The notes under the pieces are model-generated. The model searched no databases and was not told where the DNA came from. It worked only from the letters and a program-made list of their open reading frames with translations. A stretch of DNA of 64,000 nt from Dysgonomonas sp. BGC7 (GTDB taxonomy: Bacteria > Bacteroidota > Bacteroidia > Bacteroidales > Dysgonomonadaceae), in contig NZ_CVRP01000007.1 in the NCBI RefSeq assembly GCF_001261735.1, forward strand, positions 449,711-513,710. Direction: 5' to 3'. Positions 1 through 64,000 of this stretch are shown one piece after another (positions within the stretch are counted from its first letter, which is position 1; each line of letters opens with the position of its first letter). The position numbers and the translations under genes are program-made.

Positions 1-133
1 TGCCTATAACAGCGCCTTTCTTGTTTTCAGGTATGAGATAGTTGTCCAGCACCAATAGCTGTTTTACTGATTGAGAAAACAAGGGAAAGGTGCAAATTAG
101 AATTAAAGATAATAAGATGTTGGTTCTTTTCAT
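1..133 (-). CDS. Exported protein, 5' end only (cut by window edge)
   Basis: Only the first 44 codons are present; the rest lies beyond the left edge. The reading begins MKRTNILLSLILICTFPLFS, a textbook Sec signal peptide (basic n-region, hydrophobic core), with likely cleavage near Phe-Ser-Gln around residue 21. The mature part starts with a Val-Lys-Gln-Leu-Leu-Val-Leu-Asp-Asn stretch. Nothing visible identifies the function. It is divergent from kbl, with about 190 bp between the two starts. The signal-peptide composition makes a real start here far more credible than the short low-complexity plus-strand reading that overlaps it. Confidence 0.7.
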   Translation of the reverse strand, partial: MKRTNILLSLILICTFPLFSQSVKQLLVLDNYLIPENKKGAVIG

Positions 134-324
134 GATTCGATATTTTTTTAGAATTGTAAAGTTAATAAATTCGAGGATTTATATAATACTTTTTACTCTT
201 ATTGTTTTGCTTTTTACTCTTTTGTTTTTTAGGCATAAACTATTGAATTTTATGTGTTTTTTTCTTCTGCAACTCTGTCTAATGTTTTGACATTTTATTA
301 CCTTTACATTCAAATTTAAACACT

Positions 325-1521
325 ATGAGCACATACTCCAACTTTCAAAAGTATTTACAAGAAGAGCTTGCTGATATTCAGTCAGCAGGATTGTATAAGA
401 ATGAACGTATTATTGTTTCTCCTCAGGGAGCAGCAATAAAAGTAAGCACAGGGCAAGAGGTTCTGAATTTCTGTGCAAATAATTATCTGGGACTATCGGA
501 TAATAAAGAATTGATAGAGGCAGCAAAGCAGGCAATGGATTCGCGAGGATTCGGGATGTCTTCGGTTCGTTTTATTTGCGGTACACAAGACTTGCATAAA
601 CAGCTTGAAGCTGCTATAGCTAAGTTTTTCGGTACAGAAGATTCTATCCTTTATGCTGCTTGCTTCGATGCTAACGGGGGTGTTTTCGAACCTCTTCTAA
701 GCGATCAGGATGCTATTATTTCAGATTCCCTTAATCATGCTTCTATTATAGATGGTGTTCGTTTGTGTAAAGCTGTACGTTATCGTTATGCTAATGCAGA
801 CATGGAAGATCTGGAGAAACAGCTAAAACTGGCACAATCGCAACGTTTTCGTCTGATTGTCACAGATGGTGTGTTCTCTATGGATGGGAATGTAGCGCCT
901 ATGGATAAGATATATGAACTGGCTCGGAAATACAATGCCATGATTATGATAGACGAGTCACACTCGGCGGGAGTCGTAGGTAAAACTGGTCGTGGAACTA
1001 CCGAGCTGTTTAATCTGAAAGGTAAGGTGGAAATAATAACAGGTACATTAGGTAAGGCTTTTGGTGGAGCTATCGGAGGTTTCACTACAGGTAAGAAAGA
1101 AATTATAGATATGCTTCGTCAACGTTCGCGTCCTTATTTGTTTTCTAACTCTATACCTCCGGCAATAACAGCTGCAGGTATCAAGATGTTCGAAATGATG
1201 GAGCGTACAAATGAGCTTCAAGATAAACTGCATGCAAATACTGAGTATTTTGTAACAAAAATGAAAGCAGCAGGTTTTGATATTAAACCTACACAGTCTT
1301 CAATTTGCGCAGTGATGCTTTATGATGCAAAATTGTCGCAAGACATGGCTGCGAAAATGCTCGATGAAGGTATTTATGTAACAGGCTTCTATTACCCTGT
1401 AGTGCCTAAAGATTTGGCTCGTATAAGAGTTCAGATATCGGCCGGGCATGAAAAAGAACACTTGGATAAGTGTGTGGCAGCGTTTACGAAGATAGGAAAA
1501 GAATTAGGTGTAATTAAATAG
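325..1521 (+). CDS. kbl: Glycine C-acetyltransferase (2-amino-3-ketobutyrate CoA ligase)
   Basis: Cytosolic PLP enzyme that converts 2-amino-3-oxobutanoate and CoA to glycine and acetyl-CoA, the second step of threonine catabolism. At 398 residues it has the family's usual length. The fold-type I alpha-oxoamine synthase signature is complete: Asp210-Glu-Ser-His213, and GTLGKAFGG with the PLP-binding lysine at 244. The N-terminal part has the substrate-loop motif NNYLGLS around residue 52. The gene immediately after it, 3 nt beyond the stop, encodes the NAD-dependent dehydrogenase that makes its substrate, so the two form an operon and support each other's assignment. A related synthase such as 8-amino-7-oxononanoate synthase is unlikely given this partner. 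Confidence 0.95.
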   Translation: MSTYSNFQKYLQEELADIQSAGLYKNERIIVSPQGAAIKVSTGQEVLNFCANNYLGLSDNKELIEAAKQAMDSRGFGMSSVRFICGTQDLHKQLEAAIAKFFGTEDSILYAACFDANGGVFEPLLSDQDAIISDSLNHASIIDGVRLCKAVRYRYANADMEDLEKQLKLAQSQRFRLIVTDGVFSMDGNVAPMDKIYELARKYNAMIMIDESHSAGVVGKTGRGTTELFNLKGKVEIITGTLGKAFGGAIGGFTTGKKEIIDMLRQRSRPYLFSNSIPPAITAAGIKMFEMMERTNELQDKLHANTEYFVTKMKAAGFDIKPTQSSICAVMLYDAKLSQDMAAKMLDEGIYVTGFYYPVVPKDLARIRVQISAGHEKEHLDKCVAAFTKIGKELGVIK

Positions 1522-1524
1522 AAT

Positions 1525-2481
1525 ATGAAAAACATTCTTATTGTGGGTAGTACCGGACAGATAGGTTCGGAACTAAGTATAAAACTACGCTCGATCTATG
1601 GCGATAGTAATGTTATTTGTGGATATTATAAACCACCTTATCCTGAAGGTTTTTTTGAGTGGGGGCCTACTGTCGAAATAGATGCTACAAATGTACAGCA
1701 AATAGCCGATGTGGTGAAGAAGTATAAAATAGATACCATATACAATCTTGCTGCTATCTTGTCTGCTACAGCTGAAAAAAATCCTAAGCTTGGATGGGAT
1801 GTCGGTGTTGGTAGCTTGATGAACTGTTTGGATGTTGCGCGAGAATATAATTGTTCTGTTTTTACACCCAGTTCGATAGGTGCTTTCGGTCCTGATACAC
1901 CAAAAGACAAAACTCCTCAGGATACAGTTCAACGACCTAATACAGTATATGGAATAACAAAGGTAATGGGAGAACTTATGAGTGATTATTATTATACTCG
2001 CTGGGGGGTAGACACTCGTTCTGTTCGTTTTCCGGGTATTATTTCAAATCTCACACATCCGGGTGGAGGAACTACAGACTATGCTGTGGAAATATTTTAC
2101 AATGCTGTTAAAGGAGAAAAGTTTATTTGTCCTATAAAGGCAGGTACTTTCATGGATATGATGTACATGCCCGATGCTTTGAATGCCGCGATCAATATAA
2201 TGGAGGCTAATCCAGATAAATTGATACATCGCAATTCTTTCAATATTGCTTCTATGAGCTTCGATCCGGAGATGATTTGCGCAGCAATAAAGAAACACTA
2301 TCCTAATTTTGTGATGGAATATGATGTTGATCCGTTGAAGCAGGCTATTGCAGACTCGTGGCCAAACTCGCTGGACGATACGTGTGCCCGACAGGAGTGG
2401 GAGTGGCGTCCGGAATATAATCTGGAAAAAATGACTGCTGATATGATAAAAGTATTAAAGACCAGAGAGGTACATGTATAA
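1525..2481 (+). CDS. tdh: L-threonine 3-dehydrogenase, SDR/epimerase type
   Basis: Oxidises L-threonine to 2-amino-3-oxobutanoate with NAD, feeding the upstream kbl product. It is an extended short-chain dehydrogenase of 318 residues. Visible features are an N-terminal Rossmann motif GSTGQIG at residues 8-14, the catalytic Ser pair at 116-117 and Tyr142-x3-Lys146 (YGITK). This GalE-like type is distinct from the zinc-dependent Tdh of E. coli and is the usual form in Bacteroidota. The start is 3 nt after the kbl stop, which implies translational coupling. A rho-independent hairpin follows directly. A generic sugar-nucleotide epimerase is the main alternative, but the kbl neighbour argues against it. 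Confidence 0.9.
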   Translation: MKNILIVGSTGQIGSELSIKLRSIYGDSNVICGYYKPPYPEGFFEWGPTVEIDATNVQQIADVVKKYKIDTIYNLAAILSATAEKNPKLGWDVGVGSLMNCLDVAREYNCSVFTPSSIGAFGPDTPKDKTPQDTVQRPNTVYGITKVMGELMSDYYYTRWGVDTRSVRFPGIISNLTHPGGGTTDYAVEIFYNAVKGEKFICPIKAGTFMDMMYMPDALNAAINIMEANPDKLIHRNSFNIASMSFDPEMICAAIKKHYPNFVMEYDVDPLKQAIADSWPNSLDDTCARQEWEWRPEYNLEKMTADMIKVLKTREVHV

Positions 2482-2504
2482 TGCTCTTTGTCGGAATAAA
2501 TAGA

Positions 2505-2532
2505 AAAAGCACGGATTTGTATTCGTGCTTTT
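2505..2532. terminator. Bidirectional terminator between convergent genes
   Basis: A perfect 9-bp stem (AAAAGCACG / CGTGCTTTT) with a 10-nt loop lies between the tdh stop and the stop of the convergent CPBP protease gene. The plus-strand side continues into a T-rich tract and the minus-strand side into A's read as T's, so it can serve both transcripts. Confidence 0.85.
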
Positions 2533-2539
2533 CTTTTTC

Positions 2540-3304
2540 TTAGAATATATGATAGAAAATGAGATAGATCATCGCTATGTTATATCCGGCATGACCTATT
2601 ACAGCTCCGAACAAAGACCCGCTTTTTTGCTTACATATAAAGAGGAGTTGACTAAGTAAAAACATCCCGGTTATCCATAATAAGGCAGGTATGACAGGCA
2701 TACTCCATATTCCCAAATCGAAAACAATGCCGAAATGGGCTAAATGAGTCAATGCAAATGCAGCACTATCTATAAAGGAGGCTTTCCTCTCTCCGAATTC
2801 ACCAACGAAACTTCCGTGCACAACACCTCTATATAAAAATTCTTCACCAATTGGGCTGAATATCATTCCCGATATAGCAAATGTGATGAAGAGTAAAAAC
2901 CTACTGTTATCCAGTGCCTCTTGAGGGACTATATATGATTTGGCAATGTAAACAAAGCTGTTGTCTAATGTTTCTCCGTACAATAGATTTGCTCCTAAAA
3001 ACATTATGGCACAGAAACCTGTTCCGATAATGAAGGAAAGCAAAAGCCAATATTTATTTTCAGGTTTCTTGAGTCCTATTTTATATCTTCCTTTTTTATT
3101 AAGAAAGATAAAAGGAGTAAACCACATAATAATGAAAATAATAGAGACTAAGCCGTAGCCTGCCCCCGACGAATTGGCATGCAATACAAGAATGAATCGT
3201 GGAATTCCTAATAATAGGATAATAAAGAGGCCAAACTTCCAATTATAGGAAAAAAACTTCCAAATAGGCCTTAATAAGGCATTGTCTGTATCTGTCTTTT
3301 CCAT
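2540..3304 (-). CDS. CPBP-family intramembrane metalloprotease
   Basis: Polytopic membrane protein of 254 residues with the conserved CPBP (Abi/CAAX protease-like) motifs. These are Glu154-Glu155-x3-Arg159 in EEFLYRG, a second-motif histidine in FALTHLAH (His187, His190), and a C-terminal GHAGYN. Members cleave or process proteins inside the membrane, but the substrate here is unknown. The open frame extends 49 codons further upstream, but that part overlaps the preceding gene and has no membrane or signal character. I therefore start at the Met of MEKTDTDN, which lies 4 nt after the upstream stop. It is the last gene of a three-gene minus-strand operon with a TolB-like propeller and an outer-membrane barrel. 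Confidence 0.85.
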   Translation of the reverse strand: MEKTDTDNALLRPIWKFFSYNWKFGLFIILLLGIPRFILVLHANSSGAGYGLVSIIFIIMWFTPFIFLNKKGRYKIGLKKPENKYWLLLSFIIGTGFCAIMFLGANLLYGETLDNSFVYIAKSYIVPQEALDNSRFLLFITFAISGMIFSPIGEEFLYRGVVHGSFVGEFGERKASFIDSAAFALTHLAHFGIVFDLGIWSMPVIPALLWITGMFLLSQLLFICKQKSGSLFGAVIGHAGYNIAMIYLIFYHIF

Positions 3305-3308
3305 TTCT

Positions 3309-4175
3309 TTAGTCCAATTTATAGCTGATGAATGCGAAGCACTTATTGTCGGGAGACCATGAATTGACATTGAAAGAGCCTTGTCCTCCAAATAGGCTGA
3401 ACAAAGATTGTGGTTTCTTCCCTTCGTCTGACAACATACGTATTTCCACATTCTTATATCTCAGATGCTCGTGAGGTAGAGAATCTTCTTTGTTGTATGA
3501 GATGAATACAACATTTTTCCCGTTGGGTGATATGTGAGGAAACCATGAGTTTTTATCTTCATCGAAGGTTATTTGTGTTTGTTCGCTTCCGTCTGTCCGC
3601 ATTCTCCATATTTGCATCAAATCTGTACGTACAGAATTAAACCAGATATGTTTCCCATCGGGTGAATATTCAGGGCCGTCATTTAGACCTTCCGAAAAAG
3701 TCAACCGGGTTTCGTCCGTACCATCACGATTGATTGTATATACGTCCATTTCTCCATTCCGGTTAGCGCAATAAGTTAGTTTTTTGCTATCGGGGCTCCA
3801 GCCGTGCAAGTAGCTGGGCTGAGATGGAGTAACCTGTAGGGGAGTACCTCCTTGCGCAGGAAGAATAAAAATAGTCGGCTTACCATGAGGTAAAGATCTG
3901 TGACTCACCGCCAGCCATTTCATATCAGGAGATATGAGGTGATCGTTGTTACACATCGATGCGAACCCCGTGTCTATCAGTTCTTCTCTATGTGGCGACG
4001 AAAGAGCTATTTTATATATCAGCCCTTCACTGTTGTATATCAGGTATTCACCATCGGAAGTCCAGTCGGGAGCTTCTATTAGATAAGGAAATTCTCTGAT
4101 TACATGTCTTTGCTTTGTCGTGGTATCGAATATTTCGAGTATACTTGTTACTTTTTCCGGATTTTGGGCAGACAT
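3309..4175 (-). CDS. TolB-like / PD40 beta-propeller protein
   Basis: 288 residues made of repeated PD40 (WD40-like) blades. Each blade carries the signature of SPDGKHIWF-type strands, for example near 'WSPDSKKLTYCANRNGEMDVY', 'YSPDGKHIWFNSVRTD', 'ISPNGKNVVFISYN' and 'WSPDNKCFAFISY'. This is typical of TolB and of the N-terminal propeller of prolyl oligopeptidases; no hydrolase domain follows. I see no clear signal peptide, so a cytoplasmic location is likely, although an upstream start could change that. It sits 11 nt after an outer-membrane protein gene and 4 nt before the CPBP protease gene, so the three are almost certainly co-transcribed. The function is probably recognition or scaffolding; no enzymatic activity can be claimed. 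Confidence 0.75.
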   Translation of the reverse strand: MSAQNPEKVTSILEIFDTTTKQRHVIREFPYLIEAPDWTSDGEYLIYNSEGLIYKIALSSPHREELIDTGFASMCNNDHLISPDMKWLAVSHRSLPHGKPTIFILPAQGGTPLQVTPSQPSYLHGWSPDSKKLTYCANRNGEMDVYTINRDGTDETRLTFSEGLNDGPEYSPDGKHIWFNSVRTDLMQIWRMRTDGSEQTQITFDEDKNSWFPHISPNGKNVVFISYNKEDSLPHEHLRYKNVEIRMLSDEGKKPQSLFSLFGGQGSFNVNSWSPDNKCFAFISYKLD

Positions 4176-4186
4176 TGGTACTGTTT

Positions 4187-4840
4187 TTATTGTTTTATAA
4201 TATAGTTAAATCCTATACCTATCTGTATCGGAGTTGATGTTTTTTGCTTTATAATCTTTGGATTTATTTTCGAAAAGTCGAATGTATTATATGCTAACCA
4301 GCAGTTAATAGCCCATTTGTCATTTACCGGAAATTGATAGCCTGCTCTAATCTCATATTGTAAGCGATATTTGTGGGCAGATCCTTTCTCATTGGATATT
4401 TTGTCCAAGTCCAGATTCATCCGGGTATATGATAGACGATTCTCTATAAATACGAAGCGGGGACGGTCTCTCTTTTCATCGTAGCCTATAGGTAAATATA
4501 TTTTAGGTGCTATATATGGAGCCCAATATGTACCTCTGTATATATCTTTGCTGCCCGAAGTTTTGTTGTTTCCTGTAGCATCTATTCCCAAATTAGGATC
4601 GTGATACGTTATTTTCTGATTGAATCCACCAAAACGGAACCCTGCTTCTATACCAAAGAAGAACATAAAGTCGTACTCGTACCCCACACTGATACCTCCT
4701 GCCAATGGATTCGATTTTTCACTGTTGGAATAATGTAATCCAAAAGAGCCGTCTATTCCGAAATTCAACTTCTGACCTTCTTGTGCTATAATTTGAGTAG
4801 TGGTAATTATGACAAAAAGAGTTATTATTAACTTTTTCAT
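4187..4840 (-). CDS. Outer-membrane beta-barrel protein (porin-like)
   Basis: 217 residues with a clear Sec signal peptide ending at the IIAQ cleavage region near residue 20. Alternating aromatic/hydrophobic strands follow, such as 'YEYDFMFFFGIEAGFRFGGF' and 'YRLQYEIRAGYQFPVNDKW', and a C-terminal strand 'IQIGIGFNYIIKQ'. This is the architecture of a small 8-strand outer-membrane barrel of the OmpA/OmpX-like porin families common in Bacteroidota. No peptidoglycan-binding domain is present. It is the first gene of the three-gene minus-strand operon. The substrate or role is unknown. Confidence 0.75.
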   Translation of the reverse strand: MKKLIITLFVIITTTQIIAQEGQKLNFGIDGSFGLHYSNSEKSNPLAGGISVGYEYDFMFFFGIEAGFRFGGFNQKITYHDPNLGIDATGNNKTSGSKDIYRGTYWAPYIAPKIYLPIGYDEKRDRPRFVFIENRLSYTRMNLDLDKISNEKGSAHKYRLQYEIRAGYQFPVNDKWAINCWLAYNTFDFSKINPKIIKQKTSTPIQIGIGFNYIIKQ

Positions 4841-4955
4841 AGGCGTAAGATTGGTTTTTATAATCGTGCAATTCTTTTTGAACTAAATCAAACCAAATAT
4901 AGTGAAAAGATATCTGATATTTTTATATATTGCGGCGTTTTAGTTAAATTTGAAA

Positions 4956-5342
4956 ATGAAAAAGCTTGTATTTTGTTGTTTGTGCATACTTGCCTTTATG
5001 GCTTGCGGTGAACGAAAATCTATAATGGGACGCTGGGCAATGGAGGTTGAAGATTCGGGAGCTACGTTTTTTCTGTTACCCGATGATACAATCTGTAAGC
5101 CGGAGTTGCTTATAGATCGTGATACTGTGTATATGGAAATACGCTCCGATGGGATAGTCACCAGCAGGGAGTTTCTGGGGGTATATGCGATCACCAATAA
5201 CGAAATGAAAGTTACAAACAGGATGGGAGATAGCCGTATTTGCTCTTATGTGATAGACGGAGACAGTCTTATTGTTTCCGACAAAGATGATCCGAACAAA
5301 ATAGTGATGAGGCTGAGAAGAATAGAAACAAGAGAAAAGTAA
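4956..5342 (+). CDS. Small lipocalin-like lipoprotein
   Basis: 128 residues. The N-terminus MKKLVFCCLCILAFMACG is a lipoprotein signal with the lipobox cysteine at 17. The mature part opens with the GRW motif (MGRWAMEVED) typical of lipocalin-like domains in Bacteroidota, followed by predicted short beta strands ending 'DSLIVSDKDDPNKIVMRLRRIE'. A TTG lies two codons earlier in frame, but ATG fits the signal peptide better. It probably faces the periplasm or outer membrane; the ligand is unknown. At least three similar small proteins follow within 5 kb. Confidence 0.65.
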   Translation: MKKLVFCCLCILAFMACGERKSIMGRWAMEVEDSGATFFLLPDDTICKPELLIDRDTVYMEIRSDGIVTSREFLGVYAITNNEMKVTNRMGDSRICSYVIDGDSLIVSDKDDPNKIVMRLRRIETREK

Positions 5343-5486
5343 AATCTTTTTTTGCATTGTTTCGAATAATAATAATTTTCATATAATTGTATCTGTTCTT
5401 AATTCCTGAAAACTTTATCTATAAAGAAAATATCTCTTTTAGAGAATGTAAAAAGATACATGTAAAAAGTAAGTGATATATGTCAC

Positions 5487-5520
5487 TTTTGTCACCTTTT
5501 AGTTAAAATCATACTTTGCT
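5487..5520. repeat. Intergenic motif, copy A (GTCA...TTTTAGTTAAAAT)
   Basis: In the 289-bp gene-free stretch between the small lipoprotein and the acetyltransferase gene lies a short direct repeat (GTCACTTTTGTCAC) followed by TTTTAGTTAAAAT. The same 13-mer, with similar flanking CTTTGTCA, recurs near 35512, and an 11-nt version occurs at 4938. The rest of this gap shows no gene; it must carry the promoter of the next gene. Confidence 0.4.
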
Positions 5521-5631
5521 CACCGACAAGAGAGATGGATTCCTATTCTAAACAACTATAATCTTTAGCTCTTTTTAGATTAGTGAATAGATCTTTTTGT
5601 ATCTTTATAGACACTTTAAATCCTTGCCAAC

Positions 5632-6165
5632 ATGAAAGATAGTCTTTTCGAATTAGAGATCAGGCAGGAACATGCCCAAGACTTTCCTGCGATCTATGAT
5701 GTCAATACAAAATCCTTTGGACGGAAAGAAGAAGCCCGTTTGGTGGACAGGCTCCGACTAAGTGAAGCCTTCGTCCCTGAATTATCATTGATTGCCATTG
5801 TAGATGACAAAGTTGTGGGACATATTTTGTTTTCTATCATCTCTATTGTCGAAGGGGAGCATATAGATGTTAGTCTGGCATTGGCTCCTGTAGCTGTAAC
5901 TCCCGATTGGCAAGGAAAAGGTATCGGAAGCCGCCTTATACGTTATGGATTGGATAAGGCAAAACAGTTGGGCTATAGATCTGCTTTTGTTCTTGGACAC
6001 TCTGCTTATTATCCTAAATTCGGCTTCAAGCCATCTGTTCGATGGGGTATACGCCCTCCCTTTAATGTACCTTCAGAGGTTTTTATGGCTATAGAGCTTG
6101 TAGAGGGAAGCCTTTCTTGTACGAAAGGAGAAGTACGCTATGCAAAAGAGTTTGCAGAACTGTAA
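5632..6165 (+). CDS. GNAT-family N-acetyltransferase (YhbS-like)
   Basis: 177 residues with the GNAT acetyl-CoA-binding core. The beta4 strand 'LALAPVAVTPDWQGKGIGS' contains the Q/R-x2-G-x-G loop (QGKGIG) near residues 99-104, and a motif B-like 'AYYPKFGFKPS' follows near residue 124. The family transfers acetyl groups to amines on small molecules or proteins. The particular YhbS-like layout (N-terminal 'IRQEHAQDFPAIYDVN', C-terminal 'FMAIELVEGSL') is frequent in bacteria, but the acceptor is not known. It is monocistronic and meets the convergent zinc-ribbon gene with only 4 nt between stops. Confidence 0.85.
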   Translation: MKDSLFELEIRQEHAQDFPAIYDVNTKSFGRKEEARLVDRLRLSEAFVPELSLIAIVDDKVVGHILFSIISIVEGEHIDVSLALAPVAVTPDWQGKGIGSRLIRYGLDKAKQLGYRSAFVLGHSAYYPKFGFKPSVRWGIRPPFNVPSEVFMAIELVEGSLSCTKGEVRYAKEFAEL

Positions 6166-6169
6166 TGTT

Positions 6170-6439
6170 TTAGCTCCAGCGTTTAAGCTTAGGGAAAAAG
6201 TCCTGCATGTTTTTCAGTGCCTCTTCCCGGGTGTACTCAACATCCGAATCTTTATTGAATTCATTTAAATAAGAAAGGCATTTTTCTATCATTTCGTTCA
6301 TCGTGCAATCGGAAGTGAAGGATCCGTCTTTGAAGCAATAGATGCAATATTCTTCGTTTTTGCTTTGGTCTGCATTTGTCGCTATGTCTTCTTTCCTGCT
6401 GAGTGGCATTCCGCAACTCTGACATAATTTATGTTTCAT
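6170..6439 (-). CDS. Small zinc-ribbon protein
   Basis: 89 residues with four cysteines in CxxC pairs, Cys6-x2-Cys9 (LCQSCGMPL) and Cys32-x2-Cys35 (YCIYCFKDG). This is the signature of the putative zinc-ribbon family annotated in many anaerobes. The C-terminal half is helical and acidic/basic mixed ('MIEKCLSYLNEFNKDSDVEYTREEALKNMQ'). I use the Met of MKHKLCQ as start because the 14 upstream codons have no conserved character. It is likely cytosolic; no enzymatic role is visible. The gene stands alone between two plus-strand genes. Confidence 0.75.
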   Translation of the reverse strand: MKHKLCQSCGMPLSRKEDIATNADQSKNEEYCIYCFKDGSFTSDCTMNEMIEKCLSYLNEFNKDSDVEYTREEALKNMQDFFPKLKRWS

Positions 6440-6674
6440 AGTTTTATGTATTAGATTGATCGTGATATTGCAAATTAACAAAAAATAAATTGATAAATTT
6501 CGTTTGAGCGAAAAATAAATGTATCTGATAATCTATACAATAGGATGTGTTCTAATTTATCGATAGGGTTAATTATAGTTAAAGAGATGAATTGTGATTA
6601 ATCTTTTTTTATCTGTATTGATCAAAGAAGCAAAGAGAAGATATAATGGTATTCACCTTTTAATACTTACGATT

Positions 6675-7439
6675 ATGAAAAAGTTTATAGTAGCATTTGC
6701 ATTATTGATAGGCGCAACTTCATTATATAATACAGTTGAGGCTCAAAGCGTGAATATAAGTGTAAATATTGGGCGTCAGCCTGCATGGGGGCCGGTAGGT
6801 TACGATTATGTAAACTATTATTATTTCCCTGATATAGATTGTTACTACGATGTAAATATAGGAATGTTCTATTATTATGATCGGGGTAGGTGGATGTCAG
6901 CCCGCTATTTACCATATGGTTATCGCAACTATGACCTATACGGGTTGTACAAGGTTGTGTTGAATGTGCATGAGCCGTGGAGATATCACCGTACTCACTA
7001 CAGAGATTACGCTCGCTATAGAGGTTACCGCAATCAAGTTGTAATACGAGATAGCAGAGATTATCGTTATCATAATAGTCGGAATAATAGGGTAGTGTGG
7101 TATTCAAATACAAGACCAGCTAGTAATAATAGAGATTATAATAATAGAGATAGAGACTACAACAATAGGGATAGGGATTATAACAATAGAAATAGAGAAA
7201 GTCGTCCTCAGAATAATTATAATAGAGATAGGTCTGATGATCGAAGAGATAATAATAGAAATAGAGACTATAGAAGTAATGATAATGTGAGGTCGGACAG
7301 AAGTCGTAACAGTAATGATACTTATAGCTCTTCCCGAAACAGACAAGAAAGAAATAGAGATAATGGTAAGATTAATAGACCTTCGCAGTCGACAAGAAAC
7401 AACTATCGGTTAGCTTCTAATTCGGAAAGAAATAGATAA
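6675..7439 (+). CDS. Secreted Tyr/Arg/Asn-rich repeat protein
   Basis: 254 residues. It has a Sec signal peptide (MKKFIVAFALLIGATSLYNT, then VEAQ cleavage near residue 24), then a tyrosine- and tryptophan-rich domain of about 90 residues ('WGPVGYDYVNYYYFPDIDCY', 'FYYYDRGRWMSARYLPYGYR'). A strongly basic low-complexity tail from about residue 105 to the end consists almost only of R, N, D, Y and S. Tandem YNNRDRD heptads occur around residues 150-175. The Tyr-rich domain recurs in secreted proteins of Bacteroidota, but I know no demonstrated function. Tail composition suggests binding to polyanions or envelope structure. An in-frame region upstream lacks signal features, so the start is at MKKFIV. 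A strong terminator follows. Confidence 0.8.
   Translation: MKKFIVAFALLIGATSLYNTVEAQSVNISVNIGRQPAWGPVGYDYVNYYYFPDIDCYYDVNIGMFYYYDRGRWMSARYLPYGYRNYDLYGLYKVVLNVHEPWRYHRTHYRDYARYRGYRNQVVIRDSRDYRYHNSRNNRVVWYSNTRPASNNRDYNNRDRDYNNRDRDYNNRNRESRPQNNYNRDRSDDRRDNNRNRDYRSNDNVRSDRSRNSNDTYSSSRNRQERNRDNGKINRPSQSTRNNYRLASNSERNR
7126..7200 (+). repeat. In-gene tandem repeat encoding YNNRDRD units
   Basis: About three imperfect 21-nt units (AATAATAGAGATAGAGACTA-like) encode the heptad YNNRDRD within the basic tail of the secreted repeat protein. The units have drifted at synonymous positions, so the repeat is maintained at protein level more than at DNA level. Confidence 0.75.
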
Positions 7440-7474
7440 TGTTTTTTAGATTAGGTTTGGTGAATAAAGAAGGC

Positions 7475-7512
7475 AGGTGTATATTTGATAAGAATATACA
7501 CCTCGCTTTTTG
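7475..7512 (+). terminator. Rho-independent terminator
   Basis: A perfect 11-bp stem AGGTGTATATT / AATATACACCT with a 7-nt loop is followed by CGCTTTTT. It ends the transcript of the repeat protein gene and separates it from the next lipocalin-like gene. Confidence 0.85.
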
Positions 7513-7568
7513 GAATAATAAGACAAGACTACAATAATATATACACACATATATTTATAAAACAAGAG

Positions 7569-8003
7569 ATGAATAACCTAAAAAAAATCTTTTTATTGAC
7601 AGGGCTTTTTCTATTTTTAAGCCAATTAGTTGTGTCACAGGAGCCTTCTGTGATTACGAAAAATGATATAGTGGGACGCTGGATTGAATTTCAGCGTATT
7701 CAGGGAGACAGTGTTCAGCTTATTACCCAAAATCCTGATACTTACATTTTCCGGGATAATATGATATTTCATAAAGGTTCGGCGGCAGAAGGTATTATCA
7801 TATTTAATATAACCGGCAAATATACGATAGAAGGAGATTCTATTATTGTTTCTTATAGAGATTATATGCGTAGGAGAGCCACTGCGCAGAAATCGAAAGA
7901 ATTAATCTTTAAGGTTTTATCAAAATCTTCGAATGAGATGGAGGTTATTGTCCATGATTATGACTACGAGTACAAAATGATATTAAAAAATGTAGGTCAT
8001 TAA
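7569..8003 (+). CDS. Secreted lipocalin-like protein
   Basis: 144 residues with a Sec signal peptide (MNNLKKIFLLTGLFLFLSQL, cleavage near VVSQ). The mature part opens with a GRW motif ('IVGRWIEFQRIQGDSVQ') and continues with beta-rich sequence ('NPDTYIFRDNMIFHKG', 'NITGKYTIEGDSIIVSYRDY'). This matches the general plan of lipocalin-like domain proteins of Bacteroidota. A longer in-frame reading begins inside the preceding terminator hairpin and is rejected as start. It is likely periplasmic; the ligand is unknown. Confidence 0.65.
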   Translation: MNNLKKIFLLTGLFLFLSQLVVSQEPSVITKNDIVGRWIEFQRIQGDSVQLITQNPDTYIFRDNMIFHKGSAAEGIIIFNITGKYTIEGDSIIVSYRDYMRRRATAQKSKELIFKVLSKSSNEMEVIVHDYDYEYKMILKNVGH

Positions 8004-8137
8004 ATTATAAAAGTTAGTAAGACAATATATTTATTATATAGACGTTAAAAAGCTTTAGGTAACTGTTAAACTTCTGATTAATGTATACATATGGAGTGAA
8101 AAATATAGAAATAATCCTATTTTTAGGTATAATTATT

Positions 8138-8145
8138 TATCTTTG
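8138..8145 (+). promoter_or_regulatory. Bacteroidota -7 promoter element
   Basis: TATCTTTG matches the TAnnTTTG -7 consensus of the Bacteroidota housekeeping sigma factor. It lies 33 nt before the start of the following lipoprotein gene. No convincing TTTG -33 element is visible at the right distance. Confidence 0.6.
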
Positions 8146-8178
8146 CACTCGATTACACAATGGTTCATTCAGCAAACA

Positions 8179-9174
8179 ATGAGAAAAATATTATATATAC
8201 TACTTTTCGCCCTTATCGGGTTAGTAAGTTGTTCCAACAATAATGATGAGAAGAAAGGAGATGAATGGATTCCTCCGACTCCTCCTACAGATCTGTTAGA
8301 AGATCAAATCTTGGGAACATGGGAAACTTATTATTCTCAGAAAGAAATACAGGTGAAATTTTCAAGTGGAGTACAGACAACTTACCCTGGTTTTCGATTG
8401 ACTGAATATGACGGCTTTAAGACAACTTTCTTTAAAGATCCGGCTACGGGAGAATATAAATTCAAAACGTTTAATGTCCTTTATGATCTTATAGAGGAAG
8501 GAACTTATAGAACAAAAGTAGATTCAGTTCTTTTCGAATGGAAAAGTAAACACACCGGGAAAGATACCACCACCTATCAGCGCATTAGAGAGATAGGAGC
8601 TACTGATGGAGTGGTAAAATGGTTTAGGAATTATCCTGGAAGAACCGCAGACGGTACAAAATATAATATAACTGATACAAGGGCGAATCGTGAAATTAAT
8701 ACGAATCCGACAGCTACCAATGGTGTTAATCCTGCAAAAGTTAAAATAGACTTTGACGATCTGTCGAAGGGAAAGTGGCAGATAAATGGCTTTTTCAGAT
8801 ATTATGGAGAGGATATTGATCCTGTGTATAATGAGAAAATGGGGAAAGTACTAATCGGTACTACTTTCGACTTTTATACAGAAGGCGGAGATCGGAGGTG
8901 TATTATGCGTGGTTACAACAGAGATACTGATAAGTGGGAAGAAGTGGACTACCCTGTAACAGTAGTAGATGATGTAATTTATTTCTTTTATAAGAAAAAA
9001 GTACCCATTGATAAAGGTGAGAATGGAGAAGAGTTTCAGTTAGTTAACGAAAGTTTCTTTCTCTGGGTATACGAGAAAAAAAGTGCAAATGCTTTCACTG
9101 ACTACAAAGAAGAGCGAAGTGAGAGTAATCTAAGTAAAATTGTAAAAGTTTATATGAATCTGGTTCGTATCTAG
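8179..9174 (+). CDS. Lipoprotein with repeated lipocalin-like GxW motif
   Basis: 331 residues. The lipoprotein signal MRKILYILLFALIGLVSC has the lipobox cysteine at 18, followed by a Ser/Asn/Asp-rich linker. Two segments start with a comparable motif: 'ILGTWETYYSQKEIQVKF' near residue 52 and 'LSKGKWQINGFFRYYGED' near residue 195. This suggests two lipocalin-like beta domains in tandem. No catalytic motif is visible. The start is chosen at the signal peptide; an earlier in-frame TTG lies inside the -7 promoter element and cannot be used. Its neighbours are other small secreted or lipid-anchored proteins. Confidence 0.6.
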   Translation: MRKILYILLFALIGLVSCSNNNDEKKGDEWIPPTPPTDLLEDQILGTWETYYSQKEIQVKFSSGVQTTYPGFRLTEYDGFKTTFFKDPATGEYKFKTFNVLYDLIEEGTYRTKVDSVLFEWKSKHTGKDTTTYQRIREIGATDGVVKWFRNYPGRTADGTKYNITDTRANREINTNPTATNGVNPAKVKIDFDDLSKGKWQINGFFRYYGEDIDPVYNEKMGKVLIGTTFDFYTEGGDRRCIMRGYNRDTDKWEEVDYPVTVVDDVIYFFYKKKVPIDKGENGEEFQLVNESFFLWVYEKKSANAFTDYKEERSESNLSKIVKVYMNLVRI

Positions 9175-9198
9175 TTATTAATTAGCACGAAGAAAATA

Positions 9199-9588
9199 TT
9201 ATTTTATCTTTTTATATATCCGCTTATTTGTTTCTTGGGAAAGGATTAAGGAGTCCTGTGTTAATTGCTTTATACTAAAAGTATTGACAAATATTGTGTC
9301 TTTTAATAGAGCCAGGCTATAATCCTTAATGAGGAATCTTAAATTAATAGTGTCATTCAAATCTGGCATATACTGAGTAAAATTATTATCGTCAAATACC
9401 AGTATCGTTTGATTGTTTTGATAGTCTACTTTAACCGTATCTAATATTTTGTTGTTATGATCAGCCTCAACAAGCATCCATTTCCCTTGTATTAACTGAT
9501 GATTCACCTTATCGCTGTTGTAAGGAGTGCATTGCAGGTAGATAAAGGTTATAAGGATAAATGGTATTATATATAGTTTCCTTGACAT
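9199..9588 (-). CDS. Small lipocalin-like lipoprotein
   Basis: 129 residues beginning MSRKLYIIPFILITFIYLQC, a lipoprotein signal with the cysteine at 20. The mature part contains 'LIQGKWMLVEADHNNKILDT' (the GxW motif) and alternating polar/hydrophobic strands to the end. It converges on the two-domain lipoprotein gene with a 24-nt gap. Function is unknown; it is grouped with the other lipocalin-like proteins here only by motif and size. Confidence 0.6.
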   Translation of the reverse strand: MSRKLYIIPFILITFIYLQCTPYNSDKVNHQLIQGKWMLVEADHNNKILDTVKVDYQNNQTILVFDDNNFTQYMPDLNDTINLRFLIKDYSLALLKDTIFVNTFSIKQLTQDSLILSQETNKRIYKKIK

Positions 9589-9690
9589 AAAATGTGTATT
9601 TGAAACAAAATAACAAATAATTTCTGTATTAAAAAAGACTACCGGAGATAAAAAAGGAAGCGTTAAAATCAGAATATATATTTTTCCTCT

Positions 9691-9698
9691 TATATTTG
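9691..9698 (+). promoter_or_regulatory. Bacteroidota -7 promoter element
   Basis: TATATTTG, a match to TAnnTTTG, lies 27 nt upstream of the YccF-family gene. The expected -33 TTTG is not evident. Confidence 0.55.
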
Positions 9699-9725
9699 CT
9701 TATTAATATTAAACTATTGGGAATA

Positions 9726-10094
9726 ATGAAAACTATTGGGAATATTATATGGGTTATATTTGGCGGCTTTATGGTTGCTATAGAATATTTTCTTTCAGGT
9801 TTTCTTATGATGTTGACTATTATAGGAATACCTTTTGGTATTCAGGCTTTCAAACTGGGAATCCTTGCACTATGGCCTTTTGGAAGCAAAGTAGTACAAG
9901 ATGAGAGTTCATCAGGATGCCTTAGTCTGGTAATGAATATTATTTGGATTATTATTGGTGGCTTCTGGATTGCTCTAACTCATTTGTTCTGGGGTATACT
10001 ATTCTGTATTACTATCGTTGGTATTCCTTTTGGCAAGCAGCATTTTAAATTAATACATCTGGCTTTAGTCCCTTTTGGTAAAAAGATAGAATAA
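9726..10094 (+). CDS. yccF: YccF-domain inner membrane protein
   Basis: 122 residues in two homologous halves. Each half contains a hydrophobic helix pair and the recurring block 'IGIPFGIQAFKLGILALWPFG' (first half) or 'VGIPFGKQHFKLIHLALVPFG' (second half). This duplicated IGIPFG...LWPFG pattern defines the YccF (DUF307) family of small inner-membrane proteins, whose role is not established. The length fits the family. The start is MKTIGN rather than an in-frame upstream codon that sits at the promoter. The gene is followed 39 nt later by an exported protein gene on the same strand. Confidence 0.85.
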   Translation: MKTIGNIIWVIFGGFMVAIEYFLSGFLMMLTIIGIPFGIQAFKLGILALWPFGSKVVQDESSSGCLSLVMNIIWIIIGGFWIALTHLFWGILFCITIVGIPFGKQHFKLIHLALVPFGKKIE

Positions 10095-10133
10095 GAAGTT
10101 TTACGTATTTACAAAACACACAAACGTCTATTT

Positions 10134-11753
10134 ATGAAGTATTTTAGGTTTCACCTGTTGGTAATATTACTTGTATGCTATGCCGGAAGTATGGTAGCAC
10201 AGAGCAGAATTACGAATGATTATAAACTGACCATTTTAGCTCAATCTGAGAAGTTAAGAAATGCTATGGGATGGAGACAGGATATATCCGGAAACTGGAT
10301 TCCGAATGAAAATGCTATTGCAGATTCAAAACTCGAAGCTCAATCGAAAGGCTCTGTTCCTCAAAATTTTATTTGGATGCAGTTTATTTCACTGAAAAGC
10401 GGTGATAGAAATTTCTATGCCCTTGTCTATGAAAATAATGCCTATGTGTCTAATGCTTATACAGAAAGACGTGTTTGTTTCTATATAATGACAGAGCGCT
10501 CGTATGCCAGTTTGGTAAATAACATTAAGAAGAAGAATGCAGAAACTTTGACTATTACATCTCCTTCATTTGGTTATATGTCGGATAATGATAGCGGGTT
10601 CGGTCCGGAAAAACTATTGAAGCTTATGGCTGAATCTCTGGCAAAAGATAGTAATGGTCAGCAGCAAGATTTTTCGATAAATGCTCAGAATGTAGATAAT
10701 GAAGATGTTGTTCGTTTTCGTTTGCCTGAGCTGGCTTCTATAATGAGTGGAAATCTTAAAGGAGCTTATTTTGAAACAGCGTGGAATAATTTCGAAAAGA
10801 TATTGATACCATTGTCCGAAAAAATAAAATCTTCTGAGTTTGATTTTGGAAATATGATACAAAGAACAGAACAGAAGCAAGCTGTTTCTGAGTCTGAAAA
10901 TTCATTAACGACAGCAACCAAGGTTGTATCTGGTATTGTAGATGATGGTATTACAGATCGAAACGCTTCTGTTTCGAATCAGACAGACTTCGATTCAGAG
11001 TATATCGAAGGACAGCCGTTCGACTCTATTGGCTATTCTTCAGATACAGTATCTTACATTCGTATCTCCGACAGGCAGAATCGAGAAAGAGCTACCGTTT
11101 CTAAGCCTGTTGCGGTTTTTGGAAATATTCAAGGTTGGTATTACTCTTCGGAAGGAGATTGGGTTGATGATAAAAGTTATCTGTACGATTTTGAAACAGT
11201 GGGACGTTATGAGATGCGCTATTTAAGTTATAAGCAGAAATCATATATACTCATTGTCAGGTATGAAAAGTATGCAGGGCAATCCTTCTATTTGATAGCA
11301 AAAGATGATTATCTGAAGGTTATAAGCCAATTAGAGACATCTTCCATTCTCCGGCTTCCGGTATTGGCGTACGCGGGTATTGGCTATAGGTTGGAGGATA
11401 TAGTAGAACAGAGTGAGGAAATTATAGATACTCCGGAAAAAGAAGATATGATTGTATTCAAGCAAAATTATCTCGTATTACAATATCGCTTGTCTCAACC
11501 GAAGAATATCGCTCGTTTTTTCATTTTCTTTCAGGAATGTTCCAGTTATGGTTCGCAGTCTACAGAAAGTTGTAATATAAAAGTATCGAATAAGGTAAGA
11601 TATGACGATGAATCTCTGTTGTTGACAGATGCTATGTTTAATAAAATGTACTATGAATCATCTTATACGAGCTTTGTCAATTTCTTTCGAAAACCACTGT
11701 CTCCTGTTACACTACCTAAAGTTGAAGTGAGTGACGGTATAGTTCCTCGCTGA
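10134..11753 (+). CDS. Exported protein with an apparent internal duplication
   Basis: 539 residues with a Sec signal peptide ending at SMVAQ near residue 23. I do not recognise the family. Two segments look alike. One near residues 45-135 contains 'MGWRQDISGNWIPN', 'FYALVYENNAYVSNAYTERR' and 'YIMTERSYASLVNNIK'. The other near residues 330-420 contains 'IQGWYYSSEGDWVDD', 'SYILIVRYEKYAGQSFYLIA' and 'KDDYLKVISQLE'. A polar, low-complexity stretch around residues 250-310 separates the two. It is probably periplasmic or outer-membrane associated. A terminator hairpin follows the stop. Confidence 0.7.
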   Translation: MKYFRFHLLVILLVCYAGSMVAQSRITNDYKLTILAQSEKLRNAMGWRQDISGNWIPNENAIADSKLEAQSKGSVPQNFIWMQFISLKSGDRNFYALVYENNAYVSNAYTERRVCFYIMTERSYASLVNNIKKKNAETLTITSPSFGYMSDNDSGFGPEKLLKLMAESLAKDSNGQQQDFSINAQNVDNEDVVRFRLPELASIMSGNLKGAYFETAWNNFEKILIPLSEKIKSSEFDFGNMIQRTEQKQAVSESENSLTTATKVVSGIVDDGITDRNASVSNQTDFDSEYIEGQPFDSIGYSSDTVSYIRISDRQNRERATVSKPVAVFGNIQGWYYSSEGDWVDDKSYLYDFETVGRYEMRYLSYKQKSYILIVRYEKYAGQSFYLIAKDDYLKVISQLETSSILRLPVLAYAGIGYRLEDIVEQSEEIIDTPEKEDMIVFKQNYLVLQYRLSQPKNIARFFIFFQECSSYGSQSTESCNIKVSNKVRYDDESLLLTDAMFNKMYYESSYTSFVNFFRKPLSPVTLPKVEVSDGIVPR

Positions 11754-11771
11754 TATTATGATAAATGTAAT

Positions 11772-11802
11772 TAAAGCTCTGTCAGTAAAAGATAGGGCTT
11801 TA
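11772..11802 (+). terminator. Terminator at convergent junction
   Basis: A 9-bp stem TAAAGCTCT / AGGGCTTTA (one G-T wobble) has a 13-nt loop and is followed by TTCTTTC. It ends the exported protein transcript and touches the stop codon of the convergent membrane-protein gene. Confidence 0.65.
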
Positions 11803-13554
11803 TTCTTTCGATCTGAATCCATCTTGCAGGCTATTCCCTCTAGCCTCAATAGTGGTGATATCCTGATATTTGGATAAGTCGTCAGTTTTGAATACTGTAC
11901 AAGGAAAAGGAGAATCGAAACATACAAATCTTCCGTTTGGAATTTCTGGTGATCTGCTTGTATATATCGTGAGGTTGCCTAATTGATATGGAGTGAATTT
12001 ATCCTCATACGCATTCCACGATTTTAATAACTCTCTATAAGGATATTGCTTGTATATAATACTCCATATTGGTCTTGCCCTTTTGTTGTCATTACTTAAG
12101 TGGAACATATCTATAAACCTGTCAGTTCTTGTTATAGGCCAATAAGCCATAATCAGGGTAAACATAGAAAGGATAGTAATACCGATTCTGCGACATTTTT
12201 TTTCTTTTTCTCTAGCCAATAGAATGAAGAGATCGAAGTACATAACGGCAAATAATATGCCGCCTAAGAAACGAGGATCGGGCCCTCCGGAAAACCAAAG
12301 ACAGAGAGTTGCCAATAGAATGAAATATATGAAGTAGGTAACCTTATTCAGGTACCTTTTTCGTGTCAATGCAAAAATGACCAATAAAGGCGATGCAATA
12401 ATTGAACTCAGGAATGAAAAATACAATATCCAGTCTTTTATGGCAGGAATGTCTGATTGCCAGTGAGAAAGTCGCTGAATCATATCGTTGAAAGACCTGA
12501 TCCCACACGATAGAATAAAATCACGTTCGTCTATTGCTACATGTTTAGGGATCTTCCAATCTACAGAGAATAGGTCTATTTCGTGGAAAGGGAAAATAAG
12601 ATATCCTGATACAATAACGTTTCTTGCAAGCCAAAGAATAACTATAATAGCAGAGACTGATAGGATAAAGAGTGTGTTCTTATATACTCGTTCCTTTATT
12701 AGATTGAAAATTATATATAAGGAAATTATGCATAACGGCACCATTGATATCTTAAATGTAATCAGGGATACTGGTAATACTATTAATAATAAGAAATCTT
12801 TTTTGACAGAATCGGGGTATAATAAAAGACGCATTAAGAGATATAGTGCTACTACATTAGGTATTGCATCGGTAGATGTTGCAGTAAAAGAATATCCGAA
12901 TGCAAATATATATCCCGTAATAACTAACAATAGAGCTATTCTCTTTGCTTCATATCCCGAATCTATAATTTCTTTTATTATCCACCATACAATATATAAA
13001 AGGACTAATACATGTAGACTGTATACTGCTTCTTCGAATAAAAACCTGAAGCTGAATATAGCAGAGAGCAAAAGATAATTAGAGTTGAATCCGAATCGGT
13101 GCTCCAAATTTCCTAAACCCGGCACAACAGCATATTCCTCATTCCACCGAATATTTTGCTGATGATAAAATAAAGAGTCGAAAACCCCCACCTGCCACAA
13201 TATTACAAGCATAAGACTTATTGCAGGAATAACGAAAGTAACGAGTTCAAGCAGGGAGTATCTTTTTATTTTTGCTCTGACTTTCTCAAAGATTTGTATG
13301 CAATGCTTTCTCCTCAATACCCAATATGCAATGCTTAATAATAGGAATAAGAGCAAGATATATTGGTTAGATGGTAGCCAGAAAGACAATGTAGATAAAG
13401 GGATAAGAGTAGCACACATGCCTAACAAGAATGTGTTAGTTATGCCATATCTTTCATTCTTGCTACATAATTTGTTATATAGCGAGATAAGAATATCTCC
13501 GAAAGAGAGGAATATTATAGAAATTGCTATCCATGAAATAGTTACTGCGACCAT
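11800..13554 (-). CDS. Large polytopic membrane protein (LIC_10190-like)
   Basis: 584 residues with about a dozen hydrophobic segments, a basic C-terminal soluble tail and no signal peptide. The segment 'WNEEYAVVPGLGNLEHRFGF' in a loop around residue 140 resembles the conserved PGLGNLH.R.GFN motif of a membrane-protein family annotated as LIC_10190-type and related to glycosyltransferase-39-like or O-antigen-polymerase-like proteins. That assignment is from memory and moderately sure. A role in surface glycan or lipid-linked sugar transfer is therefore an inference. It is monocistronic, with no glycan-synthesis genes nearby. Confidence 0.65.
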   Translation of the reverse strand: MVAVTISWIAISIIFLSFGDILISLYNKLCSKNERYGITNTFLLGMCATLIPLSTLSFWLPSNQYILLLFLLLSIAYWVLRRKHCIQIFEKVRAKIKRYSLLELVTFVIPAISLMLVILWQVGVFDSLFYHQQNIRWNEEYAVVPGLGNLEHRFGFNSNYLLLSAIFSFRFLFEEAVYSLHVLVLLYIVWWIIKEIIDSGYEAKRIALLLVITGYIFAFGYSFTATSTDAIPNVVALYLLMRLLLYPDSVKKDFLLLIVLPVSLITFKISMVPLCIISLYIIFNLIKERVYKNTLFILSVSAIIVILWLARNVIVSGYLIFPFHEIDLFSVDWKIPKHVAIDERDFILSCGIRSFNDMIQRLSHWQSDIPAIKDWILYFSFLSSIIASPLLVIFALTRKRYLNKVTYFIYFILLATLCLWFSGGPDPRFLGGILFAVMYFDLFILLAREKEKKCRRIGITILSMFTLIMAYWPITRTDRFIDMFHLSNDNKRARPIWSIIYKQYPYRELLKSWNAYEDKFTPYQLGNLTIYTSRSPEIPNGRFVCFDSPFPCTVFKTDDLSKYQDITTIEARGNSLQDGFRSKE

Positions 13555-13604
13555 GGGCTTGAATTAGAAGACTGCAAAGATAAACAATTTTATATTATAA
13601 ATTA

Positions 13605-14105
13605 TTATTGTCCATAGTCGCATACAAAGAAGAATGTGTAATCTCCGACCGTTTCACTATCTACATTCAACCATTTTAAAACACCTTTGGCAGGTGTTGT
13701 TTTAGCTATTAACTTGCCGGTAGAATCGTAATCTTCTACTGATAGTACCCTGAATCGTTTATTTGTACATTCATATAGACAATTATATATACAATAGCTG
13801 AAATCGTTCCATCTATTAGCTTTTTCAGGTTTTTTCATTTTTGTATATTCAGCGCGTATTTTGTCGACATACAGTTTTTTACTTTCGGAGGTGATGTATA
13901 TTCGTTTTTCTCGGGCATAAGATATTGCTCCTTCACTGCGGATGCTGGCAGTATCTATAAATATTTCTACATCTTCGGCTACAGCTATATTAAACCAAGA
14001 TTCGGTAGTACTCTTTTTACTTGTGCCCGACTGAATTGATTTGCAACCGGATGCTAACATAATTGTGACTAAAATAAGGACTAAATATGTGTATCTATTG
14101 TTCAT
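13605..14105 (-). CDS. Lipoprotein of unknown function
   Basis: 166 residues with a lipoprotein signal (lipobox LASGC, cysteine at 21), then a Ser/Thr-rich linker. The mature domain contains 'WFNIAVAEDVEIFIDTASIR', 'KRIYITSESKKLYVDKIR' and 'CIYNCLYECTNKRFRVLSVE'. The spacing and the 'IDTASI...G' start resemble surface-adhesin-like or DUF4468-like domains, but I cannot assign it. It has an isolated position, 50 bp before the polytopic membrane protein on the same strand, so the two may be co-transcribed. Confidence 0.6.
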   Translation of the reverse strand: MNNRYTYLVLILVTIMLASGCKSIQSGTSKKSTTESWFNIAVAEDVEIFIDTASIRSEGAISYAREKRIYITSESKKLYVDKIRAEYTKMKKPEKANRWNDFSYCIYNCLYECTNKRFRVLSVEDYDSTGKLIAKTTPAKGVLKWLNVDSETVGDYTFFFVCDYGQ

Positions 14106-14199
14106 TTGTGTTCTAATTTTATTATAATCTTTAGCAAAGATAGGTTTTCAAAAGTTTTCAACAGTATCTTTCTTAGATAAATTTGTATCTAATTATTAT

Positions 14200-14207
14200 T
14201 ATCTTTG
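14200..14207 (+). promoter_or_regulatory. Bacteroidota -7 promoter element
   Basis: TATCTTTG (TAnnTTTG) in the 210-bp divergent gap upstream of the LOG-family gene, leaving a leader of roughly 100 nt. A TTTG lies at 14182, but only 14 nt upstream, shorter than the usual spacer. Confidence 0.5.
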
Positions 14208-14315
14208 TTAGGCAATAATGAAGAGATTTAACTGCTTTCGTCAATATATCTTTTGCTTTTCTCTTGTTGTTAAAAGAATAATGGCGAATTTTAGTTTTAG
14301 CAATTATAATATTAA

Positions 14316-14891
14316 ATGAAGAATATATCAATATTTTGTGGATCATCATCAGGTAATGAGGGTGTTTTTGTAGATCAGGCGGCTCAGTTAGGACACGAAA
14401 TAGCAGAAAGAGGCTATGGACTTGTGTATGGTGGAGCCCGTGTAGGACTGATGGGTGCTGTAGCCGGTGGAGCTTTAAGCAATGGAGGAAAAGTAATAGG
14501 AGTAATACCTGATTTCTTGAAAAAGAAAGAGTTGGAGTTGAAGGATGTATCCGAAATGCATGTTGTAGATACAATGCACGAACGTAAGGCTTTGATGAAT
14601 GAACTTTCTGATGGTGTTATTGCTCTTCCCGGTGGTTATGGAACGTTAGAGGAATTATTTGAAATGTTGACGTGGGCGCAGTTAGCTCTGCACAAAAAGC
14701 CGGTAGGCCTTCTGAATGTTGAAGGGTATTACGATGCGTTGATCGAGATGTCATCAAAGATGATTGATAAAGGATTTTTGAAAGAAGAATATAGAGAGCT
14801 TTTGATTGTTGATGATGATATAGACCTTCTGTTAAATAAAATGGAAGATTATATTCCTCCGGCGAACGATAAGTGGTTTGAAACCAAATAA
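14316..14891 (+). CDS. LOG-family nucleoside 5'-monophosphate phosphoribohydrolase
   Basis: 191 residues, Rossmann-like. It carries both LOG signatures: Met-His-x-Arg-Lys (MHERK, Arg90-Lys91) and PGGYGTLEE at 105-113, where Glu112/Glu113 is catalytic in the family. LOG proteins cleave the N-glycosidic bond of cytokinin-type or other nucleoside monophosphates, releasing ribose 5-phosphate. Many bacterial members were formerly annotated as lysine decarboxylases, which is incorrect. It has no pathway partner nearby. A secreted protein gene follows after 35 nt, probably on the same transcript. Confidence 0.85.
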   Translation: MKNISIFCGSSSGNEGVFVDQAAQLGHEIAERGYGLVYGGARVGLMGAVAGGALSNGGKVIGVIPDFLKKKELELKDVSEMHVVDTMHERKALMNELSDGVIALPGGYGTLEELFEMLTWAQLALHKKPVGLLNVEGYYDALIEMSSKMIDKGFLKEEYRELLIVDDDIDLLLNKMEDYIPPANDKWFETK

Positions 14892-14926
14892 ATTTTTCTA
14901 TCTTGACACATTAAACACACAGCTAT

Positions 14927-15457
14927 ATGAAAACATTATTACTTTCGGTACTCTCTTTAATATTAGTGGGTACATTGAATGCACAACAAGGAGCTAAAAC
15001 TACGAAACGAAATGTAGAAGTAAACAAGAGAATCGACAATAAGGTCGCTTATAACTATTTTTTGTTAGATATGATAAGAGATATTGATGTCGTTTACGGA
15101 GAATATGAAGAGCTGATACAGCGTGCGTGGTCGAAAAGAATAGATCTTGATCTTAAGGGTTCTTCTGGTGATTATCTGAAAAGAATAGATGCAATAGGAC
15201 AGACGGTTGAAGAAATGCCTATCTTTAAAGGGGGTGATGATTATCAAAAGTCTGTTTTGGAATATACTGATGTTGTAAAGGAAAAGATTACTTTACTCGA
15301 AAGATATGGCATACTCGGCACTATTCCAGATTCAGATATCAATGAATATAATGATGCGGAAATAGCTTTTAATGAAGCTACTAATAAAGGGATTGAGGTT
15401 AGAAATAAGGTTCGCAAGCTGAAGAGTTCCTTTGAAAAGAAAACATATATACAATAG
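14927..15457 (+). CDS. Exported helical protein of unknown function
   Basis: 176 residues with a Sec signal peptide (MKTLLLSVLSLILVGTLNAQ, cleavage after NAQ). The mature protein is charged and predicted mainly helical, without cysteines or a recognisable motif. It contains 'YGEYEELIQRAWSKRIDLDL' and ends 'NKVRKLKSSFEKKTYIQ'. I do not recognise it. It lies 35 nt after the LOG gene and 18 nt before bcp, consistent with one transcript that continues to recA. Confidence 0.6.
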   Translation: MKTLLLSVLSLILVGTLNAQQGAKTTKRNVEVNKRIDNKVAYNYFLLDMIRDIDVVYGEYEELIQRAWSKRIDLDLKGSSGDYLKRIDAIGQTVEEMPIFKGGDDYQKSVLEYTDVVKEKITLLERYGILGTIPDSDINEYNDAEIAFNEATNKGIEVRNKVRKLKSSFEKKTYIQ

Positions 15458-15475
15458 TAACGAAAATATATAATT

Positions 15476-15934
15476 ATGGCTTTAAATGTAGGAGATAAAA
15501 TCCCTGATGTTTTGGGGACAGATCAGGATGGCAAGACAATAAACGCTTCTGACTATAAGGGTAGTAAGCTCGTATTGTATTTTTACCCTAAAGATAATAC
15601 TCCCGGATGTACGGCTGAAGCCTGTAGTTTTAGAGACAACTTTTCTCAGTTGCGAAAGGCTGGCTATCAAATATTAGGGGTAAGTGTAGATGATGAGAAA
15701 TCGCATAAAAAATTTATAGAAAAGCAGCAATTACCTTTTCCTCTGATTGCTGATACTGATAAGAAATTAGTAGAGGCTTTTGGTGTATGGGGTGAAAAAA
15801 CGTTGGCAGGAAGAAAGTACATGGGGACTTTCCGTACAACATTTTTAATTAATGAATCGGGAGTAATAGATAAAATAATAGGTCCTAAAGAAATAAAGAC
15901 CAAAGAGCATGCCGATCAAATTTTGAATCAATAA
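15476..15934 (+). CDS. bcp: Thioredoxin-dependent thiol peroxidase (Bcp/PrxQ)
   Basis: 152 residues. It is a peroxiredoxin of the Bcp/PrxQ group that reduces hydrogen peroxide and organic hydroperoxides in the cytosol. The peroxidatic cysteine is Cys45 in 'NTPGCTAEACSFRD', with the resolving cysteine five residues on at Cys50, the arrangement of the alpha-helix 2 type. The FYPKD strand (residues 36-40) and the conserved Arg in 'GTFRTTFLI' are also present. It lies 18 nt before recA, implying co-transcription of oxidative defence and DNA repair functions. Confidence 0.93.
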   Translation: MALNVGDKIPDVLGTDQDGKTINASDYKGSKLVLYFYPKDNTPGCTAEACSFRDNFSQLRKAGYQILGVSVDDEKSHKKFIEKQQLPFPLIADTDKKLVEAFGVWGEKTLAGRKYMGTFRTTFLINESGVIDKIIGPKEIKTKEHADQILNQ

Positions 15935-15952
15935 TATTAATAAATAAGGATA

Positions 15953-16975
15953 ATGGCCGAAGAGAAAGAAAAGAAAGCTGCTCCTAATACGGAAAAGCTA
16001 AAAGCATTGCAGGCAGCAATGGATAAGATAGAAAAGAGTTATGGTAAGGGTTCCATAATGAAAATGGGAGATGATAAAGTAGATGAAATTGCTGTTATCC
16101 CAACAGGCTCTATAGCCCTCAATGCTGCTCTTGGGGTAGGAGGCTATCCTCGTGGCAGGGTGATAGAAATATACGGACCCGAATCGTCAGGTAAGACAAC
16201 TTTGGCTATTCACGCTATAGCAGAGGCTCAAAAAGCAGGAGGTATTGCTGCTTTTATTGATGCAGAGCATGCCTTCGATCGTTTCTATGCTGAAAAACTG
16301 GGTGTAGATATTGAAAATTTATATATATCTCAACCGGATAGTGGAGAACAGGCTCTTGAAATTGCAGAGCAACTGATCCGTTCTTCAGCTATTGACATTG
16401 TAGTTATCGACTCGGTAGCTGCATTGACTCCAAAGGCTGAACTTGAAGGAGAAATGGGAGATTCTAAAATGGGGCTACAGGCTCGATTGATGTCTCAGGC
16501 TTTACGAAAATTAACAGCTGCGATAAATAAGACAAGCACTACTTGTATATTCATCAATCAGTTACGCGATAAGATTGGAGTTATGTTTGGCTCTCCCGAA
16601 ACAACCACAGGGGGTAATGCTCTTAAGTATTATTCATCTGTACGTCTCGATATTCGTCGTATTGGACAACTAAAAGATGGGGATGAGGTGAAAGGTAGCC
16701 AGACCAGAGTGAAAGTTGCGAAGAATAAAGTTGCTCCGCCTTTCCGCAAAGCTGAGTTCGATATTATGTATGGAGAAGGTATTTCTCGCTCGGGTGAGAT
16801 TATTGATTTGGGATCAGATCTCGGAATTATAAAGAAGAGTGGTTCTTGGTATAGCTATAATGATACAAAACTAGGACAAGGGCGTGAAGCTGCAAAAGAT
16901 ACGATAAAAGATAATCCGGAATTGGCAGAAGAATTGGAAGGCTTGATTTTTGCTGCATTGAATGATAAAAAATAA
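15953..16975 (+). CDS. recA: Recombinase RecA
   Basis: 340 residues. It is an ATP-dependent strand-exchange protein for homologous recombination and the SOS co-protease. The Walker A motif is GPESSGKTT (residues 75-83), the Walker B region is '[17 protein letters not shown]', and '[20 protein letters not shown]' forms the L2 DNA-binding loop region. It has normal length with no intein and an uninterrupted C-terminal acidic tail. It is followed by a strong palindromic terminator. No LexA-type box is obvious upstream, and the gene is tightly spaced behind bcp. Confidence 0.98.
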
Positions 16976-17024
16976 GTTGTAGAAATCTATTTTTTAGATT
17001 CTTATATAGCAACAGGTGCTAAAA

Positions 17025-17059
17025 AATAAGGCTGTATTGATATTCAATACAGCCTTATT
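17025..17059. terminator. Bidirectional terminator (stem shared with the one after glgP)
   Basis: A perfect 16-bp stem AATAAGGCTGTATTGA with a 3-nt loop has flanking A and T tracts on both sides. It serves recA and the convergent META-domain gene. The 15-nt core stem is identical to that of the hairpin at 24164-24198. Confidence 0.9.
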
Positions 17060-17076
17060 CTTTTATATATTCCCCC

Positions 17077-17889
17077 TTATTTAGAAGATGTATCTTTGGT
17101 AAATTCTAATACAACATTTCCTCCTTTAAAGAAAGTTAGCTTATCTCCATTTATTCCTGCCTGTAGAGGAGAATTGAAGAAACTCAAATAAAGCTGTTCA
17201 CCTTTAAGATTAGGGCAAGCCATCTTTGTAGATATTGCCGGACCAAAGGTAAGAGTATTTTCTTCTTGCTTATAAGAAGTACGGTATGTATTACATCCTG
17301 CTTTCCCTGATATATTTCCGTCTGAAGATATACTCATATTCGGAACTCTTTCTGCAAATAGATCTGTAATATCTCCTCCCGCAATAGATGTTAGTTCCCA
17401 GTTTCCGGTCAGAGTTTCACTACTTACTATGTTATTTACTTTTGTAGGTGCTGTTCCTTTTACAAATTCTAGTACGACATTTTTTCCTTGGGAAAAAATT
17501 AATGCTCCGGATTCATTCAAACCTACTATAAGATTAGGAGTTGATAGTGTTGATAAAAATTCTGGTTCTTTGTTCGATTGCAGGCATGCCATCATAGTTG
17601 CAGCAAAATTAGGTGCCGAAAATTCATTCTTTTCGTTTATTGTAAACGCTCCTGTATAGTTATTACAGCCACCGTTCCCATGTGCAATATTTTTATCGAA
17701 ATCAAACTCTATACTAGGTAGTTTTCCTGAGAATGCAGATTTGGAATCTTCTCCTTTCAGGGATTTTAATTCCCAATAACCAGTAAGATCTTTTTTGTCA
17801 ATAGGTTTCACTGTGCTACAGTTTTGTAATCCGAATGTTAAGGCGATTGCTGCAACATATAATGCAGCCTTTCTTAAAATACTTTTCAT
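17077..17889 (-). CDS. Lipoprotein with two META (HslJ-like) domains
   Basis: 270 residues. The signal has lipobox FGLQNC (cysteine at 24). Two copies of a META domain follow. Copy one starts 'LTGYWELKSLKGEDSK' and has 'GNGGCNNYTGAFTINEKNEF' and 'MMACLQSNKEPEFLSTL'. Copy two starts 'LTGNWELTSIAGGDITD' and has 'GKAGCNTYRTSYKQEENTL' and 'MACPNLKGEQLYLSFF'. The paired cysteines (GCN...MAC) in each copy are a family hallmark. E. coli HslJ, a single META domain, is linked to novobiocin resistance; the molecular role is unclear. It probably faces the periplasm. Confidence 0.85.
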   Translation of the reverse strand: MKSILRKAALYVAAIALTFGLQNCSTVKPIDKKDLTGYWELKSLKGEDSKSAFSGKLPSIEFDFDKNIAHGNGGCNNYTGAFTINEKNEFSAPNFAATMMACLQSNKEPEFLSTLSTPNLIVGLNESGALIFSQGKNVVLEFVKGTAPTKVNNIVSSETLTGNWELTSIAGGDITDLFAERVPNMSISSDGNISGKAGCNTYRTSYKQEENTLTFGPAISTKMACPNLKGEQLYLSFFNSPLQAGINGDKLTFFKGGNVVLEFTKDTSSK

Positions 17890-17915
17890 AATTTATTGTA
17901 ATTGTTATGTAATGT

Positions 17916-18701
17916 TTATTCTATTCTGAAAATATCAGCATCTTTCCATACAGGAAACTTCTCTCTGAATTTTTCTAAATCCGATTTTGATATATAGACA
18001 GTTTCAACACACGTTTGGTTTAACTCAATAATACAAATATCGTCACCTTTAGCATTTATTAACCTTGAACCTCCTTCATGCTGCAATCCATTACCATCTT
18101 TTCCTATGCGATTCACTCCACATACATAGCTCATGTTTTCCAATGCTCTTGCTGTTAGCAGAGCATTCCAAACCTTAGATCTCGATGCAGGCCAGTTTGC
18201 AACATATATAAGCAAATCATATTCGTTGTCGACATTTCTGGCCCATACTGGAAAACGGAGATCGTAGCAAATAAGAAGTTTTATCTTAAAGCCTTTATAT
18301 TCTACAATAAGAGGTTTGTCTCCTGGCGAAAAGAACTGAGGTTCGCAACCCATTCTGAACAGGTGTCGTTTGTCATAATAAAATTCTTTGTCCGGAGTAA
18401 TAAAGAATCCTCTATTGTAATATATGCCATTTTCAGAAGCGATATAACTACCGCAAACAGCTAAGTTGAAATCCTTTGCCCACTCTTTTAATGATGAGAT
18501 GGTTTTTCCATCTATAGGCTCGGCCAAATTGTGACTATTCATAGAAAAGCCAGTAGTACAGGTCTCGGGAAGAACCACTATGTCAGTTTTTCCTGATAGT
18601 TGGGAAATAACGTTGTGGATGTATTCTAGGTTTTGTTGCTTATTTTTCCATGCAATATCATATTGTACAAGGCTCACACCTAATTTATATTCTTCTTGCA
18701 T
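17916..18701 (-). CDS. Omega-amidase / nitrilase-family hydrolase (YafV-like)
   Basis: 261 residues with the complete nitrilase triad: Glu46 in LPETCTTGF, Lys111 in YDKRHLF and Cys145 in LLICYDLRFP. Sequence layout and length fit the omega-amidase/YafV branch, which hydrolyses 2-oxoglutaramate and 2-oxosuccinamate to 2-oxoacids and ammonia (metabolite repair). It is cytosolic, with no signal peptide. It is last in a three-gene minus-strand operon, 11 nt after the acyltransferase. A carbamoylputrescine-type amidase is possible but less likely given the RxxF and LRFPVWAR motifs. Confidence 0.85.
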   Translation of the reverse strand: MQEEYKLGVSLVQYDIAWKNKQQNLEYIHNVISQLSGKTDIVVLPETCTTGFSMNSHNLAEPIDGKTISSLKEWAKDFNLAVCGSYIASENGIYYNRGFFITPDKEFYYDKRHLFRMGCEPQFFSPGDKPLIVEYKGFKIKLLICYDLRFPVWARNVDNEYDLLIYVANWPASRSKVWNALLTARALENMSYVCGVNRIGKDGNGLQHEGGSRLINAKGDDICIIELNQTCVETVYISKSDLEKFREKFPVWKDADIFRIE

Positions 18702-18712
18702 AAGCTCTTCTG

Positions 18713-19252
18713 TTATAGTGAGAAATGTTCGGGATGGCGTCCTTTTATACCAATGTAGTAGCTTTTTATTTCTTCAATGTCTTTGTCGACATCTCCTGTA
18801 GGTTGAAAAACTTTTTTAAAGTTGGCTTCTTTCTTTCCGTAATCTATTGCTGCAACCACAATGGGTACTTTAGCTGCGAGTGCAATAAAGTAGAACCCTT
18901 TTTTCCACTCTGTATTTAGTTTTCGGGTGGCCTCAGGTGTAATTGCTAACTGAAAATCTTCCTTTTTTGCATATAGCTCTGCCATTTGCTCTGTCAATGA
19001 AGTCTTTTTCGATCTGTCTACAGGTATTCCTCCCAAAGCATTAAATATGAGATTCATAGGAAAGAAGAACCATTCTTTTTTTATGAGAAATGACGCTTTT
19101 CTTCCCATTGCTTTATATACTATCAGGCCTAAAGGTAAATCCCAATTACTTGTGTGAGGAGCCACACATATTACATTCTTACTAGGTAGGTTAGTGTCTC
19201 CAACAATTTTCCACCCTATAAAATTAAGTATAAACTTACAAAATTTTCTCAT
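18713..19252 (-). CDS. PlsC-like 1-acyl-glycerol-3-phosphate acyltransferase family protein
   Basis: 179 residues with the acyltransferase signature His33-x4-Asp38 (HTSNWD) and the second block 'FNALGGIPVDRSKK'. The third block reads 'ITPEATRK' instead of the common PEGTRS, a variant seen in small Bacteroidota members. It likely acts at the inner membrane on phospholipid or ornithine-lipid acylation; the substrate is not certain. Its start codon overlaps the stop of the upstream small helical protein (ATGA), and the omega-amidase follows closely. Confidence 0.8.
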   Translation of the reverse strand: MRKFCKFILNFIGWKIVGDTNLPSKNVICVAPHTSNWDLPLGLIVYKAMGRKASFLIKKEWFFFPMNLIFNALGGIPVDRSKKTSLTEQMAELYAKKEDFQLAITPEATRKLNTEWKKGFYFIALAAKVPIVVAAIDYGKKEANFKKVFQPTGDVDKDIEEIKSYYIGIKGRHPEHFSL

Positions 19253-19533
19253 TCTCCTAATGCTGCTATGTCGCGGGCAATATCGTTGGTCTGGTTCTTT
19301 ATGTCTGCTCTTAGTTTGTTATAATAAGCTTTAACTCGCCCTTTTACTTCTTTGCCTTCTGTACAGCTCACACGTTTCAATAAGTCGTCATGTGCTGTTG
19401 CTATTTTTTCTATAACTTTGTCAGCTGCCGCTTTATCTGCGTCAATAACAAACGTTTTGTAAAAAATACAATCAATGTAAAGCAGGTCCATTATGTTATT
19501 TATGTTTTTTTTCAGTTTCCTACGACTACTCAT
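19249..19533 (-). CDS. Small helical protein of unknown function
   Basis: 94 residues, strongly helical and charged, without signal peptide or membrane segment. It includes 'FVIDADKAAADKVIEKIATA' and ends 'NQTNDIARDIAALGE'. The stop codon overlaps the acyltransferase start by 4 nt, so translation is coupled and the gene is real. It is not recognisable as any enzyme. A coiled-coil or accessory role for the downstream acyltransferase is only a guess. Confidence 0.65.
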   Translation of the reverse strand: MSSRRKLKKNINNIMDLLYIDCIFYKTFVIDADKAAADKVIEKIATAHDDLLKRVSCTEGKEVKGRVKAYYNKLRADIKNQTNDIARDIAALGE

Positions 19534-19557
19534 CTCTAAATAATTTTAATAAGTTTA

Positions 19558-19574
19558 TATCTTTGTTATCTTTG
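19558..19574 (+). promoter_or_regulatory. Two tandem -7 promoter elements
   Basis: TATCTTTG occurs twice in a row, 9 nt apart (starting at 19558 and 19567). It lies in the divergent gap upstream of the glycogen synthase gene, leaving leaders of about 100-110 nt. Either may be used; no clear -33 TTTG is seen at a standard distance. Confidence 0.5.
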
Positions 19575-19678
19575 TTCTCTCTTGAATAGAGGAGCAAAGG
19601 TACTAAAAAGATACTCACAACCTTTATGCTTTATGATTTTATAAGTATTTACAAAGCTAAAAAATAGAAACCATTTTT

Positions 19679-21331
19679 ATGATAACAGACAACTACAATC
19701 CCGATTATATCTTCGAAGCAAGCTGGGAGGTTTGTAACAAAGTTGGAGGTATATATACAGTCCTATCTACAAAGGCTAAATCAATGCAGCAGCTGTGCAA
19801 AGATAAGGTTATATTCATAGGCCCGGATATCTGGAAAGAAAATGAAAGTCCATGGTTTCTCGAAGAGCATGATTTGCTTAAAGACTGGAAAATAGCAGCA
19901 ACAGAGAAAGATAAATTGAAAATAAGAATTGGACGTTGGGATGTTCCCGGTGCTCCTATTGTCGTATTGGTGAATTTTGATCAGTTTTATCCAGCCAAAG
20001 ATGCTATATATAGCGAAATGTGGAATAAGTTTGGGGTAGATTCGCTTCATGCATACGGAGACTATGACGAGTCATGTATATTTGCCTATGCCACAGGTAC
20101 AGTTATAGAAAGCTTTTATAATTTTCATGAATTACAAAATCAGAAAGTTATCGCTCATTTCGATGAGTGGATGCTGGGTATGGGTGCTTTATATATAAAA
20201 GATCGCTTACCCGCTGTAGGTACTGTCTTCACTACCCATGCAACTTCTATTGGGCGGTCTATTGCCGGTAATAATAAGCCTTTGTATAATTATCTGAATG
20301 CGTACGATAGTGATCAGATGGCTCGCGAATTGAATATGGTTGCCAAGCATTCTGTAGAAAAAATGGCAGCGCAAAATGTCGATTGCTTTACTACTGTTAG
20401 CGATATTACTGCTCGCGAATGTAAACAACTACTGCATCGTGAACCTGTTGTGACCCCAAATGGTTTTGAAAAAGACTTTATTCCAAAAGGTAAAAGTCAT
20501 GAAACTAAAAGATTAAAAGCTCGTAAAGCTATGATAAATGTAGCAGAAAAATTGTTGGGCTATGATATACAGGAAGATGCGCTATTAGTTGCCACAAGTG
20601 GACGTTATGAATACAGAAATAAAGGGCTGGATGTATTTGTTGATGCTATGCATAGGTTGGAACAGATCAAACAATTGCAAAAAGATGTAATTGCATTTAT
20701 TATGGTTCCTGCATGGATAGACGACGCCCGTATGGATTTGAAAAAAAGATTGGAAGACAAGAAAACTCCTTCCGAACCTCTTTCTTATCCTTACATAACC
20801 CACTGGTTACATAATATGAATCATGATTCTGTTCTTAGCCAGATTGCTTATTTGCAAATGCAGAACAGAAAAGAAGACAGAGTGAAAATAATCTTTGTTC
20901 CATCATATCTGAATGGAAATGATGGCATATTCAATATGGCTTATTACGACTTGTTGATAGGGCTGGATGTTACTGTTTTCCCTTCTTATTACGAGCCATG
21001 GGGGTATACTCCTCATGAGAGTATTGCATTCTCTGTTCCTACCATAACTACTTCCTTGGCTGGATTTGGTCTGTGGATGAGGAAAATGGGAGATGAAAAA
21101 GGAATGGACGATGGAGCCGAAGTCATCACTCGTGACGATTATAACTTTATTGAGGTTTCGGAAGATATTTGCAATAGAGTATTCGAGATGACCACTAAAA
21201 GTGCCGAACAAGAAAAGATTCTGAGACAAGCTGCTTTGGATAGAGCTAATCTTGCCGACTGGGATCATTTCTTTGACTACTATAAAGATGCGTATAAAGA
21301 TGCCCTACAGAAGGCAGATGCAAGGCGATGA
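19679..21331 (+). CDS. Glycogen synthase, GT3 (eukaryote-like) family
   Basis: 550 residues, cytosolic. It extends alpha-1,4-glucan chains from nucleotide-activated glucose. The start 'YIFEASWEVCNKVGGIYTVL' carries the KVGGI sugar-nucleotide loop, and the C-terminal half has 'PSYYEPWGYTPHESIAFSVP' with the E-x7-E type motif of retaining GT-B transferases. The layout matches the short GT3 glycogen synthases of Bacteroidota, related to the animal/fungal enzymes, instead of the GlgA family. GT3 enzymes generally use UDP-glucose. The next gene encodes glycogen phosphorylase, so synthesis and breakdown are adjacent. Confidence 0.9.
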   Translation: MITDNYNPDYIFEASWEVCNKVGGIYTVLSTKAKSMQQLCKDKVIFIGPDIWKENESPWFLEEHDLLKDWKIAATEKDKLKIRIGRWDVPGAPIVVLVNFDQFYPAKDAIYSEMWNKFGVDSLHAYGDYDESCIFAYATGTVIESFYNFHELQNQKVIAHFDEWMLGMGALYIKDRLPAVGTVFTTHATSIGRSIAGNNKPLYNYLNAYDSDQMARELNMVAKHSVEKMAAQNVDCFTTVSDITARECKQLLHREPVVTPNGFEKDFIPKGKSHETKRLKARKAMINVAEKLLGYDIQEDALLVATSGRYEYRNKGLDVFVDAMHRLEQIKQLQKDVIAFIMVPAWIDDARMDLKKRLEDKKTPSEPLSYPYITHWLHNMNHDSVLSQIAYLQMQNRKEDRVKIIFVPSYLNGNDGIFNMAYYDLLIGLDVTVFPSYYEPWGYTPHESIAFSVPTITTSLAGFGLWMRKMGDEKGMDDGAEVITRDDYNFIEVSEDICNRVFEMTTKSAEQEKILRQAALDRANLADWDHFFDYYKDAYKDALQKADARR

Positions 21332-21433
21332 TTTTCTAAATATCTTTTGCCTTGGAATATCTATATAGTTTGGCATGTGAGTAAACATTGTATTGCAAAC
21401 GATTGCGTATAATCTATAGTAAGTATTATCAGT

Positions 21434-21462
21434 AAAATAGCCGTTGTAGTGGCTATATTTTA
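21434..21462 (+). terminator. Possible weak terminator after glycogen synthase
   Basis: A 6-bp stem ATAGCC / GGCTAT with an 8-nt loop has flanking A's and a following TATTTTATT tract, located in the 212-bp gap. The stem is short, so some readthrough is likely. Confidence 0.45.
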
Positions 21463-21463
21463 T

Positions 21464-21471
21464 TATATTTG
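21464..21471 (+). promoter_or_regulatory. Bacteroidota -7 promoter element for glgP
   Basis: TATATTTG directly follows the weak hairpin. A TTG at 21444 lies 17 nt upstream, slightly closer than the usual 19-21 nt. The leader to the phosphorylase start is about 65 nt. Confidence 0.5.
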
Positions 21472-21543
21472 TAGTATCGAAAGATACTGCAAACCTAACA
21501 CTATATTAATCAAGAAATAAAAGTTTAAGTAATTATATTTGAT

Positions 21544-24129
21544 ATGAGAATTAAAGCAAGTTATTCTAACTCTCCTACTTGGAGAAGTGCCTACACTCAG
21601 GTTAATCTGCCACAGGAATTACTCCCATTAGAAAAAATAGCACATAATCTATGGTGGGTATGGAACAATGACGCAACTGACCTCTTCTCCGAATTTGATT
21701 CCGAACTGTGGAAAGAGTCAGGACATAACCCTGTAATATTATTGCAGAAACTAGCGTATGAAAGAATAGATGAAATTCTGGCCGACAGTGCCTTGATGGC
21801 AAAGGTAAAAAGTGTAATAAAGAATTTTGATACATATATGTCTCAAAAATTTGATACAGAAAAACCATCTGTGGCATACTTCAGTATGGAATATGGATTT
21901 TCTCATGTATTAAAAATTTATTCAGGAGGATTAGGTGTTTTAGCCGGAGACTACTTGAAAGAGGCTAGTGATAGTCATGTAGACCTGACTGGTGTTGGTT
22001 TCCTTTACCGTTACGGATACTTTACTCAGACAATATCTCCTGATGGTCAGCAAGTTGCGAATTATGAACCGCAGAATTTTGGAGAATTACCTATCGAACC
22101 TGTATTGAACGAGGATGGTAACCAAATGATCCTTGCAGTACCTTATCCCGATAGAGATGTTTATGCTAATATCTGGAGAGTAAATGTGGGACGAATAAAT
22201 CTATATTTACTGGATACAGATATTGATTTGAATAGTGAGTTTGATAAACCTATTACACATCAGCTTTATGGTGGAGACTGGGAAAACAGGTTGAAGCAAG
22301 AGTATTTGTTAGGTATTGGTGGTATCATGCTTCTTAATAAATTAGGAATAAAGAAAGAAATATATCACTGTAATGAAGGGCATGCAGCATTTATCAATCT
22401 GCAACGCTTGTTAGATCTTATTGAAGGAAAAGGTTTGACATTTAATCAGGCATTGGAAGTTGTGCGTGCATCAGGTTTATATACAGTACATACACCTGTC
22501 CCTGCGGGACATGATTATTTCGATGAAGGACTTCTCGGTAAATATATGGGAAGTTATCCTGCTCGTTTAGGTTTGTCTTGGCAAGAATTTGTTGATATGG
22601 GACGCGAGCATCCGGGTAGCAACGAAAAATTCAGTATGAGTGTATTTGCTCTAAATACGTGTCTGGAAGCTAATGGCGTAAGTTATCTGCATGGCATTGT
22701 TTCCCGTAAAATGTTTCAGCCAATATGGCCTTCTTATTTTGCAGAAGAGCTACACGTAGGTCATGTGACTAATGGTGTACATATGCCTACATGGACAGCA
22801 AAGGAAATGAAAGGGCTGTATGAAAAAACATTTGATAAGAACTTCTACGAAGATCAGTCTAATCATGAAATATGGGATAATATCTATAATGTTCCTGATG
22901 CAGAGGTTTGGAAGTTGCGTATGGCAATGAAAAAACGTCTTATTCACTATGTTCAGGAGCAGATGAAAGAAGGGTGGATCAAAAATCAGAAGGCACCATC
23001 TACAATATATTCTCTTGTAGATAAAATCAATCCTGATGCCTTACTTGTTGGTTTTGGCCGCCGGTTTGCAACCTACAAACGTGCGCATCTTTTATTTACC
23101 GATCTCGATCGTTTGTCAAAACTGGTAAATAATGAGAAATACCCGATACAGTTCTTATATACAGGAAAGGCGCATCCTGCCGATGGAGCCGGACAAGGTT
23201 TGATAAAACATATTGTAGAAATATCTCGTCGACCTGAATTTATTGGTAAAATTATTTTCTTAGAAAATTATGATATGCGTTTGGCCAAACGTCTGATATC
23301 AGGTGTTGATATATGGCTGAATACACCTACTCGTCCTCTTGAAGCTTCAGGAACGTCTGGAGAAAAGGCTTTGATGAATGGAGTTCTTAATTTTTCTGTG
23401 TTGGACGGATGGTGGTATGAAGGTTATCGCAAAGATGCCGGATGGTGTCTTACTGATAAACGGACATTCTCAAATCAGGCATATCAGGATGAGTTGGATG
23501 CTTCTGAGATATATTCTATCTTCGAAAATGATATTTTACCATTATACTATGCTCGTAATTCGAAAGGGTATTCTCCCGAATGGATACAGTATATAAAGAA
23601 CTCTATAGCACATATAGCACCTGAATATACGACTAAACGTATGATAGATGACTATATTAAGAACTTCTATAAGCCGGAAAGAGAACGTATTAAGTTGGTA
23701 GCCGGAGATAACTATGCTAAAGCAAAAGAGTTGGCTGCGTGGAAAGAAGATACTGCTGCCAATTGGGATAAGTTTACAGTAGAAGAACTTCTGTTTAATG
23801 GACAGAATATAAAAGACGGAACACAATTAGCATCTCCTAATTTTACAGAAGGTCAAGTCTTTAATGTAAAAGTTGTTATAGATAAGAAAGAGATGAAAGG
23901 GGATCTAGGCGTTGACTGTGTAATGACAGAATATGATCCTGATCTTAAAGTAAATAAATTTGTTTCTACTGTCGAGCTTAAACAAGTAAAACAAGATGGT
24001 TCTAAGGTTTATTTCGAATTGGATATCGTGACTAAAATCCCGGGAATAAGTAACTTTGCGTACCGTGTATATCCTAAGCATCCGGATATGGCACATCGTC
24101 AGGATTTTGCATATGTTCGCTGGATCTAA
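21544..24129 (+). CDS. glgP: Alpha-glucan (glycogen) phosphorylase, GT35
   Basis: 861 residues. It phosphorolyses alpha-1,4-glucans to glucose 1-phosphate in the cytosol. An N-terminal DUF3417 domain (from about residue 12, 'LPLEKIAHNLWWVWNNDATD') precedes the GT35 fold. The PLP-lysine region reads 'PLEASGTSGEKALMNGVLNF', the variant of EASGTGNMK found in this compact phosphorylase subgroup. 'AYFSMEYGFSH' and 'YHCNEGHAAF' are other conserved blocks. It probably degrades glycogen made by the preceding synthase. It ends in a hairpin terminator. Confidence 0.93.
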   Translation: MRIKASYSNSPTWRSAYTQVNLPQELLPLEKIAHNLWWVWNNDATDLFSEFDSELWKESGHNPVILLQKLAYERIDEILADSALMAKVKSVIKNFDTYMSQKFDTEKPSVAYFSMEYGFSHVLKIYSGGLGVLAGDYLKEASDSHVDLTGVGFLYRYGYFTQTISPDGQQVANYEPQNFGELPIEPVLNEDGNQMILAVPYPDRDVYANIWRVNVGRINLYLLDTDIDLNSEFDKPITHQLYGGDWENRLKQEYLLGIGGIMLLNKLGIKKEIYHCNEGHAAFINLQRLLDLIEGKGLTFNQALEVVRASGLYTVHTPVPAGHDYFDEGLLGKYMGSYPARLGLSWQEFVDMGREHPGSNEKFSMSVFALNTCLEANGVSYLHGIVSRKMFQPIWPSYFAEELHVGHVTNGVHMPTWTAKEMKGLYEKTFDKNFYEDQSNHEIWDNIYNVPDAEVWKLRMAMKKRLIHYVQEQMKEGWIKNQKAPSTIYSLVDKINPDALLVGFGRRFATYKRAHLLFTDLDRLSKLVNNEKYPIQFLYTGKAHPADGAGQGLIKHIVEISRRPEFIGKIIFLENYDMRLAKRLISGVDIWLNTPTRPLEASGTSGEKALMNGVLNFSVLDGWWYEGYRKDAGWCLTDKRTFSNQAYQDELDASEIYSIFENDILPLYYARNSKGYSPEWIQYIKNSIAHIAPEYTTKRMIDDYIKNFYKPERERIKLVAGDNYAKAKELAAWKEDTAANWDKFTVEELLFNGQNIKDGTQLASPNFTEGQVFNVKVVIDKKEMKGDLGVDCVMTEYDPDLKVNKFVSTVELKQVKQDGSKVYFELDIVTKIPGISNFAYRVYPKHPDMAHRQDFAYVRWI

Positions 24130-24163
24130 TAATTTAGAATCCCCAATAAATAAACTCTAATAT

Positions 24164-24198
24164 ATAAGGCTGTATTGAAAATCTCAATACAGCCTTAT
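24164..24198. terminator. Terminator sharing its stem with the one after recA
   Basis: A 15-bp perfect stem ATAAGGCTGTATTGA / TCAATACAGCCTTAT with a 5-nt loop. It terminates glgP and probably also the minus-strand dehydrogenase operon that converges here. The downstream tract is TCATTCTATC, only moderately T-rich. Confidence 0.8.
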
Positions 24199-24305
24199 TC
24201 ATTCTATCTATTATTAAGTTTCAGATAAAAAACAAAGATGTTTTTTCTAAGCCAAACTTGCTATATGTAGCTTTACATACTAGAGTAACAAATGGGTATA
24301 GAACT

Positions 24306-24815
24306 TTAATTGAACTCTTTTTTTAATTGTTCTGCCCAATTTTTAACTCGTTCATCAGTCTTGCTGTGTTGATTTTCAAAATCTATAGCTAATCCTAAGA
24401 ATTTGTTGTCGCGCAAAGCTGCTGAGTTTTCGAATTTATAACCCTCTGTAGAAGTCAATCCTACGAGTTTCGCTCCTGCCGACTCAAAGGATTTAGCGAG
24501 CAACCCTATGCCATCTACGAAGTTTTCAGGATATTTGATCTGATCGCCAAGTCCGAAAATAGCAACATTTTTTCCCTTTAGATTTAGAGATTCCAATTCA
24601 GGTCTTACTTCATCCCAGTAGTTTGGTAATTCTCCATCAAACCATGTAGAAACGCCGACAATAATATTATCGAATTCTTCGAAGTCTTTCTTCCAGGCAT
24701 CTTCCACGGGTATAATGTCTATTTTGGCATCACCAAAGGCTGCTTTTACCTTTTTTGCAATAGTCGCTGTTTTAGCTGTACTTGTACCGTAAAATAATCC
24801 TATTTTTTTCATCAT
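24306..24815 (-). CDS. fldA: Flavodoxin
   Basis: 169 residues, the size of long-chain flavodoxins. The N-terminal FMN phosphate-binding loop is 'YGTSTAKTATIAKKV' (T/S-x-T-G-x-T type, with Ala-Lys in place of Gly-Asn). 'VGVSTWFDGELPNYWDEV' carries the Trp that stacks on the isoalloxazine, and 'AIFGLGDQIKYPENFVDG' is the second FMN loop. It is a soluble one-electron carrier that often replaces ferredoxin under iron limitation. It is the last gene of the 2-oxoacid dehydrogenase operon, 17 nt after E1. Confidence 0.9.
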   Translation of the reverse strand: MMKKIGLFYGTSTAKTATIAKKVKAAFGDAKIDIIPVEDAWKKDFEEFDNIIVGVSTWFDGELPNYWDEVRPELESLNLKGKNVAIFGLGDQIKYPENFVDGIGLLAKSFESAGAKLVGLTSTEGYKFENSAALRDNKFLGLAIDFENQHSKTDERVKNWAEQLKKEFN

Positions 24816-24832
24816 ATATATGTTTTGAGTGT

Positions 24833-26863
24833 TTAGAATTCCAATAATTTCTTAGCGGCTTCATAAATACGATCTTCTCCCGGTAAAACAGCTTTTTCTA
24901 AGATTGTGTTAAATCCTACAGGGGTATAAGTAGAGCCTACACGCTGCACGGGAGCATCCAGATGCTGAAATAGTTCGGAGCTTATCATAGCTGCTATTTC
25001 TCCGCCAAATCCTGCAAATACTTTATCTTCATGTACTACCAAAGCTTTACTGGTTTTCTTCACAGATTCGGAGATTGTTTCTTTATCTAATGGGATCAGG
25101 GAGCGTATATCTATTACCTCTACCGACCAGCCTTCTTTGGATAGTCGTTCGGCTACAGAGAGACAAAATAAAGTAGTGTTGCCATAAGTAATAATACTTA
25201 AGTCTTTACCTTCTCTGCGTATGCGAGCCTTTCCGAAAGGAACCTCGAAATCGTCAGGGATTGGAGTTGCAGCATCTACACTATTATATAATGCTTTTGG
25301 TTCGAGGAATACGGTGAATCCTTTTGATCGTAGACTGGTGCGTAATAATCCTGCTGCATCATCAGCAAAGGATGGGTATACAATACGTGCTCCCGGTAGC
25401 GTTGCCAAAGCTCCTTCTATATTTTGTGAGTGATAGATACCTCCACCGATATATCCTCCCGAAGCAAGACGAAGTGTAATGTTAGGAGAGAATTTTCCGT
25501 TGCTGCGCCAATAGTCGTGCGTACATTCTACATACTGTTCCATTGCCGGCCAAAAGTAGTCTGCAAACTCAGCACCTTCAATAACTATGCGTATTTTAGG
25601 ATCGAAACGGCTCATACCGTTAGCTGTACCAACAATAAAGTCTTCGGCAATAGGAGCATTGAATACTCGTTTGTCTCCAAATTCCTGTTGCATGCCTTTC
25701 GATATATTAAATACACCGCCCTTGTCCTTGTTAGCTATATCCTGTCCCCAAAGGAAGGTATCAGGATTTTGTCGAAATTCAGATGTTAAAGTTTCATTAA
25801 TCGCTGTTACCAGATTTTTCTTTTCTCCTTCCTCGTTATGTATACCATCTACATATTTCTGAGGTTGGTATGGTTCAGGACTTACAAAGTCGAAGATTGA
25901 TTTAGGATCGGGATCAGGAGCAGCCAATGCTTTTTTATTTGCAGCACTCAATTCTTTCTTCACAGCTGCTTCTATCTCTTTTAGTTCATCTTCTGTAAAT
26001 CGCTCGTAACGCAATAGCATACGGCGAAATTTGAATAAAGGGTCAGCCTCTTTTACGTACTTAAGCTCGTTTTCGTCCCGATACAGGGTATGTTTATCTG
26101 AGTTTGAGTGAGAACCTATACGCACACAATTAGCATGGACTAATACGGGAGCTTGATTTTTTATTGCATATTCACGAACTTCGGTCATTGTATTCATCGA
26201 ATCGAATACATCTTTTCCATTACAATGTACTATCTTGAGATTTTTCAATCCCGAATAGTTATCTACAGCTTTACGGTTGGCTGTTTGATCTTTTTTTGGA
26301 ACAGAAATACCGTATCCGTTATCTTGAATAACAAATATTACAGGAAGCTGCTCTTTCGATGCCCCGTTGATGGCTTCATATACATATCCTTCCGACATAG
26401 CCGATTCTCCGTGCGAAGTGATAGCAACGCCTGTATGATTGTAATACTTAATTGCTCTTGCTACTCCCACTGCATGCAAGTCATGGTTTCCGGTGGCTGA
26501 AGATACATTTTCTATATGCCACTCCGGCTTGGCAAAGTGGTTCGACATATGGCGTCCTCCACTGGCAGGGTCTGTAGCTTTCGATATACCGTTCAGAATG
26601 AGCTCTTCGGCTGTCATCCCTGCCGATAAGACTGTAAGCATATCCCGATAGTAAGGGAACATGAAGTCTTCGCCTCGGGTAAATACTTGCCCTACAGCAA
26701 GCTGTATTCCATCATGGCCGGCATAGGGAGCATGATAAGACCAGCCTAAAGACTGTAGAAGGTAAGCCGGGGCTTTTTCGTCGATAGCACGTCCGAGTGT
26801 CATCAGGTGATACCATTTTTTCAGGGTTTCTTTTTCAGTTGTTTTTATATCGTATTTTTTCAT
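24833..26863 (-). CDS. Branched-chain 2-oxoacid dehydrogenase E1, fused alpha-beta
   Basis: 676 residues that join the E1 alpha domain (about 1-320) and the E1 beta domain (about 345-676) in one chain. The alpha part has the ThDP motif as 'SHGESAMSEGYVYEAINGAS ... QDN' and the Ser/Tyr-rich 'SHSNSDKHTLYRDENE' phosphorylation-loop region. The beta part has 'EDFIVGTANGMSRFDPKIRI' and 'SGGYIGGGIYHSQNIEG'. It decarboxylates 2-oxoisovalerate-type acids and passes the acyl group to the E2 lipoyl arm. Fused E1 is a common Bacteroidota form. Substrate preference (branched-chain versus pyruvate) cannot be proven from sequence alone. Confidence 0.88.
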   Translation of the reverse strand: MKKYDIKTTEKETLKKWYHLMTLGRAIDEKAPAYLLQSLGWSYHAPYAGHDGIQLAVGQVFTRGEDFMFPYYRDMLTVLSAGMTAEELILNGISKATDPASGGRHMSNHFAKPEWHIENVSSATGNHDLHAVGVARAIKYYNHTGVAITSHGESAMSEGYVYEAINGASKEQLPVIFVIQDNGYGISVPKKDQTANRKAVDNYSGLKNLKIVHCNGKDVFDSMNTMTEVREYAIKNQAPVLVHANCVRIGSHSNSDKHTLYRDENELKYVKEADPLFKFRRMLLRYERFTEDELKEIEAAVKKELSAANKKALAAPDPDPKSIFDFVSPEPYQPQKYVDGIHNEEGEKKNLVTAINETLTSEFRQNPDTFLWGQDIANKDKGGVFNISKGMQQEFGDKRVFNAPIAEDFIVGTANGMSRFDPKIRIVIEGAEFADYFWPAMEQYVECTHDYWRSNGKFSPNITLRLASGGYIGGGIYHSQNIEGALATLPGARIVYPSFADDAAGLLRTSLRSKGFTVFLEPKALYNSVDAATPIPDDFEVPFGKARIRREGKDLSIITYGNTTLFCLSVAERLSKEGWSVEVIDIRSLIPLDKETISESVKKTSKALVVHEDKVFAGFGGEIAAMISSELFQHLDAPVQRVGSTYTPVGFNTILEKAVLPGEDRIYEAAKKLLEF

Positions 26864-26881
26864 TTCGTTTTCTTTTAGAAG

Positions 26882-28225
26882 TTATTTCTCGTTCCAGTTT
26901 TCCAGATATTGAGCTATGCTGTAAAGGAAGTTTCCTCCAAGCATACCATCTATAACCCGGTGGTCGTAAGATAGAGACAGATACATTTTGTGGCGTATAG
27001 CAATCACGTCTCCTTCAGGAGTTTCTATTACCGAAGGTTTCTTTTCTATAATGCCTACTCCAAGTATTGCTACTTCCGGCTGATTGATAATCGGAGTACC
27101 GAATATACTTTTGAACGAGCCGAAATTTGTAATAGTAAATGTTCCTCCTTGTATTTCGTCAGGCATTAGTTTATTTGCCCGAGCCTTGTTTGCCATTGAG
27201 TTAATTGATGAGGCAATGCCACTAAGACTTAATTTGTCTGCATCTTTTATAACCGGAACAATTAGATTACCATCGTTTAATGAAACAGCAAATCCCAGAT
27301 TGATATGTTTCTTCTCTACGATATTGTAGCCATCTACCGATGAGTTTACACGAGGGAAATCTTTCAATGCTTTGGCTGTTGCTTCTGCAATAGCAGGCAT
27401 ATATGTAAGGCTTATACCTTCACGCTTTTTGAATGCATCCTTGTTTGCTTCACGCCAACGCACCAATTTAGTTACATCTACTTCTATTACGTTAGTTACG
27501 TGAGGAGAAGTTTTTTTCGATGCAACCATACGATCTGCTATAATACGGCGTATAGGATCCATAGCTATTACCTGATCTCCATCCGAAACTGTAACAGGAG
27601 CGGCTTTTGGCGCATCTTGCTGAGGCGAAGGAGCGGAAGGAGCAGCTTTTTCTGTCTTAACAGGTTTTGAAATGGTAGTAGAAGTTACACCCTTCTTCTT
27701 ATTGTCTATATAAACTTCGATATCGCGTTTGCTTACTCGTCCCAGATATCCTGTACCCTCTATCTTATCCAATTCATCTTGTCCTACTCCGGCTTCTTTT
27801 GCCTTTTGTAATACAACCGGTGAATACCATCTTTCTTCTGTACCTTTGCTTACTTTTTCATCTCTAACAGATGCCGGTGCCGGAGCTTTCTCTTCCGATG
27901 TAGCCTTTGAGGTTTGCTCGGAGGAAGCAGGACTGTCTTGTTGTGCACTTTCGGCAGGAGCGGTTTCTTCATCTTCTCCTTCATCATCGAGTTCTACGAC
28001 TGCCACTACAACGCCTACTGCTACAGTATCTCCTTCTTTAAATAATATTTCAAGAATTTTTCCGGCAACAGGAGATGGTATCTCTGCGCTTACTTTGGCG
28101 GTGTTCACTTCAAACAGAACATCATCCTCTTCAATCTTGTCGCCTACTTTGACTGACCAGGATATAATTGTGCCTTCTGTTATACTTTCGCCCAGTTTGG
28201 GCATTTTTATTTCAAATTTTGCCAT
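26882..28225 (-). CDS. 2-oxoacid dehydrogenase E2 (dihydrolipoamide acyltransferase)
   Basis: 447 residues. One lipoyl domain occupies residues 1-75, with the lipoylated lysine likely Lys44 in 'FEVNTAKVSAEIPSP'. An Ala/Pro/Glu/Ser-rich linker leads to a peripheral-subunit-binding domain at about 132-175 ('WYSPVVLQKAKEAGVGQDEL ... GRVSKRDIEVYI'). A second flexible linker and the catalytic domain follow, ending in 'SLSYDHRVIDGMLGGNFL' with the His and Asp active-site residues. It forms the core of the complex with the fused E1 and the LpdA encoded alongside. Confidence 0.92.
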   Translation of the reverse strand: MAKFEIKMPKLGESITEGTIISWSVKVGDKIEEDDVLFEVNTAKVSAEIPSPVAGKILEILFKEGDTVAVGVVVAVVELDDEGEDEETAPAESAQQDSPASSEQTSKATSEEKAPAPASVRDEKVSKGTEERWYSPVVLQKAKEAGVGQDELDKIEGTGYLGRVSKRDIEVYIDNKKKGVTSTTISKPVKTEKAAPSAPSPQQDAPKAAPVTVSDGDQVIAMDPIRRIIADRMVASKKTSPHVTNVIEVDVTKLVRWREANKDAFKKREGISLTYMPAIAEATAKALKDFPRVNSSVDGYNIVEKKHINLGFAVSLNDGNLIVPVIKDADKLSLSGIASSINSMANKARANKLMPDEIQGGTFTITNFGSFKSIFGTPIINQPEVAILGVGIIEKKPSVIETPEGDVIAIRHKMYLSLSYDHRVIDGMLGGNFLYSIAQYLENWNEK

Positions 28226-28275
28226 GATTTATACTTAAGTTATATGTTATTTGATATTATAAGATTAAAATCCTT

Positions 28276-29028
28276 TTAATGTGTTTCTACTAATGCTTTT
28301 CTGCCATTAAAATTCCATTCCTTTGTAGAATATTTATTGTTCATCAATTCAGAGATAGTTGTAACATCTTCCTCTCTAAAGTTATAAACCATATTACCCT
28401 GCTTTTCGTTCAAAAAATAATACATTATATATTTTTTAAAATATTCTATATCAATAGGCTTATTCAAATGTTGAAGAATATTCGTTACCGGACTTTTTAC
28501 GGATTTGACGTATATTCTGCCATCAGCCTTGTTGTCGAACTGTTCGGGATCTCCTTCAAGAGTTGTCGTTAGTCTTTCTAAATCGGAAGAGAATAACAAA
28601 GTTGCATGAAACATAATCCTATCTTTGTGTACACATTGTGCACTTCCTGATATTTTCAGTCCATTTATGTTTATTGCTCTACGTGCATCGGATTCAGCAT
28701 GAATACCTAGCTGAGCCAAAAGGGCTATTATCCTGTTTGTGAATTTGTCGAAATCTGCATTCTTATTATTTTCGATAAATGTTAGATTTAGATTACCTGA
28801 ATCGTGAAATACTGTTCCTCCTCCAGAAAAACGCCTTACTACTTTAATTTTATTTTTTTCTACAAAGTCCATGTTTATTTCGGCCCAAACATTCTGATAT
28901 TTTCCAACTATAACAGATGGTTCGTTCTGCCATAACATAAAAATATCGTCAGAAGAATTTTTTAATAAGTATTCTTCTGAAGCAAGGTTAAAATAAGCGT
29001 TAGTATATGTGTTATTTATACAGAGCAT
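28276..29028 (-). CDS. lplA: Lipoate-protein ligase
   Basis: 250 residues. It attaches lipoate to the E2 lipoyl lysine using ATP. The lipoate-binding motif 'VVRRFSGGGTVFHDSGNLN' and the catalytic lysine loop 'INGLKISGSAQ' are both present. At this length it keeps only a short accessory region after the catalytic domain. Located between lpdA and E2, it supplies the cofactor for the complex encoded around it. A 50-nt spacer separates it from E2. Confidence 0.9.
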   Translation of the reverse strand: MLCINNTYTNAYFNLASEEYLLKNSSDDIFMLWQNEPSVIVGKYQNVWAEINMDFVEKNKIKVVRRFSGGGTVFHDSGNLNLTFIENNKNADFDKFTNRIIALLAQLGIHAESDARRAININGLKISGSAQCVHKDRIMFHATLLFSSDLERLTTTLEGDPEQFDNKADGRIYVKSVKSPVTNILQHLNKPIDIEYFKKYIMYYFLNEKQGNMVYNFREEDVTTISELMNNKYSTKEWNFNGRKALVETH

Positions 29029-29040
29029 CTTGGCCTGAGT

Positions 29041-30390
29041 CTAAGAAAACAATGTTTCGTGTATTATTTCACTTACAGTAGGGTGTGGATATACGTGTTT
29101 ACGGAACTTTTCTACAGTGTCTCCGTTGTCTATAGCTACAGCGGCAAGTACTATTATTTCAGATACGGGATTGCCCAACATATGACATCCAATAATACGT
29201 TCGCTTTCATCAACAATGATTTTACATAATCCGTTTCCTGTTTCGTTTTCAGCAACAAAACGGCCTGCGTAAGCCATTGGTAATTTTAATACTCGGAACG
29301 GCTGTCCTTCAGCTTTTAGTTCCTCTTCGGTTTTCCCTACTCCTGCTATCTCAGGATTTGTATATACAACTCCTGGTATAGCCTTGTAAGACATCCTGTC
29401 TTCTTCTCCAAGGATATGGCTTATAGCTACTTCTCCTTCTCTGATAGCAGTATGTGCCAGAAGGGAGAAACCTGTGACATCACCGGCTGCATATACTTTA
29501 GGATGGTTGGTTTGCATATATTCGTTGACTTTTATGCCCCCCCTGTGAAGTTCAATATTAAGGGATTCAAGTCCAAGGTCTTTTACTATGGCTCTACGTC
29601 CTACACTGACCAATACTTTGTCGGCTCCAATATTTTCGCTTTTCCCATTTTTTTCTACAGTCACACCTTTAGCTGTAACCTCTATAACCTTCGTATTAAG
29701 ATGGAATTTAACTCCTCTTTTAGCATAATCGCTTCGAAGCATGGCTGACGTTTCTTTATCCATTGCCCCTAATATTTCAGGCAACATTTCTATAACATTT
29801 ACTTCTACTCCCATACTATTAAAGAAAGATGCAAACTCGATACCTATAACTCCGCCACCTATAATAGCCAAAGACTTTGGTAACTCTTTCGATTCCAAAG
29901 CCTCTTTCGATGTCCAGTATTCCGTCTCCGATAAGCCTTTGATTGGAGGAATAACTGTTTCTGATCCGGTAGATATAAGCAGATAACTGACTTCGTATGT
30001 TTTTCCTTCACTGGAAATCTGTATAAGTCCTTCTTTTTCGCCAAGTATGGTTGCTGTGTTTTGTACTACAGTAACCCCATTTGCCGAAAGTTTATAACTG
30101 ACTCCTGCTGTAAGCTTTTTTACAACCTTGTCTTTTCGGGCAATAATTTTAGTTAAGTCAAAACTCGGTTCTGCATCAATTGTGATACCATATTTACTTG
30201 CGGCTTTTATACTATCCAGTGTTTTTGCTGAATATAAAAGCGTTTTAGTAGGAATACATCCTTCATTAAGACATACTCCTCCAATATATTTCTTCTCGAA
30301 AAGTACTGTTTTTAATCCATTTGAAGCTGCCTTTTCTGCTGCATTATATCCTGCAGGACCACCTCCTATGATTGCTAAATCAAATTTCAT
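29041..30390 (-). CDS. lpdA: Dihydrolipoyl dehydrogenase (E3)
   Basis: 449 residues. It is a flavoprotein that reoxidises the dihydrolipoyl arm of E2 with NAD. It has an N-terminal FAD motif GGGPAG (residues 9-14), the redox disulfide Cys40-x4-Cys45 in 'GGVCLNEGCIPTK', a second Rossmann motif 'IIGGGVIGIEFASFF' for NAD, and the C-terminal dimer-interface His436-x4-Glu441 in 'YPHPTVSE'. It is the first gene of the five-gene minus-strand operon. The 311-bp upstream gap separates it from the divergent menaquinone operon. Confidence 0.95.
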   Translation of the reverse strand: MKFDLAIIGGGPAGYNAAEKAASNGLKTVLFEKKYIGGVCLNEGCIPTKTLLYSAKTLDSIKAASKYGITIDAEPSFDLTKIIARKDKVVKKLTAGVSYKLSANGVTVVQNTATILGEKEGLIQISSEGKTYEVSYLLISTGSETVIPPIKGLSETEYWTSKEALESKELPKSLAIIGGGVIGIEFASFFNSMGVEVNVIEMLPEILGAMDKETSAMLRSDYAKRGVKFHLNTKVIEVTAKGVTVEKNGKSENIGADKVLVSVGRRAIVKDLGLESLNIELHRGGIKVNEYMQTNHPKVYAAGDVTGFSLLAHTAIREGEVAISHILGEEDRMSYKAIPGVVYTNPEIAGVGKTEEELKAEGQPFRVLKLPMAYAGRFVAENETGNGLCKIIVDESERIIGCHMLGNPVSEIIVLAAVAIDNGDTVEKFRKHVYPHPTVSEIIHETLFS

Positions 30391-30701
30391 GGGTTTTATA
30401 TAATTTGTTAACGGTTAATATTTCTATCATAAAACAAATTAATCAAAGCTTTAGTTTAATAGATGGTAGTTATTTCCTGTTAGATGATTTTTATCTTTTT
30501 ACATTTTGTATAGTAATTTGTTTTTTGCATTATATATTGTCTTCATATATGAAGTGTATGTGTCTAAAATCAAGATAAAACTTACTATATGTTTTTGCAT
30601 TTAATGAAGAAAAATTTGTTGAATATAAAAAAATGAGATGATGTTCACAAACAGCCTACTATTTTGTATTTTTGTTGTTTGATGTAATTTTTGATAAAAT
30701 A
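30391..30701. other. Divergent promoter region between lpdA and menF
   Basis: 311 bp without a credible gene, very AT-rich. It holds the menF promoter at its right end. Toward lpdA only a near-consensus minus-strand TTAATTTG (around 30435-30442) is visible. No riboswitch-like GC-rich structure was seen. Confidence 0.6.
30667..30674 (+). promoter_or_regulatory. Bacteroidota -7 promoter element for the men operon
   Basis: TATTTTTG (TAnnTTTG) lies 28 nt before the chosen menF start. It also explains why an in-frame codon overlapping this element is unlikely to start translation. Confidence 0.55.
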
Positions 30702-31796
30702 ATGAAACTAAATCAAGATTTCGATTATCGAATTTTTGACTCTCTAATTCAAAAAAATGTACGTTTTGCTCTGTACAGGTTTGCCAGACAGCAAGAAATA
30801 AACCTGATATTACAGACAACGAACAATGTATTTCCAATAAACGACTATAGAGAACTGAATACTAAAAGCGGCTTTGTTATAGCTCCTTTCAATATTTCGG
30901 AAGATACTCCGGTCTCTCTGATACATCCGGATATTCATTTAAATGATGAAGTCTCTATTTTCAGATACTTGTCAGGTCAGAAGTTTGAACAAAAGGTATC
31001 TCATATAGATATTAAGACTCAATCTTCCTTAAGTACGCCTGAAGAATATAGCTCAGTCTACAATACCTTTTATACATCCCTTGTAGATGGTCGGCTTCAG
31101 AAAGTCGTGTTATCGCGTACACAAGATATTGATAAGAGAACAGGCTTTTGGGCAGGAGAGGTTTTTAGACGAGCTTGCGATATGCATGAATCCAGTTTTG
31201 TGTTTCTTTGCAATACTCCCGAGGCGGGAACATGGATAGGAATCTCTCCCGAATTATTAGTGTCGGAAAAAAACGAAGTCTACAAAACAGTAGCTTTGGC
31301 CGGAACAAAAGAAATATCTACTGAAGAGTGGGATGATAAGAACAGAAGCGAACAACAGATTGTTGTAGATTATATGCAGGAACAAATAGGCAAAATAGGT
31401 GTCCATATGCGAAAAGAAGGTCCTTTTAATGCCCAATCGGGAAAAATAGAACATCTTAAGACAAAATTTGATTTTAGGTTGAAAGAAGGTTATAATATAG
31501 GGGATTTGCTTGAATTGCTTCATCCTAGTCCGGCTGTTTGTGGTTTTCCTAAAAAAGAAGCTTTCAATTTTATACTACAAAACGAAAAATACGATAGAAG
31601 ATATTATTCCGGTTTTGTAGGACCACTTAATATTGATGGATTTAGTAGATTATATGTAAATCTGAGATGCGCACAAATAGGAAAAGATATGCTTCGACTA
31701 TATGCAGGAGGAGGACTAATGTTATCTTCCGATTTGAATCAGGAATGGCACGAAACCGAAAATAAATTACAGACAATACTTTCTGTAATAGATTAA
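30702..31796 (+). CDS. menF: Isochorismate synthase
   Basis: 364 residues. It converts chorismate to isochorismate, the first committed step of menaquinone synthesis. The chorismate-binding fold shows 'GTWIGISPELLVSEKNE', 'TVALAGTKEIS', 'HPSPAVCGFPKKEAF' and the C-terminal 'YSGFVGPLNIDGFSRLYVN ... LYAGGGLM' with the Mg-binding glutamates. It is shorter than E. coli MenF but normal for Bacteroidota. I start at MKLNQD because ten further in-frame codons overlap the promoter. menD follows after 13 nt. Confidence 0.92.
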   Translation: MKLNQDFDYRIFDSLIQKNVRFALYRFARQQEINLILQTTNNVFPINDYRELNTKSGFVIAPFNISEDTPVSLIHPDIHLNDEVSIFRYLSGQKFEQKVSHIDIKTQSSLSTPEEYSSVYNTFYTSLVDGRLQKVVLSRTQDIDKRTGFWAGEVFRRACDMHESSFVFLCNTPEAGTWIGISPELLVSEKNEVYKTVALAGTKEISTEEWDDKNRSEQQIVVDYMQEQIGKIGVHMRKEGPFNAQSGKIEHLKTKFDFRLKEGYNIGDLLELLHPSPAVCGFPKKEAFNFILQNEKYDRRYYSGFVGPLNIDGFSRLYVNLRCAQIGKDMLRLYAGGGLMLSSDLNQEWHETENKLQTILSVID

Positions 31797-31809
31797 AATA
31801 TAGAACGGT

Positions 31810-33474
31810 ATGTTTTCAGTCAAGAAAAATGTATTACAGACAGTAGCATTACTTAAAGAGTATGGGATAAAAGATATTGTTGTGTCTCCCGGATCGAGGA
31901 ATGCTCCATTTTTACAAACGTTCTCGCAAGATCCTTCGTTCAGATGTCATGTAGTTGTAGATGAGCGTAACGCTGCGTTTTATGCTTTAGGTATTATTCA
32001 AAGTACAAAGCGTCCTGTTGCTGTTTGCTGTACATCGGGGACTGCACTGCTCAACTTTGCTCCGGCTGTAGCTGAGGCTTATTATCAGCAGCTACCTTTG
32101 GTTGTGGTTTCTGCTGATCGCTCACACGAGTGGATTGGTCAGATGGATGGGCAAACATTACCTCAATCGGGTGCATTTGGTACTATGGTTAAGAAGTCTG
32201 TGAATTTGCCTGAAATTAATTCGCAGCAAGACGAATGGTTCTGTAATCGGCTAGTTAACGAGGCTCTTATATCTTGTACTGCCGGCGAAGCAGGCCCTGT
32301 TCATATCAATGTGCCAATTTCAGAACCTCTTTTCGAGTATTCGATAAAGGAACTTCCAACAGTAAGGCGGATCAACTACTCATTGCCTATAAAGAGGGCC
32401 GATGTACAGCTTTTTGCAAAGAAGTGGCAATCACTTCCCAAGAGAATGATCATTGTAGGACAATCATTTAAAGATACGGCTTTAGTAAATGTACTGGAAA
32501 AACTGGCTCAGCATACAGACTGTATTATTCTTACAGAATATCTTTCAAATTGTGTTTCTCCTCTGTTTATTTCCAATTTCGATGCATGGCTATATGCCTT
32601 GTCGGAAGAGGAAAAGAATAATTTCTCTCCGGATTTGGTAATTACTCTCGGAGGTCATATCGTATCTAAGCGATTGAAGCAATTTCTGAGATCGGACAGA
32701 CCGCAGGAACATTGGCTTTTGACGAAGTCTAATGAAGTTATAGATCTTTTTCAGTCATTAACAGAATTGGTGGAGACAGATGATGTCAGATTTTTAGAAG
32801 ATTTACTCTCTGCTATCTCCAGTGAAGAAGATAAAGTGTACCAAAGTCTGTGGAAAGATGCTACAGAAACAATCGAAGAACCTTCTTCAGATATTCCTTT
32901 TTCCGATATTCAGGCAGTTGGTGCTTTTTTGAACTTGTTGCCGGAAGGGGCTGTTCTGCATCTTGCTAATAGTTCTAGTGTTCGAAATGTTCAATTGTAC
33001 AATCAGAAACTTTCGTGGAATATATATTGCAATCGTGGAACAAATGGTATAGAAAGCTCTTTGCCTTCGGCTATTGGTTTTGCGTCTGTATATAAAGGTA
33101 TTACTTATCTCCTTATCGGAGATCTTAGTTTCTTCTACGGACTTAATTCGTTATGGAATATAGGAGATATAAAGAATCTGCGTATTCTGCTCATAAATAA
33201 TGGGGGAGGAGGGATATTCCATCTGCTTCCGGGACTGAGTAATGCTCCGTCATTGACCAAATATGTGGCTGCGACACATGATTGTCATGCAAAGGAATGG
33301 ATTGCAGCAGCACAAATGAGGTACTTGTCTGCATATGATAGATCGGAATTGGACGATGCTCTGAATGTATTCATGGACGAGACAGTGGACGAATCCATCG
33401 TTTTGGAAGTAATCACCGATATGGAAATAAGTAAGCAGGTATTTAAAGATTATTATCATCAATTAAAAAAATAA
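31810..33474 (+). CDS. menD: SEPHCHC synthase (2-oxoglutarate decarboxylase, MenD)
   Basis: 554 residues. It is a ThDP enzyme that adds the succinyl-semialdehyde unit from 2-oxoglutarate to isochorismate. The N-terminal domain has '[15 protein letters not shown]' and the catalytic Glu in '[13 protein letters not shown]'. The C-terminal ThDP domain has '[20 protein letters not shown]' followed by the NN of '[17 protein letters not shown]'. Full length and no interruption. It lies second in the men operon, directly before menB. Confidence 0.95.
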
Positions 33475-33479
33475 AAGAT

Positions 33480-34301
33480 ATGGCAGTTAGACAATGGGAG
33501 ACCATTAAGGAATATGAAGAAATTCTATTCGACTATTTTGAAGGTATCGGGCGTATAACTATTAATCGTCCACGTTATCGCAATGCTTTTACTCCTACTA
33601 CCACGATGGAGATAAGCGATGCTCTGCGTATTTGTCACGAGAATCAGGATATTTATGTTGTAGTACTTACCGGAGCAGGCGATAAAGCTTTTTGCGCCGG
33701 AGGAGACCAGAATGTAAAAGGCAAAGGAGGATATATTGGTAAAGATGGTGTCCCCCGTCTGCAAGTGCTCGAAGTACAAAAACAAATCCGCTCGCTCCCT
33801 AAGCCTATTATAGCTATGGTAAACGGTTATGCCATAGGTGGAGGTCATGTGTTGCAAGTAGTCTGTGATTTGTCTATAGCATCAGATAATGCTATCTTCG
33901 GACAGACAGGCCCTAGAGTGGGAAGCTTCGATGCCGGCTTTGGTTCGTCTTATCTAGCTCGAATAGTAGGACAAAAGAAAGCACGGGAAATATGGTTCCT
34001 TTGTCGCCAATACTCAGCGCAGGAAGCTCTGGAAATGGGACTTGTCAACACAGTCGTTCCATTCGAACAGCTTGAAGATGAAACTGTGAAATGGGCTCAC
34101 GAAATGATGCAGCATAGTCCGATGGCATTGCGTATGGTAAAGATGGGATTGAATGCCGAACTTGATGGGCAAGCCGGAATACAGGAACTTGCGGGAAATG
34201 CGACATTGCTTTATTATCTGACAGACGAGGCTCAGGAAGGAAAGCATGCGTTTTTGGAGAAACGTAAACCAGACTTTAAGAAATATCCTAAATTTCCTTG
34301 A
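33480..34301 (+). CDS. menB: 1,4-dihydroxy-2-naphthoyl-CoA synthase
   Basis: 273 residues, crotonase fold. It closes the naphthoquinol ring from o-succinylbenzoyl-CoA. Oxyanion-hole and active-site blocks are '[16 protein letters not shown]' (residues 77-90) and '[20 protein letters not shown]', and the MenB-specific '[17 protein letters not shown]' is intact. The bicarbonate/acid-site Gly-Asp pattern (GDQ) fits MenB and not a generic enoyl-CoA hydratase. Spacing of 5 nt to menD and 10 nt to menC shows one operon, although menE, which makes its substrate, comes later. Confidence 0.95.
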
Positions 34302-34311
34302 TGTTAAGTAA

Positions 34312-35367
34312 ATGAAGTTTAAAACTCAAATAATTCCCTATACTCTTCACTTTAAGCGTCCGGCAGGAACTTCAAGAGGAGTATATTACGACCATAAAGT
34401 ATGGTATGTGGTTGTATCCTCTGTTTCTGAACCTGAGAAATGGGGAATAGGAGAGTGTGCTCCTTTGCATGATTTGAGCCCTGATTATCATGATGAGTAT
34501 GAGCAGGATTTAATGTGTTTTTGTGCGAAGCTTGAAACTGAAGGATATTTGGATATTGAAGCTTTACGGCCATATCCGTCTATTCTGTTTGGATTGGAAA
34601 CAGCTTTGCGCCATTTGGATCAAAGCGGTTCAAAATTGTGGGATACTCCTTTTTCGAGAGGAGAAAGAGGAATACCTATCAATGGATTGATCTGGATGGG
34701 CGATTATAGTTATATGCTCGAACAAATAGAAGCTAAGATGCAACAAGGCTTTCGTTGTATTAAACTGAAAATAGGGGCTATTGACTTCGAAAAAGAATTG
34801 GAGTTGTTACAATATATCCGCAAGCATTATAGTGCAGATAAGATTACTCTTCGTGTAGATGCTAATGGAGCTTTTTCTCCATCCGATGCTTTGGTAAAAT
34901 TAAGGCGGCTTTCAGAACTTCACTTACATTCTATAGAACAGCCTATACGTGCAGGACAGTGGGGAGTAATGGCTGAATTAACAAGATTAACACCTCTTCC
35001 TATAGCTCTTGACGAGGAGCTTATAGGGGTAAACAGTAAAGAAGATAAAAAGCAACTGCTTGTTTCGATAAAGCCGCAATATATTATCCTTAAACCGACG
35101 TTGCATGGAGGTATTAATGGGTGTAACGAATGGATAGCCTTGGCAGAATCTATGAATATCAGTTGGTGGATAACATCTGCTTTGGAGTCTAACATAGGTC
35201 TGAATGCGATTGCTCAGTGGTGTGCTACTTTTGGCAATACGCTGCCTCAAGGACTTGGTACGGGTGCTCTTTATACTAATAATGTGGATATGCCTTTGCA
35301 AATAAAAGGTGATTGTTTATGGTATAATTCTACAGAAAAAGAATTCTCCGTTTCAGATATCATTTAA
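34312..35367 (+). CDS. menC: o-succinylbenzoate synthase
   Basis: 351 residues, enolase superfamily. It dehydrates SHCHC to o-succinylbenzoate. The catalytic KxK region is 'FRCIKLKIGAIDFEKE', the metal ligands are Asp in 'LRVDANGAFSP', Glu in 'HSIEQPI' and Asp in 'IALDEELIG', and the second lysine is in 'YIILKPTLHGG'. A related muconate-type or dipeptide epimerase is excluded by its place in the men operon. A 230-bp spacer with GC-rich hairpins follows before menE. Confidence 0.93.
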   Translation: MKFKTQIIPYTLHFKRPAGTSRGVYYDHKVWYVVVSSVSEPEKWGIGECAPLHDLSPDYHDEYEQDLMCFCAKLETEGYLDIEALRPYPSILFGLETALRHLDQSGSKLWDTPFSRGERGIPINGLIWMGDYSYMLEQIEAKMQQGFRCIKLKIGAIDFEKELELLQYIRKHYSADKITLRVDANGAFSPSDALVKLRRLSELHLHSIEQPIRAGQWGVMAELTRLTPLPIALDEELIGVNSKEDKKQLLVSIKPQYIILKPTLHGGINGCNEWIALAESMNISWWITSALESNIGLNAIAQWCATFGNTLPQGLGTGALYTNNVDMPLQIKGDCLWYNSTEKEFSVSDII

Positions 35368-35424
35368 TTATGTTAATTCGTAGTTGAGATTAAAATATTT
35401 ATCTATATATGATCTCCTCCAACA

Positions 35425-35462
35425 GCCTCGAAGTGGAGGCTTAGGCAAAGCCAAGGGGGGGG
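35425..35462 (+). other. GC-rich hairpin pair and G8 tract between menC and menE
   Basis: GCCTC-N6-GAGGC is followed at once by CTTAGGC-AAA-GCCAAG (one bulged base) and a run of eight G's. This is strikingly GC-rich in an AT-rich 230-bp spacer that interrupts an otherwise tight operon. It may be an RNA structure, a partial terminator or a remnant of an intergenic repeat element. There is no T tract after it, so an ordinary terminator is unlikely. Confidence 0.5.
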
Positions 35463-35473
35463 AATAATGACAA

Positions 35474-35506
35474 TTGAGAAAAACAAAAGAAAAGTGTACA
35501 ACTTTG
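35474..35506 (+). promoter_or_regulatory. Possible internal promoter for menE
   Basis: TTG, 22 nt, CAACTTTG is a near-match to the Bacteroidota consensus (first base of the -7 element is C). It lies about 90 nt upstream of menE, just after the GC-rich hairpins. Confidence 0.3.
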
Positions 35507-35535
35507 TCAGGTTTTAGTTAAAATTATATTCTACT
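35500..35535. repeat. Intergenic motif, copy B (GTCA...TTTTAGTTAAAAT)
   Basis: Contains CTTTGTCA followed by TTTTAGTTAAAAT (from 35512), the same arrangement as in the intergenic stretch near 5490. Both copies sit in non-coding DNA upstream of a plus-strand gene. Confidence 0.4.
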
Positions 35536-35597
35536 GAAACTGGTCGCATAGCTGTTTAAAAGAAAGTAAAACTATTGATCAGCATTATTATTTGATT

Positions 35598-36686
35598 ATG
35601 TATCAGCTTTATATAAAAAGACAAACAGTAACTATTGATGGTGGAGTTTATTTACCCGATAGTTTTAAGAGTAAAGGTATTCCTACTTTTGCCCTGAAAT
35701 CGGACTTTCACTATCAGTTGTATCTCTTTCTCAAAGATTGGTTTTCCCGATCTCCATTTTTGCAAGTAAAAACATCAGGATCTACAGGAACCCCAAAAGA
35801 TATACTCGTAGAAAAAGAACGTATGATGCAAAGTGCTAAGCTTACATGTTCTTTTCTTGGTCTCGAACAAGGAGATAAGGCTCTGCTTTGTATGTCTTTA
35901 GATTATATTGCCGGAAAAATGATGGTTGTAAGAGCATTAGTGGCAGGGCTCGATCTGTATTTAATTACACCTAATGGAAATCCTCTAAAAGAAACAAATA
36001 CATCTTTCGACTTTGCGGCAATGATTCCGATGCAAGTCTATAACAGTTTGCAGTCAGGCGTTGAAAAAGAAAGACTTCGTAATGTGAAAAATCTGCTGAT
36101 AGGAGGCGGAGCTATTGATCCTATGCTTGTGGCAGAACTGAAGCTTTTCCCCAATAATGTTTATTCTTCGTACGGAATGACTGAGACTTTGTCTCATATT
36201 GCTCTCCGAAAATTGAATGGCGATGATATAACTGAAAATTATATTCCTCTTGATGGTGTGGCTTTATCTTTGTCCGAAGATAATACTCTGATTATAGATG
36301 CACCCTTAGTGTCGGCCGAGAAGTTATACACAAATGATGTGGCCGAAATAGAGAAAGACGGGAGTTTCCGCATTATCGGTCGCAGAGACAATGTAGTTAA
36401 TAGCGGAGGTGTAAAAATTCAGATAGAAGAAGTGGAAATGTTGCTGAAGCCATTTATATCAGCTCCTTTTGCAATATCTTCTTTGCCGGATGTTAAGTTT
36501 GGAGAAATACTTGTCTTAGTCGTAGAAAACAAATTTGATATAAAGATGTTAAACGGTAAGATACCTGCTTACTATCTGCCTAAAAAGGTAATTGAAATAG
36601 AAGCTATCCCTCTGACCGAAACAGGAAAGGTTAGCCGTTCGGATCTTAAAGAAATGATTTTAAACATCTCGAAACGTCAAGCATAG
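35598..36686 (+). CDS. menE: o-succinylbenzoate--CoA ligase
   Basis: 362 residues, ANL superfamily. It activates o-succinylbenzoate with ATP and CoA to give the MenB substrate. The P-loop is 'TSGSTGTPKDILVEK' (near residue 60), the adenylate-binding block 'SSYGMTETLSHIAL', the hinge 'GRRDNVVNSGGVKIQIEE' and the C-terminal catalytic lysine in 'ETGKVSRSDL'. It is shorter than the roughly 450-residue enzymes of proteobacteria, which is normal for Bacteroidota MenE. An in-frame TTG two codons earlier is less likely than this ATG. Confidence 0.92.
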   Translation: MYQLYIKRQTVTIDGGVYLPDSFKSKGIPTFALKSDFHYQLYLFLKDWFSRSPFLQVKTSGSTGTPKDILVEKERMMQSAKLTCSFLGLEQGDKALLCMSLDYIAGKMMVVRALVAGLDLYLITPNGNPLKETNTSFDFAAMIPMQVYNSLQSGVEKERLRNVKNLLIGGGAIDPMLVAELKLFPNNVYSSYGMTETLSHIALRKLNGDDITENYIPLDGVALSLSEDNTLIIDAPLVSAEKLYTNDVAEIEKDGSFRIIGRRDNVVNSGGVKIQIEEVEMLLKPFISAPFAISSLPDVKFGEILVLVVENKFDIKMLNGKIPAYYLPKKVIEIEAIPLTETGKVSRSDLKEMILNISKRQA

Positions 36687-36716
36687 AATAAAAATATATT
36701 TAATGAATATAATAAT

Positions 36717-37517
36717 ATGGATTTGAAAAATATTACATCTGAGGTTTGTAAGGTCGCAATCGAAGGAGGGGCATTTCTTAAAAGAGAAAGACTTATTTTC
36801 GATAAAAATAAAATAGAGGAGAAAAACTCTCACGATTATGTCTCCTATGTAGATAAAGAAACAGAGAAAATATTAGTAAAGAAACTTGCTGAAATATTAC
36901 CTCAAGCCGGGTTTATAACAGAAGAAGGAACTGCCGATTATGCGCAGGAAGACTATTACTGGGTAATAGATCCTTTGGACGGTACTACAAATTATATTCA
37001 GGATTATGCTCCATACTGTGTGAGTATTGCTCTGATGAACAAAGGAGAATTTCTTATCGGAGTTGTCTATGAGGTTTGTCGCGACGAATGCTTTTATGCA
37101 TGGAAAGATGGTGGAGCATATATGAATGGCAAGCGAATCAGCGTGTCCGATACTTTTCAGATGAACAAAGCATTCGCCGGATTAGATTTGCCTTACAACG
37201 ATAAAACGTATAAACCGGTGATAAACCATCTGCTTGATAGCCTTTATGGGAAAGTGTCTAGTGTGAGGTTTTGCGGCTCTGCTGCAATGGCTCTATGTTT
37301 TGTCGCAATAGGGCGATACGATATGTGGGCTGAGGCTTTTTTAAAGCTTTGGGATTTTGCCGCCGGAGCTTTAATCGTTCAGGAGGCTGGAGGTAAAGTT
37401 TCCGATTTTGCCGGAAATGCCGGTTTTTGTGACAATCATTATATTGTAGCTTCAAACAATAAACTTCATAGCGAAATAATATCGTTAACGTCTGGTTATC
37501 AGGATAAATTATCTTAG
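36717..37517 (+). CDS. Inositol-monophosphatase-family phosphatase
   Basis: 266 residues with every metal-site motif of the family: Glu69-Glu70 (ITEEGT), Asp85-Pro-Leu-Asp88-Gly-Thr (DPLDGTTN) and Trp212-Asp213 (LWDFAAG). Members dephosphorylate inositol phosphate, fructose 1,6-bisphosphate, histidinol phosphate or PAP; the motifs do not decide which. It sits 30 nt after menE, likely on the same transcript, and is followed by a strong terminator. No link to menaquinone synthesis is known to me. Confidence 0.88.
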   Translation: MDLKNITSEVCKVAIEGGAFLKRERLIFDKNKIEEKNSHDYVSYVDKETEKILVKKLAEILPQAGFITEEGTADYAQEDYYWVIDPLDGTTNYIQDYAPYCVSIALMNKGEFLIGVVYEVCRDECFYAWKDGGAYMNGKRISVSDTFQMNKAFAGLDLPYNDKTYKPVINHLLDSLYGKVSSVRFCGSAAMALCFVAIGRYDMWAEAFLKLWDFAAGALIVQEAGGKVSDFAGNAGFCDNHYIVASNNKLHSEIISLTSGYQDKLS

Positions 37518-37541
37518 GAATAGTACATAACTATATACAGC

Positions 37542-37586
37542 AAAAAGCAGCTCCGAACTGAAAGTCAGTTTGGGGCTGCTTTTTTT
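37542..37586 (+). terminator. Strong rho-independent terminator ending the men operon
   Basis: A long stem (AAAAAGCAGC ... GCTGCTTTTTTT, continuing inward through AACTGA / TCAGTT) with a 3-nt loop and seven T's. Confidence 0.92.
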
Positions 37587-37633
37587 ATCATTTTGTTATA
37601 GTTGTCTAGAGAATCGTGTGATAGAGATGTAAA

Positions 37634-37653
37634 AATACCATTCTTATGGTATT
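37634..37653. promoter_or_regulatory. Inverted repeat (candidate operator) over the -33 region
   Basis: AATACCA-N6-TGGTATT is a perfect 7-bp inverted repeat. Its right arm overlaps the TTG -33 element of the promoter for the TlpA-SusCD-TlpA operon, a position suited to repression. Confidence 0.45.
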
Positions 37654-37683
37654 GAATGAAAGTATGTATAGTTCGTACTTTTG
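37652..37683 (+). promoter_or_regulatory. Promoter of the TlpA-SusCD-TlpA operon
   Basis: TTG, a 21-nt spacer and TACTTTTG (TAnnTTTG). This leaves an untranslated leader of about 165 nt before the first TlpA gene. No anti-sigma or ECF sigma gene lies nearby. Confidence 0.6.
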
Positions 37684-37855
37684 TGAAAAGATCTAAAAAA
37701 CGGAAAAGCTAAGTGTTAATGGGTGTTATTCCTTATCGAATATACTTTAGATTAATCTTTATAGTTTTCAGGTATTGTTTTCCTCAAGCAATGTCTGCAC
37801 TTTTTTAGAACTAATGGTAACGAGTTTATTTCTAATTTATTTCAAATTATATCAC

Positions 37856-38989
37856 ATGAAAAGAACTGTATTTATTTTGGTAGGCATCATCTTAATGTCG
37901 GCCTGCAAGGAGAAGATTGACACGTATGTTGTTAGTGCAAAATTATCAGAAGTAAAAGATTCTACTAAAATATATATGCGTTATATGCTTGGTGATTCTA
38001 TTAAAATTGATTCAACTTATATTAATCAAGGTGCTTTCGAATTCAAGAGTGACTATATAAGCCCTTTTAGAGCAACTATTTTTGTTAACCATGAAAATAA
38101 AGCAGGCTTGAGTAGAGATGTTCGCGACTATCAGGATGTATATGTAGAAAAAGGTCTTATAACAATAGAAGGTACTGATTCTATAAAAAATGCTATAGTA
38201 TCAGGGACAAAATCAAATGAGCTTAAAAAAGAATGGGTAGATTTTTCTAAGGTGCTCACTGATAAAAGAAAATTGCTGTACTCTCAGTATTATGGTTTAA
38301 ATGATACTGATAAGACAGAGGATGTAAAAACGTTGTACAAGAATAAATTTGATTCTCTGAGAAATGAGGAAAAGCTTTTAGCTCAAAAATTTTCAGAATT
38401 ACATTACGATTCCTTTTTTGCATTAGATGCTTTGTTTCGTACACGTATAGGTTATGATCCTGATGCAAACGAAGCTGACTCTTTGTTTCAATTATTCTCG
38501 AAAGACGTAAAAGATTCTTATCTCGGACAAGATTTCTCAAAGAAGATTACCATTTGGAAATCTACATCTATAGGGCAGCAGTCTCCTGATTTTAGTCAGA
38601 ATGATGTAAATGGAAATCCTATAAAACTGTCGGACTATAAAGGTAAATATGTGCTTATCGACTTTTGGGCTTCATGGTGTGGTCCGTGTAGACATGAGAA
38701 TCCACATGTTGTAAAGGCTTTTAATGAATATAAAGATAAAGGATTCACTATATTGGGCGTATCTCTTGATGATAAAAAGGAAGATTGGCTCAAAGCTATA
38801 GAGGCAGATGGTTTAGCGTGGGCGCAAGTATCGGATCTTAAAGGTTGGAAAAATGAAGTGGCACAGAATTATGCTGTGTCTTCTATCCCAACAAATTATT
38901 TATTAGATACATCCGGAAAAATTATTGCTAAAAATTTACGAGGAGATGCTTTGAAGGAGGCATTAGGTAAATATCTTGATAATAAATAA
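37856..38989 (+). CDS. TlpA-like thioredoxin lipoprotein with DUF4369 domain
   Basis: 377 residues. Lipoprotein signal MKRTVFILVGIILMSAC (cysteine 17). A DUF4369 domain at about 22-130 ('IYMRYMLGDSIKIDSTYINQ') precedes a coiled helical middle and a C-terminal AhpC/TSA-thioredoxin domain with Cys275-Gly-Pro-Cys278 (WASWCGPCRHE). Such proteins are periplasmic thiol-disulfide reductases anchored in the envelope. The start at MKRTVF gives the signal peptide; about 27 further in-frame codons lack one. It is the first gene of a SusC/SusD operon that ends with a second thioredoxin-like gene. Confidence 0.88.
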   Translation: MKRTVFILVGIILMSACKEKIDTYVVSAKLSEVKDSTKIYMRYMLGDSIKIDSTYINQGAFEFKSDYISPFRATIFVNHENKAGLSRDVRDYQDVYVEKGLITIEGTDSIKNAIVSGTKSNELKKEWVDFSKVLTDKRKLLYSQYYGLNDTDKTEDVKTLYKNKFDSLRNEEKLLAQKFSELHYDSFFALDALFRTRIGYDPDANEADSLFQLFSKDVKDSYLGQDFSKKITIWKSTSIGQQSPDFSQNDVNGNPIKLSDYKGKYVLIDFWASWCGPCRHENPHVVKAFNEYKDKGFTILGVSLDDKKEDWLKAIEADGLAWAQVSDLKGWKNEVAQNYAVSSIPTNYLLDTSGKIIAKNLRGDALKEALGKYLDNK

Positions 38990-39024
38990 TTAAATGGGAT
39001 TTCGATTTTAGTTGAATTTTTTAA

Positions 39025-42000
39025 ATGAATACAATGAAAAGAGAATTTTACTTAAAAATAAGTTTAATATTAGGGTTAGGTTATTTGGTTTCTTTCCCTA
39101 TAGATGTGGCTGCAAATTCTCTGAAGGAGCAAGATTTGCTTCAGGTATCGGAGATCCAGCAAATCAAACGTTCTATTTCGGGAACTGTAACAGATGAGAG
39201 CGGAGAAGCTCTTATCGGGGTGTCTGTTACAGTGAAACTGTCCACGAATGGTACAATAACGGATGAAAACGGAAAATATCGTATTGATGTAGCTCCCGGC
39301 GAGACTCTAATATTTTCGTACACAGGGTTTAAACCTTCGGAGTATAAGATAGATAGTCAGCGAACTATTGATGTTGTTCTTGGAGTAGATTCTAAATTGC
39401 TGGAGGAGGTTGTGGTTACAGGTTACCAAACACTGTCGAGAGAACGAGCTACAGGATCATTTGATAGAGTAGGATCTGAACTCCTTGCCGCTCGCCCTTC
39501 TTCCGACATATCTTCTGCCTTGCAAGGATTGGTACCTGGAATGAAGGCTACTGAGAGTCTTGATGGAAGTGTGAGTTTTGTTATCAGAGGGGCTAGTACC
39601 CTCTATGCAGACAAAGCTCCATTATTAGTTGTAGACGGATTTCCCATTCAGGGTTCATTCAACTCTATTAATCCTAATGATGTAGAGAGCGTTACTATTC
39701 TCAAAGATGCTGCCGCAGCATCTATTTGGGGAGCAAGGTCGGCCAATGGGGTTATCGTTATCACAACTAAAAAGGGAACTAAAGATAAATTGAAAATAGA
39801 TGTTCAAGGTTTTTATAGGTTTGCAACAAAACCTAACTTGGATGATACATGGGCTTTAGCTGATAGCCGTACTCAAGTCAATTATGAATTGGATGCCCTA
39901 AAAAACGGATGGATACTTTCAGGAGAATACAGTCCATCGTTTGGTAATATAAGGAAAGGTTTAACTCTTGCTCAGGAATTATATTATGCAAATAAATACT
40001 TAGGGTTGTCCGAAGCAGATATGAATGCAGGTCTTGAGAGATTGCGTAATACAAACAATACAGGACAAATCGAAGATTACCTTTTGCAGACGCAAGCAGT
40101 ACAACAATATAACGTAAGTGTGTCGGGCGGAAATGAACGAAGTACCAGCTATTTATCGTTGATGTACGAAAAGAGAGACGAGAATACGATAAAGAGAGGC
40201 TATGACCGATATCTGGTTAATTTCAATAATACATATCGTCTGTCGCCTGCAGTTACAGTATATTTTTCTGCTAATTTACAAAAGAAAGACACTGATAATA
40301 GTGGAGTTGCATTGAGTGAGTTATCTTCTCTTTCTCCATACGAATTATTATTAAATGAAGATGGAACTTATGCTCCTAATATTTTGACTTTTAATAGATA
40401 TGAGCAATCTCAACTCCCTTTAGATAAATTTCCTTATGATGATTGGTCATATAATGTTTTGCAAGAGGTCAGAGGACGTGATTACAAAACAGAAGAGCTA
40501 AAATATAGAGTGCAAGGAGGTTTAAATATCAAATTGATAGATGGACTTACTTACGATACACGAGTTCAGTATGAGTCAAGTGTTTCTGATACAAAGAATT
40601 TTGACAGTGCAGATACTTATTATGTAAGGAATTTAGTAAATACTATGACAGAGTATAATTCTGCAACAAAAGTTGTAGGAGTCTCTAGAATACCGAAAGG
40701 AGGAATTGAACGTCCGAGCAAAAGTAAGTACTATAACTATGTGTTTAGAAATCAGATAAATTTTGATAAATCATTTTTTAAAGTACATGATATATCTGTT
40801 GTCGGAGGTCTCGAAGTGAGTGAATACACTCTTGAGGGAACAACTTATCCATATGTATATGGATATGATAAAGAAAGAAATACTACTACAGTACCTCCTT
40901 ATGGTTATGGCGGATCTTTAGATCCTTTTAAGGATTTTACGGGTGCTACAGCCAGTATTGCAGGAGGTGCTACAGCCTTTTCTAGTCGTGTAGATCGCTA
41001 TTTATCTTATTATGGTAATGCCGGCTATACATATGATGGAAAGTACAATGCCTCTTTTAGTATACGGGCCGATGGTTCTAATTTTGTATCGGAAGATGCT
41101 TCTCTCAGGTGGTCACCAATGTGGTCGGTAGGAGGAAAATGGAATGCTAAACGAGAAAACTTCTTGAAGAATATCTCATGGATAGATCGTCTTAGTCCCC
41201 GGGTAACATATGGTATTAATGGTAATGCGGAGAAAAGTACATCTCCCCAAACATTAATCTCAATGGGTAGTACAGTCTCTAGTATTACAAATACTGTGGT
41301 TGCCAGTGTTAGTAGTCTTGGAAATCCTAAATTAAGATGGGAAAAAACTTATGCGACAAATATGGGTGTCGATTTTGGCCTTTTCAAATTCTTATCGGGT
41401 AAAATCGAATATTATAATCGTAAGAGTAAAGATGTCATCGGATTGGTATCTATTGCCTCTGCCCATGGTACTACTTCTCAAAAGATAAATAATGCTGAAA
41501 TACTGAACAGAGGAGTAGAACTAGAACTGACTGCAAATCTAAAAATTCCACAAATAGATCTCGGTATATCATCCACTGTAATCTACGCATACAATAAGAA
41601 TGAAATTACCAAACTGTATAATCCATCATTATATGCTTATGAGCTTGTCGAATCTACTACTTTTGTAGAAGGACGTCCTGTTGGTAGTATTCATTCGTAC
41701 CAGTATGCAGGAACAGAAGATGGCGTTCCTTATGTATATGGTGTCGATGGAGCAAAGAACTCTATGAATGATCTTGCTTTACACAATCGTACTTTGGGAT
41801 TGTCTATATTAAATTATAGTGGAACCACCGTGTCTCCCCATACTTTTGGTTGGACTAACAAAATTTCTTATAAAGGGTTTTCTCTATATGCTTTCTTCAC
41901 CGGTAATTTTGGTGGTGTATTTCGTGCGCCAACTCTGGGAGCTGTGCCTGCTATTGGAGGTAACAAGCTTACTTTGAACAGATATATAAAAGACTTTTAT

Positions 42001-42318
42001 GAAAGTGATGGTTCGTTGCGCCCGACACTACCTTTGGCAGGAGAAACCGGTTTTTATAGATGGGACAGGTATGTACCTAACCTTGAATATTATGTAGAAG
42101 ACGCATCCTTTATTCGTCTCAAAGAGGTTAGCCTCGAATATGATATACCAAAAGCTCTTCTTCAGAAACTATGGATAAAGAATGCTAAAGTATTTGCTCA
42201 GGCTCGGGACTTGGGACTTATATATACAGCCAACAAATATGGCTATGACCCGGAATGGTTGCCCGGAAAAGAAAAACCTAGTACAACAATAACTTTTGGT
42301 GCAAATCTTAGTTTTTAA
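39025..42318 (+). CDS. SusC/RagA-family TonB-dependent outer-membrane transporter
   Basis: 1097 residues with a signal peptide and a carboxypeptidase-D regulatory-like domain at about 50-122 ('ISGTVTDESGEALIGVSVTV'). A TonB-box-like LEEVVVTGY follows at 126-134, then the plug domain with 'LLVVDGFPIQG' and 'IWGARSANGVIVITTKKGTK', and a long 22-strand barrel ending '...GANLSF'. It imports oligomers across the outer membrane together with the SusD-like lipoprotein encoded 11 nt downstream. A second Met three codons in is an alternative start. The transported substrate is unknown. Confidence 0.95.
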   Translation: MNTMKREFYLKISLILGLGYLVSFPIDVAANSLKEQDLLQVSEIQQIKRSISGTVTDESGEALIGVSVTVKLSTNGTITDENGKYRIDVAPGETLIFSYTGFKPSEYKIDSQRTIDVVLGVDSKLLEEVVVTGYQTLSRERATGSFDRVGSELLAARPSSDISSALQGLVPGMKATESLDGSVSFVIRGASTLYADKAPLLVVDGFPIQGSFNSINPNDVESVTILKDAAAASIWGARSANGVIVITTKKGTKDKLKIDVQGFYRFATKPNLDDTWALADSRTQVNYELDALKNGWILSGEYSPSFGNIRKGLTLAQELYYANKYLGLSEADMNAGLERLRNTNNTGQIEDYLLQTQAVQQYNVSVSGGNERSTSYLSLMYEKRDENTIKRGYDRYLVNFNNTYRLSPAVTVYFSANLQKKDTDNSGVALSELSSLSPYELLLNEDGTYAPNILTFNRYEQSQLPLDKFPYDDWSYNVLQEVRGRDYKTEELKYRVQGGLNIKLIDGLTYDTRVQYESSVSDTKNFDSADTYYVRNLVNTMTEYNSATKVVGVSRIPKGGIERPSKSKYYNYVFRNQINFDKSFFKVHDISVVGGLEVSEYTLEGTTYPYVYGYDKERNTTTVPPYGYGGSLDPFKDFTGATASIAGGATAFSSRVDRYLSYYGNAGYTYDGKYNASFSIRADGSNFVSEDASLRWSPMWSVGGKWNAKRENFLKNISWIDRLSPRVTYGINGNAEKSTSPQTLISMGSTVSSITNTVVASVSSLGNPKLRWEKTYATNMGVDFGLFKFLSGKIEYYNRKSKDVIGLVSIASAHGTTSQKINNAEILNRGVELELTANLKIPQIDLGISSTVIYAYNKNEITKLYNPSLYAYELVESTTFVEGRPVGSIHSYQYAGTEDGVPYVYGVDGAKNSMNDLALHNRTLGLSILNYSGTTVSPHTFGWTNKISYKGFSLYAFFTGNFGGVFRAPTLGAVPAIGGNKLTLNRYIKDFYESDGSLRPTLPLAGETGFYRWDRYVPNLEYYVEDASFIRLKEVSLEYDIPKALLQKLWIKNAKVFAQARDLGLIYTANKYGYDPEWLPGKEKPSTTITFGANLSF

Positions 42319-42329
42319 AATATACGAAT

Positions 42330-43817
42330 ATGAAACATCTAAAATATATACTAATATCTGCATTTTTTGTCTTAGCTTCGTCATGCGGTGATTTTTTAGA
42401 TAAAACACCATCTACATCAACTAATGCGCCTGTAGAAAGTGTAAGTCAACTTCTTGCCTTGATAGATAATATACCCACTCTTGCTTATGAGACAAGTAAT
42501 AATATTCCTGCAGGAAGCGATGATAATGAGGTGTCGAGAGAACTCTATAAATCTTCGCCTAATAGCTTCTCTATAGATCGAATGTTTTATCTTACAAATT
42601 ATTTTGACGGAATATCTTCACAGGCTACAGACGGATTGTGGTCTGGCTTATATTCTAATATTTACAGAGCCAATCTTATAATAAATAATATAGACAAAGT
42701 CTCAGGATCGAATGATGATAGAGAAACTGTGCGTGTAAATGCTCATTTCCTGAGAGCCTATTCTTACTGGGTGCTCATAAATACTTATTCGCTCCCATAT
42801 AGTGATGCTAATCTTAGCTCATTGGGTGTACCCAAGAAGTTAGGAATAGACTTTGAAGAGTCCTTAAAAAGAGTTTCACAGCAGGAAATTTATAATCTGA
42901 TAGACGCTGATTTGGCTGTCGCAGCACAAACGAAGATAATAAAGGTTGATCCTAAATTACCTTGGCGGGTATCTAAAAACACAGTGGATTCTTTTCGTGC
43001 ACGTTTATATCTTTATCAGAATAGGTATGATAAAGCATTGGAGTATGCTACTAATGCTGTTACAGATGCCCCCGACTTGCTAGACTATAATACATTAGGA
43101 TGGTCTAATCCTATTTCATATCCGGCTACAGGCAATTTACCTGCTCAAACCTTATATTATAGTGAGACACATGACTGGGGAGCTGCAAAATTTCTTTTCT
43201 GGCAAGAATGGATATATCCTCGCTTAGCAAATGACCGTTCTCAATGGTTTTTGCCATCAAAAGAGTTGGTTGATCTTTACGATCATCAAAATGATTTACG
43301 TTTCGATTTATTGTACGTTGAGCATGGAAACAGAAGATTTAGTGTTCCGTACGAAGCTTATCGTTACAACTTTTTCAGTGATGGAAGATATGCAATATCT
43401 GGTCTTACTACCGCAGAAGTAGTATTGATAAAGGCTGAATCGCAGATTCGTACAGGAAATTGGCAAACAGGGCTGAAAACTCTTGATGATCTAAGAATTA
43501 AGCGTTACAAGGCAGGCACATACACCCCTCTGTCTGCTGCAAACCAAAGTGAAGCTCTCAAAATTGTATTGGCAGAACGTCGTAGAGAACTTCCTTTTGC
43601 TTTCAGAATGTATGATGTCAGACGTTTTAGTGTGACTGATACGAAAGAAGACGATGTGGTTATGACCCGTGAATTCTTCAAGATAGGTCTTTCGGGTGTA
43701 GATGTAAATACACCGATTACATATACAATTCCTGTGGGAAGTTCGTTATATGCCTTGCCTATCAATCAGGTAGAAATAAATGCGAGCCATGGAGAGATTG
43801 AACAAAATAAGTATTAA
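42330..43817 (+). CDS. SusD/RagB-family outer-membrane lipoprotein
   Basis: 495 residues. Lipoprotein signal with lipobox ASSC (Cys19), then '[12 protein letters not shown]', the usual start of SusD mature chains. TPR-like helices carry '[20 protein letters not shown]' and '[20 protein letters not shown]', and the C-terminal part has '[16 protein letters not shown]' and '[20 protein letters not shown]'. It forms the lid of the adjacent SusC barrel and captures the substrate at the cell surface. A second TlpA-like gene follows 26 nt later. Confidence 0.94.
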
Positions 43818-43843
43818 TCTTTTTTAGATATATTAGTTTGATT

Positions 43844-45175
43844 ATGAAAAATATATGTTTAGTCGTATTGAGTTTTGTCTCAATTACTGCCGCAGCTCAA
43901 AGTACAGCAACTATATATGGTACAATTTCTGATATGGCCGGAAAGAAAGTTGATATGACTTATGATAATGATCTCAACTTACTCGGAACAAGTCGTGATC
44001 AGATGTTGGATGTGGATTCGGCAGGCAATTTTAGCCTTACGTTTCCTCTCGATCGTCCTTCTTTCTTTAGGCTGAGAAGAAATACCATTTATTTATCTCC
44101 GGGAGACAATCTGAAGGCTAATCTTACCAGTTCTAATCTTGATGCTGTATTTGAAGGTACAAGTCAAGAATTAAACACGTACATGAAAAAAAGATTATTT
44201 CCTAAAGGTGGCTCATTTTTAGGAAATATAGGTCGAGTCAACTTATCATTTGGCTTTGATGCCATAAAATTCAAAATAGATTCTTTGGCTACTCTCCGTA
44301 GAGTAGAATTAGCCAATGTAAAAGAAGCTTCGCCTGCATTCAAGGATCTGGAGCAAGCCCGTATTACAGCCGATGTAATTAATAGTTATCAGTCATATTT
44401 ATTTTATTATAATGGTGGCGACAAGTTTAAAGATGATGGTAATCAAGTAGCCTTCAAAACATCACTCCTTCCTATTATAACCCCTCTGCTTCAATCTATA
44501 AACGAGGATAAATATATGGACGTGGCAGTGGTACGTGATGTGTTGTCGAAAGTATATGATGATAGCATATATAAGCAGACAATAGAGCTCAAACCTCGTA
44601 TAAAAACTCTGTTTCAAGCTTCGGAATATGCTGATATTCTCGACCGTAAGTTTACAGAGCAAGATCTGAGTAATATAGATAGCTATTTAGCGCAGTTGCC
44701 TGCGGGAGATGTCCGTGATGAATTACAGAAAAAAAGAAATTCTGTTGATATTCTAAGTAAAGGGCATGTTGCAACAGACTTAAAATTGGCAACACCAGAT
44801 GGTAAAGAGGTCCTATTGAGCTCATATAAAGGGAAAGCGATCTATGTAGATCTATGGGCTACATGGTGTGGTCCATGTATCAAAGAATCACCGTATTTCC
44901 ATAGTTTGGCAGAGAAATACAAGGATAAAAATATTGTGTTTTTAGCAGTTTCTACCGATACGGAGAAGAAATCATGGCTTAAGTTTTTAGAAAAAAAGGA
45001 GTCTCATTTGCCTGAATTTATTTCTATAGATAATGAAGCATTAAAGAAAGGATGGAAGTTGAAATTTATTCCTCGTTTTCTACTCATTGCTCCCGATTTT
45101 ACAATTATAGATGCTTATGCACCGCTACCATCATCAGGGGAAAAGATAGAGAGCTTGTTAGAACAATATCTTTAA
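43844..45175 (+). CDS. Exported TlpA-like thioredoxin family protein
   Basis: 443 residues with a Sec signal peptide ([20 protein letters not shown]). The N-terminal beta domain ('[20 protein letters not shown]', about 20-105) and helical middle resemble the DUF4369-plus-thioredoxin plan. The C-terminal thioredoxin domain has Cys342-Gly-Pro-Cys345 ([12 protein letters not shown]). Unlike the first TlpA of the operon it is not a lipoprotein, so the two may work in different envelope positions. An in-frame TTG two codons upstream is less likely. A strong terminator ends the operon here. Confidence 0.88.
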
Positions 45176-45206
45176 TATTATTAGTATATAATGTATTTAA
45201 GAAAAG

Positions 45207-45243
45207 GAAAGTACTACTATTTAGGTTGGTACTTTCTTTTTTT
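45207..45243 (+). terminator. Rho-independent terminator of the TlpA-SusCD-TlpA operon
   Basis: Stem GAAAGTAC / GTACTTTC with a 14-nt loop, directly followed by seven T's. Confidence 0.9.
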
Positions 45244-45284
45244 GACATGTCTTGAATTTTTTGAGTATGCAGGAGGTTTATAAG

Positions 45285-46496
45285 TTAATATATTTCGAAT
45301 AAGCGAGTACGTGCCAACAGGCAGGCGCCAACTACCCCGGCTTTATCTTTTAGTTTCGAAATAGCTATTGTTGAGTCTTTATTTACCAGATTTAAAGAGT
45401 ACTTGCGTATGGCCGTTTTTATGGGTTGCATAATATAATCTTCGGTCATTGATACAGTTCCTCCTATTATAACCATTTCCGGGTTGAATATATTAATCAG
45501 ACTTGCTATTTGTTCTCCCAGTTTTTGGCCTATCTCTTCCACAAGATCTATGCAGAGCACATCTTCTTTATTTATTGCTCCTATTATTTCGTCTAATGTA
45601 ACAGACTCATCTTTTTGTATTTTCTTTGATAGTAGAGATGAGGCGCCATTACGCACCTGTTCGAAAAGGCGGCGGTGCATTGCCAGACCCGATGCCTCTG
45701 TTTCCAAACAGCCCTTTTTACCACAATGGCATAGAATCTCGTTGTCATATATTTTCATATGCCCAAATTCGCCGGCAAAACCGGATTTTCCGGTATAGAC
45801 CTTCCCATCTATTATAATTCCTATAGCTAAGCCCCAACTTACATTTACAAATATGATATTTTTTTCACTATTTACACAGCCCGATAGATATTCTCCATAG
45901 GTCATGGCACGGGTATCATTGTCTATAGTTACTTTATATCCATTCAGTTTTTCACTTAATATTTCGGCTAAAGGTCTTTCTTCGAAATAGAATAGACTAT
46001 AACTATAGCCCGATTCGGGATTTACACGCCCCGATATATTTACATTTACATTTAATATCTTATTCTTGTCTACAGTTTGCTTATCTATAAAGCTTAGAAT
46101 CAGCTCACATAGTTTGTTCATTGCTTCAGGAGTATTCTGCATCTGATATGGTAGACTCATTTTGAGGTCTACCATATCTCCCTTGAAGTTTATGAGCCCT
46201 ATGTTTATAGCAGATTGCTTTACATCTACACCTATGAAGTAGCCCGATTCAGGATTCAGACCGTAAAGATTAGGGTAGCGTCCTCCTGTGGTCTCCAGTT
46301 TTCCATAATCGTTAATATAACCATCTTCACACATCTCAGCAATGAATTTAGTGACAGTTGGAACGCTTAGGTCTAACTCTTTCGACAATTCAGTGATGGT
46401 AGAACTGCCATTCTGGATATAGTAATTAATAATATTTTTCTTTATTAAAGCACTTTTTGTACCTTTTTCTATCTCTTGGAGTAGCTGTATATTCAT
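45285..46496 (-). CDS. ROK-family transcriptional regulator
   Basis: 403 residues. An N-terminal winged helix-turn-helix (about 17-65, 'STITELSKELDLSVPTVTKF') precedes a ROK sugar-kinase-like domain with the zinc site His246, Cys256, Cys258 and Cys263 (GHMKI...CHCGKKGC). The kinase phosphate loop is degenerate ('IGVDVKQSAINIG' lacks the usual DxGGT), so it is probably a sugar-sensing repressor (NagC/Mlc/XylR type) and not an enzyme. It is divergent from the DUF4434-to-GDPD locus and is the only regulator near it, so it likely controls that locus. Confidence 0.9.
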   Translation of the reverse strand: MNIQLLQEIEKGTKSALIKKNIINYYIQNGSSTITELSKELDLSVPTVTKFIAEMCEDGYINDYGKLETTGGRYPNLYGLNPESGYFIGVDVKQSAINIGLINFKGDMVDLKMSLPYQMQNTPEAMNKLCELILSFIDKQTVDKNKILNVNVNISGRVNPESGYSYSLFYFEERPLAEILSEKLNGYKVTIDNDTRAMTYGEYLSGCVNSEKNIIFVNVSWGLAIGIIIDGKVYTGKSGFAGEFGHMKIYDNEILCHCGKKGCLETEASGLAMHRRLFEQVRNGASSLLSKKIQKDESVTLDEIIGAINKEDVLCIDLVEEIGQKLGEQIASLINIFNPEMVIIGGTVSMTEDYIMQPIKTAIRKYSLNLVNKDSTIAISKLKDKAGVVGACLLARTRLFEIY

Positions 46497-46544
46497 GTTT
46501 TTTTTATTTAATGCTACTTTTTAAAATTTATTCAAAAAGTAATA

Positions 46545-46552
46545 CAAATGTA
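46545..46552 (-). promoter_or_regulatory. -7 promoter element for the ROK gene
   Basis: On the minus strand this reads TACATTTG (TAnnTTTG), about 49 nt before the ROK start codon. No -33 TTTG at a standard distance. Confidence 0.45.
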
Positions 46553-46909
46553 AGTAAAAATATTATTAAATAGAGCGTTTTTTTTTATTAGTTGTTTTGT
46601 CTTGTCGTAAATGTTTGATGAGTAATGCTATTTGTATGATTTTGGTTTGTCTACTTGTCAAAGTATTTATAGCTTAAAGCTAATGAATAATGTTTGCTAA
46701 ATAATATTATTTATCAACTATTATTCTGTTTTATAGTGTTTTATGACTGTGTTTTAGTTTCGAGATAGAATGATGCTTGCATTTATCTTTTATATTTTTC
46801 TTTGTTTATTTAATAATCATATGTTTCTGTATTAATTTATTACATATAACTCATATTGTAACTTTAATGTTAAATATCGGCTTATATAATTAAATATTTT
46901 ATTAAATGC

Positions 46910-46940
46910 TTTGTTATTAAAAAATATATTTTCATATTTG
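46910..46940 (+). promoter_or_regulatory. Promoter of the DUF4434-to-GDPD locus
   Basis: TTTG, a 19-nt spacer and CATATTTG, differing from TAnnTTTG by one base. It is the best promoter match in the divergent region on this strand. Confidence 0.55.
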
Positions 46941-47132
46941 CCGTTGAAAAGAAATAACCATAACTCCTATATTAAATCTGATACCTTAAGTGAAGAGGTA
47001 CATGTATAAATAAGTTGGCTGATTACCATTGTAGGTATAAAAATTTATGTGAAGCCTTATTGCGATATATGTTCTCGGAAAGGAAAAATATCTAAGATAC
47101 ATTGTAAATGTAACTAATAACTAAAATACTAT

Positions 47133-48236
47133 ATGGAAACCAATAATCGTAGAAATTTCTTAAAGAAGGCCGCTATTGCCGGAGCTTCAGTCGTAGCAAT
47201 GCCCACGGTTGCTGCATATGGTGGGGGGGCACCGGGGGGCAGGCACGACTTGGTGATTGATGAATCTGTCAATAGTAATTTAATAGTGCCTAAAGGGACA
47301 GGGCTTCATATTTCGGCGACCTTTCTTGACGAAATATCACATGATATACCACATCAGAATTGGGGCGAAAAAGAATGGGACTTGGATTTTCGCTATATGA
47401 AGAATATTGGAATTGATACAGTTATAATGATCCGTTCCGGATATCGCAAATTTATTACCTACCCTTCAGAATATCTCCTAAAGAAAGGTTGTTATATGCC
47501 TTCTGTCGATTTGGTAGATATGTATCTTCGATTGGCTACAAAATATAATATGAAATTTTATTTTGGGCTTTACGACTCAGGGGAGTATTGGGATACAGGT
47601 GACTTGTCGCATGAAATAGAGTATAATAAATATGTGATAGATGAAGTCTGGAAAAAATATGGTGAAAAATATAAAAGTTTTGGAGGCTGGTATGTCAGTG
47701 GAGAAATAAGCCGTAAGACAAAGGGGGCTATAAATGCTTTTTATTCCATGGGAAAGCAGTGTAAAGATGTTTCTAATGGGTTACCTACATTTATATCTCC
47801 ATGGATAGATGGGAAGAAAGCGGTTATGGCTGCATCCGGGCAGTTGACAAAATCTGAATCGGTTTCGATACAGGAGCATGAAAAAGAATGGGGTGAGATA
47901 TTTGACGGAATAAAAGGTGTTGTTGATGCATGTGCTTTTCAGGACGGGCAAATTGACTATGACGAATTAGATGCATTCTTCGAAGTGAATAAAAAACTTG
48001 CCGATAAGTATGGGCTTCAATGCTGGACAAATGCAGAAACCTTTGATCGGGATATGCCTATCAAATTTTTCCCTATCAAATTCGATAAACTACGAATGAA
48101 GCTAGAGGCTGCTAAAAGAGCGGGTTATGATAAAGCGATAACATTTGAGTTTTCTCATTTTATGAGCCCTCAATCTGCATACTTGCAAGCAGGGCACTTG
48201 TATGACCGGTATAAAGAATATTTTCAAATAAAATAA
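47133..48236 (+). CDS. Tat-exported DUF4434 protein, putative TIM-barrel hydrolase
   Basis: 367 residues. The N-terminus NNRRNFLKKAAIAGASVVAM is a twin-arginine signal (RRNFLK) followed by a Gly-rich stretch. The mature part resembles DUF4434: 'GTGLHISATFLDEISHDIPH', 'IGIDTVIMIRSGYR', 'KFYFGLYDSGEYWD'. It has beta/alpha-barrel character with two glutamates in typical glycosidase positions, Glu191 (GGWYVSGEIS) and Glu302 (WTNAETFD). Hydrolase activity is an inference; no function is established that I know of. Codons 31-36 are written with G7 and G6 runs, a possible slippage site. It is the first gene of the ROK-linked locus. Confidence 0.75.
   Translation: METNNRRNFLKKAAIAGASVVAMPTVAAYGGGAPGGRHDLVIDESVNSNLIVPKGTGLHISATFLDEISHDIPHQNWGEKEWDLDFRYMKNIGIDTVIMIRSGYRKFITYPSEYLLKKGCYMPSVDLVDMYLRLATKYNMKFYFGLYDSGEYWDTGDLSHEIEYNKYVIDEVWKKYGEKYKSFGGWYVSGEISRKTKGAINAFYSMGKQCKDVSNGLPTFISPWIDGKKAVMAASGQLTKSESVSIQEHEKEWGEIFDGIKGVVDACAFQDGQIDYDELDAFFEVNKKLADKYGLQCWTNAETFDRDMPIKFFPIKFDKLRMKLEAAKRAGYDKAITFEFSHFMSPQSAYLQAGHLYDRYKEYFQIK
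47223..47239 (+). repeat. G7 and G6 homopolymer tracts in the signal region
   Basis: Two G runs (47223-47229 and 47234-47239) separated by CACC lie in codons 31-36 of the DUF4434 gene, encoding Gly-Gly-Gly-Ala-Pro-Gly-Gly. They stand out in AT-rich DNA and could allow slipped-strand frameshifts. Confidence 0.6.
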
Positions 48237-48247
48237 CCTTTCAATTA

Positions 48248-49648
48248 ATGAATTCAGGTGTAAATATAAGCTATATAAGCTTTTTGTCTGTTGTAGCAGC
48301 TCTCGGAGGCTTTCTTTTCGGATACGATACAGCGGTTATATCGGGAACGATAGCGCAGGTTTCTGCCCAGTTTTCGCTCGATGCTTTATCGCAGGGATGG
48401 TATGTTGGTTGTGCACTTGTCGGTTCTATTCTAGGAGTGATGTGTGCCGGCATTTTGAGTGACAAGTTCGGCCGTAAAAAAACTCTTCTGGTAGCAGCAA
48501 TTCTATTTTCTGTTTCTGCACTGGGTTGTGCTTTGGCTTCCGATTTCGATCATCTGGTTGTAGCCCGAATTATAGGAGGAGTTGGTATAGGAGTAGTATC
48601 TATTATTTCTCCACTTTATATTTCGGAAATATCAGTCGCCGAATATAGAGGGCGTCTTGTTTCTCTCTATCAGTTAGCTGTTACAGTTGGCTTTTTGGGA
48701 GCATATCTTGTTAATTATGCGTTGTTGAGTTATTCTGCAAATGGAGCAGAGCAACTGACTACTCCTGTATTGTATCATATTTTTCATAACGAAGTCTGGC
48801 GTAGTATGTTGGGTATGGCAGTAATACCTGCGTTAATATTCTTTATTGTCATATTTTTTATACCTGAAAGCCCTAGATGGCTGATCCTGAAAAAACGGGA
48901 TGCAAAGGCTGAAACTATATTGAGTCATATATATGGATCTGTAGAATCTGCTATCTATGAGATGAATGAAACTAAAAATACAATAGGAGGTGAGACCAAA
49001 TCTAATTGGCGTATCCTGTTGAAGCCGGGCATAAAGAAAGCCGTTGCCATAGGAGTGGCTATTGCTATGCTTGGGCAGTTTATGGGGGTCAATGCAGTCC
49101 TTTATTATGGACCTTCTATTTTCGAGAGTAGCGGCTTGTCAGGCGATGATTCTCTTTTTTATCAGGTAATTGTAGGCCTCGTAAACATGCTGACTACTGT
49201 TTTGGCTATCTTTATTATAGACAAAATCGGGCGAAAGAAGCTTGTATATTATGGTGTTTCGGGTATGATTGTTTCACTTCTTCTTATTGCGTTCTATTTT
49301 GTAAAAGGAACAGATCTGGGGATTCCTAACGTGCTGTTGTTAATTTTCTTTTTAGCCTATATCTTCTTCTGTGCTGTATCTATCTGTGCTGTAATCTGGG
49401 TTCTGCTATCAGAAATGTATCCGATCAAAGTACGAGGCTTGGCCATGTCTATAGCCGGATTCTCCCTTTGGATAGGAACATATCTCATAGGCCAGCTTAC
49501 ACCTTGGTTGTTGCAGAATCTGAAACCTGAAGGAACCTTCATTCTATTTGCCGTTATGTGTGTGCCATATATGCTTATAGTCTGGAAATTGGTGCCTGAG
49601 ACTACAGGTAAATCCTTGGAGGAAATAGAAAAATACTGGGAAACATAA
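48248..49648 (+). CDS. MFS sugar porter
   Basis: 466 residues with 12 predicted membrane helices and the sugar-porter signatures: 'GGFLFGYDTAVISGTI' in helix 1, 'DKFGRKKTLL' in the 2-3 loop, 'PESPRWL' after helix 6 and 'PETTGKSLEEIE' after helix 12. It is a proton symporter of the XylE/GalP type in the inner membrane that takes up a monosaccharide. Within this locus it should import the sugar released in the periplasm. It lies 11 nt after the DUF4434 gene. Confidence 0.93.
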   Translation: MNSGVNISYISFLSVVAALGGFLFGYDTAVISGTIAQVSAQFSLDALSQGWYVGCALVGSILGVMCAGILSDKFGRKKTLLVAAILFSVSALGCALASDFDHLVVARIIGGVGIGVVSIISPLYISEISVAEYRGRLVSLYQLAVTVGFLGAYLVNYALLSYSANGAEQLTTPVLYHIFHNEVWRSMLGMAVIPALIFFIVIFFIPESPRWLILKKRDAKAETILSHIYGSVESAIYEMNETKNTIGGETKSNWRILLKPGIKKAVAIGVAIAMLGQFMGVNAVLYYGPSIFESSGLSGDDSLFYQVIVGLVNMLTTVLAIFIIDKIGRKKLVYYGVSGMIVSLLLIAFYFVKGTDLGIPNVLLLIFFLAYIFFCAVSICAVIWVLLSEMYPIKVRGLAMSIAGFSLWIGTYLIGQLTPWLLQNLKPEGTFILFAVMCVPYMLIVWKLVPETTGKSLEEIEKYWET

Positions 49649-49681
49649 ATCTGAAAAATACATTATAAAAAATACAATCTT

Positions 49682-50863
49682 ATGGATTTAAAAAAATTAG
49701 AGAAGCAGTACAAATCGGAGCTGCTAGACAATGTTTTGCCCTTTTGGCTCGCAAATTCTCAGGATAAAGAATTTGGAGGATACTTTTCTTGCCTCGATAG
49801 AGACGGCTCTGTATTCGATACGGACAAATTCATCTGGTTGCAAGGGCGCGAAGTTTGGATGTTTTCCTCGATGTATAACAATGTGGAGAAACGGCAGGAG
49901 TGGTTGGATTGTGCTATACAAGGAGGCGAATTTCTGAAAAAATACGGACACGATGGTAATTACAATTGGTATTTTTCTCTCGATAGTAAGGGTAGCCCGC
50001 TTGTAGAACCATATAATATATTTTCATACACCTTTGCCACAATGGCATTCGGGCAACTGAACAAAGCTACCGGAAATGAAGAATATGCAGAAATAGCCCG
50101 TAAAACGTTCAATATTATCCTATCGAAATTAGATAATCCAAAAGGTAAATGGAATAAAATGTACCCAGGTACCCGGGATCTGAAAAATTTTGCATTACCT
50201 ATGATCTTATGCAATCTCGGACTCGAAGTAGAGCATCTGATATCGGAAGATTGTTTGGCTAAGTTAATGGATACATGTATCCATGAAGTTATGGATGTGT
50301 TTTGTCGTCCTGAACTTGATGGACTTATTGTTGAAAATGTAACGACAGACGGACAACTATCCGATACCTTCGATGGCCGCTTAATGAATCCCGGACATGC
50401 TATTGAGGCTATGTGGTTTATAATGGATCTGGGAAAACGTCTCAAAAGACCGCATTTGATAGAAAAGGCTGTTAAAAACACATTGAAAATGCTTGATTAT
50501 GGCTGGGATAAGGAATATGGTGGCATTTTTTATTATATGGATCGCTTAGGACGTCCGCCTCAACAGTTAGAATGGGATCAGAAGCTGTGGTGGGTACACA
50601 TCGAAACGCTTATATCTCTACTTAAAGGCTATAGTCTTACTGGATCGAAAGAGTGTTTAGAGTGGTTTGAAAAGGTTCATGAATATACCTGGACACATTT
50701 TAAAGATCATGAATATCCTGAATGGTACGGGTATCTTAATCGCCGGGGAGAAGTATTACTCTCTCTTAAAGGAGGAAAATGGAAAGGATGTTTTCATGTT
50801 CCACGCGGACTATATCAGTGTTGGAAGGTTTTGGAAGAAATAAACGGAAAAACAGGAATATAA
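49682..50863 (+). CDS. AGE-family sugar 2-epimerase
   Basis: 393 residues, (alpha/alpha)6 barrel. Conserved blocks are 'DREYGGYF'-like 'DKEFGGYFSCLDRDG', 'WLQGREVWMFSSMY', 'RLMNPGHAIEAMWFIM' and 'WWVHIETLISLLKGY', with the catalytic histidines of N-acylglucosamine 2-epimerases. The family interconverts GlcNAc/ManNAc, glucose/mannose or cellobiose-type sugars at C2; sequence by eye does not decide among them. No signal peptide, so it acts in the cytosol on the sugar imported by the adjacent porter. The next gene starts 2 nt after the stop. Confidence 0.9.
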   Translation: MDLKKLEKQYKSELLDNVLPFWLANSQDKEFGGYFSCLDRDGSVFDTDKFIWLQGREVWMFSSMYNNVEKRQEWLDCAIQGGEFLKKYGHDGNYNWYFSLDSKGSPLVEPYNIFSYTFATMAFGQLNKATGNEEYAEIARKTFNIILSKLDNPKGKWNKMYPGTRDLKNFALPMILCNLGLEVEHLISEDCLAKLMDTCIHEVMDVFCRPELDGLIVENVTTDGQLSDTFDGRLMNPGHAIEAMWFIMDLGKRLKRPHLIEKAVKNTLKMLDYGWDKEYGGIFYYMDRLGRPPQQLEWDQKLWWVHIETLISLLKGYSLTGSKECLEWFEKVHEYTWTHFKDHEYPEWYGYLNRRGEVLLSLKGGKWKGCFHVPRGLYQCWKVLEEINGKTGI

Positions 50864-50865
50864 TC

Positions 50866-52773
50866 ATGAAAAAATCAATGCTAATTGTCCTATTCATGAT
50901 TGCTGTCTCATCAGTATTTCCTCTCTCAGGTTGTTCTATCTCAAAGAATTGGGATGCTGAGGTCGACCTATTGGTTGTGGGAGGTGGAACCAGTGGGGTT
51001 GCTGCTGGAATACAGGCATCCAGAATGGGGATTGAAACATTGATTGTAGAAGAATCGACTTGGCTTGGGGGGATGTTAACTTCAGCCGGAGTTAGCGCTA
51101 TCGACGGTAATCATAAATTACCCGGAGGTTTGTGGGGCGAATTTAGGGATTCTCTTGTCAGTTATTACGGGCATACAGATTCTCTAAGGACAGGATGGGT
51201 TAGCAGTGTTCTTTTCGAACCATCAGTCGGAAATCTGATCTTTAAGAAAATGTGTTCTCAGCAGGATAAACTTAAAGTCTGGTATAAGACTACTATTATT
51301 GCTGCTAGTAGAATCAATGATAAGTGGGAGATTACCCTCGATACAGATGGCAGTACTAAAACGGTAAAGGCGTCTGTTCTTGTCGATGCGACAGAGTTGG
51401 GTGATGTTGCTAAAATGTGCGGAGTGAGATATGATATTGGTATGGATAGCAAAAATGAAACTTATGAAAGTATTGCTCCTCTATTGTCGAATGACATTGT
51501 ACAAGATCTCACATATGTGGCAATATTGAAAGATTATGGACATGATGTACTTATTCCTCGTCCCGAAGCTTATGATTCTACTCTTTTTGCATGTGCATGT
51601 ATAAATGATCTTTGTATTTCTCCGAAAGAGCCTGACCGAATGTGGACAAAAGATAAAATGATTACATACGGAAAATTGCCTAATAACAAGTATATGATTA
51701 ATTGGCCTATCGAAGGTAACGACTATTATCTAAATATTTTGGAATTATCGTCTTCTGAGAGAAAAGATGCTTTAGACAAGGCCAAAAACCATACAATGAA
51801 TTTTGTATATTATTTACAGAAAGACTTAGGCTTTACTACTCTTGGATTAGCTGATGACGAATTTCCAACAGAAAATAGGTTGCCTATTATTCCATATCAC
51901 AGAGAGTCGCGGAGGATACATGGAAAAACACGTTTCACATTAGATTACATAACAGCGCCTTATAGCCAGCAATATAAATTATACAGGACAAACATTGCCG
52001 TAGGCGATTATCCGGTAGATCATCATCATGGACGCTATCATGGCGATGAGTCGCTACCCAATCTTTATTTCTATCCGGTTCCCTCATACGGAATTCCTTT
52101 AGGGGCATTAATACCAGAAGATGTAGAAGGATTGATTGTAGCTGAAAAGTCCATTTCTGTATCTAATTTAGTTAATGGAACAACGCGCCTGCAACCTGTA
52201 GTTCTCCAGATTGGCCAGGCTGCGGGAGTATTAGCGGCCATAGCAATAGAAAATAAATGTAAAGTTGAAGCTGTTTCTGTTCGGGAGGTACAAAAAAAAC
52301 TTCTTTCTGCCAATGGATATTTGCAACCATATCTTGACGTAGAAAAGGATGATAAACGTTTTCCGGTATATCAACGAATAGGCTCTACAGGTATTCTTCG
52401 AGGTGAAGGGCGTAATATTGGATGGGAAAACCAAACCTGGCTACGAGCAGATTCTTTATTACTCCTATCGGAACTGGATGAACTCATGGAGTTTTATCCA
52501 GCAATTCGAAACAAATTACAGATCGATGGTAAAAATGTTTTTCTGAAAGATGTATTGGAGATACTTCATATTATTCAGGATGGTAAGCAGGCTGTTTCTT
52601 ATGCAAATGTAGAATCAGAAGCAAGAAATTTATATACAGAGTATTCTTTAGGGACGTTCGATCTTGATTCGCTGCTAACAAGAGGTGCATTCGCTGTATT
52701 GGTAGATGGTATATTAAGACCATTCGATGAAGATGTAGATATATATGGAAATCAAATGTGTAATAAAAATTGA
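50866..52773 (+). CDS. FAD-dependent oxidoreductase lipoprotein
   Basis: 635 residues. Lipoprotein signal with lipobox LSGC (Cys23). The FAD-binding Rossmann motif 'DLLVVGGGTSGVAAGIQASR' starts at residue 34 and the 'ESTWLGGMLTSAGVSAIDG' block follows, both characteristic of the FAD_oxidored (PF12831) group. 'SVSNLVNGTTRLQPVVLQIG' and 'GQAAGVLAAIA' form the C-terminal FAD contact. Members are common in polysaccharide loci, but few have known substrates. It probably oxidises a sugar or modifies a glycan in the periplasm. A start further upstream would run into the epimerase gene and lacks a signal. Confidence 0.85.
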   Translation: MKKSMLIVLFMIAVSSVFPLSGCSISKNWDAEVDLLVVGGGTSGVAAGIQASRMGIETLIVEESTWLGGMLTSAGVSAIDGNHKLPGGLWGEFRDSLVSYYGHTDSLRTGWVSSVLFEPSVGNLIFKKMCSQQDKLKVWYKTTIIAASRINDKWEITLDTDGSTKTVKASVLVDATELGDVAKMCGVRYDIGMDSKNETYESIAPLLSNDIVQDLTYVAILKDYGHDVLIPRPEAYDSTLFACACINDLCISPKEPDRMWTKDKMITYGKLPNNKYMINWPIEGNDYYLNILELSSSERKDALDKAKNHTMNFVYYLQKDLGFTTLGLADDEFPTENRLPIIPYHRESRRIHGKTRFTLDYITAPYSQQYKLYRTNIAVGDYPVDHHHGRYHGDESLPNLYFYPVPSYGIPLGALIPEDVEGLIVAEKSISVSNLVNGTTRLQPVVLQIGQAAGVLAAIAIENKCKVEAVSVREVQKKLLSANGYLQPYLDVEKDDKRFPVYQRIGSTGILRGEGRNIGWENQTWLRADSLLLLSELDELMEFYPAIRNKLQIDGKNVFLKDVLEILHIIQDGKQAVSYANVESEARNLYTEYSLGTFDLDSLLTRGAFAVLVDGILRPFDEDVDIYGNQMCNKN

Positions 52774-52782
52774 TGTTTAATA

Positions 52783-53868
52783 ATGAAAAATATAGTGTAC
52801 ATACTATTAATAGCCTTATTATATTTTCCGGAAGTAAATTCTCAGATAGTATATCATAATGCAGACGAATTTCCTCTTTATGGAAAAGCAACAGTTCATA
52901 CCGAATCCCGTTATGAGCGTTTGCCCGATTCTCTGAAAGATACATTGCGTAAACCTTTATGGAATCTAGGGAAAAATACTGCCGGACTGGCTGTGAGATT
53001 TCGGTCAAATTCGACTACAATTGCTGCAAAGTGGAACGTATTGTTCAACAATGTAATGGATCATATGACTTTTGTCAATACGAAAGGACTAGATCTTTAC
53101 AGCCTAAAGGATGGAGCATGGAGGTTTGTCAATGTAGCCCGCCCTTTCGGGCATGAAAATAGTGCTGTCATTATTGCTAATATGGAACCAATAGATAGGG
53201 AATATCTTCTTTATCTACCTCTTTATGACGGGATTACTTCCTTGTCTATCGGTGTCGATTCAATAAGCTACTTGTCTCAGCCGCTTATAGACTATCCTGT
53301 TAGAGAAAAACCCTTAGTTTTTTATGGGACAAGCATACTACAAGGAGGCTGTGCATCTCGTCCCGGTATGGCTCATACCAATATTATATCCCGTCGTTTG
53401 AATCGTGAAATAATCAATCTTGGATTTAGCGGGAATGCTTTTCTCGATCTGGAAATTGCTCATATAATGGCTGAAGTAGATGCCGGAGCATTTATTCTCG
53501 ATTTTGTGCCAAATGCTTCTGTGCAGCAAATGGACGAGAAAGGAGTAGATTTCTATAGAATTATACGAGAAAAACATTCTTCGACGCCTATTCTGTTTAT
53601 TGAAGATCCGGTCTTTACACATATGATATTCGATCGGAAAGTGGCAAAAGAAGTGGAAGCAAAAAATAAAGCTCTTCATGCTCTATTCGATAAGCTAAAA
53701 GGTCAGGGAGAAAACAATATTCATCTGGTGCCTTCTGCCAATATGATAGGACATGATGGTGAAGCCACTATTGATGCTATACATTTTACCGATCTCGGTT
53801 TTGTCAGATATGCCGATATGCTTTGTCCTATTATTCAGAATTTAATAAAATATTCAGATAGTAAATAG
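52783..53868 (+). CDS. SGNH-family hydrolase (putative carbohydrate esterase)
   Basis: 361 residues with a Sec signal peptide (MKNIVYILLIALLYFPEVNS). An N-terminal SGNH_hydro_N beta domain (about 22-175, with the 'GLDLYSLKDGAWRFV' signature) precedes the SGNH domain. Block I is 'FYGTSILQGGCASRPG' (Ser nucleophile), block II 'INLGFSGNAFLD', block III 'DFVPNAS', block V 'DAIHFTDLGF' (Asp/His). In polysaccharide loci this group typically removes acetyl or other ester groups. It lies 9 nt after the oxidoreductase, in the same transcript. Confidence 0.88.
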   Translation: MKNIVYILLIALLYFPEVNSQIVYHNADEFPLYGKATVHTESRYERLPDSLKDTLRKPLWNLGKNTAGLAVRFRSNSTTIAAKWNVLFNNVMDHMTFVNTKGLDLYSLKDGAWRFVNVARPFGHENSAVIIANMEPIDREYLLYLPLYDGITSLSIGVDSISYLSQPLIDYPVREKPLVFYGTSILQGGCASRPGMAHTNIISRRLNREIINLGFSGNAFLDLEIAHIMAEVDAGAFILDFVPNASVQQMDEKGVDFYRIIREKHSSTPILFIEDPVFTHMIFDRKVAKEVEAKNKALHALFDKLKGQGENNIHLVPSANMIGHDGEATIDAIHFTDLGFVRYADMLCPIIQNLIKYSDSK

Positions 53869-54101
53869 CTTGTTCTTATTAATCTTTTGCAAAGACCCCA
53901 AAAAGTAATACTGTTCTTTCGTTAATTCAGGTTTTGCTTTTGACAACTTATTGGTAAATAAAATACTGTAATATAAACGTAATAGATTATTGCCTATGAA
54001 AAACTTAAATTGAGCTTACCTTTTTCTTCTATTCAGGTCGAACGATTTGTTCGGGATGAAAATTTATTAAATCAGTTAATCTAAAAATAATTACTAAACT
54101 A

Positions 54102-57100
54102 ATGATGTATAATTTTCAAGTAAAAGCGTTCTTCTATAGATCGAGAATACGAATAGTCAGTGTAATAATATTATGTTTTGTTGCAACAATAGATACAGTA
54201 GCAAACGATTATTATTTACAGCCTGTTGATTTTTCTCTAAAGACTACCGATCAGATTGGTAGGAAGAAAGTTACCGGAAAAGTTTTAGATGAGTTTGGAG
54301 ATCCTATCCCTAGTGCTTCCGTTCTAGTTGCAGGTAGTCCTCGGGGAGTTTTTACAGATATAGATGGTAGCTTCGAAATAGAAGTTTCAGATAATGACAA
54401 ATTAGAATTCTCTTTTTTGGGAATGGAAACACAAGTGATATCGGTTGGAACTAAAAAGCAATTTCTTATAAACCTTAAGCCTAAAGCAGCGGAGTTGGAC
54501 GAGGTGACGGTAGTTGCTTATGGAAAACAAAGGAAAGAAAGTATAATCGGTGCAATAAATACAGTAACTACAGATAAATTGAAATTGCCTGTTGCTAAGC
54601 TAAGTTCTGGTTTGGCAGGACAATTGGCCGGTATAGTTGTTATGCAGCGTTCGGGAGAGCCGGGAGCCGGAGCCGACTTTTGGATTCGGGGAGTTAATAC
54701 TTTCGGAGCCAATAATAAGCCTTTGGTTTTAGTTGATGGGATAGAACGTGATCTGGATTTAGTTGATGCAGAAGATATAGCATCATTCTCTATATTGAAA
54801 GATGCAACAGCTACGGCATTGTACGGTGTTCGCGGTGCTAATGGTATTGTTCTGATAACTACCAAGCGAGGAACTGAGTCTGCTCCAAAAGTGAGTGCTA
54901 GAGTCGAATATGGATTCTCCAGTCCCGTACGTTTACCAAAACTGGCTTCAGCTTCACAGTGGATAGATTATTATAATGACATAACATTGGAAGCTTCGGG
55001 TAAATTGGCGATACAACCGGAACAACGTGCAGCTTACTTAAATGGTTCCGATCCTGATCTGTATCCAAATGTAGACTGGATGAGTACTATCTTCAAAGAT
55101 ATATCTAACAGTACACGCGTGAATGTTAATGTTACAGGTGGTTCTCCTAAAGTTAGATATTATGTAGGCGGTTCTTATTATACAGAAGGAAGTATATTCA
55201 ATGTTGGCGATACTGATCGGTATGACGCCTCAATGAAGTATAATAGGTTTAATTTCCGATCCAATATTGATATAAATATAACATCTTCTACCGAGTTGGG
55301 CTTGTCTCTATCTACTCAGTATGAGACAAAAAATCGTCCCGGATCATCACTGTCCACATTATATGCTTATACTATAATAACACCTCCTTTATCTATTCCA
55401 ACAGTTTATTCCGACGGAACAATATCTCGTCCTGTTGTTGGTATCAATCCTTACAATGCATTGAATGGTACCGGATACTCTCAGGATTTTGCAAACAATG
55501 CTCAGTCCCTGTTTTCTTTGACACAGGACTTTTCAAATATTATTACTCCCGGATTAAAAGCAAACGTTAAATATTCGTGGGATGCATATAACGGATCAAC
55601 ATTGGACAGAACAATAGCTCCTTCTACTTACTTTGCCACGGGCAGAGATGACAATGGAGATCTTATTCTTGTGAAAAATAATGATGGTAGCGACTATATG
55701 ACTTTATCGAGGTCAAATAGCGGATCGCGAACAACCAATTTCGAAGCTTCATTAAATTACGATCAGGTTTTTGGACAAGATCATCGGGTAGGAGGGCTGT
55801 TCCTATTCAATATGAGAAGTCGTACCAATAATTTCCCCGCTAGTTATATCTATGCATTCCCATATAGGAATACAGGTATAGCAGGACGTGCAACTTATTC
55901 GTATGGAGATCGTTATTTTACTGAGTTTAATTTCGGATATAACGGGTCTGAAAACTTTTCGCCGAAAAAGCGTTTTGGATTTTTCCCTTCTTTTGCTTTA
56001 GGATATTTAATTAGCAACGAATCTTATTGGAATTCATTACGTTCGCTAGTTCATTTGCTGAAGCTTAAAGGGTCGTATGGAGAAATAGGTAATGATCAGA
56101 TTGGAGGAGACCGACGCTTTGCTTTTAACTCGGAAATGAACAGTAATGCCAGCGGATATATTTTTGGTACAAATCCCGGCTCAGGTTATATAAGTGGTAT
56201 TGCTACAGGTGTTCCTGGAAACGAATATGTTGCATGGGAAAAAGCGAAGAAAGGAAATATTGGTTTAGAAGTTGGCTTTTTTAATAAATTGAACCTACAG
56301 GTTGATTATTTCGATGAACGCAGATCGGGAATCTATATTCAACAAGAAAGTGTACCTAGTGTTGTTGGCCAGAATGTGACTCAATACGTTAATCTGGGAA
56401 AAATGAAAAATCAGGGTTTCGATGTGTCTTTAGAGTATGAACAGCGCCTGAATGACTGGTATTTTTCTGCACGAGCCAACTTTAATTATAATAAGAATAA
56501 GGTATTGTATGACGATAAGCCAACCCCTATTTGGCCATATCTGAGTGCAACCGGTTATCCTTACAATCAGCAGAGAGGCCTTATTTCGTTAGGCTTGTTC
56601 GAATCGGAACAAGATATAGCTGATAGCCCTAAACATACATTCGGTAATGTTCGTCCCGGAGATATCAAGTATAAAGATATCAATGGAGATAATGTTATTG
56701 ATGCAAATGATATGGTGGCAATCGGACATACAAATATTCCTGAAATCAACTATGGTTTTGGTGTGAGTGTAGGTTGGAAGGGTTTCGACCTATCCCTTTT
56801 CTTTCAGGGCGTAGGACGTGTAACTCAAATAATAGGAGGTAGTGCATTCTATGGTGCATCTGATAATATATTAAATACTGGGCAGATCTATAAAGATGTG
56901 GCAGAAAACAGATGGTCGTTAGACAATCCTGATCCAAATGCTCTTTACCCCCGCTTGTCAATGAGTAAGGTTGAGAATAATTTGCAAGCATCTACTTTTT
57001 GGCTACGCGACATGAGTTTTATCAGGCTGAAAAATACAGAACTTGGATATACTATTCCCAAAAGCATATCAAGAAAACTACGCCTCTCGTCGGTTCGTAT

Positions 57101-57230
57101 TTATACACAAGGTGTCAATCTGTTGACCTTTAGTAAATTCAAACTGTGGGATCCTGAATTGGCTTCCAGCTATGGGAATGTTTATCCTCAGATGAAGTCT
57201 TTGACTTTGGGCCTAAATGTTAATTTCTAA
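54102..57230 (+). CDS. SusC/RagA-family TonB-dependent outer-membrane transporter
   Basis: 1042 residues. Signal region followed by a carboxypeptidase-D regulatory-like domain at about 56-126 ('VTGKVLDEFGDPIPSASVLV') and a TonB-box-like DEVTVVAYG (133-141). The plug has 'LVLVDGIERDLDLVDAEDIA' and 'ALYGVRGANGIVLITTKRGT'; the barrel ends 'LGLNVNF'. It imports the locus substrate with the SusD-like protein encoded 11 nt downstream. A 233-bp spacer separates it from the SGNH gene; that spacer contains a short inverted repeat CGAAC-N5-GTTCG (54039-54053) but no standard TAnnTTTG element. Confidence 0.95.
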   Translation: MMYNFQVKAFFYRSRIRIVSVIILCFVATIDTVANDYYLQPVDFSLKTTDQIGRKKVTGKVLDEFGDPIPSASVLVAGSPRGVFTDIDGSFEIEVSDNDKLEFSFLGMETQVISVGTKKQFLINLKPKAAELDEVTVVAYGKQRKESIIGAINTVTTDKLKLPVAKLSSGLAGQLAGIVVMQRSGEPGAGADFWIRGVNTFGANNKPLVLVDGIERDLDLVDAEDIASFSILKDATATALYGVRGANGIVLITTKRGTESAPKVSARVEYGFSSPVRLPKLASASQWIDYYNDITLEASGKLAIQPEQRAAYLNGSDPDLYPNVDWMSTIFKDISNSTRVNVNVTGGSPKVRYYVGGSYYTEGSIFNVGDTDRYDASMKYNRFNFRSNIDINITSSTELGLSLSTQYETKNRPGSSLSTLYAYTIITPPLSIPTVYSDGTISRPVVGINPYNALNGTGYSQDFANNAQSLFSLTQDFSNIITPGLKANVKYSWDAYNGSTLDRTIAPSTYFATGRDDNGDLILVKNNDGSDYMTLSRSNSGSRTTNFEASLNYDQVFGQDHRVGGLFLFNMRSRTNNFPASYIYAFPYRNTGIAGRATYSYGDRYFTEFNFGYNGSENFSPKKRFGFFPSFALGYLISNESYWNSLRSLVHLLKLKGSYGEIGNDQIGGDRRFAFNSEMNSNASGYIFGTNPGSGYISGIATGVPGNEYVAWEKAKKGNIGLEVGFFNKLNLQVDYFDERRSGIYIQQESVPSVVGQNVTQYVNLGKMKNQGFDVSLEYEQRLNDWYFSARANFNYNKNKVLYDDKPTPIWPYLSATGYPYNQQRGLISLGLFESEQDIADSPKHTFGNVRPGDIKYKDINGDNVIDANDMVAIGHTNIPEINYGFGVSVGWKGFDLSLFFQGVGRVTQIIGGSAFYGASDNILNTGQIYKDVAENRWSLDNPDPNALYPRLSMSKVENNLQASTFWLRDMSFIRLKNTELGYTIPKSISRKLRLSSVRIYTQGVNLLTFSKFKLWDPELASSYGNVYPQMKSLTLGLNVNF

Positions 57231-57241
57231 AATTTACAGTT

Positions 57242-59116
57242 ATGAAAAAATTAAAAATATCATCAATATTCTTACTTCTATCACTCTTCTTCTCTTCTTG
57301 TAGCGATTATTTGGAAGTAACTTTACTTGACCAGTTGACTCGTGATGAGACATTTAGCAAAAGAGTGTCTACTGAGCAGTATCTGGCCCATGTATATAGC
57401 TTTTTGCCACGTGAGGCGGAATACCTCGCAGAAGGAAGTTCTGTCCCTCGTAGCGATGAAGCTTTATTCTCTTGGTATCAGTGGGTTGATTATCTTATAT
57501 TCAATACAGGCTCTTGGGGACCAACAACTAAAGCATTTTATATTTGGGAAGATAAATATAAGGGAATTAATCAGGCTTCTATTTTCATAGAGCATGTAGA
57601 TGAATGTCTCGAGATAGATGCAGATACCAGAAATATAATGAAGGCAGAAGCGCGTTTTTTGAGAGCTTTCTTCTACTTCGAACTGTTTAGACAATATGGG
57701 CCTGTATATATTTGGGGCGATCGTGCTCCTGATTCTCTCATCAAGGCTGAAGATATAGACAGGCATACTGTCGACGAAAATGTCAACTTTATGGTAGAAG
57801 AGTTTGATAAAGCGATTGCAGTTCTACCTACCGGAGTTGATGATAAAACCAAATGGGCAGGGCGTATAACCAAAGGAGCCGCAATGGCTGCCAAGTCAAG
57901 ATTACTTCTTTATGCAGCTAGTCCATTATTCAATGGATGTGATCTTTATAAGGGTAAAATGGTTAACCTGTATGGCAACTACTTGTTTCCTCAAACATCT
58001 GACCCTCAGAAATGGGAAAAAGCAGCCACTGCCGCAAAAGATATTATTGACCTGAATGTTTATGAATTATATGAAAATACTTCAGAGTCTGATCCTATGC
58101 AGAAGGCTATTAAATCTTATCAAGGTGTTATATTTGAAGAATGGAACGATGAGATCATCCTAGGTGCTTGGGCACGTAACCCTATTAATACAGGTTTGGG
58201 CGGTATCGGTTATTATTTTCATTCCCGATTTTTGCCACCTAAGGTAATGAAGAATGCTTATGGAGGTTTTTGTCCTTCCCTTAAACTTGTAGATACTTAT
58301 CCTATGGCTGCTTCAGGAAGATATCCTGTTACCGGATATGATAGTAATGGTAATCCTATTATCGACTCTAAGTCGGGTTTTAATAATACAGGATTTACTG
58401 ATGGATATACCCATCCAATTGAGAATTTTGCAGTTATTAAAGCTCATAATAGCAGTGTTGGACGAGATGCCCGCTATTATGCATCAGTATTTGCAAATGG
58501 CTTTTATTGGATAAATCAATACTCGGGTAAAAAGCTCGTTACATTTTATGATGGTGGAACTTCTCCTTTCTTGGGTAGTGGTGGCGACTGCGTAAAAGTT
58601 GGTTTCTTGTGGCGCCGTATGCTCGATCCAGCATTAAATACGGATAATGGTAGCTGGGGAAATGTATTTTGGCCTTATTTCCGTTTGGCTGAGATTTACC
58701 TTAACTACGCGGAAGCATGTAACGAGAAACCACAAAGAGACGAAGCTGAGGCTCTGAAGTATATAAATAAAGTTAGAGCTCGTGCCGGATTGAATAAATT
58801 GGAAGAAGCCTATCCGGAAGTGATAAACAATCAGCCCTTACTAAAAGAACTTATACAGAAAGAACGTATGGTTGAGTTAGCCTTCGAAGGACATAGATAC
58901 TATGATGCACGTCGTTGGATGATTGCAGAGAAAGAGTTTACAGGACCTAATTATACTTTGAATCTGTCTGCTACTAAGTATGAAGAATCGTGGGACAGGA
59001 CTACGAAAGTATGGATTGGTGGAGATCGTAAATTTGAACCAAAACATTATTTCTTCCCTATCAATCAGGAGCAGTTGAACGAGATGAGAAACATTACTCA
59101 AAACTACGGGTGGTAA
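57242..59116 (+). CDS. SusD/RagB-family outer-membrane lipoprotein
   Basis: 624 residues, longer than the other SusD here. Lipoprotein signal with lipobox FSSC (Cys20) followed by 'SDYLEVTLLDQLT'. Typical SusD blocks: 'YKGINQASIFIEHVDECLEI', 'MKAEARFLRAFFYFELFRQY', 'RLAEIYLNYAEACNEKPQRD' and 'QKERMVELAFEGHRYYDARR'. It is a surface glycan-binding partner of the SusC immediately upstream. The extra length lies in the middle (about 270-430), where the ligand-binding loops are in known SusD structures. Confidence 0.94.
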   Translation: MKKLKISSIFLLLSLFFSSCSDYLEVTLLDQLTRDETFSKRVSTEQYLAHVYSFLPREAEYLAEGSSVPRSDEALFSWYQWVDYLIFNTGSWGPTTKAFYIWEDKYKGINQASIFIEHVDECLEIDADTRNIMKAEARFLRAFFYFELFRQYGPVYIWGDRAPDSLIKAEDIDRHTVDENVNFMVEEFDKAIAVLPTGVDDKTKWAGRITKGAAMAAKSRLLLYAASPLFNGCDLYKGKMVNLYGNYLFPQTSDPQKWEKAATAAKDIIDLNVYELYENTSESDPMQKAIKSYQGVIFEEWNDEIILGAWARNPINTGLGGIGYYFHSRFLPPKVMKNAYGGFCPSLKLVDTYPMAASGRYPVTGYDSNGNPIIDSKSGFNNTGFTDGYTHPIENFAVIKAHNSSVGRDARYYASVFANGFYWINQYSGKKLVTFYDGGTSPFLGSGGDCVKVGFLWRRMLDPALNTDNGSWGNVFWPYFRLAEIYLNYAEACNEKPQRDEAEALKYINKVRARAGLNKLEEAYPEVINNQPLLKELIQKERMVELAFEGHRYYDARRWMIAEKEFTGPNYTLNLSATKYEESWDRTTKVWIGGDRKFEPKHYFFPINQEQLNEMRNITQNYGW

Positions 59117-59125
59117 ATACTAAAT

Positions 59126-60511
59126 ATGAGAATACTTATGAAAAAGAATATTTATCAGATATTAATTGCTATTGTTTTTATCATGGTTACAGGATGTGAT
59201 GATGATAAAGAACGCTTAATAGTAGACGATCAAGTTGGTTTTCTGAAGCCTTCTTATACAGAAGCAGAAGTTTTTCTTGGTGCAGGTCTTCCATATAAAT
59301 TATATATTGTAAAAAGTGGAATAGGCAAACAAAGTGCTAAGGTTACTGTCTCGGTTAATGAAACCCTTTTGGAAGAATATAATACAAATAATAATAAGTC
59401 TTATCAGCTATTACCGGCAGATTGTTATTCTATTGTACAAAATCAACTGGTTTTTGATAACTCTGACTATAGTAAATATATTGAAGTAAAATGGGATGAA
59501 GAAAAGTTAGCATTGCTGCAACCTTCTTCAGCTTCCTATGCTTTACCCATTCAGATGACTGCCGAGGGTAATACTATTAATATTGCTGATGATCGTCAAA
59601 TGACAGTAGTAGTGCCTACCCTAAAACAGCCGTATATACAGATGGCTGATGCAGGTTTATATTCTCCGGCATTTATGCCTACTATAAAAGGATTAAACGA
59701 GGAAGACATATTTGTTAAAGTTAGTATAAATTATCCTAGTGAATCGAAAGTAAGCTATCAGATAGAAGTTGATGAGCAATTGCTTAATAATTATAATACA
59801 ACTCACGGTACTACATACAAAATGTTACCTGAAGATGCCTATACGTTAAACGGCTCTTGGTCTATCCCGATGAATCTTAATGAAGATTATTTCAAATTTA
59901 CGTTTCACAAAAAGGCACTGATCCCTGACGAAAATACATATCTGTTTGGTAGTTATGTACTTCCCATTAAGATTACATCAGTATCTAAATATGGTGTTGA
60001 TCCGGATGCTTCATATATACTATATCCGATTAGTTTCCAGCCAGATAAAATAGGTAAAACAGATTGGGCGGTTCTTGAATGGAATACTTCATCGAAAGAA
60101 GATGAGATCGCATGGCTTGCAGCTTTAGATTGGGGACCAGAAAAAACAATAGACAATAATGTTGCTACTTTCTGGGGTTCTAAATGGACTACACCAAAAC
60201 CTTTTCCTTATTACTTTATATATGATATGGGAAAGGAGTATGCTTTATTCAGATTAGGATATGATAATCCGACAGGAGCAGACGCATGGAGAGGAAATGC
60301 AAAAGCCGGATATGTAGAAGTCAGTACCGATAAAGAAAATTGGAGTCGTATTGCAAATTGGACAGCACCGACCGAAGCCACTCGCAGTATCTCTTTTGAT
60401 GTACCTAAAACAACAGCACGGTATATTCGCTTTGTGATAACGGATGCGTTTAGTGTATATCTTGGAGGTGCCCAGATGAATATCTCCGAATTTAATGCTT
60501 GGGGAATGTAA
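59126..60511 (+). CDS. Surface lipoprotein with DUF1735 repeats and a discoidin-like domain
   Basis: 461 residues. Lipobox VTGC (Cys24) followed by Asp-Asp-Asp-Lys-Glu, an acidic export signal for surface lipoproteins in Bacteroidota. Two DUF1735-type beta domains follow ('VTVSVNETLLEEYNTNNNKS', 'YQIEVDEQLLNNYNTTHGTT', each ending in a LLP.D.Y motif). A C-terminal F5/8-type (discoidin-like) domain comes last ('DNNVATFWGSKWTTPKPFPY', 'VEVSTDKENWSRIANW'). Such proteins next to SusD act as surface glycan-binding proteins. A Met four codons later (59138) is an equally plausible start. A hairpin terminator follows. Confidence 0.85.
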   Translation: MRILMKKNIYQILIAIVFIMVTGCDDDKERLIVDDQVGFLKPSYTEAEVFLGAGLPYKLYIVKSGIGKQSAKVTVSVNETLLEEYNTNNNKSYQLLPADCYSIVQNQLVFDNSDYSKYIEVKWDEEKLALLQPSSASYALPIQMTAEGNTINIADDRQMTVVVPTLKQPYIQMADAGLYSPAFMPTIKGLNEEDIFVKVSINYPSESKVSYQIEVDEQLLNNYNTTHGTTYKMLPEDAYTLNGSWSIPMNLNEDYFKFTFHKKALIPDENTYLFGSYVLPIKITSVSKYGVDPDASYILYPISFQPDKIGKTDWAVLEWNTSSKEDEIAWLAALDWGPEKTIDNNVATFWGSKWTTPKPFPYYFIYDMGKEYALFRLGYDNPTGADAWRGNAKAGYVEVSTDKENWSRIANWTAPTEATRSISFDVPKTTARYIRFVITDAFSVYLGGAQMNISEFNAWGM

Positions 60512-60522
60512 TTTTAGATGCT

Positions 60523-60556
60523 GTAAAAGCACTGAATATAATGTCAGTGCTTTTAC
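60523..60556 (+). terminator. Intra-locus hairpin terminator
   Basis: Perfect 13-bp stem GTAAAAGCACTGA / TCAGTGCTTTTAC with an 8-nt loop, followed by TATTTATTTG. It separates the SusCD-binding protein genes from the GDPD fusion gene and may lower expression of the latter. Confidence 0.75.
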
Positions 60557-60603
60557 TATTTATTTGTGTTTATATTAACAATTTAAATATCACTATCTCG
60601 GAA

Positions 60604-62406
60604 ATGAACAACTTAACTACTTTCTTTAAAGTCTTTCCATACAATATTTTATTATTCGTATGTTTAGTTTCTGGTACTAATGGTGTCTATTCTCAATCGG
60701 CACCAAAAGAATATATGACAACTGATATACAGGATCTTGCTCTTATCTATCAGGGTGGAGTTCATCGCTTGGATTGGACGGTCGATCAGATACAGCCTTA
60801 TGTTGTACATCAATATGCAGACGGCCGTAAAGATTGGCTTTTCGATGGTTTTCTTTTTCTTGAGTTCAAAGATGGGAAAGGCTATGGCTACGGATCGCGT
60901 TATGATAAGAATGATGCAAGAAAAACAGAATGGCTATGGCTGTTGGATCGTATTTTCGAAGAGGGTAAATCCTTGTCTGCGTTAGATCAGTGTATTGAGA
61001 ATCAAATAAAAGAAATAGGAAAACCTGATTTTAAGCATAAGGTTGTAATAGGGTTGCCGGAAGCGCTTCCAGGACAGAAAGATTGGGGCGAAATAAATGG
61101 AAAGAAGATGGATTTCTCGAAAGAAGAAGATCAGATACAGGCTACTTATTGGTATATCGACTTGTTGATGAAGCGTTTTAAAAAGGAAAAGTATAAACAT
61201 CTTGATCTTGCCGGTTTCTATTGGGTATCCGAAGATGTCGAAACTTGTAAAGATTTAACTATTCCTTTAGGTAAATATATCCGTTCTTTAGACAAGAAGT
61301 TTTATTGGATACCATACTGGCAGGCTAAAGGGTTTGAAAGGTGGAAAGAACTTGGCTTTGATATTGCATATCAGCAGCCTAACCATTTCTTTAGTGCATC
61401 AGTTCCTGACAAGAGGCTTGAGGATGCGTGTATGTCTGCACATGAGCATAATATGGGTATGGAGTTCGAATTTGATGAGAAGGCATTGTACGATGCTAAA
61501 GAGTCTTCGTATAATCGTCTAAAAGCTTATATTGACTATTTTGAAAAGAATAATGTCTTCGAAGAGTCTGCAATTACTTACTATAGTGGATTTTCCGGGT
61601 TTCTTGATATGGCTAAATCTACCAATCCGAAAGATCATGCTATAATGGATCGGTTAGCAAAGCTTATTATAGATCGTCGTGGCAGATATAAGAATCTTTT
61701 AGAAAACAAAACTAAAGTGATAGCTCATCGAGGATTTTGGAAAACTCAGGGGTCTGCTCAAAACTCTATAGCTGCACTGGTAAAAGCCGATTCTATTCGT
61801 TGTTATGGTACCGAGTTTGATGTGTGGTTGGCTTCGGATGATAAACTTGTACTTAATCATGATGACGTATATGACGGACACAAAATAGAAACAACTTCAT
61901 CAGAAGTGCTTCGTACACTCCGACTCTCTAATGGAGAAACGATGCCTATGTTGGAAGCATTTCTTGATAGGGCGAAAAAATTGAAGATAAAATTGATTCT
62001 AGAACTAAAACCCCATAGTAGTCCCGAGCGTGAAACAAAAGCCGTAGAACTTATTTTGAATATGGTGAAGAAGAAGGGGTTGACAAAACGTGTCGAATAT
62101 ATTTCTTTTTCCCGTCATGCTATCAAAGAGTTTGTGAGATTAGCCCCATCAAATACTCCAGTTCTGTATTTGGGACAGGATATATCTCCCAAAGAATTAT
62201 TTGAAATGAAAGCGACAGGAGCCGATTATAATTATTGGGCATATCACAAAAATCCCCTGTGGCTACAGGAACTGAAAGACTTGAAAATGATATCTAATGT
62301 ATGGACTGTAAATAATCCGCAAGAGATGTTATGGTGCATAAGAAGGGGCTTTGATTTGTTGACTACCGATGAGCCGGTCATATTTCAGAGATTAAAAAAG
62401 AAATGA
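60604..62406 (+). CDS. DUF4855 - glycerophosphodiester phosphodiesterase fusion
   Basis: 600 residues. Signal peptide ends near VYSQ (about residue 31). Residues about 40-360 resemble DUF4855 ('DLALIYQGGVHRLDWTVDQI', 'LDLAGFYWVSEDVETCKDLT', 'IAYQQPNHFFS'), a barrel-like domain with Glu210 and Glu287/Glu289 as candidate acids. Residues about 370-600 are a complete GDPD domain: His375-Arg376, Glu404-x-Asp406, His419-Asp420 and Glu467-x-Lys469. GDPD enzymes split glycerophosphodiesters, so a substrate with a phosphodiester-linked group is suggested. I place the start at MNNLTTFF; upstream in-frame codons run through the terminator hairpin. Confidence 0.85.
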   Translation: MNNLTTFFKVFPYNILLFVCLVSGTNGVYSQSAPKEYMTTDIQDLALIYQGGVHRLDWTVDQIQPYVVHQYADGRKDWLFDGFLFLEFKDGKGYGYGSRYDKNDARKTEWLWLLDRIFEEGKSLSALDQCIENQIKEIGKPDFKHKVVIGLPEALPGQKDWGEINGKKMDFSKEEDQIQATYWYIDLLMKRFKKEKYKHLDLAGFYWVSEDVETCKDLTIPLGKYIRSLDKKFYWIPYWQAKGFERWKELGFDIAYQQPNHFFSASVPDKRLEDACMSAHEHNMGMEFEFDEKALYDAKESSYNRLKAYIDYFEKNNVFEESAITYYSGFSGFLDMAKSTNPKDHAIMDRLAKLIIDRRGRYKNLLENKTKVIAHRGFWKTQGSAQNSIAALVKADSIRCYGTEFDVWLASDDKLVLNHDDVYDGHKIETTSSEVLRTLRLSNGETMPMLEAFLDRAKKLKIKLILELKPHSSPERETKAVELILNMVKKKGLTKRVEYISFSRHAIKEFVRLAPSNTPVLYLGQDISPKELFEMKATGADYNYWAYHKNPLWLQELKDLKMISNVWTVNNPQEMLWCIRRGFDLLTTDEPVIFQRLKKK

Positions 62407-62434
62407 AAATTATATTGTGTTTTAAATAAGTATT

Positions 62435-63691
62435 ATGACAAGAAAAGTTATTGGCATATTTTTACTTGTAGGATGTTGTCTGCTAGGATGTGCCAGTAAA
62501 CATCCTTATATAGAAGATTTACCCAATGAAATACCTATCTCGGATGATGGGGAAGATCAAGGTGTTACCGATCAGTTAAGGGTTAAGATAGTTGGAGATC
62601 AGTTGTATATATCTGCTAAGCTGAATGATGATAAGGATATTCTTTACTGGTTCAGAAAGTGTATGTTTAATGAAATATTTACTTTTTACAGAGTAGGTGT
62701 TATTGATAACAACATGAAACTACCGACTAATCTTCCTGACGCAACCCCTTCTCTTACTCTCAATTTAGCATACAGCGATAATATCGGTCCATTTAATATA
62801 ACCGGCTTTGGCTGGGCCGGAGGTAATCATGCCTACATAGACAATGTAACTAAAACGGCATCTACCGAGAATGTTGCTATCTATTTGGATGATAAAATAG
62901 CGACAAAAGATACATTGGCATTAGTTGATTATGTTCATGTAAAAGTCGTAAATCATATCATGAATCCTGCTAAACCTCAAATAGTAGAAGGAAAAACGAA
63001 GTTGAATGAATTACTATGTACAGAGAGTGTAGATTATTATATTCGGAAGAATAATATTCAAGTATCTGTTACTCATAGTTTCGATAACGAGAATCCTGTA
63101 GAAGTTCAAATGTATTATGGTATGCAATCTATGTTTGAAAAAGAGACACATACAATGACTCCCAATGGAAAATATTCAGATTGGACTCTCCAGTCAGAAG
63201 TGGATACTTTCCTGAAAAAAGATTACCCGTTTTTTAGAAAATATGTAGAGAAAAACTCACAAGCATATCAGTCTTCTTTTTTGATAGACACTGGTTTGGG
63301 TAGTCACGATGCTATTGCAGACGATGACATTATTTTTATAGGTAATTCTAATGGAAAATCTTATCATAAAATTATATCGCATAAACAGTATAAAAGAGGA
63401 GATGTAACTGCTTGGCAAGGAGTCTATACTTGGTTTATAAAGCCTATTGCCGATGATGCTGATATTCTCTGTTACGAAGGAGTAATCAATGGGAAGAATA
63501 CGATCTTTATCGATTGTAAAAAGGCTGTTGATAAAGAAATAACATTACCGGATAAGTATGTAGGTAAATTATTTTCTTTTTATGAAAAAACTCCGAATTC
63601 AGATATTACTGTTACAGAAGGAAAAGAGTTGAATAAGACAATGAAAATATCTTCTTCTGGTGCCTCTGGCTGTATCTTGATATTCAACTGA
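62435..63691 (+). CDS. Lipoprotein of unknown function, last gene of the locus
   Basis: 418 residues with a lipoprotein signal (MTRKVIGIFLLVGCCLLGC, Cys19) and the following motif-poor, beta-rich sequence: 'LRVKIVGDQLYISAKLNDDK', 'FNITGFGWAGGNHAYIDNVT', 'IQVSVTHSFDNENPVEVQMY', 'YEGVINGKNTIFIDCKKAVD'. No family recognised. The large beta content and a Trp/Tyr-rich core could fit a carbohydrate-binding or beta-sandwich hydrolase-associated domain. It starts 28 nt after the GDPD fusion gene and is followed by a hairpin, so it belongs to the same transcript. Confidence 0.7.
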   Translation: MTRKVIGIFLLVGCCLLGCASKHPYIEDLPNEIPISDDGEDQGVTDQLRVKIVGDQLYISAKLNDDKDILYWFRKCMFNEIFTFYRVGVIDNNMKLPTNLPDATPSLTLNLAYSDNIGPFNITGFGWAGGNHAYIDNVTKTASTENVAIYLDDKIATKDTLALVDYVHVKVVNHIMNPAKPQIVEGKTKLNELLCTESVDYYIRKNNIQVSVTHSFDNENPVEVQMYYGMQSMFEKETHTMTPNGKYSDWTLQSEVDTFLKKDYPFFRKYVEKNSQAYQSSFLIDTGLGSHDAIADDDIIFIGNSNGKSYHKIISHKQYKRGDVTAWQGVYTWFIKPIADDADILCYEGVINGKNTIFIDCKKAVDKEITLPDKYVGKLFSFYEKTPNSDITVTEGKELNKTMKISSSGASGCILIFN

Positions 63692-63749
63692 TTTTACAAT
63701 TATCCGGATTTGAGTTAATACTACTTTTTATTTATATTTACTGAAACAT

Positions 63750-63782
63750 GCCATTGTCCACATAATAATATTGGACAATGGC
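63750..63782 (+). terminator. Stable hairpin downstream of the locus
   Basis: Perfect 11-bp stem GCCATTGTCCA / TGGACAATGGC with an 11-nt loop. No poly-T follows, so it may terminate weakly or stabilise the mRNA 3' end. Confidence 0.5.
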
Positions 63783-63813
63783 TGTGTTGTACTTAGACAT
63801 CATATTTTTATAT

Positions 63814-63850
63814 AAAAAAAGAACCCACAAATTATATTTGTAAGTTCTTT
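63814..63850 (-). terminator. Terminator of tRNA-Met
   Basis: On the minus strand, AAAGAAC-TT-ACAAAT ... ATTTGT-GG-GTTCTTT is followed by a T tract (TTTTTTTATA), starting about 10 nt after the tRNA 3' end. Confidence 0.8.
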
Positions 63851-63859
63851 ATCTTTCTG

Positions 63860-63933
63860 TAGCGGGACCGGGACTTGAACCCGGGACCTCATGATTATGA
63901 ATCATGCGCTCTAACCAGCTGAGCTATCCCGCC
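63860..63933 (-). tRNA. tRNA-Met (CAT anticodon)
   Basis: 74 nt folding as a full cloverleaf on the minus strand: 7-bp acceptor (first pair G-U), D arm GCTC/GAGC, anticodon arm CATGA-TTCATAA-TCATG with anticodon CAT, variable loop of 5 nt, T arm CCGGG-TTCAAGT-CCCGG, discriminator A. The 3' CCA is not encoded. The anticodon stem lacks the GGG/CCC pairs of initiator tRNA, so this is elongator Met. A tRNA-Ile2 read through lysidine-modified CAT is the alternative but fits less well. Confidence 0.9.
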
Positions 63934-63952
63934 ATCATCCTATTAGCGGGTG

Positions 63953-63984
63953 CAAAAATAGGAGAATATTTTATATAATACAAG
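63953..63984 (-). promoter_or_regulatory. Promoter of tRNA-Met
   Basis: On the minus strand: CTTG, a 20-nt AT-rich spacer and TATTTTTG, ending about 20 nt before the tRNA. This is a clean match to the Bacteroidota consensus. Confidence 0.75.
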
Positions 63985-64000
63985 CATATTCTTCTAAAAT

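What the first reader, a model, noticed from the sequence alone, without database searches (positions are those of the whole stretch)
45285..63691. ROK-linked SusCD locus with no classical glycoside hydrolase: DUF4434, DUF4855-GDPD, FAD oxidoreductase, AGE epimerase
Seen directly: a divergent ROK regulator followed by about 16.5 kb of same-strand genes for a Tat-exported DUF4434 protein, sugar porter, AGE epimerase, FAD lipoprotein, SGNH hydrolase, SusC, SusD, surface-binding lipoprotein, DUF4855-GDPD fusion and an unknown lipoprotein. Family knowledge: SusCD loci normally carry recognisable GH or PL genes and HTCS, SusR or ECF regulators; here neither is seen. Inference: the locus captures an unusual glycoconjugate that is oxidised or de-esterified, cleaved at a phosphodiester and glycosidic bond, imported as monosaccharide and epimerised at C2.
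Basis: partly seen in the sequence, partly recalled or inferred. Interest (0 to 1): 0.75.

Follow-up and report, generated by a model that had tools for sequence, protein, structure and literature searches.

The report
Amino-sugar glycan locus, enzymes unproven
This is a real, conserved set of bacterial genes that probably captures and dismantles an unidentified sugar polymer containing N-acetyl amino sugars; two of its protein families look like enzymes that still lack a known activity.

Summary
None matches a catalogued GH or PL family. The locus is not an oddity. Its SusC, SusD, DUF4855, GDPD and last lipoprotein are 75, 78, 70, 76 and 57% identical to one Bacteroides faecalis locus. AGE lies in 11 of 22 DUF4855 loci and 10 of 20 DUF4434 loci, against 1 of 39 control SusD loci. 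Some Bacteroides relatives carry a GH89 alpha-N-acetylglucosaminidase near DUF4855; the window genome has none.

Best reading: a GlcNAc/ManNAc-glycan utilisation locus. DUF4434 and DUF4855 stand in for missing glycosidases, GDPD cuts a phosphodiester, the porter imports an amino sugar, AGE interconverts ManNAc and GlcNAc, ROK senses the product. Only the AGE call rests on a curated model; the rest is inference. Against it: DUF4434 and DUF4855 mostly occur apart in the window's family (4 of 22 and 0 of 20 stretches hold both), and GDPD is in 10 of 61 distinct DUF4855 loci but 0 of 22 of that family. The B. [quoted passage not shown]

The parts
45285..46496 (-). ROK-family transcription regulator (HTH + ROK), divergent
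   Evidence: Pfam ROK 5e-55, HTH_24 2e-10; 76-95% identical to ROK proteins beside DUF4434 or its FAD neighbour in L166, L172, L197, L199, L202, L212
46515..46541 (.). 8-bp inverted repeat with 11-bp spacer in front of ROK; candidate operator
   Evidence: not found in the six other ROK-DUF4434 intergenic regions examined, so unproven
46533..46545 (+). CAAAAAGTAATAC, 13-mer shared with the SusC upstream region
   Evidence: one of two exact copies in the window; a third place has one mismatch
47133..48236 (+). Tat-exported DUF4434 protein, candidate TIM-barrel glycosidase
   Evidence: PF14488 7e-86; PDB 4h41 3.6e-196; E191 and E302 invariant in 13 of 13 aligned members
48248..49648 (+). sugar porter (MFS)
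   Evidence: Pfam Sugar_tr 7e-113; TIGR00879 above cut-off; an MFS relative in 19 of 20 DUF4434 loci
49682..50863 (+). N-acyl-D-glucosamine 2-epimerase (AGE)
   Evidence: NF052547 equivalog 715.6 bits, cut-off 600; the only AGE-family match in the genome
50866..52773 (+). FAD-dependent oxidoreductase lipoprotein
   Evidence: PF12831 4e-95; start corrected by eye
52783..53868 (+). SGNH hydrolase (GxDLY + Lipase_GDSL_3), probable esterase
   Evidence: PDB 4lhs relative
53899..53911 (+). second exact copy of CAAAAAGTAATAC, upstream of SusC
54102..57230 (+). SusC (TonB-dependent outer-membrane transporter)
   Evidence: Pfam plug, barrel, CarbopepD_reg_2; 75% identical to L009 SusC
57242..59116 (+). 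SusD
   Evidence: PF07980 2e-53; 78% identical to L009 SusD
59126..60511 (+). surface glycan-binding lipoprotein (BT_3987-like N-terminal domain + F5/8C)
   Evidence: PDB 3hnm relative of the C-terminal part; binding role inferred
60604..62406 (+). DUF4855-GDPD fusion, probably exported
   Evidence: PF16147 9e-104, PF03009 6e-16; GDPD half matches PDB 3no3; start corrected by eye
62435..63691 (+). lipoprotein of a family without a Pfam model
   Evidence: no Pfam or PDB match; relatives of 34-57% identity in L009, L010, L011, L016, L022, L024, L025 and further ones in L209-L211; one relative, L016 by the alignment, carries an Exo_endo_phos domain

Best explanation
A SusCD utilisation locus for a glycan built from N-acetylated hexosamines, orthologous to an uncharacterised Bacteroides locus. 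SusC, SusD and the surface lipoprotein capture fragments. In the periplasm or at the surface, the SGNH esterase removes acyl groups, DUF4855-GDPD cuts a glycosidic bond and a phosphodiester in one polypeptide, and Tat-exported DUF4434 makes the last cut that frees an amino sugar. The porter encoded next to it imports that sugar. AGE interconverts ManNAc and GlcNAc so that it enters GlcNAc catabolism. ROK senses an amino sugar and derepresses the locus. Shown: gene order, families, conservation, AGE equivalog call. Inferred: all catalytic roles of DUF4434, DUF4855, GDPD, FAD and SGNH, the order of steps and the ligand of ROK.
For: AGE passes its curated equivalog cut-off and is enriched: 11 of 22 DUF4855 loci and 10 of 20 DUF4434 loci against 1 of 39 control SusD loci. 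An MFS relative follows DUF4434 in 19 of 20 loci; the exception (L179) ends at a contig end. ROK in 8 of 20 against 0 of 39, SGNH 7 of 20 against 0 of 39. GH89 lies in 4 of 26 named and 4 of 9 Bacteroides-genus DUF4855 loci, which points to alpha-GlcNAc. DUF5009 occurs in L010, L011, L029, L165, L183, L203 and L213; the one copy tested, L011, resembles glucosamine N-acetyltransferases (NagX 7e-9, far below its cut-off; HGSNAT the only PDB hit, E 0.024). SusC, SusD, DUF4855, GDPD and the last lipoprotein are 57-78% identical to L009. Invariant E191/E302 in DUF4434 (13 sequences) and E199/E276/E278 in DUF4855 (22 sequences, numbered from base 60637) would suit a retaining TIM-barrel enzyme.
Against: No structure could be predicted (tool off), and profile-profile comparison of DUF4434 with DUF4855 was not significant (probability 0.6%). 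In the window's family the two halves mostly occur apart: DUF4434 in 4 of 22 DUF4855 loci, DUF4855 in 0 of 20 DUF4434 loci, ROK in 0 of 22 and porter in 2 of 22 DUF4855 loci. GDPD is absent from 22 of 22 DUF4855 loci of that family and 5 of 5 other order-level loci, and Exo_endo_phos-type proteins are commoner in the controls (2 of 39) than in the family's DUF4855 loci (0 of 22). The window genome has no GH89, so its substrate may differ from that of Bacteroides. Its AGE may also, or mainly, serve a sialic-acid-type locus elsewhere in the genome, which lacks an AGE. No expression data for this organism.
Confidence: 0.55

Rival explanations
1. The locus takes up a host glycan with terminal alpha-GlcNAc (gastric-type mucin or heparosan-like) and no phosphodiester. 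GDPD is only an accessory here and DUF4855 or DUF4434 replaces GH89.
For: GH89 in orthologous Bacteroides loci. The B. thetaiotaomicron counterpart's SusC BT0439 was found in culture-supernatant proteomes on galactooligosaccharides and human milk oligosaccharides, and the paper calls it implicated in host-glycan degradation (PMC5238430 passages). DUF5009 of L011 resembles HGSNAT/NagX, whose human form acts before alpha-GlcNAc removal (role recalled).
Against: Would not explain GDPD fused to DUF4855 with HRG, ExD and H motif residues in place (motif recalled), nor NAGPA in related loci L018, L019, L066, L076, L175, L179, L183, nor AGE if only GlcNAc is released. Another GH89 paralogue, Bt3590, rather than Bt0438, is the one reported as highly active on heparosan (PMC8225759 passages).
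Confidence: 0.2
2. AGE here mainly serves sialic-acid breakdown. The genome's sialidase-like, NanM and NanA-like locus on contig 19 makes ManNAc, and the window locus supplies its only epimerase.
For: L144 holds a sialidase-like BNR protein, NanM, an MFS protein, a NanA-like DHDPS-family protein and a SusC relative, with no AGE. The window gene is the only AGE-family match in the genome. Bacteroidota use NanA and then an epimerase making GlcNAc (PMC3969230 passages).
Against: AGE is packed between the porter and the FAD gene of the window locus and is enriched beside DUF4434 and DUF4855 across genomes. The NanA-like protein is below both NanA cut-offs.
Confidence: 0.15
3. DUF4855-GDPD releases glycerol phosphate from lipids or wall polymers to obtain phosphate; the sugar genes are a side route.
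For: GDPD family; calcineurin-like phosphoesterases recur near DUF4434 (7 of 20 against 1 of 39).
Against: None of the eleven genes is a phosphate transporter or phosphate regulator. SusCD, sugar porter, AGE and ROK point to sugar.
Confidence: 0.05

Closest known systems
B. thetaiotaomicron BT0435-BT0443 region (orphan locus)
   Same: BT0438 (alpha-N-acetylglucosaminidase), SusC/SusD BT0439-40 and DUF4855 protein BT0442 are listed in PMC10434189 (passages). [quoted passage not shown] That BT0435-37 are DUF4434, porter and AGE, and that 4h41 is BT_0435, is recalled.
   Different: The window locus has no GH89; FAD and SGNH lie between AGE and SusC. The B. thetaiotaomicron sequence itself was not compared.
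Bacteroides faecalis locus L009 and uncultured Bacteroides L010/L011
   Same: AGE (L009, L011; the L010 stretch starts after it), SusC, SusD, SGBP, DUF4855-GDPD fusion and last lipoprotein in the same order; SusC 72-75%, SusD 74-78% identical
   Different: L010/L011 have GH89 before SusC; L009 has a 157-aa GHL10-like ORF there (27.2 bits, just below cut-off) and SGNH and CE2 after the last lipoprotein
Bacteroidota sialic-acid (nan) loci
   Same: an epimerase that makes GlcNAc from ManNAc and a SusC/SusD-type outer-membrane pair (PMC3969230 passages and abstract start)
   Different: no NanA, sialidase or NanM in the window locus
PDB 7ww4/7wwc, 479-480 aa, deposited as beta-1,3(4)-glucanase
   Same: related GDPD half (E about 1e-48)
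   Different: the window fuses GDPD to DUF4855; the GDPD-3keto fusions of L009 and L212 (491 aa) may be the nearer match (inference from length and order only)

Membership tests
SusCD polysaccharide utilisation locus | adjacent SusC and SusD genes | tested here: met
   11-bp gap
SusCD polysaccharide utilisation locus | recognised GH or PL gene in the locus | tested here: not met
   none among the eleven proteins; usual but not essential, so I keep only the SusC/SusD-locus label and not a polysaccharide claim
Orphan BT0435-BT0443-type locus | AGE, SusC, SusD, SGBP, DUF4855 and last lipoprotein in the same order, with high identity to Bacteroides orthologues | tested here: met
   (against L009-L011; B. 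thetaiotaomicron itself not compared)
Orphan BT0435-BT0443-type locus | GH89 between AGE and SusC | tested here: not met
   none in window or genome; L009 also lacks it there, so it varies within the group
AGE (N-acylglucosamine 2-epimerase) | curated family score | tested here: met
   NF052547 715.6 against 600
AGE (N-acylglucosamine 2-epimerase) | activity on ManNAc/GlcNAc | not testable with these tools
   needs an enzyme assay
GDPD phosphodiesterase | family score and HRG, ExD, H motif residues | tested here: met
   PF03009 59.8 bits against 23.6; residues visible; motif recalled
Retaining TIM-barrel glycosidase (DUF4434, DUF4855) | two invariant carboxylates | tested here: met
   consistent with but not specific to glycosidases
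Retaining TIM-barrel glycosidase (DUF4434, DUF4855) | (beta/alpha)8 fold | tested here: inconclusive
   beyond 4h41, DUF4434 has only weak profile hits (4zrx 'F5/8 type C domain protein' 0.02, 6t5o 'Glyco_hydro_42M domain' 0.066); no usable hit for DUF4855; hhalign not significant
nan (sialic-acid) locus | NanA lyase in the locus | tested here: not met
   no DHDPS-family protein among the eleven

The most novel reading that the evidence does not exclude
DUF4434 and DUF4855 are two unrecognised glycosidase families, and the locus is a dedicated system for phosphodiester-linked cell-wall glycopolymers of other bacteria (teichoic-acid linkage units or ManNAc-containing secondary wall polymers). 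GDPD or NAGPA opens the phosphodiester, GH89 or its substitute removes alpha-GlcNAc, DUF4434 frees ManNAc, and AGE channels it.
Probability: 0.15. Interest if true: 0.8.

Novelty: new variant of a known kind. Interest (0 to 1): 0.5.

Why it matters
The related B. [quoted passage not shown] The recurrent partners (AGE, ROK, GH89, GDPD, NAGPA, a glucosamine N-acetyltransferase relative) narrow the search to N-acetylhexosamine glycans, perhaps phosphodiester-linked, and name two protein families to assay. In the library searched, the name DUF4434 is in no paper and DUF4855 in one, in a gene table; work under locus tags or other names, or in journals not held, would be missed.

Tried and rejected
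Profile-profile comparison did not link DUF4434 with DUF4855 (0.6%); DUF4434 with GHL10 gave 31%, against 4.7% for the unrelated AGE. PDB profile searches with DUF4855 and with the last lipoprotein found nothing usable. A shared ROK operator: the inverted repeat near 46515 was not found in six other ROK-DUF4434 intergenic regions. The 13-mer shared with SusC is exact at two places in the window; a 17-base pattern fitted to both copies hit only those two in the genome, with 1 hit for the backwards control, so it is suggestive only. Searches for papers holding AGE with GH89 and polysaccharide utilisation in Bacteroides, phosphodiester glycosidase with Bacteroid-, and teichoic acid with glycerophosphodiester and polysaccharide utilisation found none; searches for BT0435-BT0447 locus tags gave the papers cited and mostly unrelated salmon papers. 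Considered and set aside: GPI anchors or plant glycosylinositol phosphoceramides as substrate (would fit a GlcN acetyltransferase, GH89 and a phosphodiesterase but not AGE).

Limits of the tallies: the 39 control SusD loci were picked by me from the best-scoring rows listed, not at random; all come from genomes that carry DUF4855, whereas many DUF4434 loci do not. One control (L130) overlaps a DUF4434 test locus (L177) and supplies the single AGE and DUF4434 of the controls. The first tally used a lower threshold than the second: FAD 8 then 3 of 22, 2 then 0 of 39; GHL10 3 then 2 of 22; Metallophos 2 then 1 of 22; ROK 1 then 0 of 39 controls. In one search SusC was in 17 and SusD in 14 of 22 DUF4855 loci. 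Loci are not independent: L082/L083, L212/L213 and L214-L216 are alike, and L015 and L070 are the same record, so the 62 DUF4855 loci are 61. The 28 loci were found partly by GDPD peptides, which biases GDPD counts; two of them (L031, L036) carry no DUF4855 and were dropped. Many loci are cut by contig ends.
Full report
WHAT IS THERE. The eleventh, 62435-63691, matches no Pfam or PDB entry but has relatives of 34-57% identity in seven loci. Start sites for the FAD lipoprotein (50866) and DUF4855-GDPD (60604) are corrected by eye. The ten co-directional genes are tightly packed apart from 233 bp before SusC and 92 bp before DUF4855. No catalogued GH or PL model matches.

WHO ELSE HAS IT. One scan of named genomes with the DUF4855-GDPD protein returned 28 loci, 26 with DUF4855. 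The B. faecalis locus L009 has AGE, SusC, SusD, SGBP, DUF4855-GDPD and the last lipoprotein in the same order, with SusC 75%, SusD 78%, DUF4855 70% and GDPD 76% identity. I take this as an orthologous locus. Uncultured Bacteroides L011 has a GH89 between AGE and SusC, and L010, whose stretch starts there, a GH89 before SusC (NAGLU 7e-138 for L011). In the same two genomes ROK, FAD, DUF4434 and porter lie together on another contig (L199, L200). L212, from a genome of the B. faecalis genus, has ROK divergent from FAD, DUF4434, porter, AGE, a GDPD-3keto fusion and DUF4855 in one stretch. Counting the reference genome itself each time, DUF4855 was found in 5 of 295 order-level genomes, 21 of 101 genomes of the window's family and 12 of 119 of the B. 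faecalis genus. One locus of the window's family (L070) is identical to L015, titled uncultured Proteiniphilum, so the family is probably Dysgonomonadaceae.

IS THE CO-OCCURRENCE MORE THAN CHANCE. I compared 22 DUF4855 loci and 20 DUF4434 loci of the window's family with 39 SusD loci taken from genomes that carry DUF4855. With the stricter thresholds, DUF4855 loci, DUF4434 loci, controls: AGE 11/22, 10/20, 1/39; porter 2/22, 19/20, 1/39; ROK 0/22, 8/20, 0/39; SGNH 1/22, 7/20, 0/39; FAD 3/22, 5/20, 0/39; NAGPA 2/22, 3/20, 0/39; calcineurin-like 1/22, 7/20, 1/39; GDPD 0/22, 0/20, 0/39; GH89 0/22, 0/20, 0/39; DUF4434 4/22 and 1/39; DUF4855 0/20. So DUF4434-porter is a firm pair that often comes with AGE and ROK, and AGE is also tied to DUF4855. 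But the two halves joined in the window are mostly apart in its family, and GDPD is not tied to DUF4855 there. Elsewhere GDPD goes with DUF4855 in 6 of 26 named loci (two of these, L024 and L025, on the opposite strand about 6.5 kb away) and 4 of 9 Bacteroides-genus loci, but 0 of 5 other order-level loci. The loci are partly related to each other, so I give counts and no probabilities.

CHEMISTRY HINTED AT. AGE passes its equivalog cut-off and is the genome's only member. GH89 lies in 4 of 26 and 4 of 9 loci. DUF5009 near several of these loci resembles, in the one copy tested, glucosamine N-acetyltransferases. NAGPA, the phosphodiester glycosidase family, is directly after DUF4855 in L018 and L019. 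One relative of the last lipoprotein is fused to an Exo_endo_phos domain, although such proteins are not enriched overall (0 of 22 against 2 of 39). Together these favour an N-acetylhexosamine glycan, with a phosphodiester in at least some loci. DUF4434 is strongly conserved (76-90% identity to nine close members) with E191 and E302 invariant even in three members of 23-26% identity. DUF4855 has invariant E199, E276 and E278 in 22 sequences. I read these as acid/base and nucleophile candidates; the fold is untested here.

WHAT THE WINDOW GENOME LACKS OR ADDS. No GH89. A sialic-acid-type locus on contig 19 (sialidase-like, NanM, NanA-like, SusC relative, plus GDPD and calcineurin-like genes) has no AGE, so the window's AGE may serve it too. 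This is the main rival for the AGE step.

LITERATURE. I read passages only. PMC10434189 lists BT0438 (alpha-N-acetylglucosaminidase), BT0439-40 and BT0442 (DUF4855) among downregulated genes in its iron study. [quoted passage not shown] PMC5238430 found SusC BT0439 on galactooligosaccharides and human milk oligosaccharides, not on lactose. PMC8225759 cloned Bt0438, but the heparosan activity it reports is of Bt3590. PMC3969230 describes NanA and then an epimerase in Bacteroidota. I did not compare the window with B. thetaiotaomicron sequence itself; that link is by annotation and recall.

VERDICT. A real, conserved locus; a GH89-less variant of an orphan Bacteroides locus, with two candidate enzyme families.

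Noticed in passing
G000 contig 7, 529-548.5 kb (L217), about 25 kb beyond the window: A second SusC locus with sigma/anti-sigma-like genes (by eye), a NAGPA phosphodiester glycosidase, an SGNH relative, alkaline phosphatase and a GFO/IDH/MocA oxidoreductase: another candidate phosphodiester-glycan locus in the same genome.
   Followed up: partly
G000 contig 19, 83-103 kb (L144): Sialic-acid-type locus with GDPD and calcineurin-like genes but no AGE.
   Followed up: partly
39025-45175: A separate SusC-SusD-thioredoxin-like gene set directly upstream on the same strand.
   Followed up: no
L009:17641-19116 and L212:10158-11633: GDPD fused to a 3-keto-disaccharide hydrolase domain, directly beside DUF4855.
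   Followed up: partly
L012, L013, L018, L019: Four of 22 scanned DUF4855 proteins match Glyco_hydro_16 (best 9e-8); from the alignment I read these as the C-terminal tails of these four loci, not catalytic by eye.
   Followed up: no
L083:11267-12775: A GH28 gene beside DUF4434, DUF4855 and AGE, so the substrate may vary between loci.
   Followed up: no
63859-63933: tRNA-Met (CAT) on the minus strand just after the locus.
   Followed up: no
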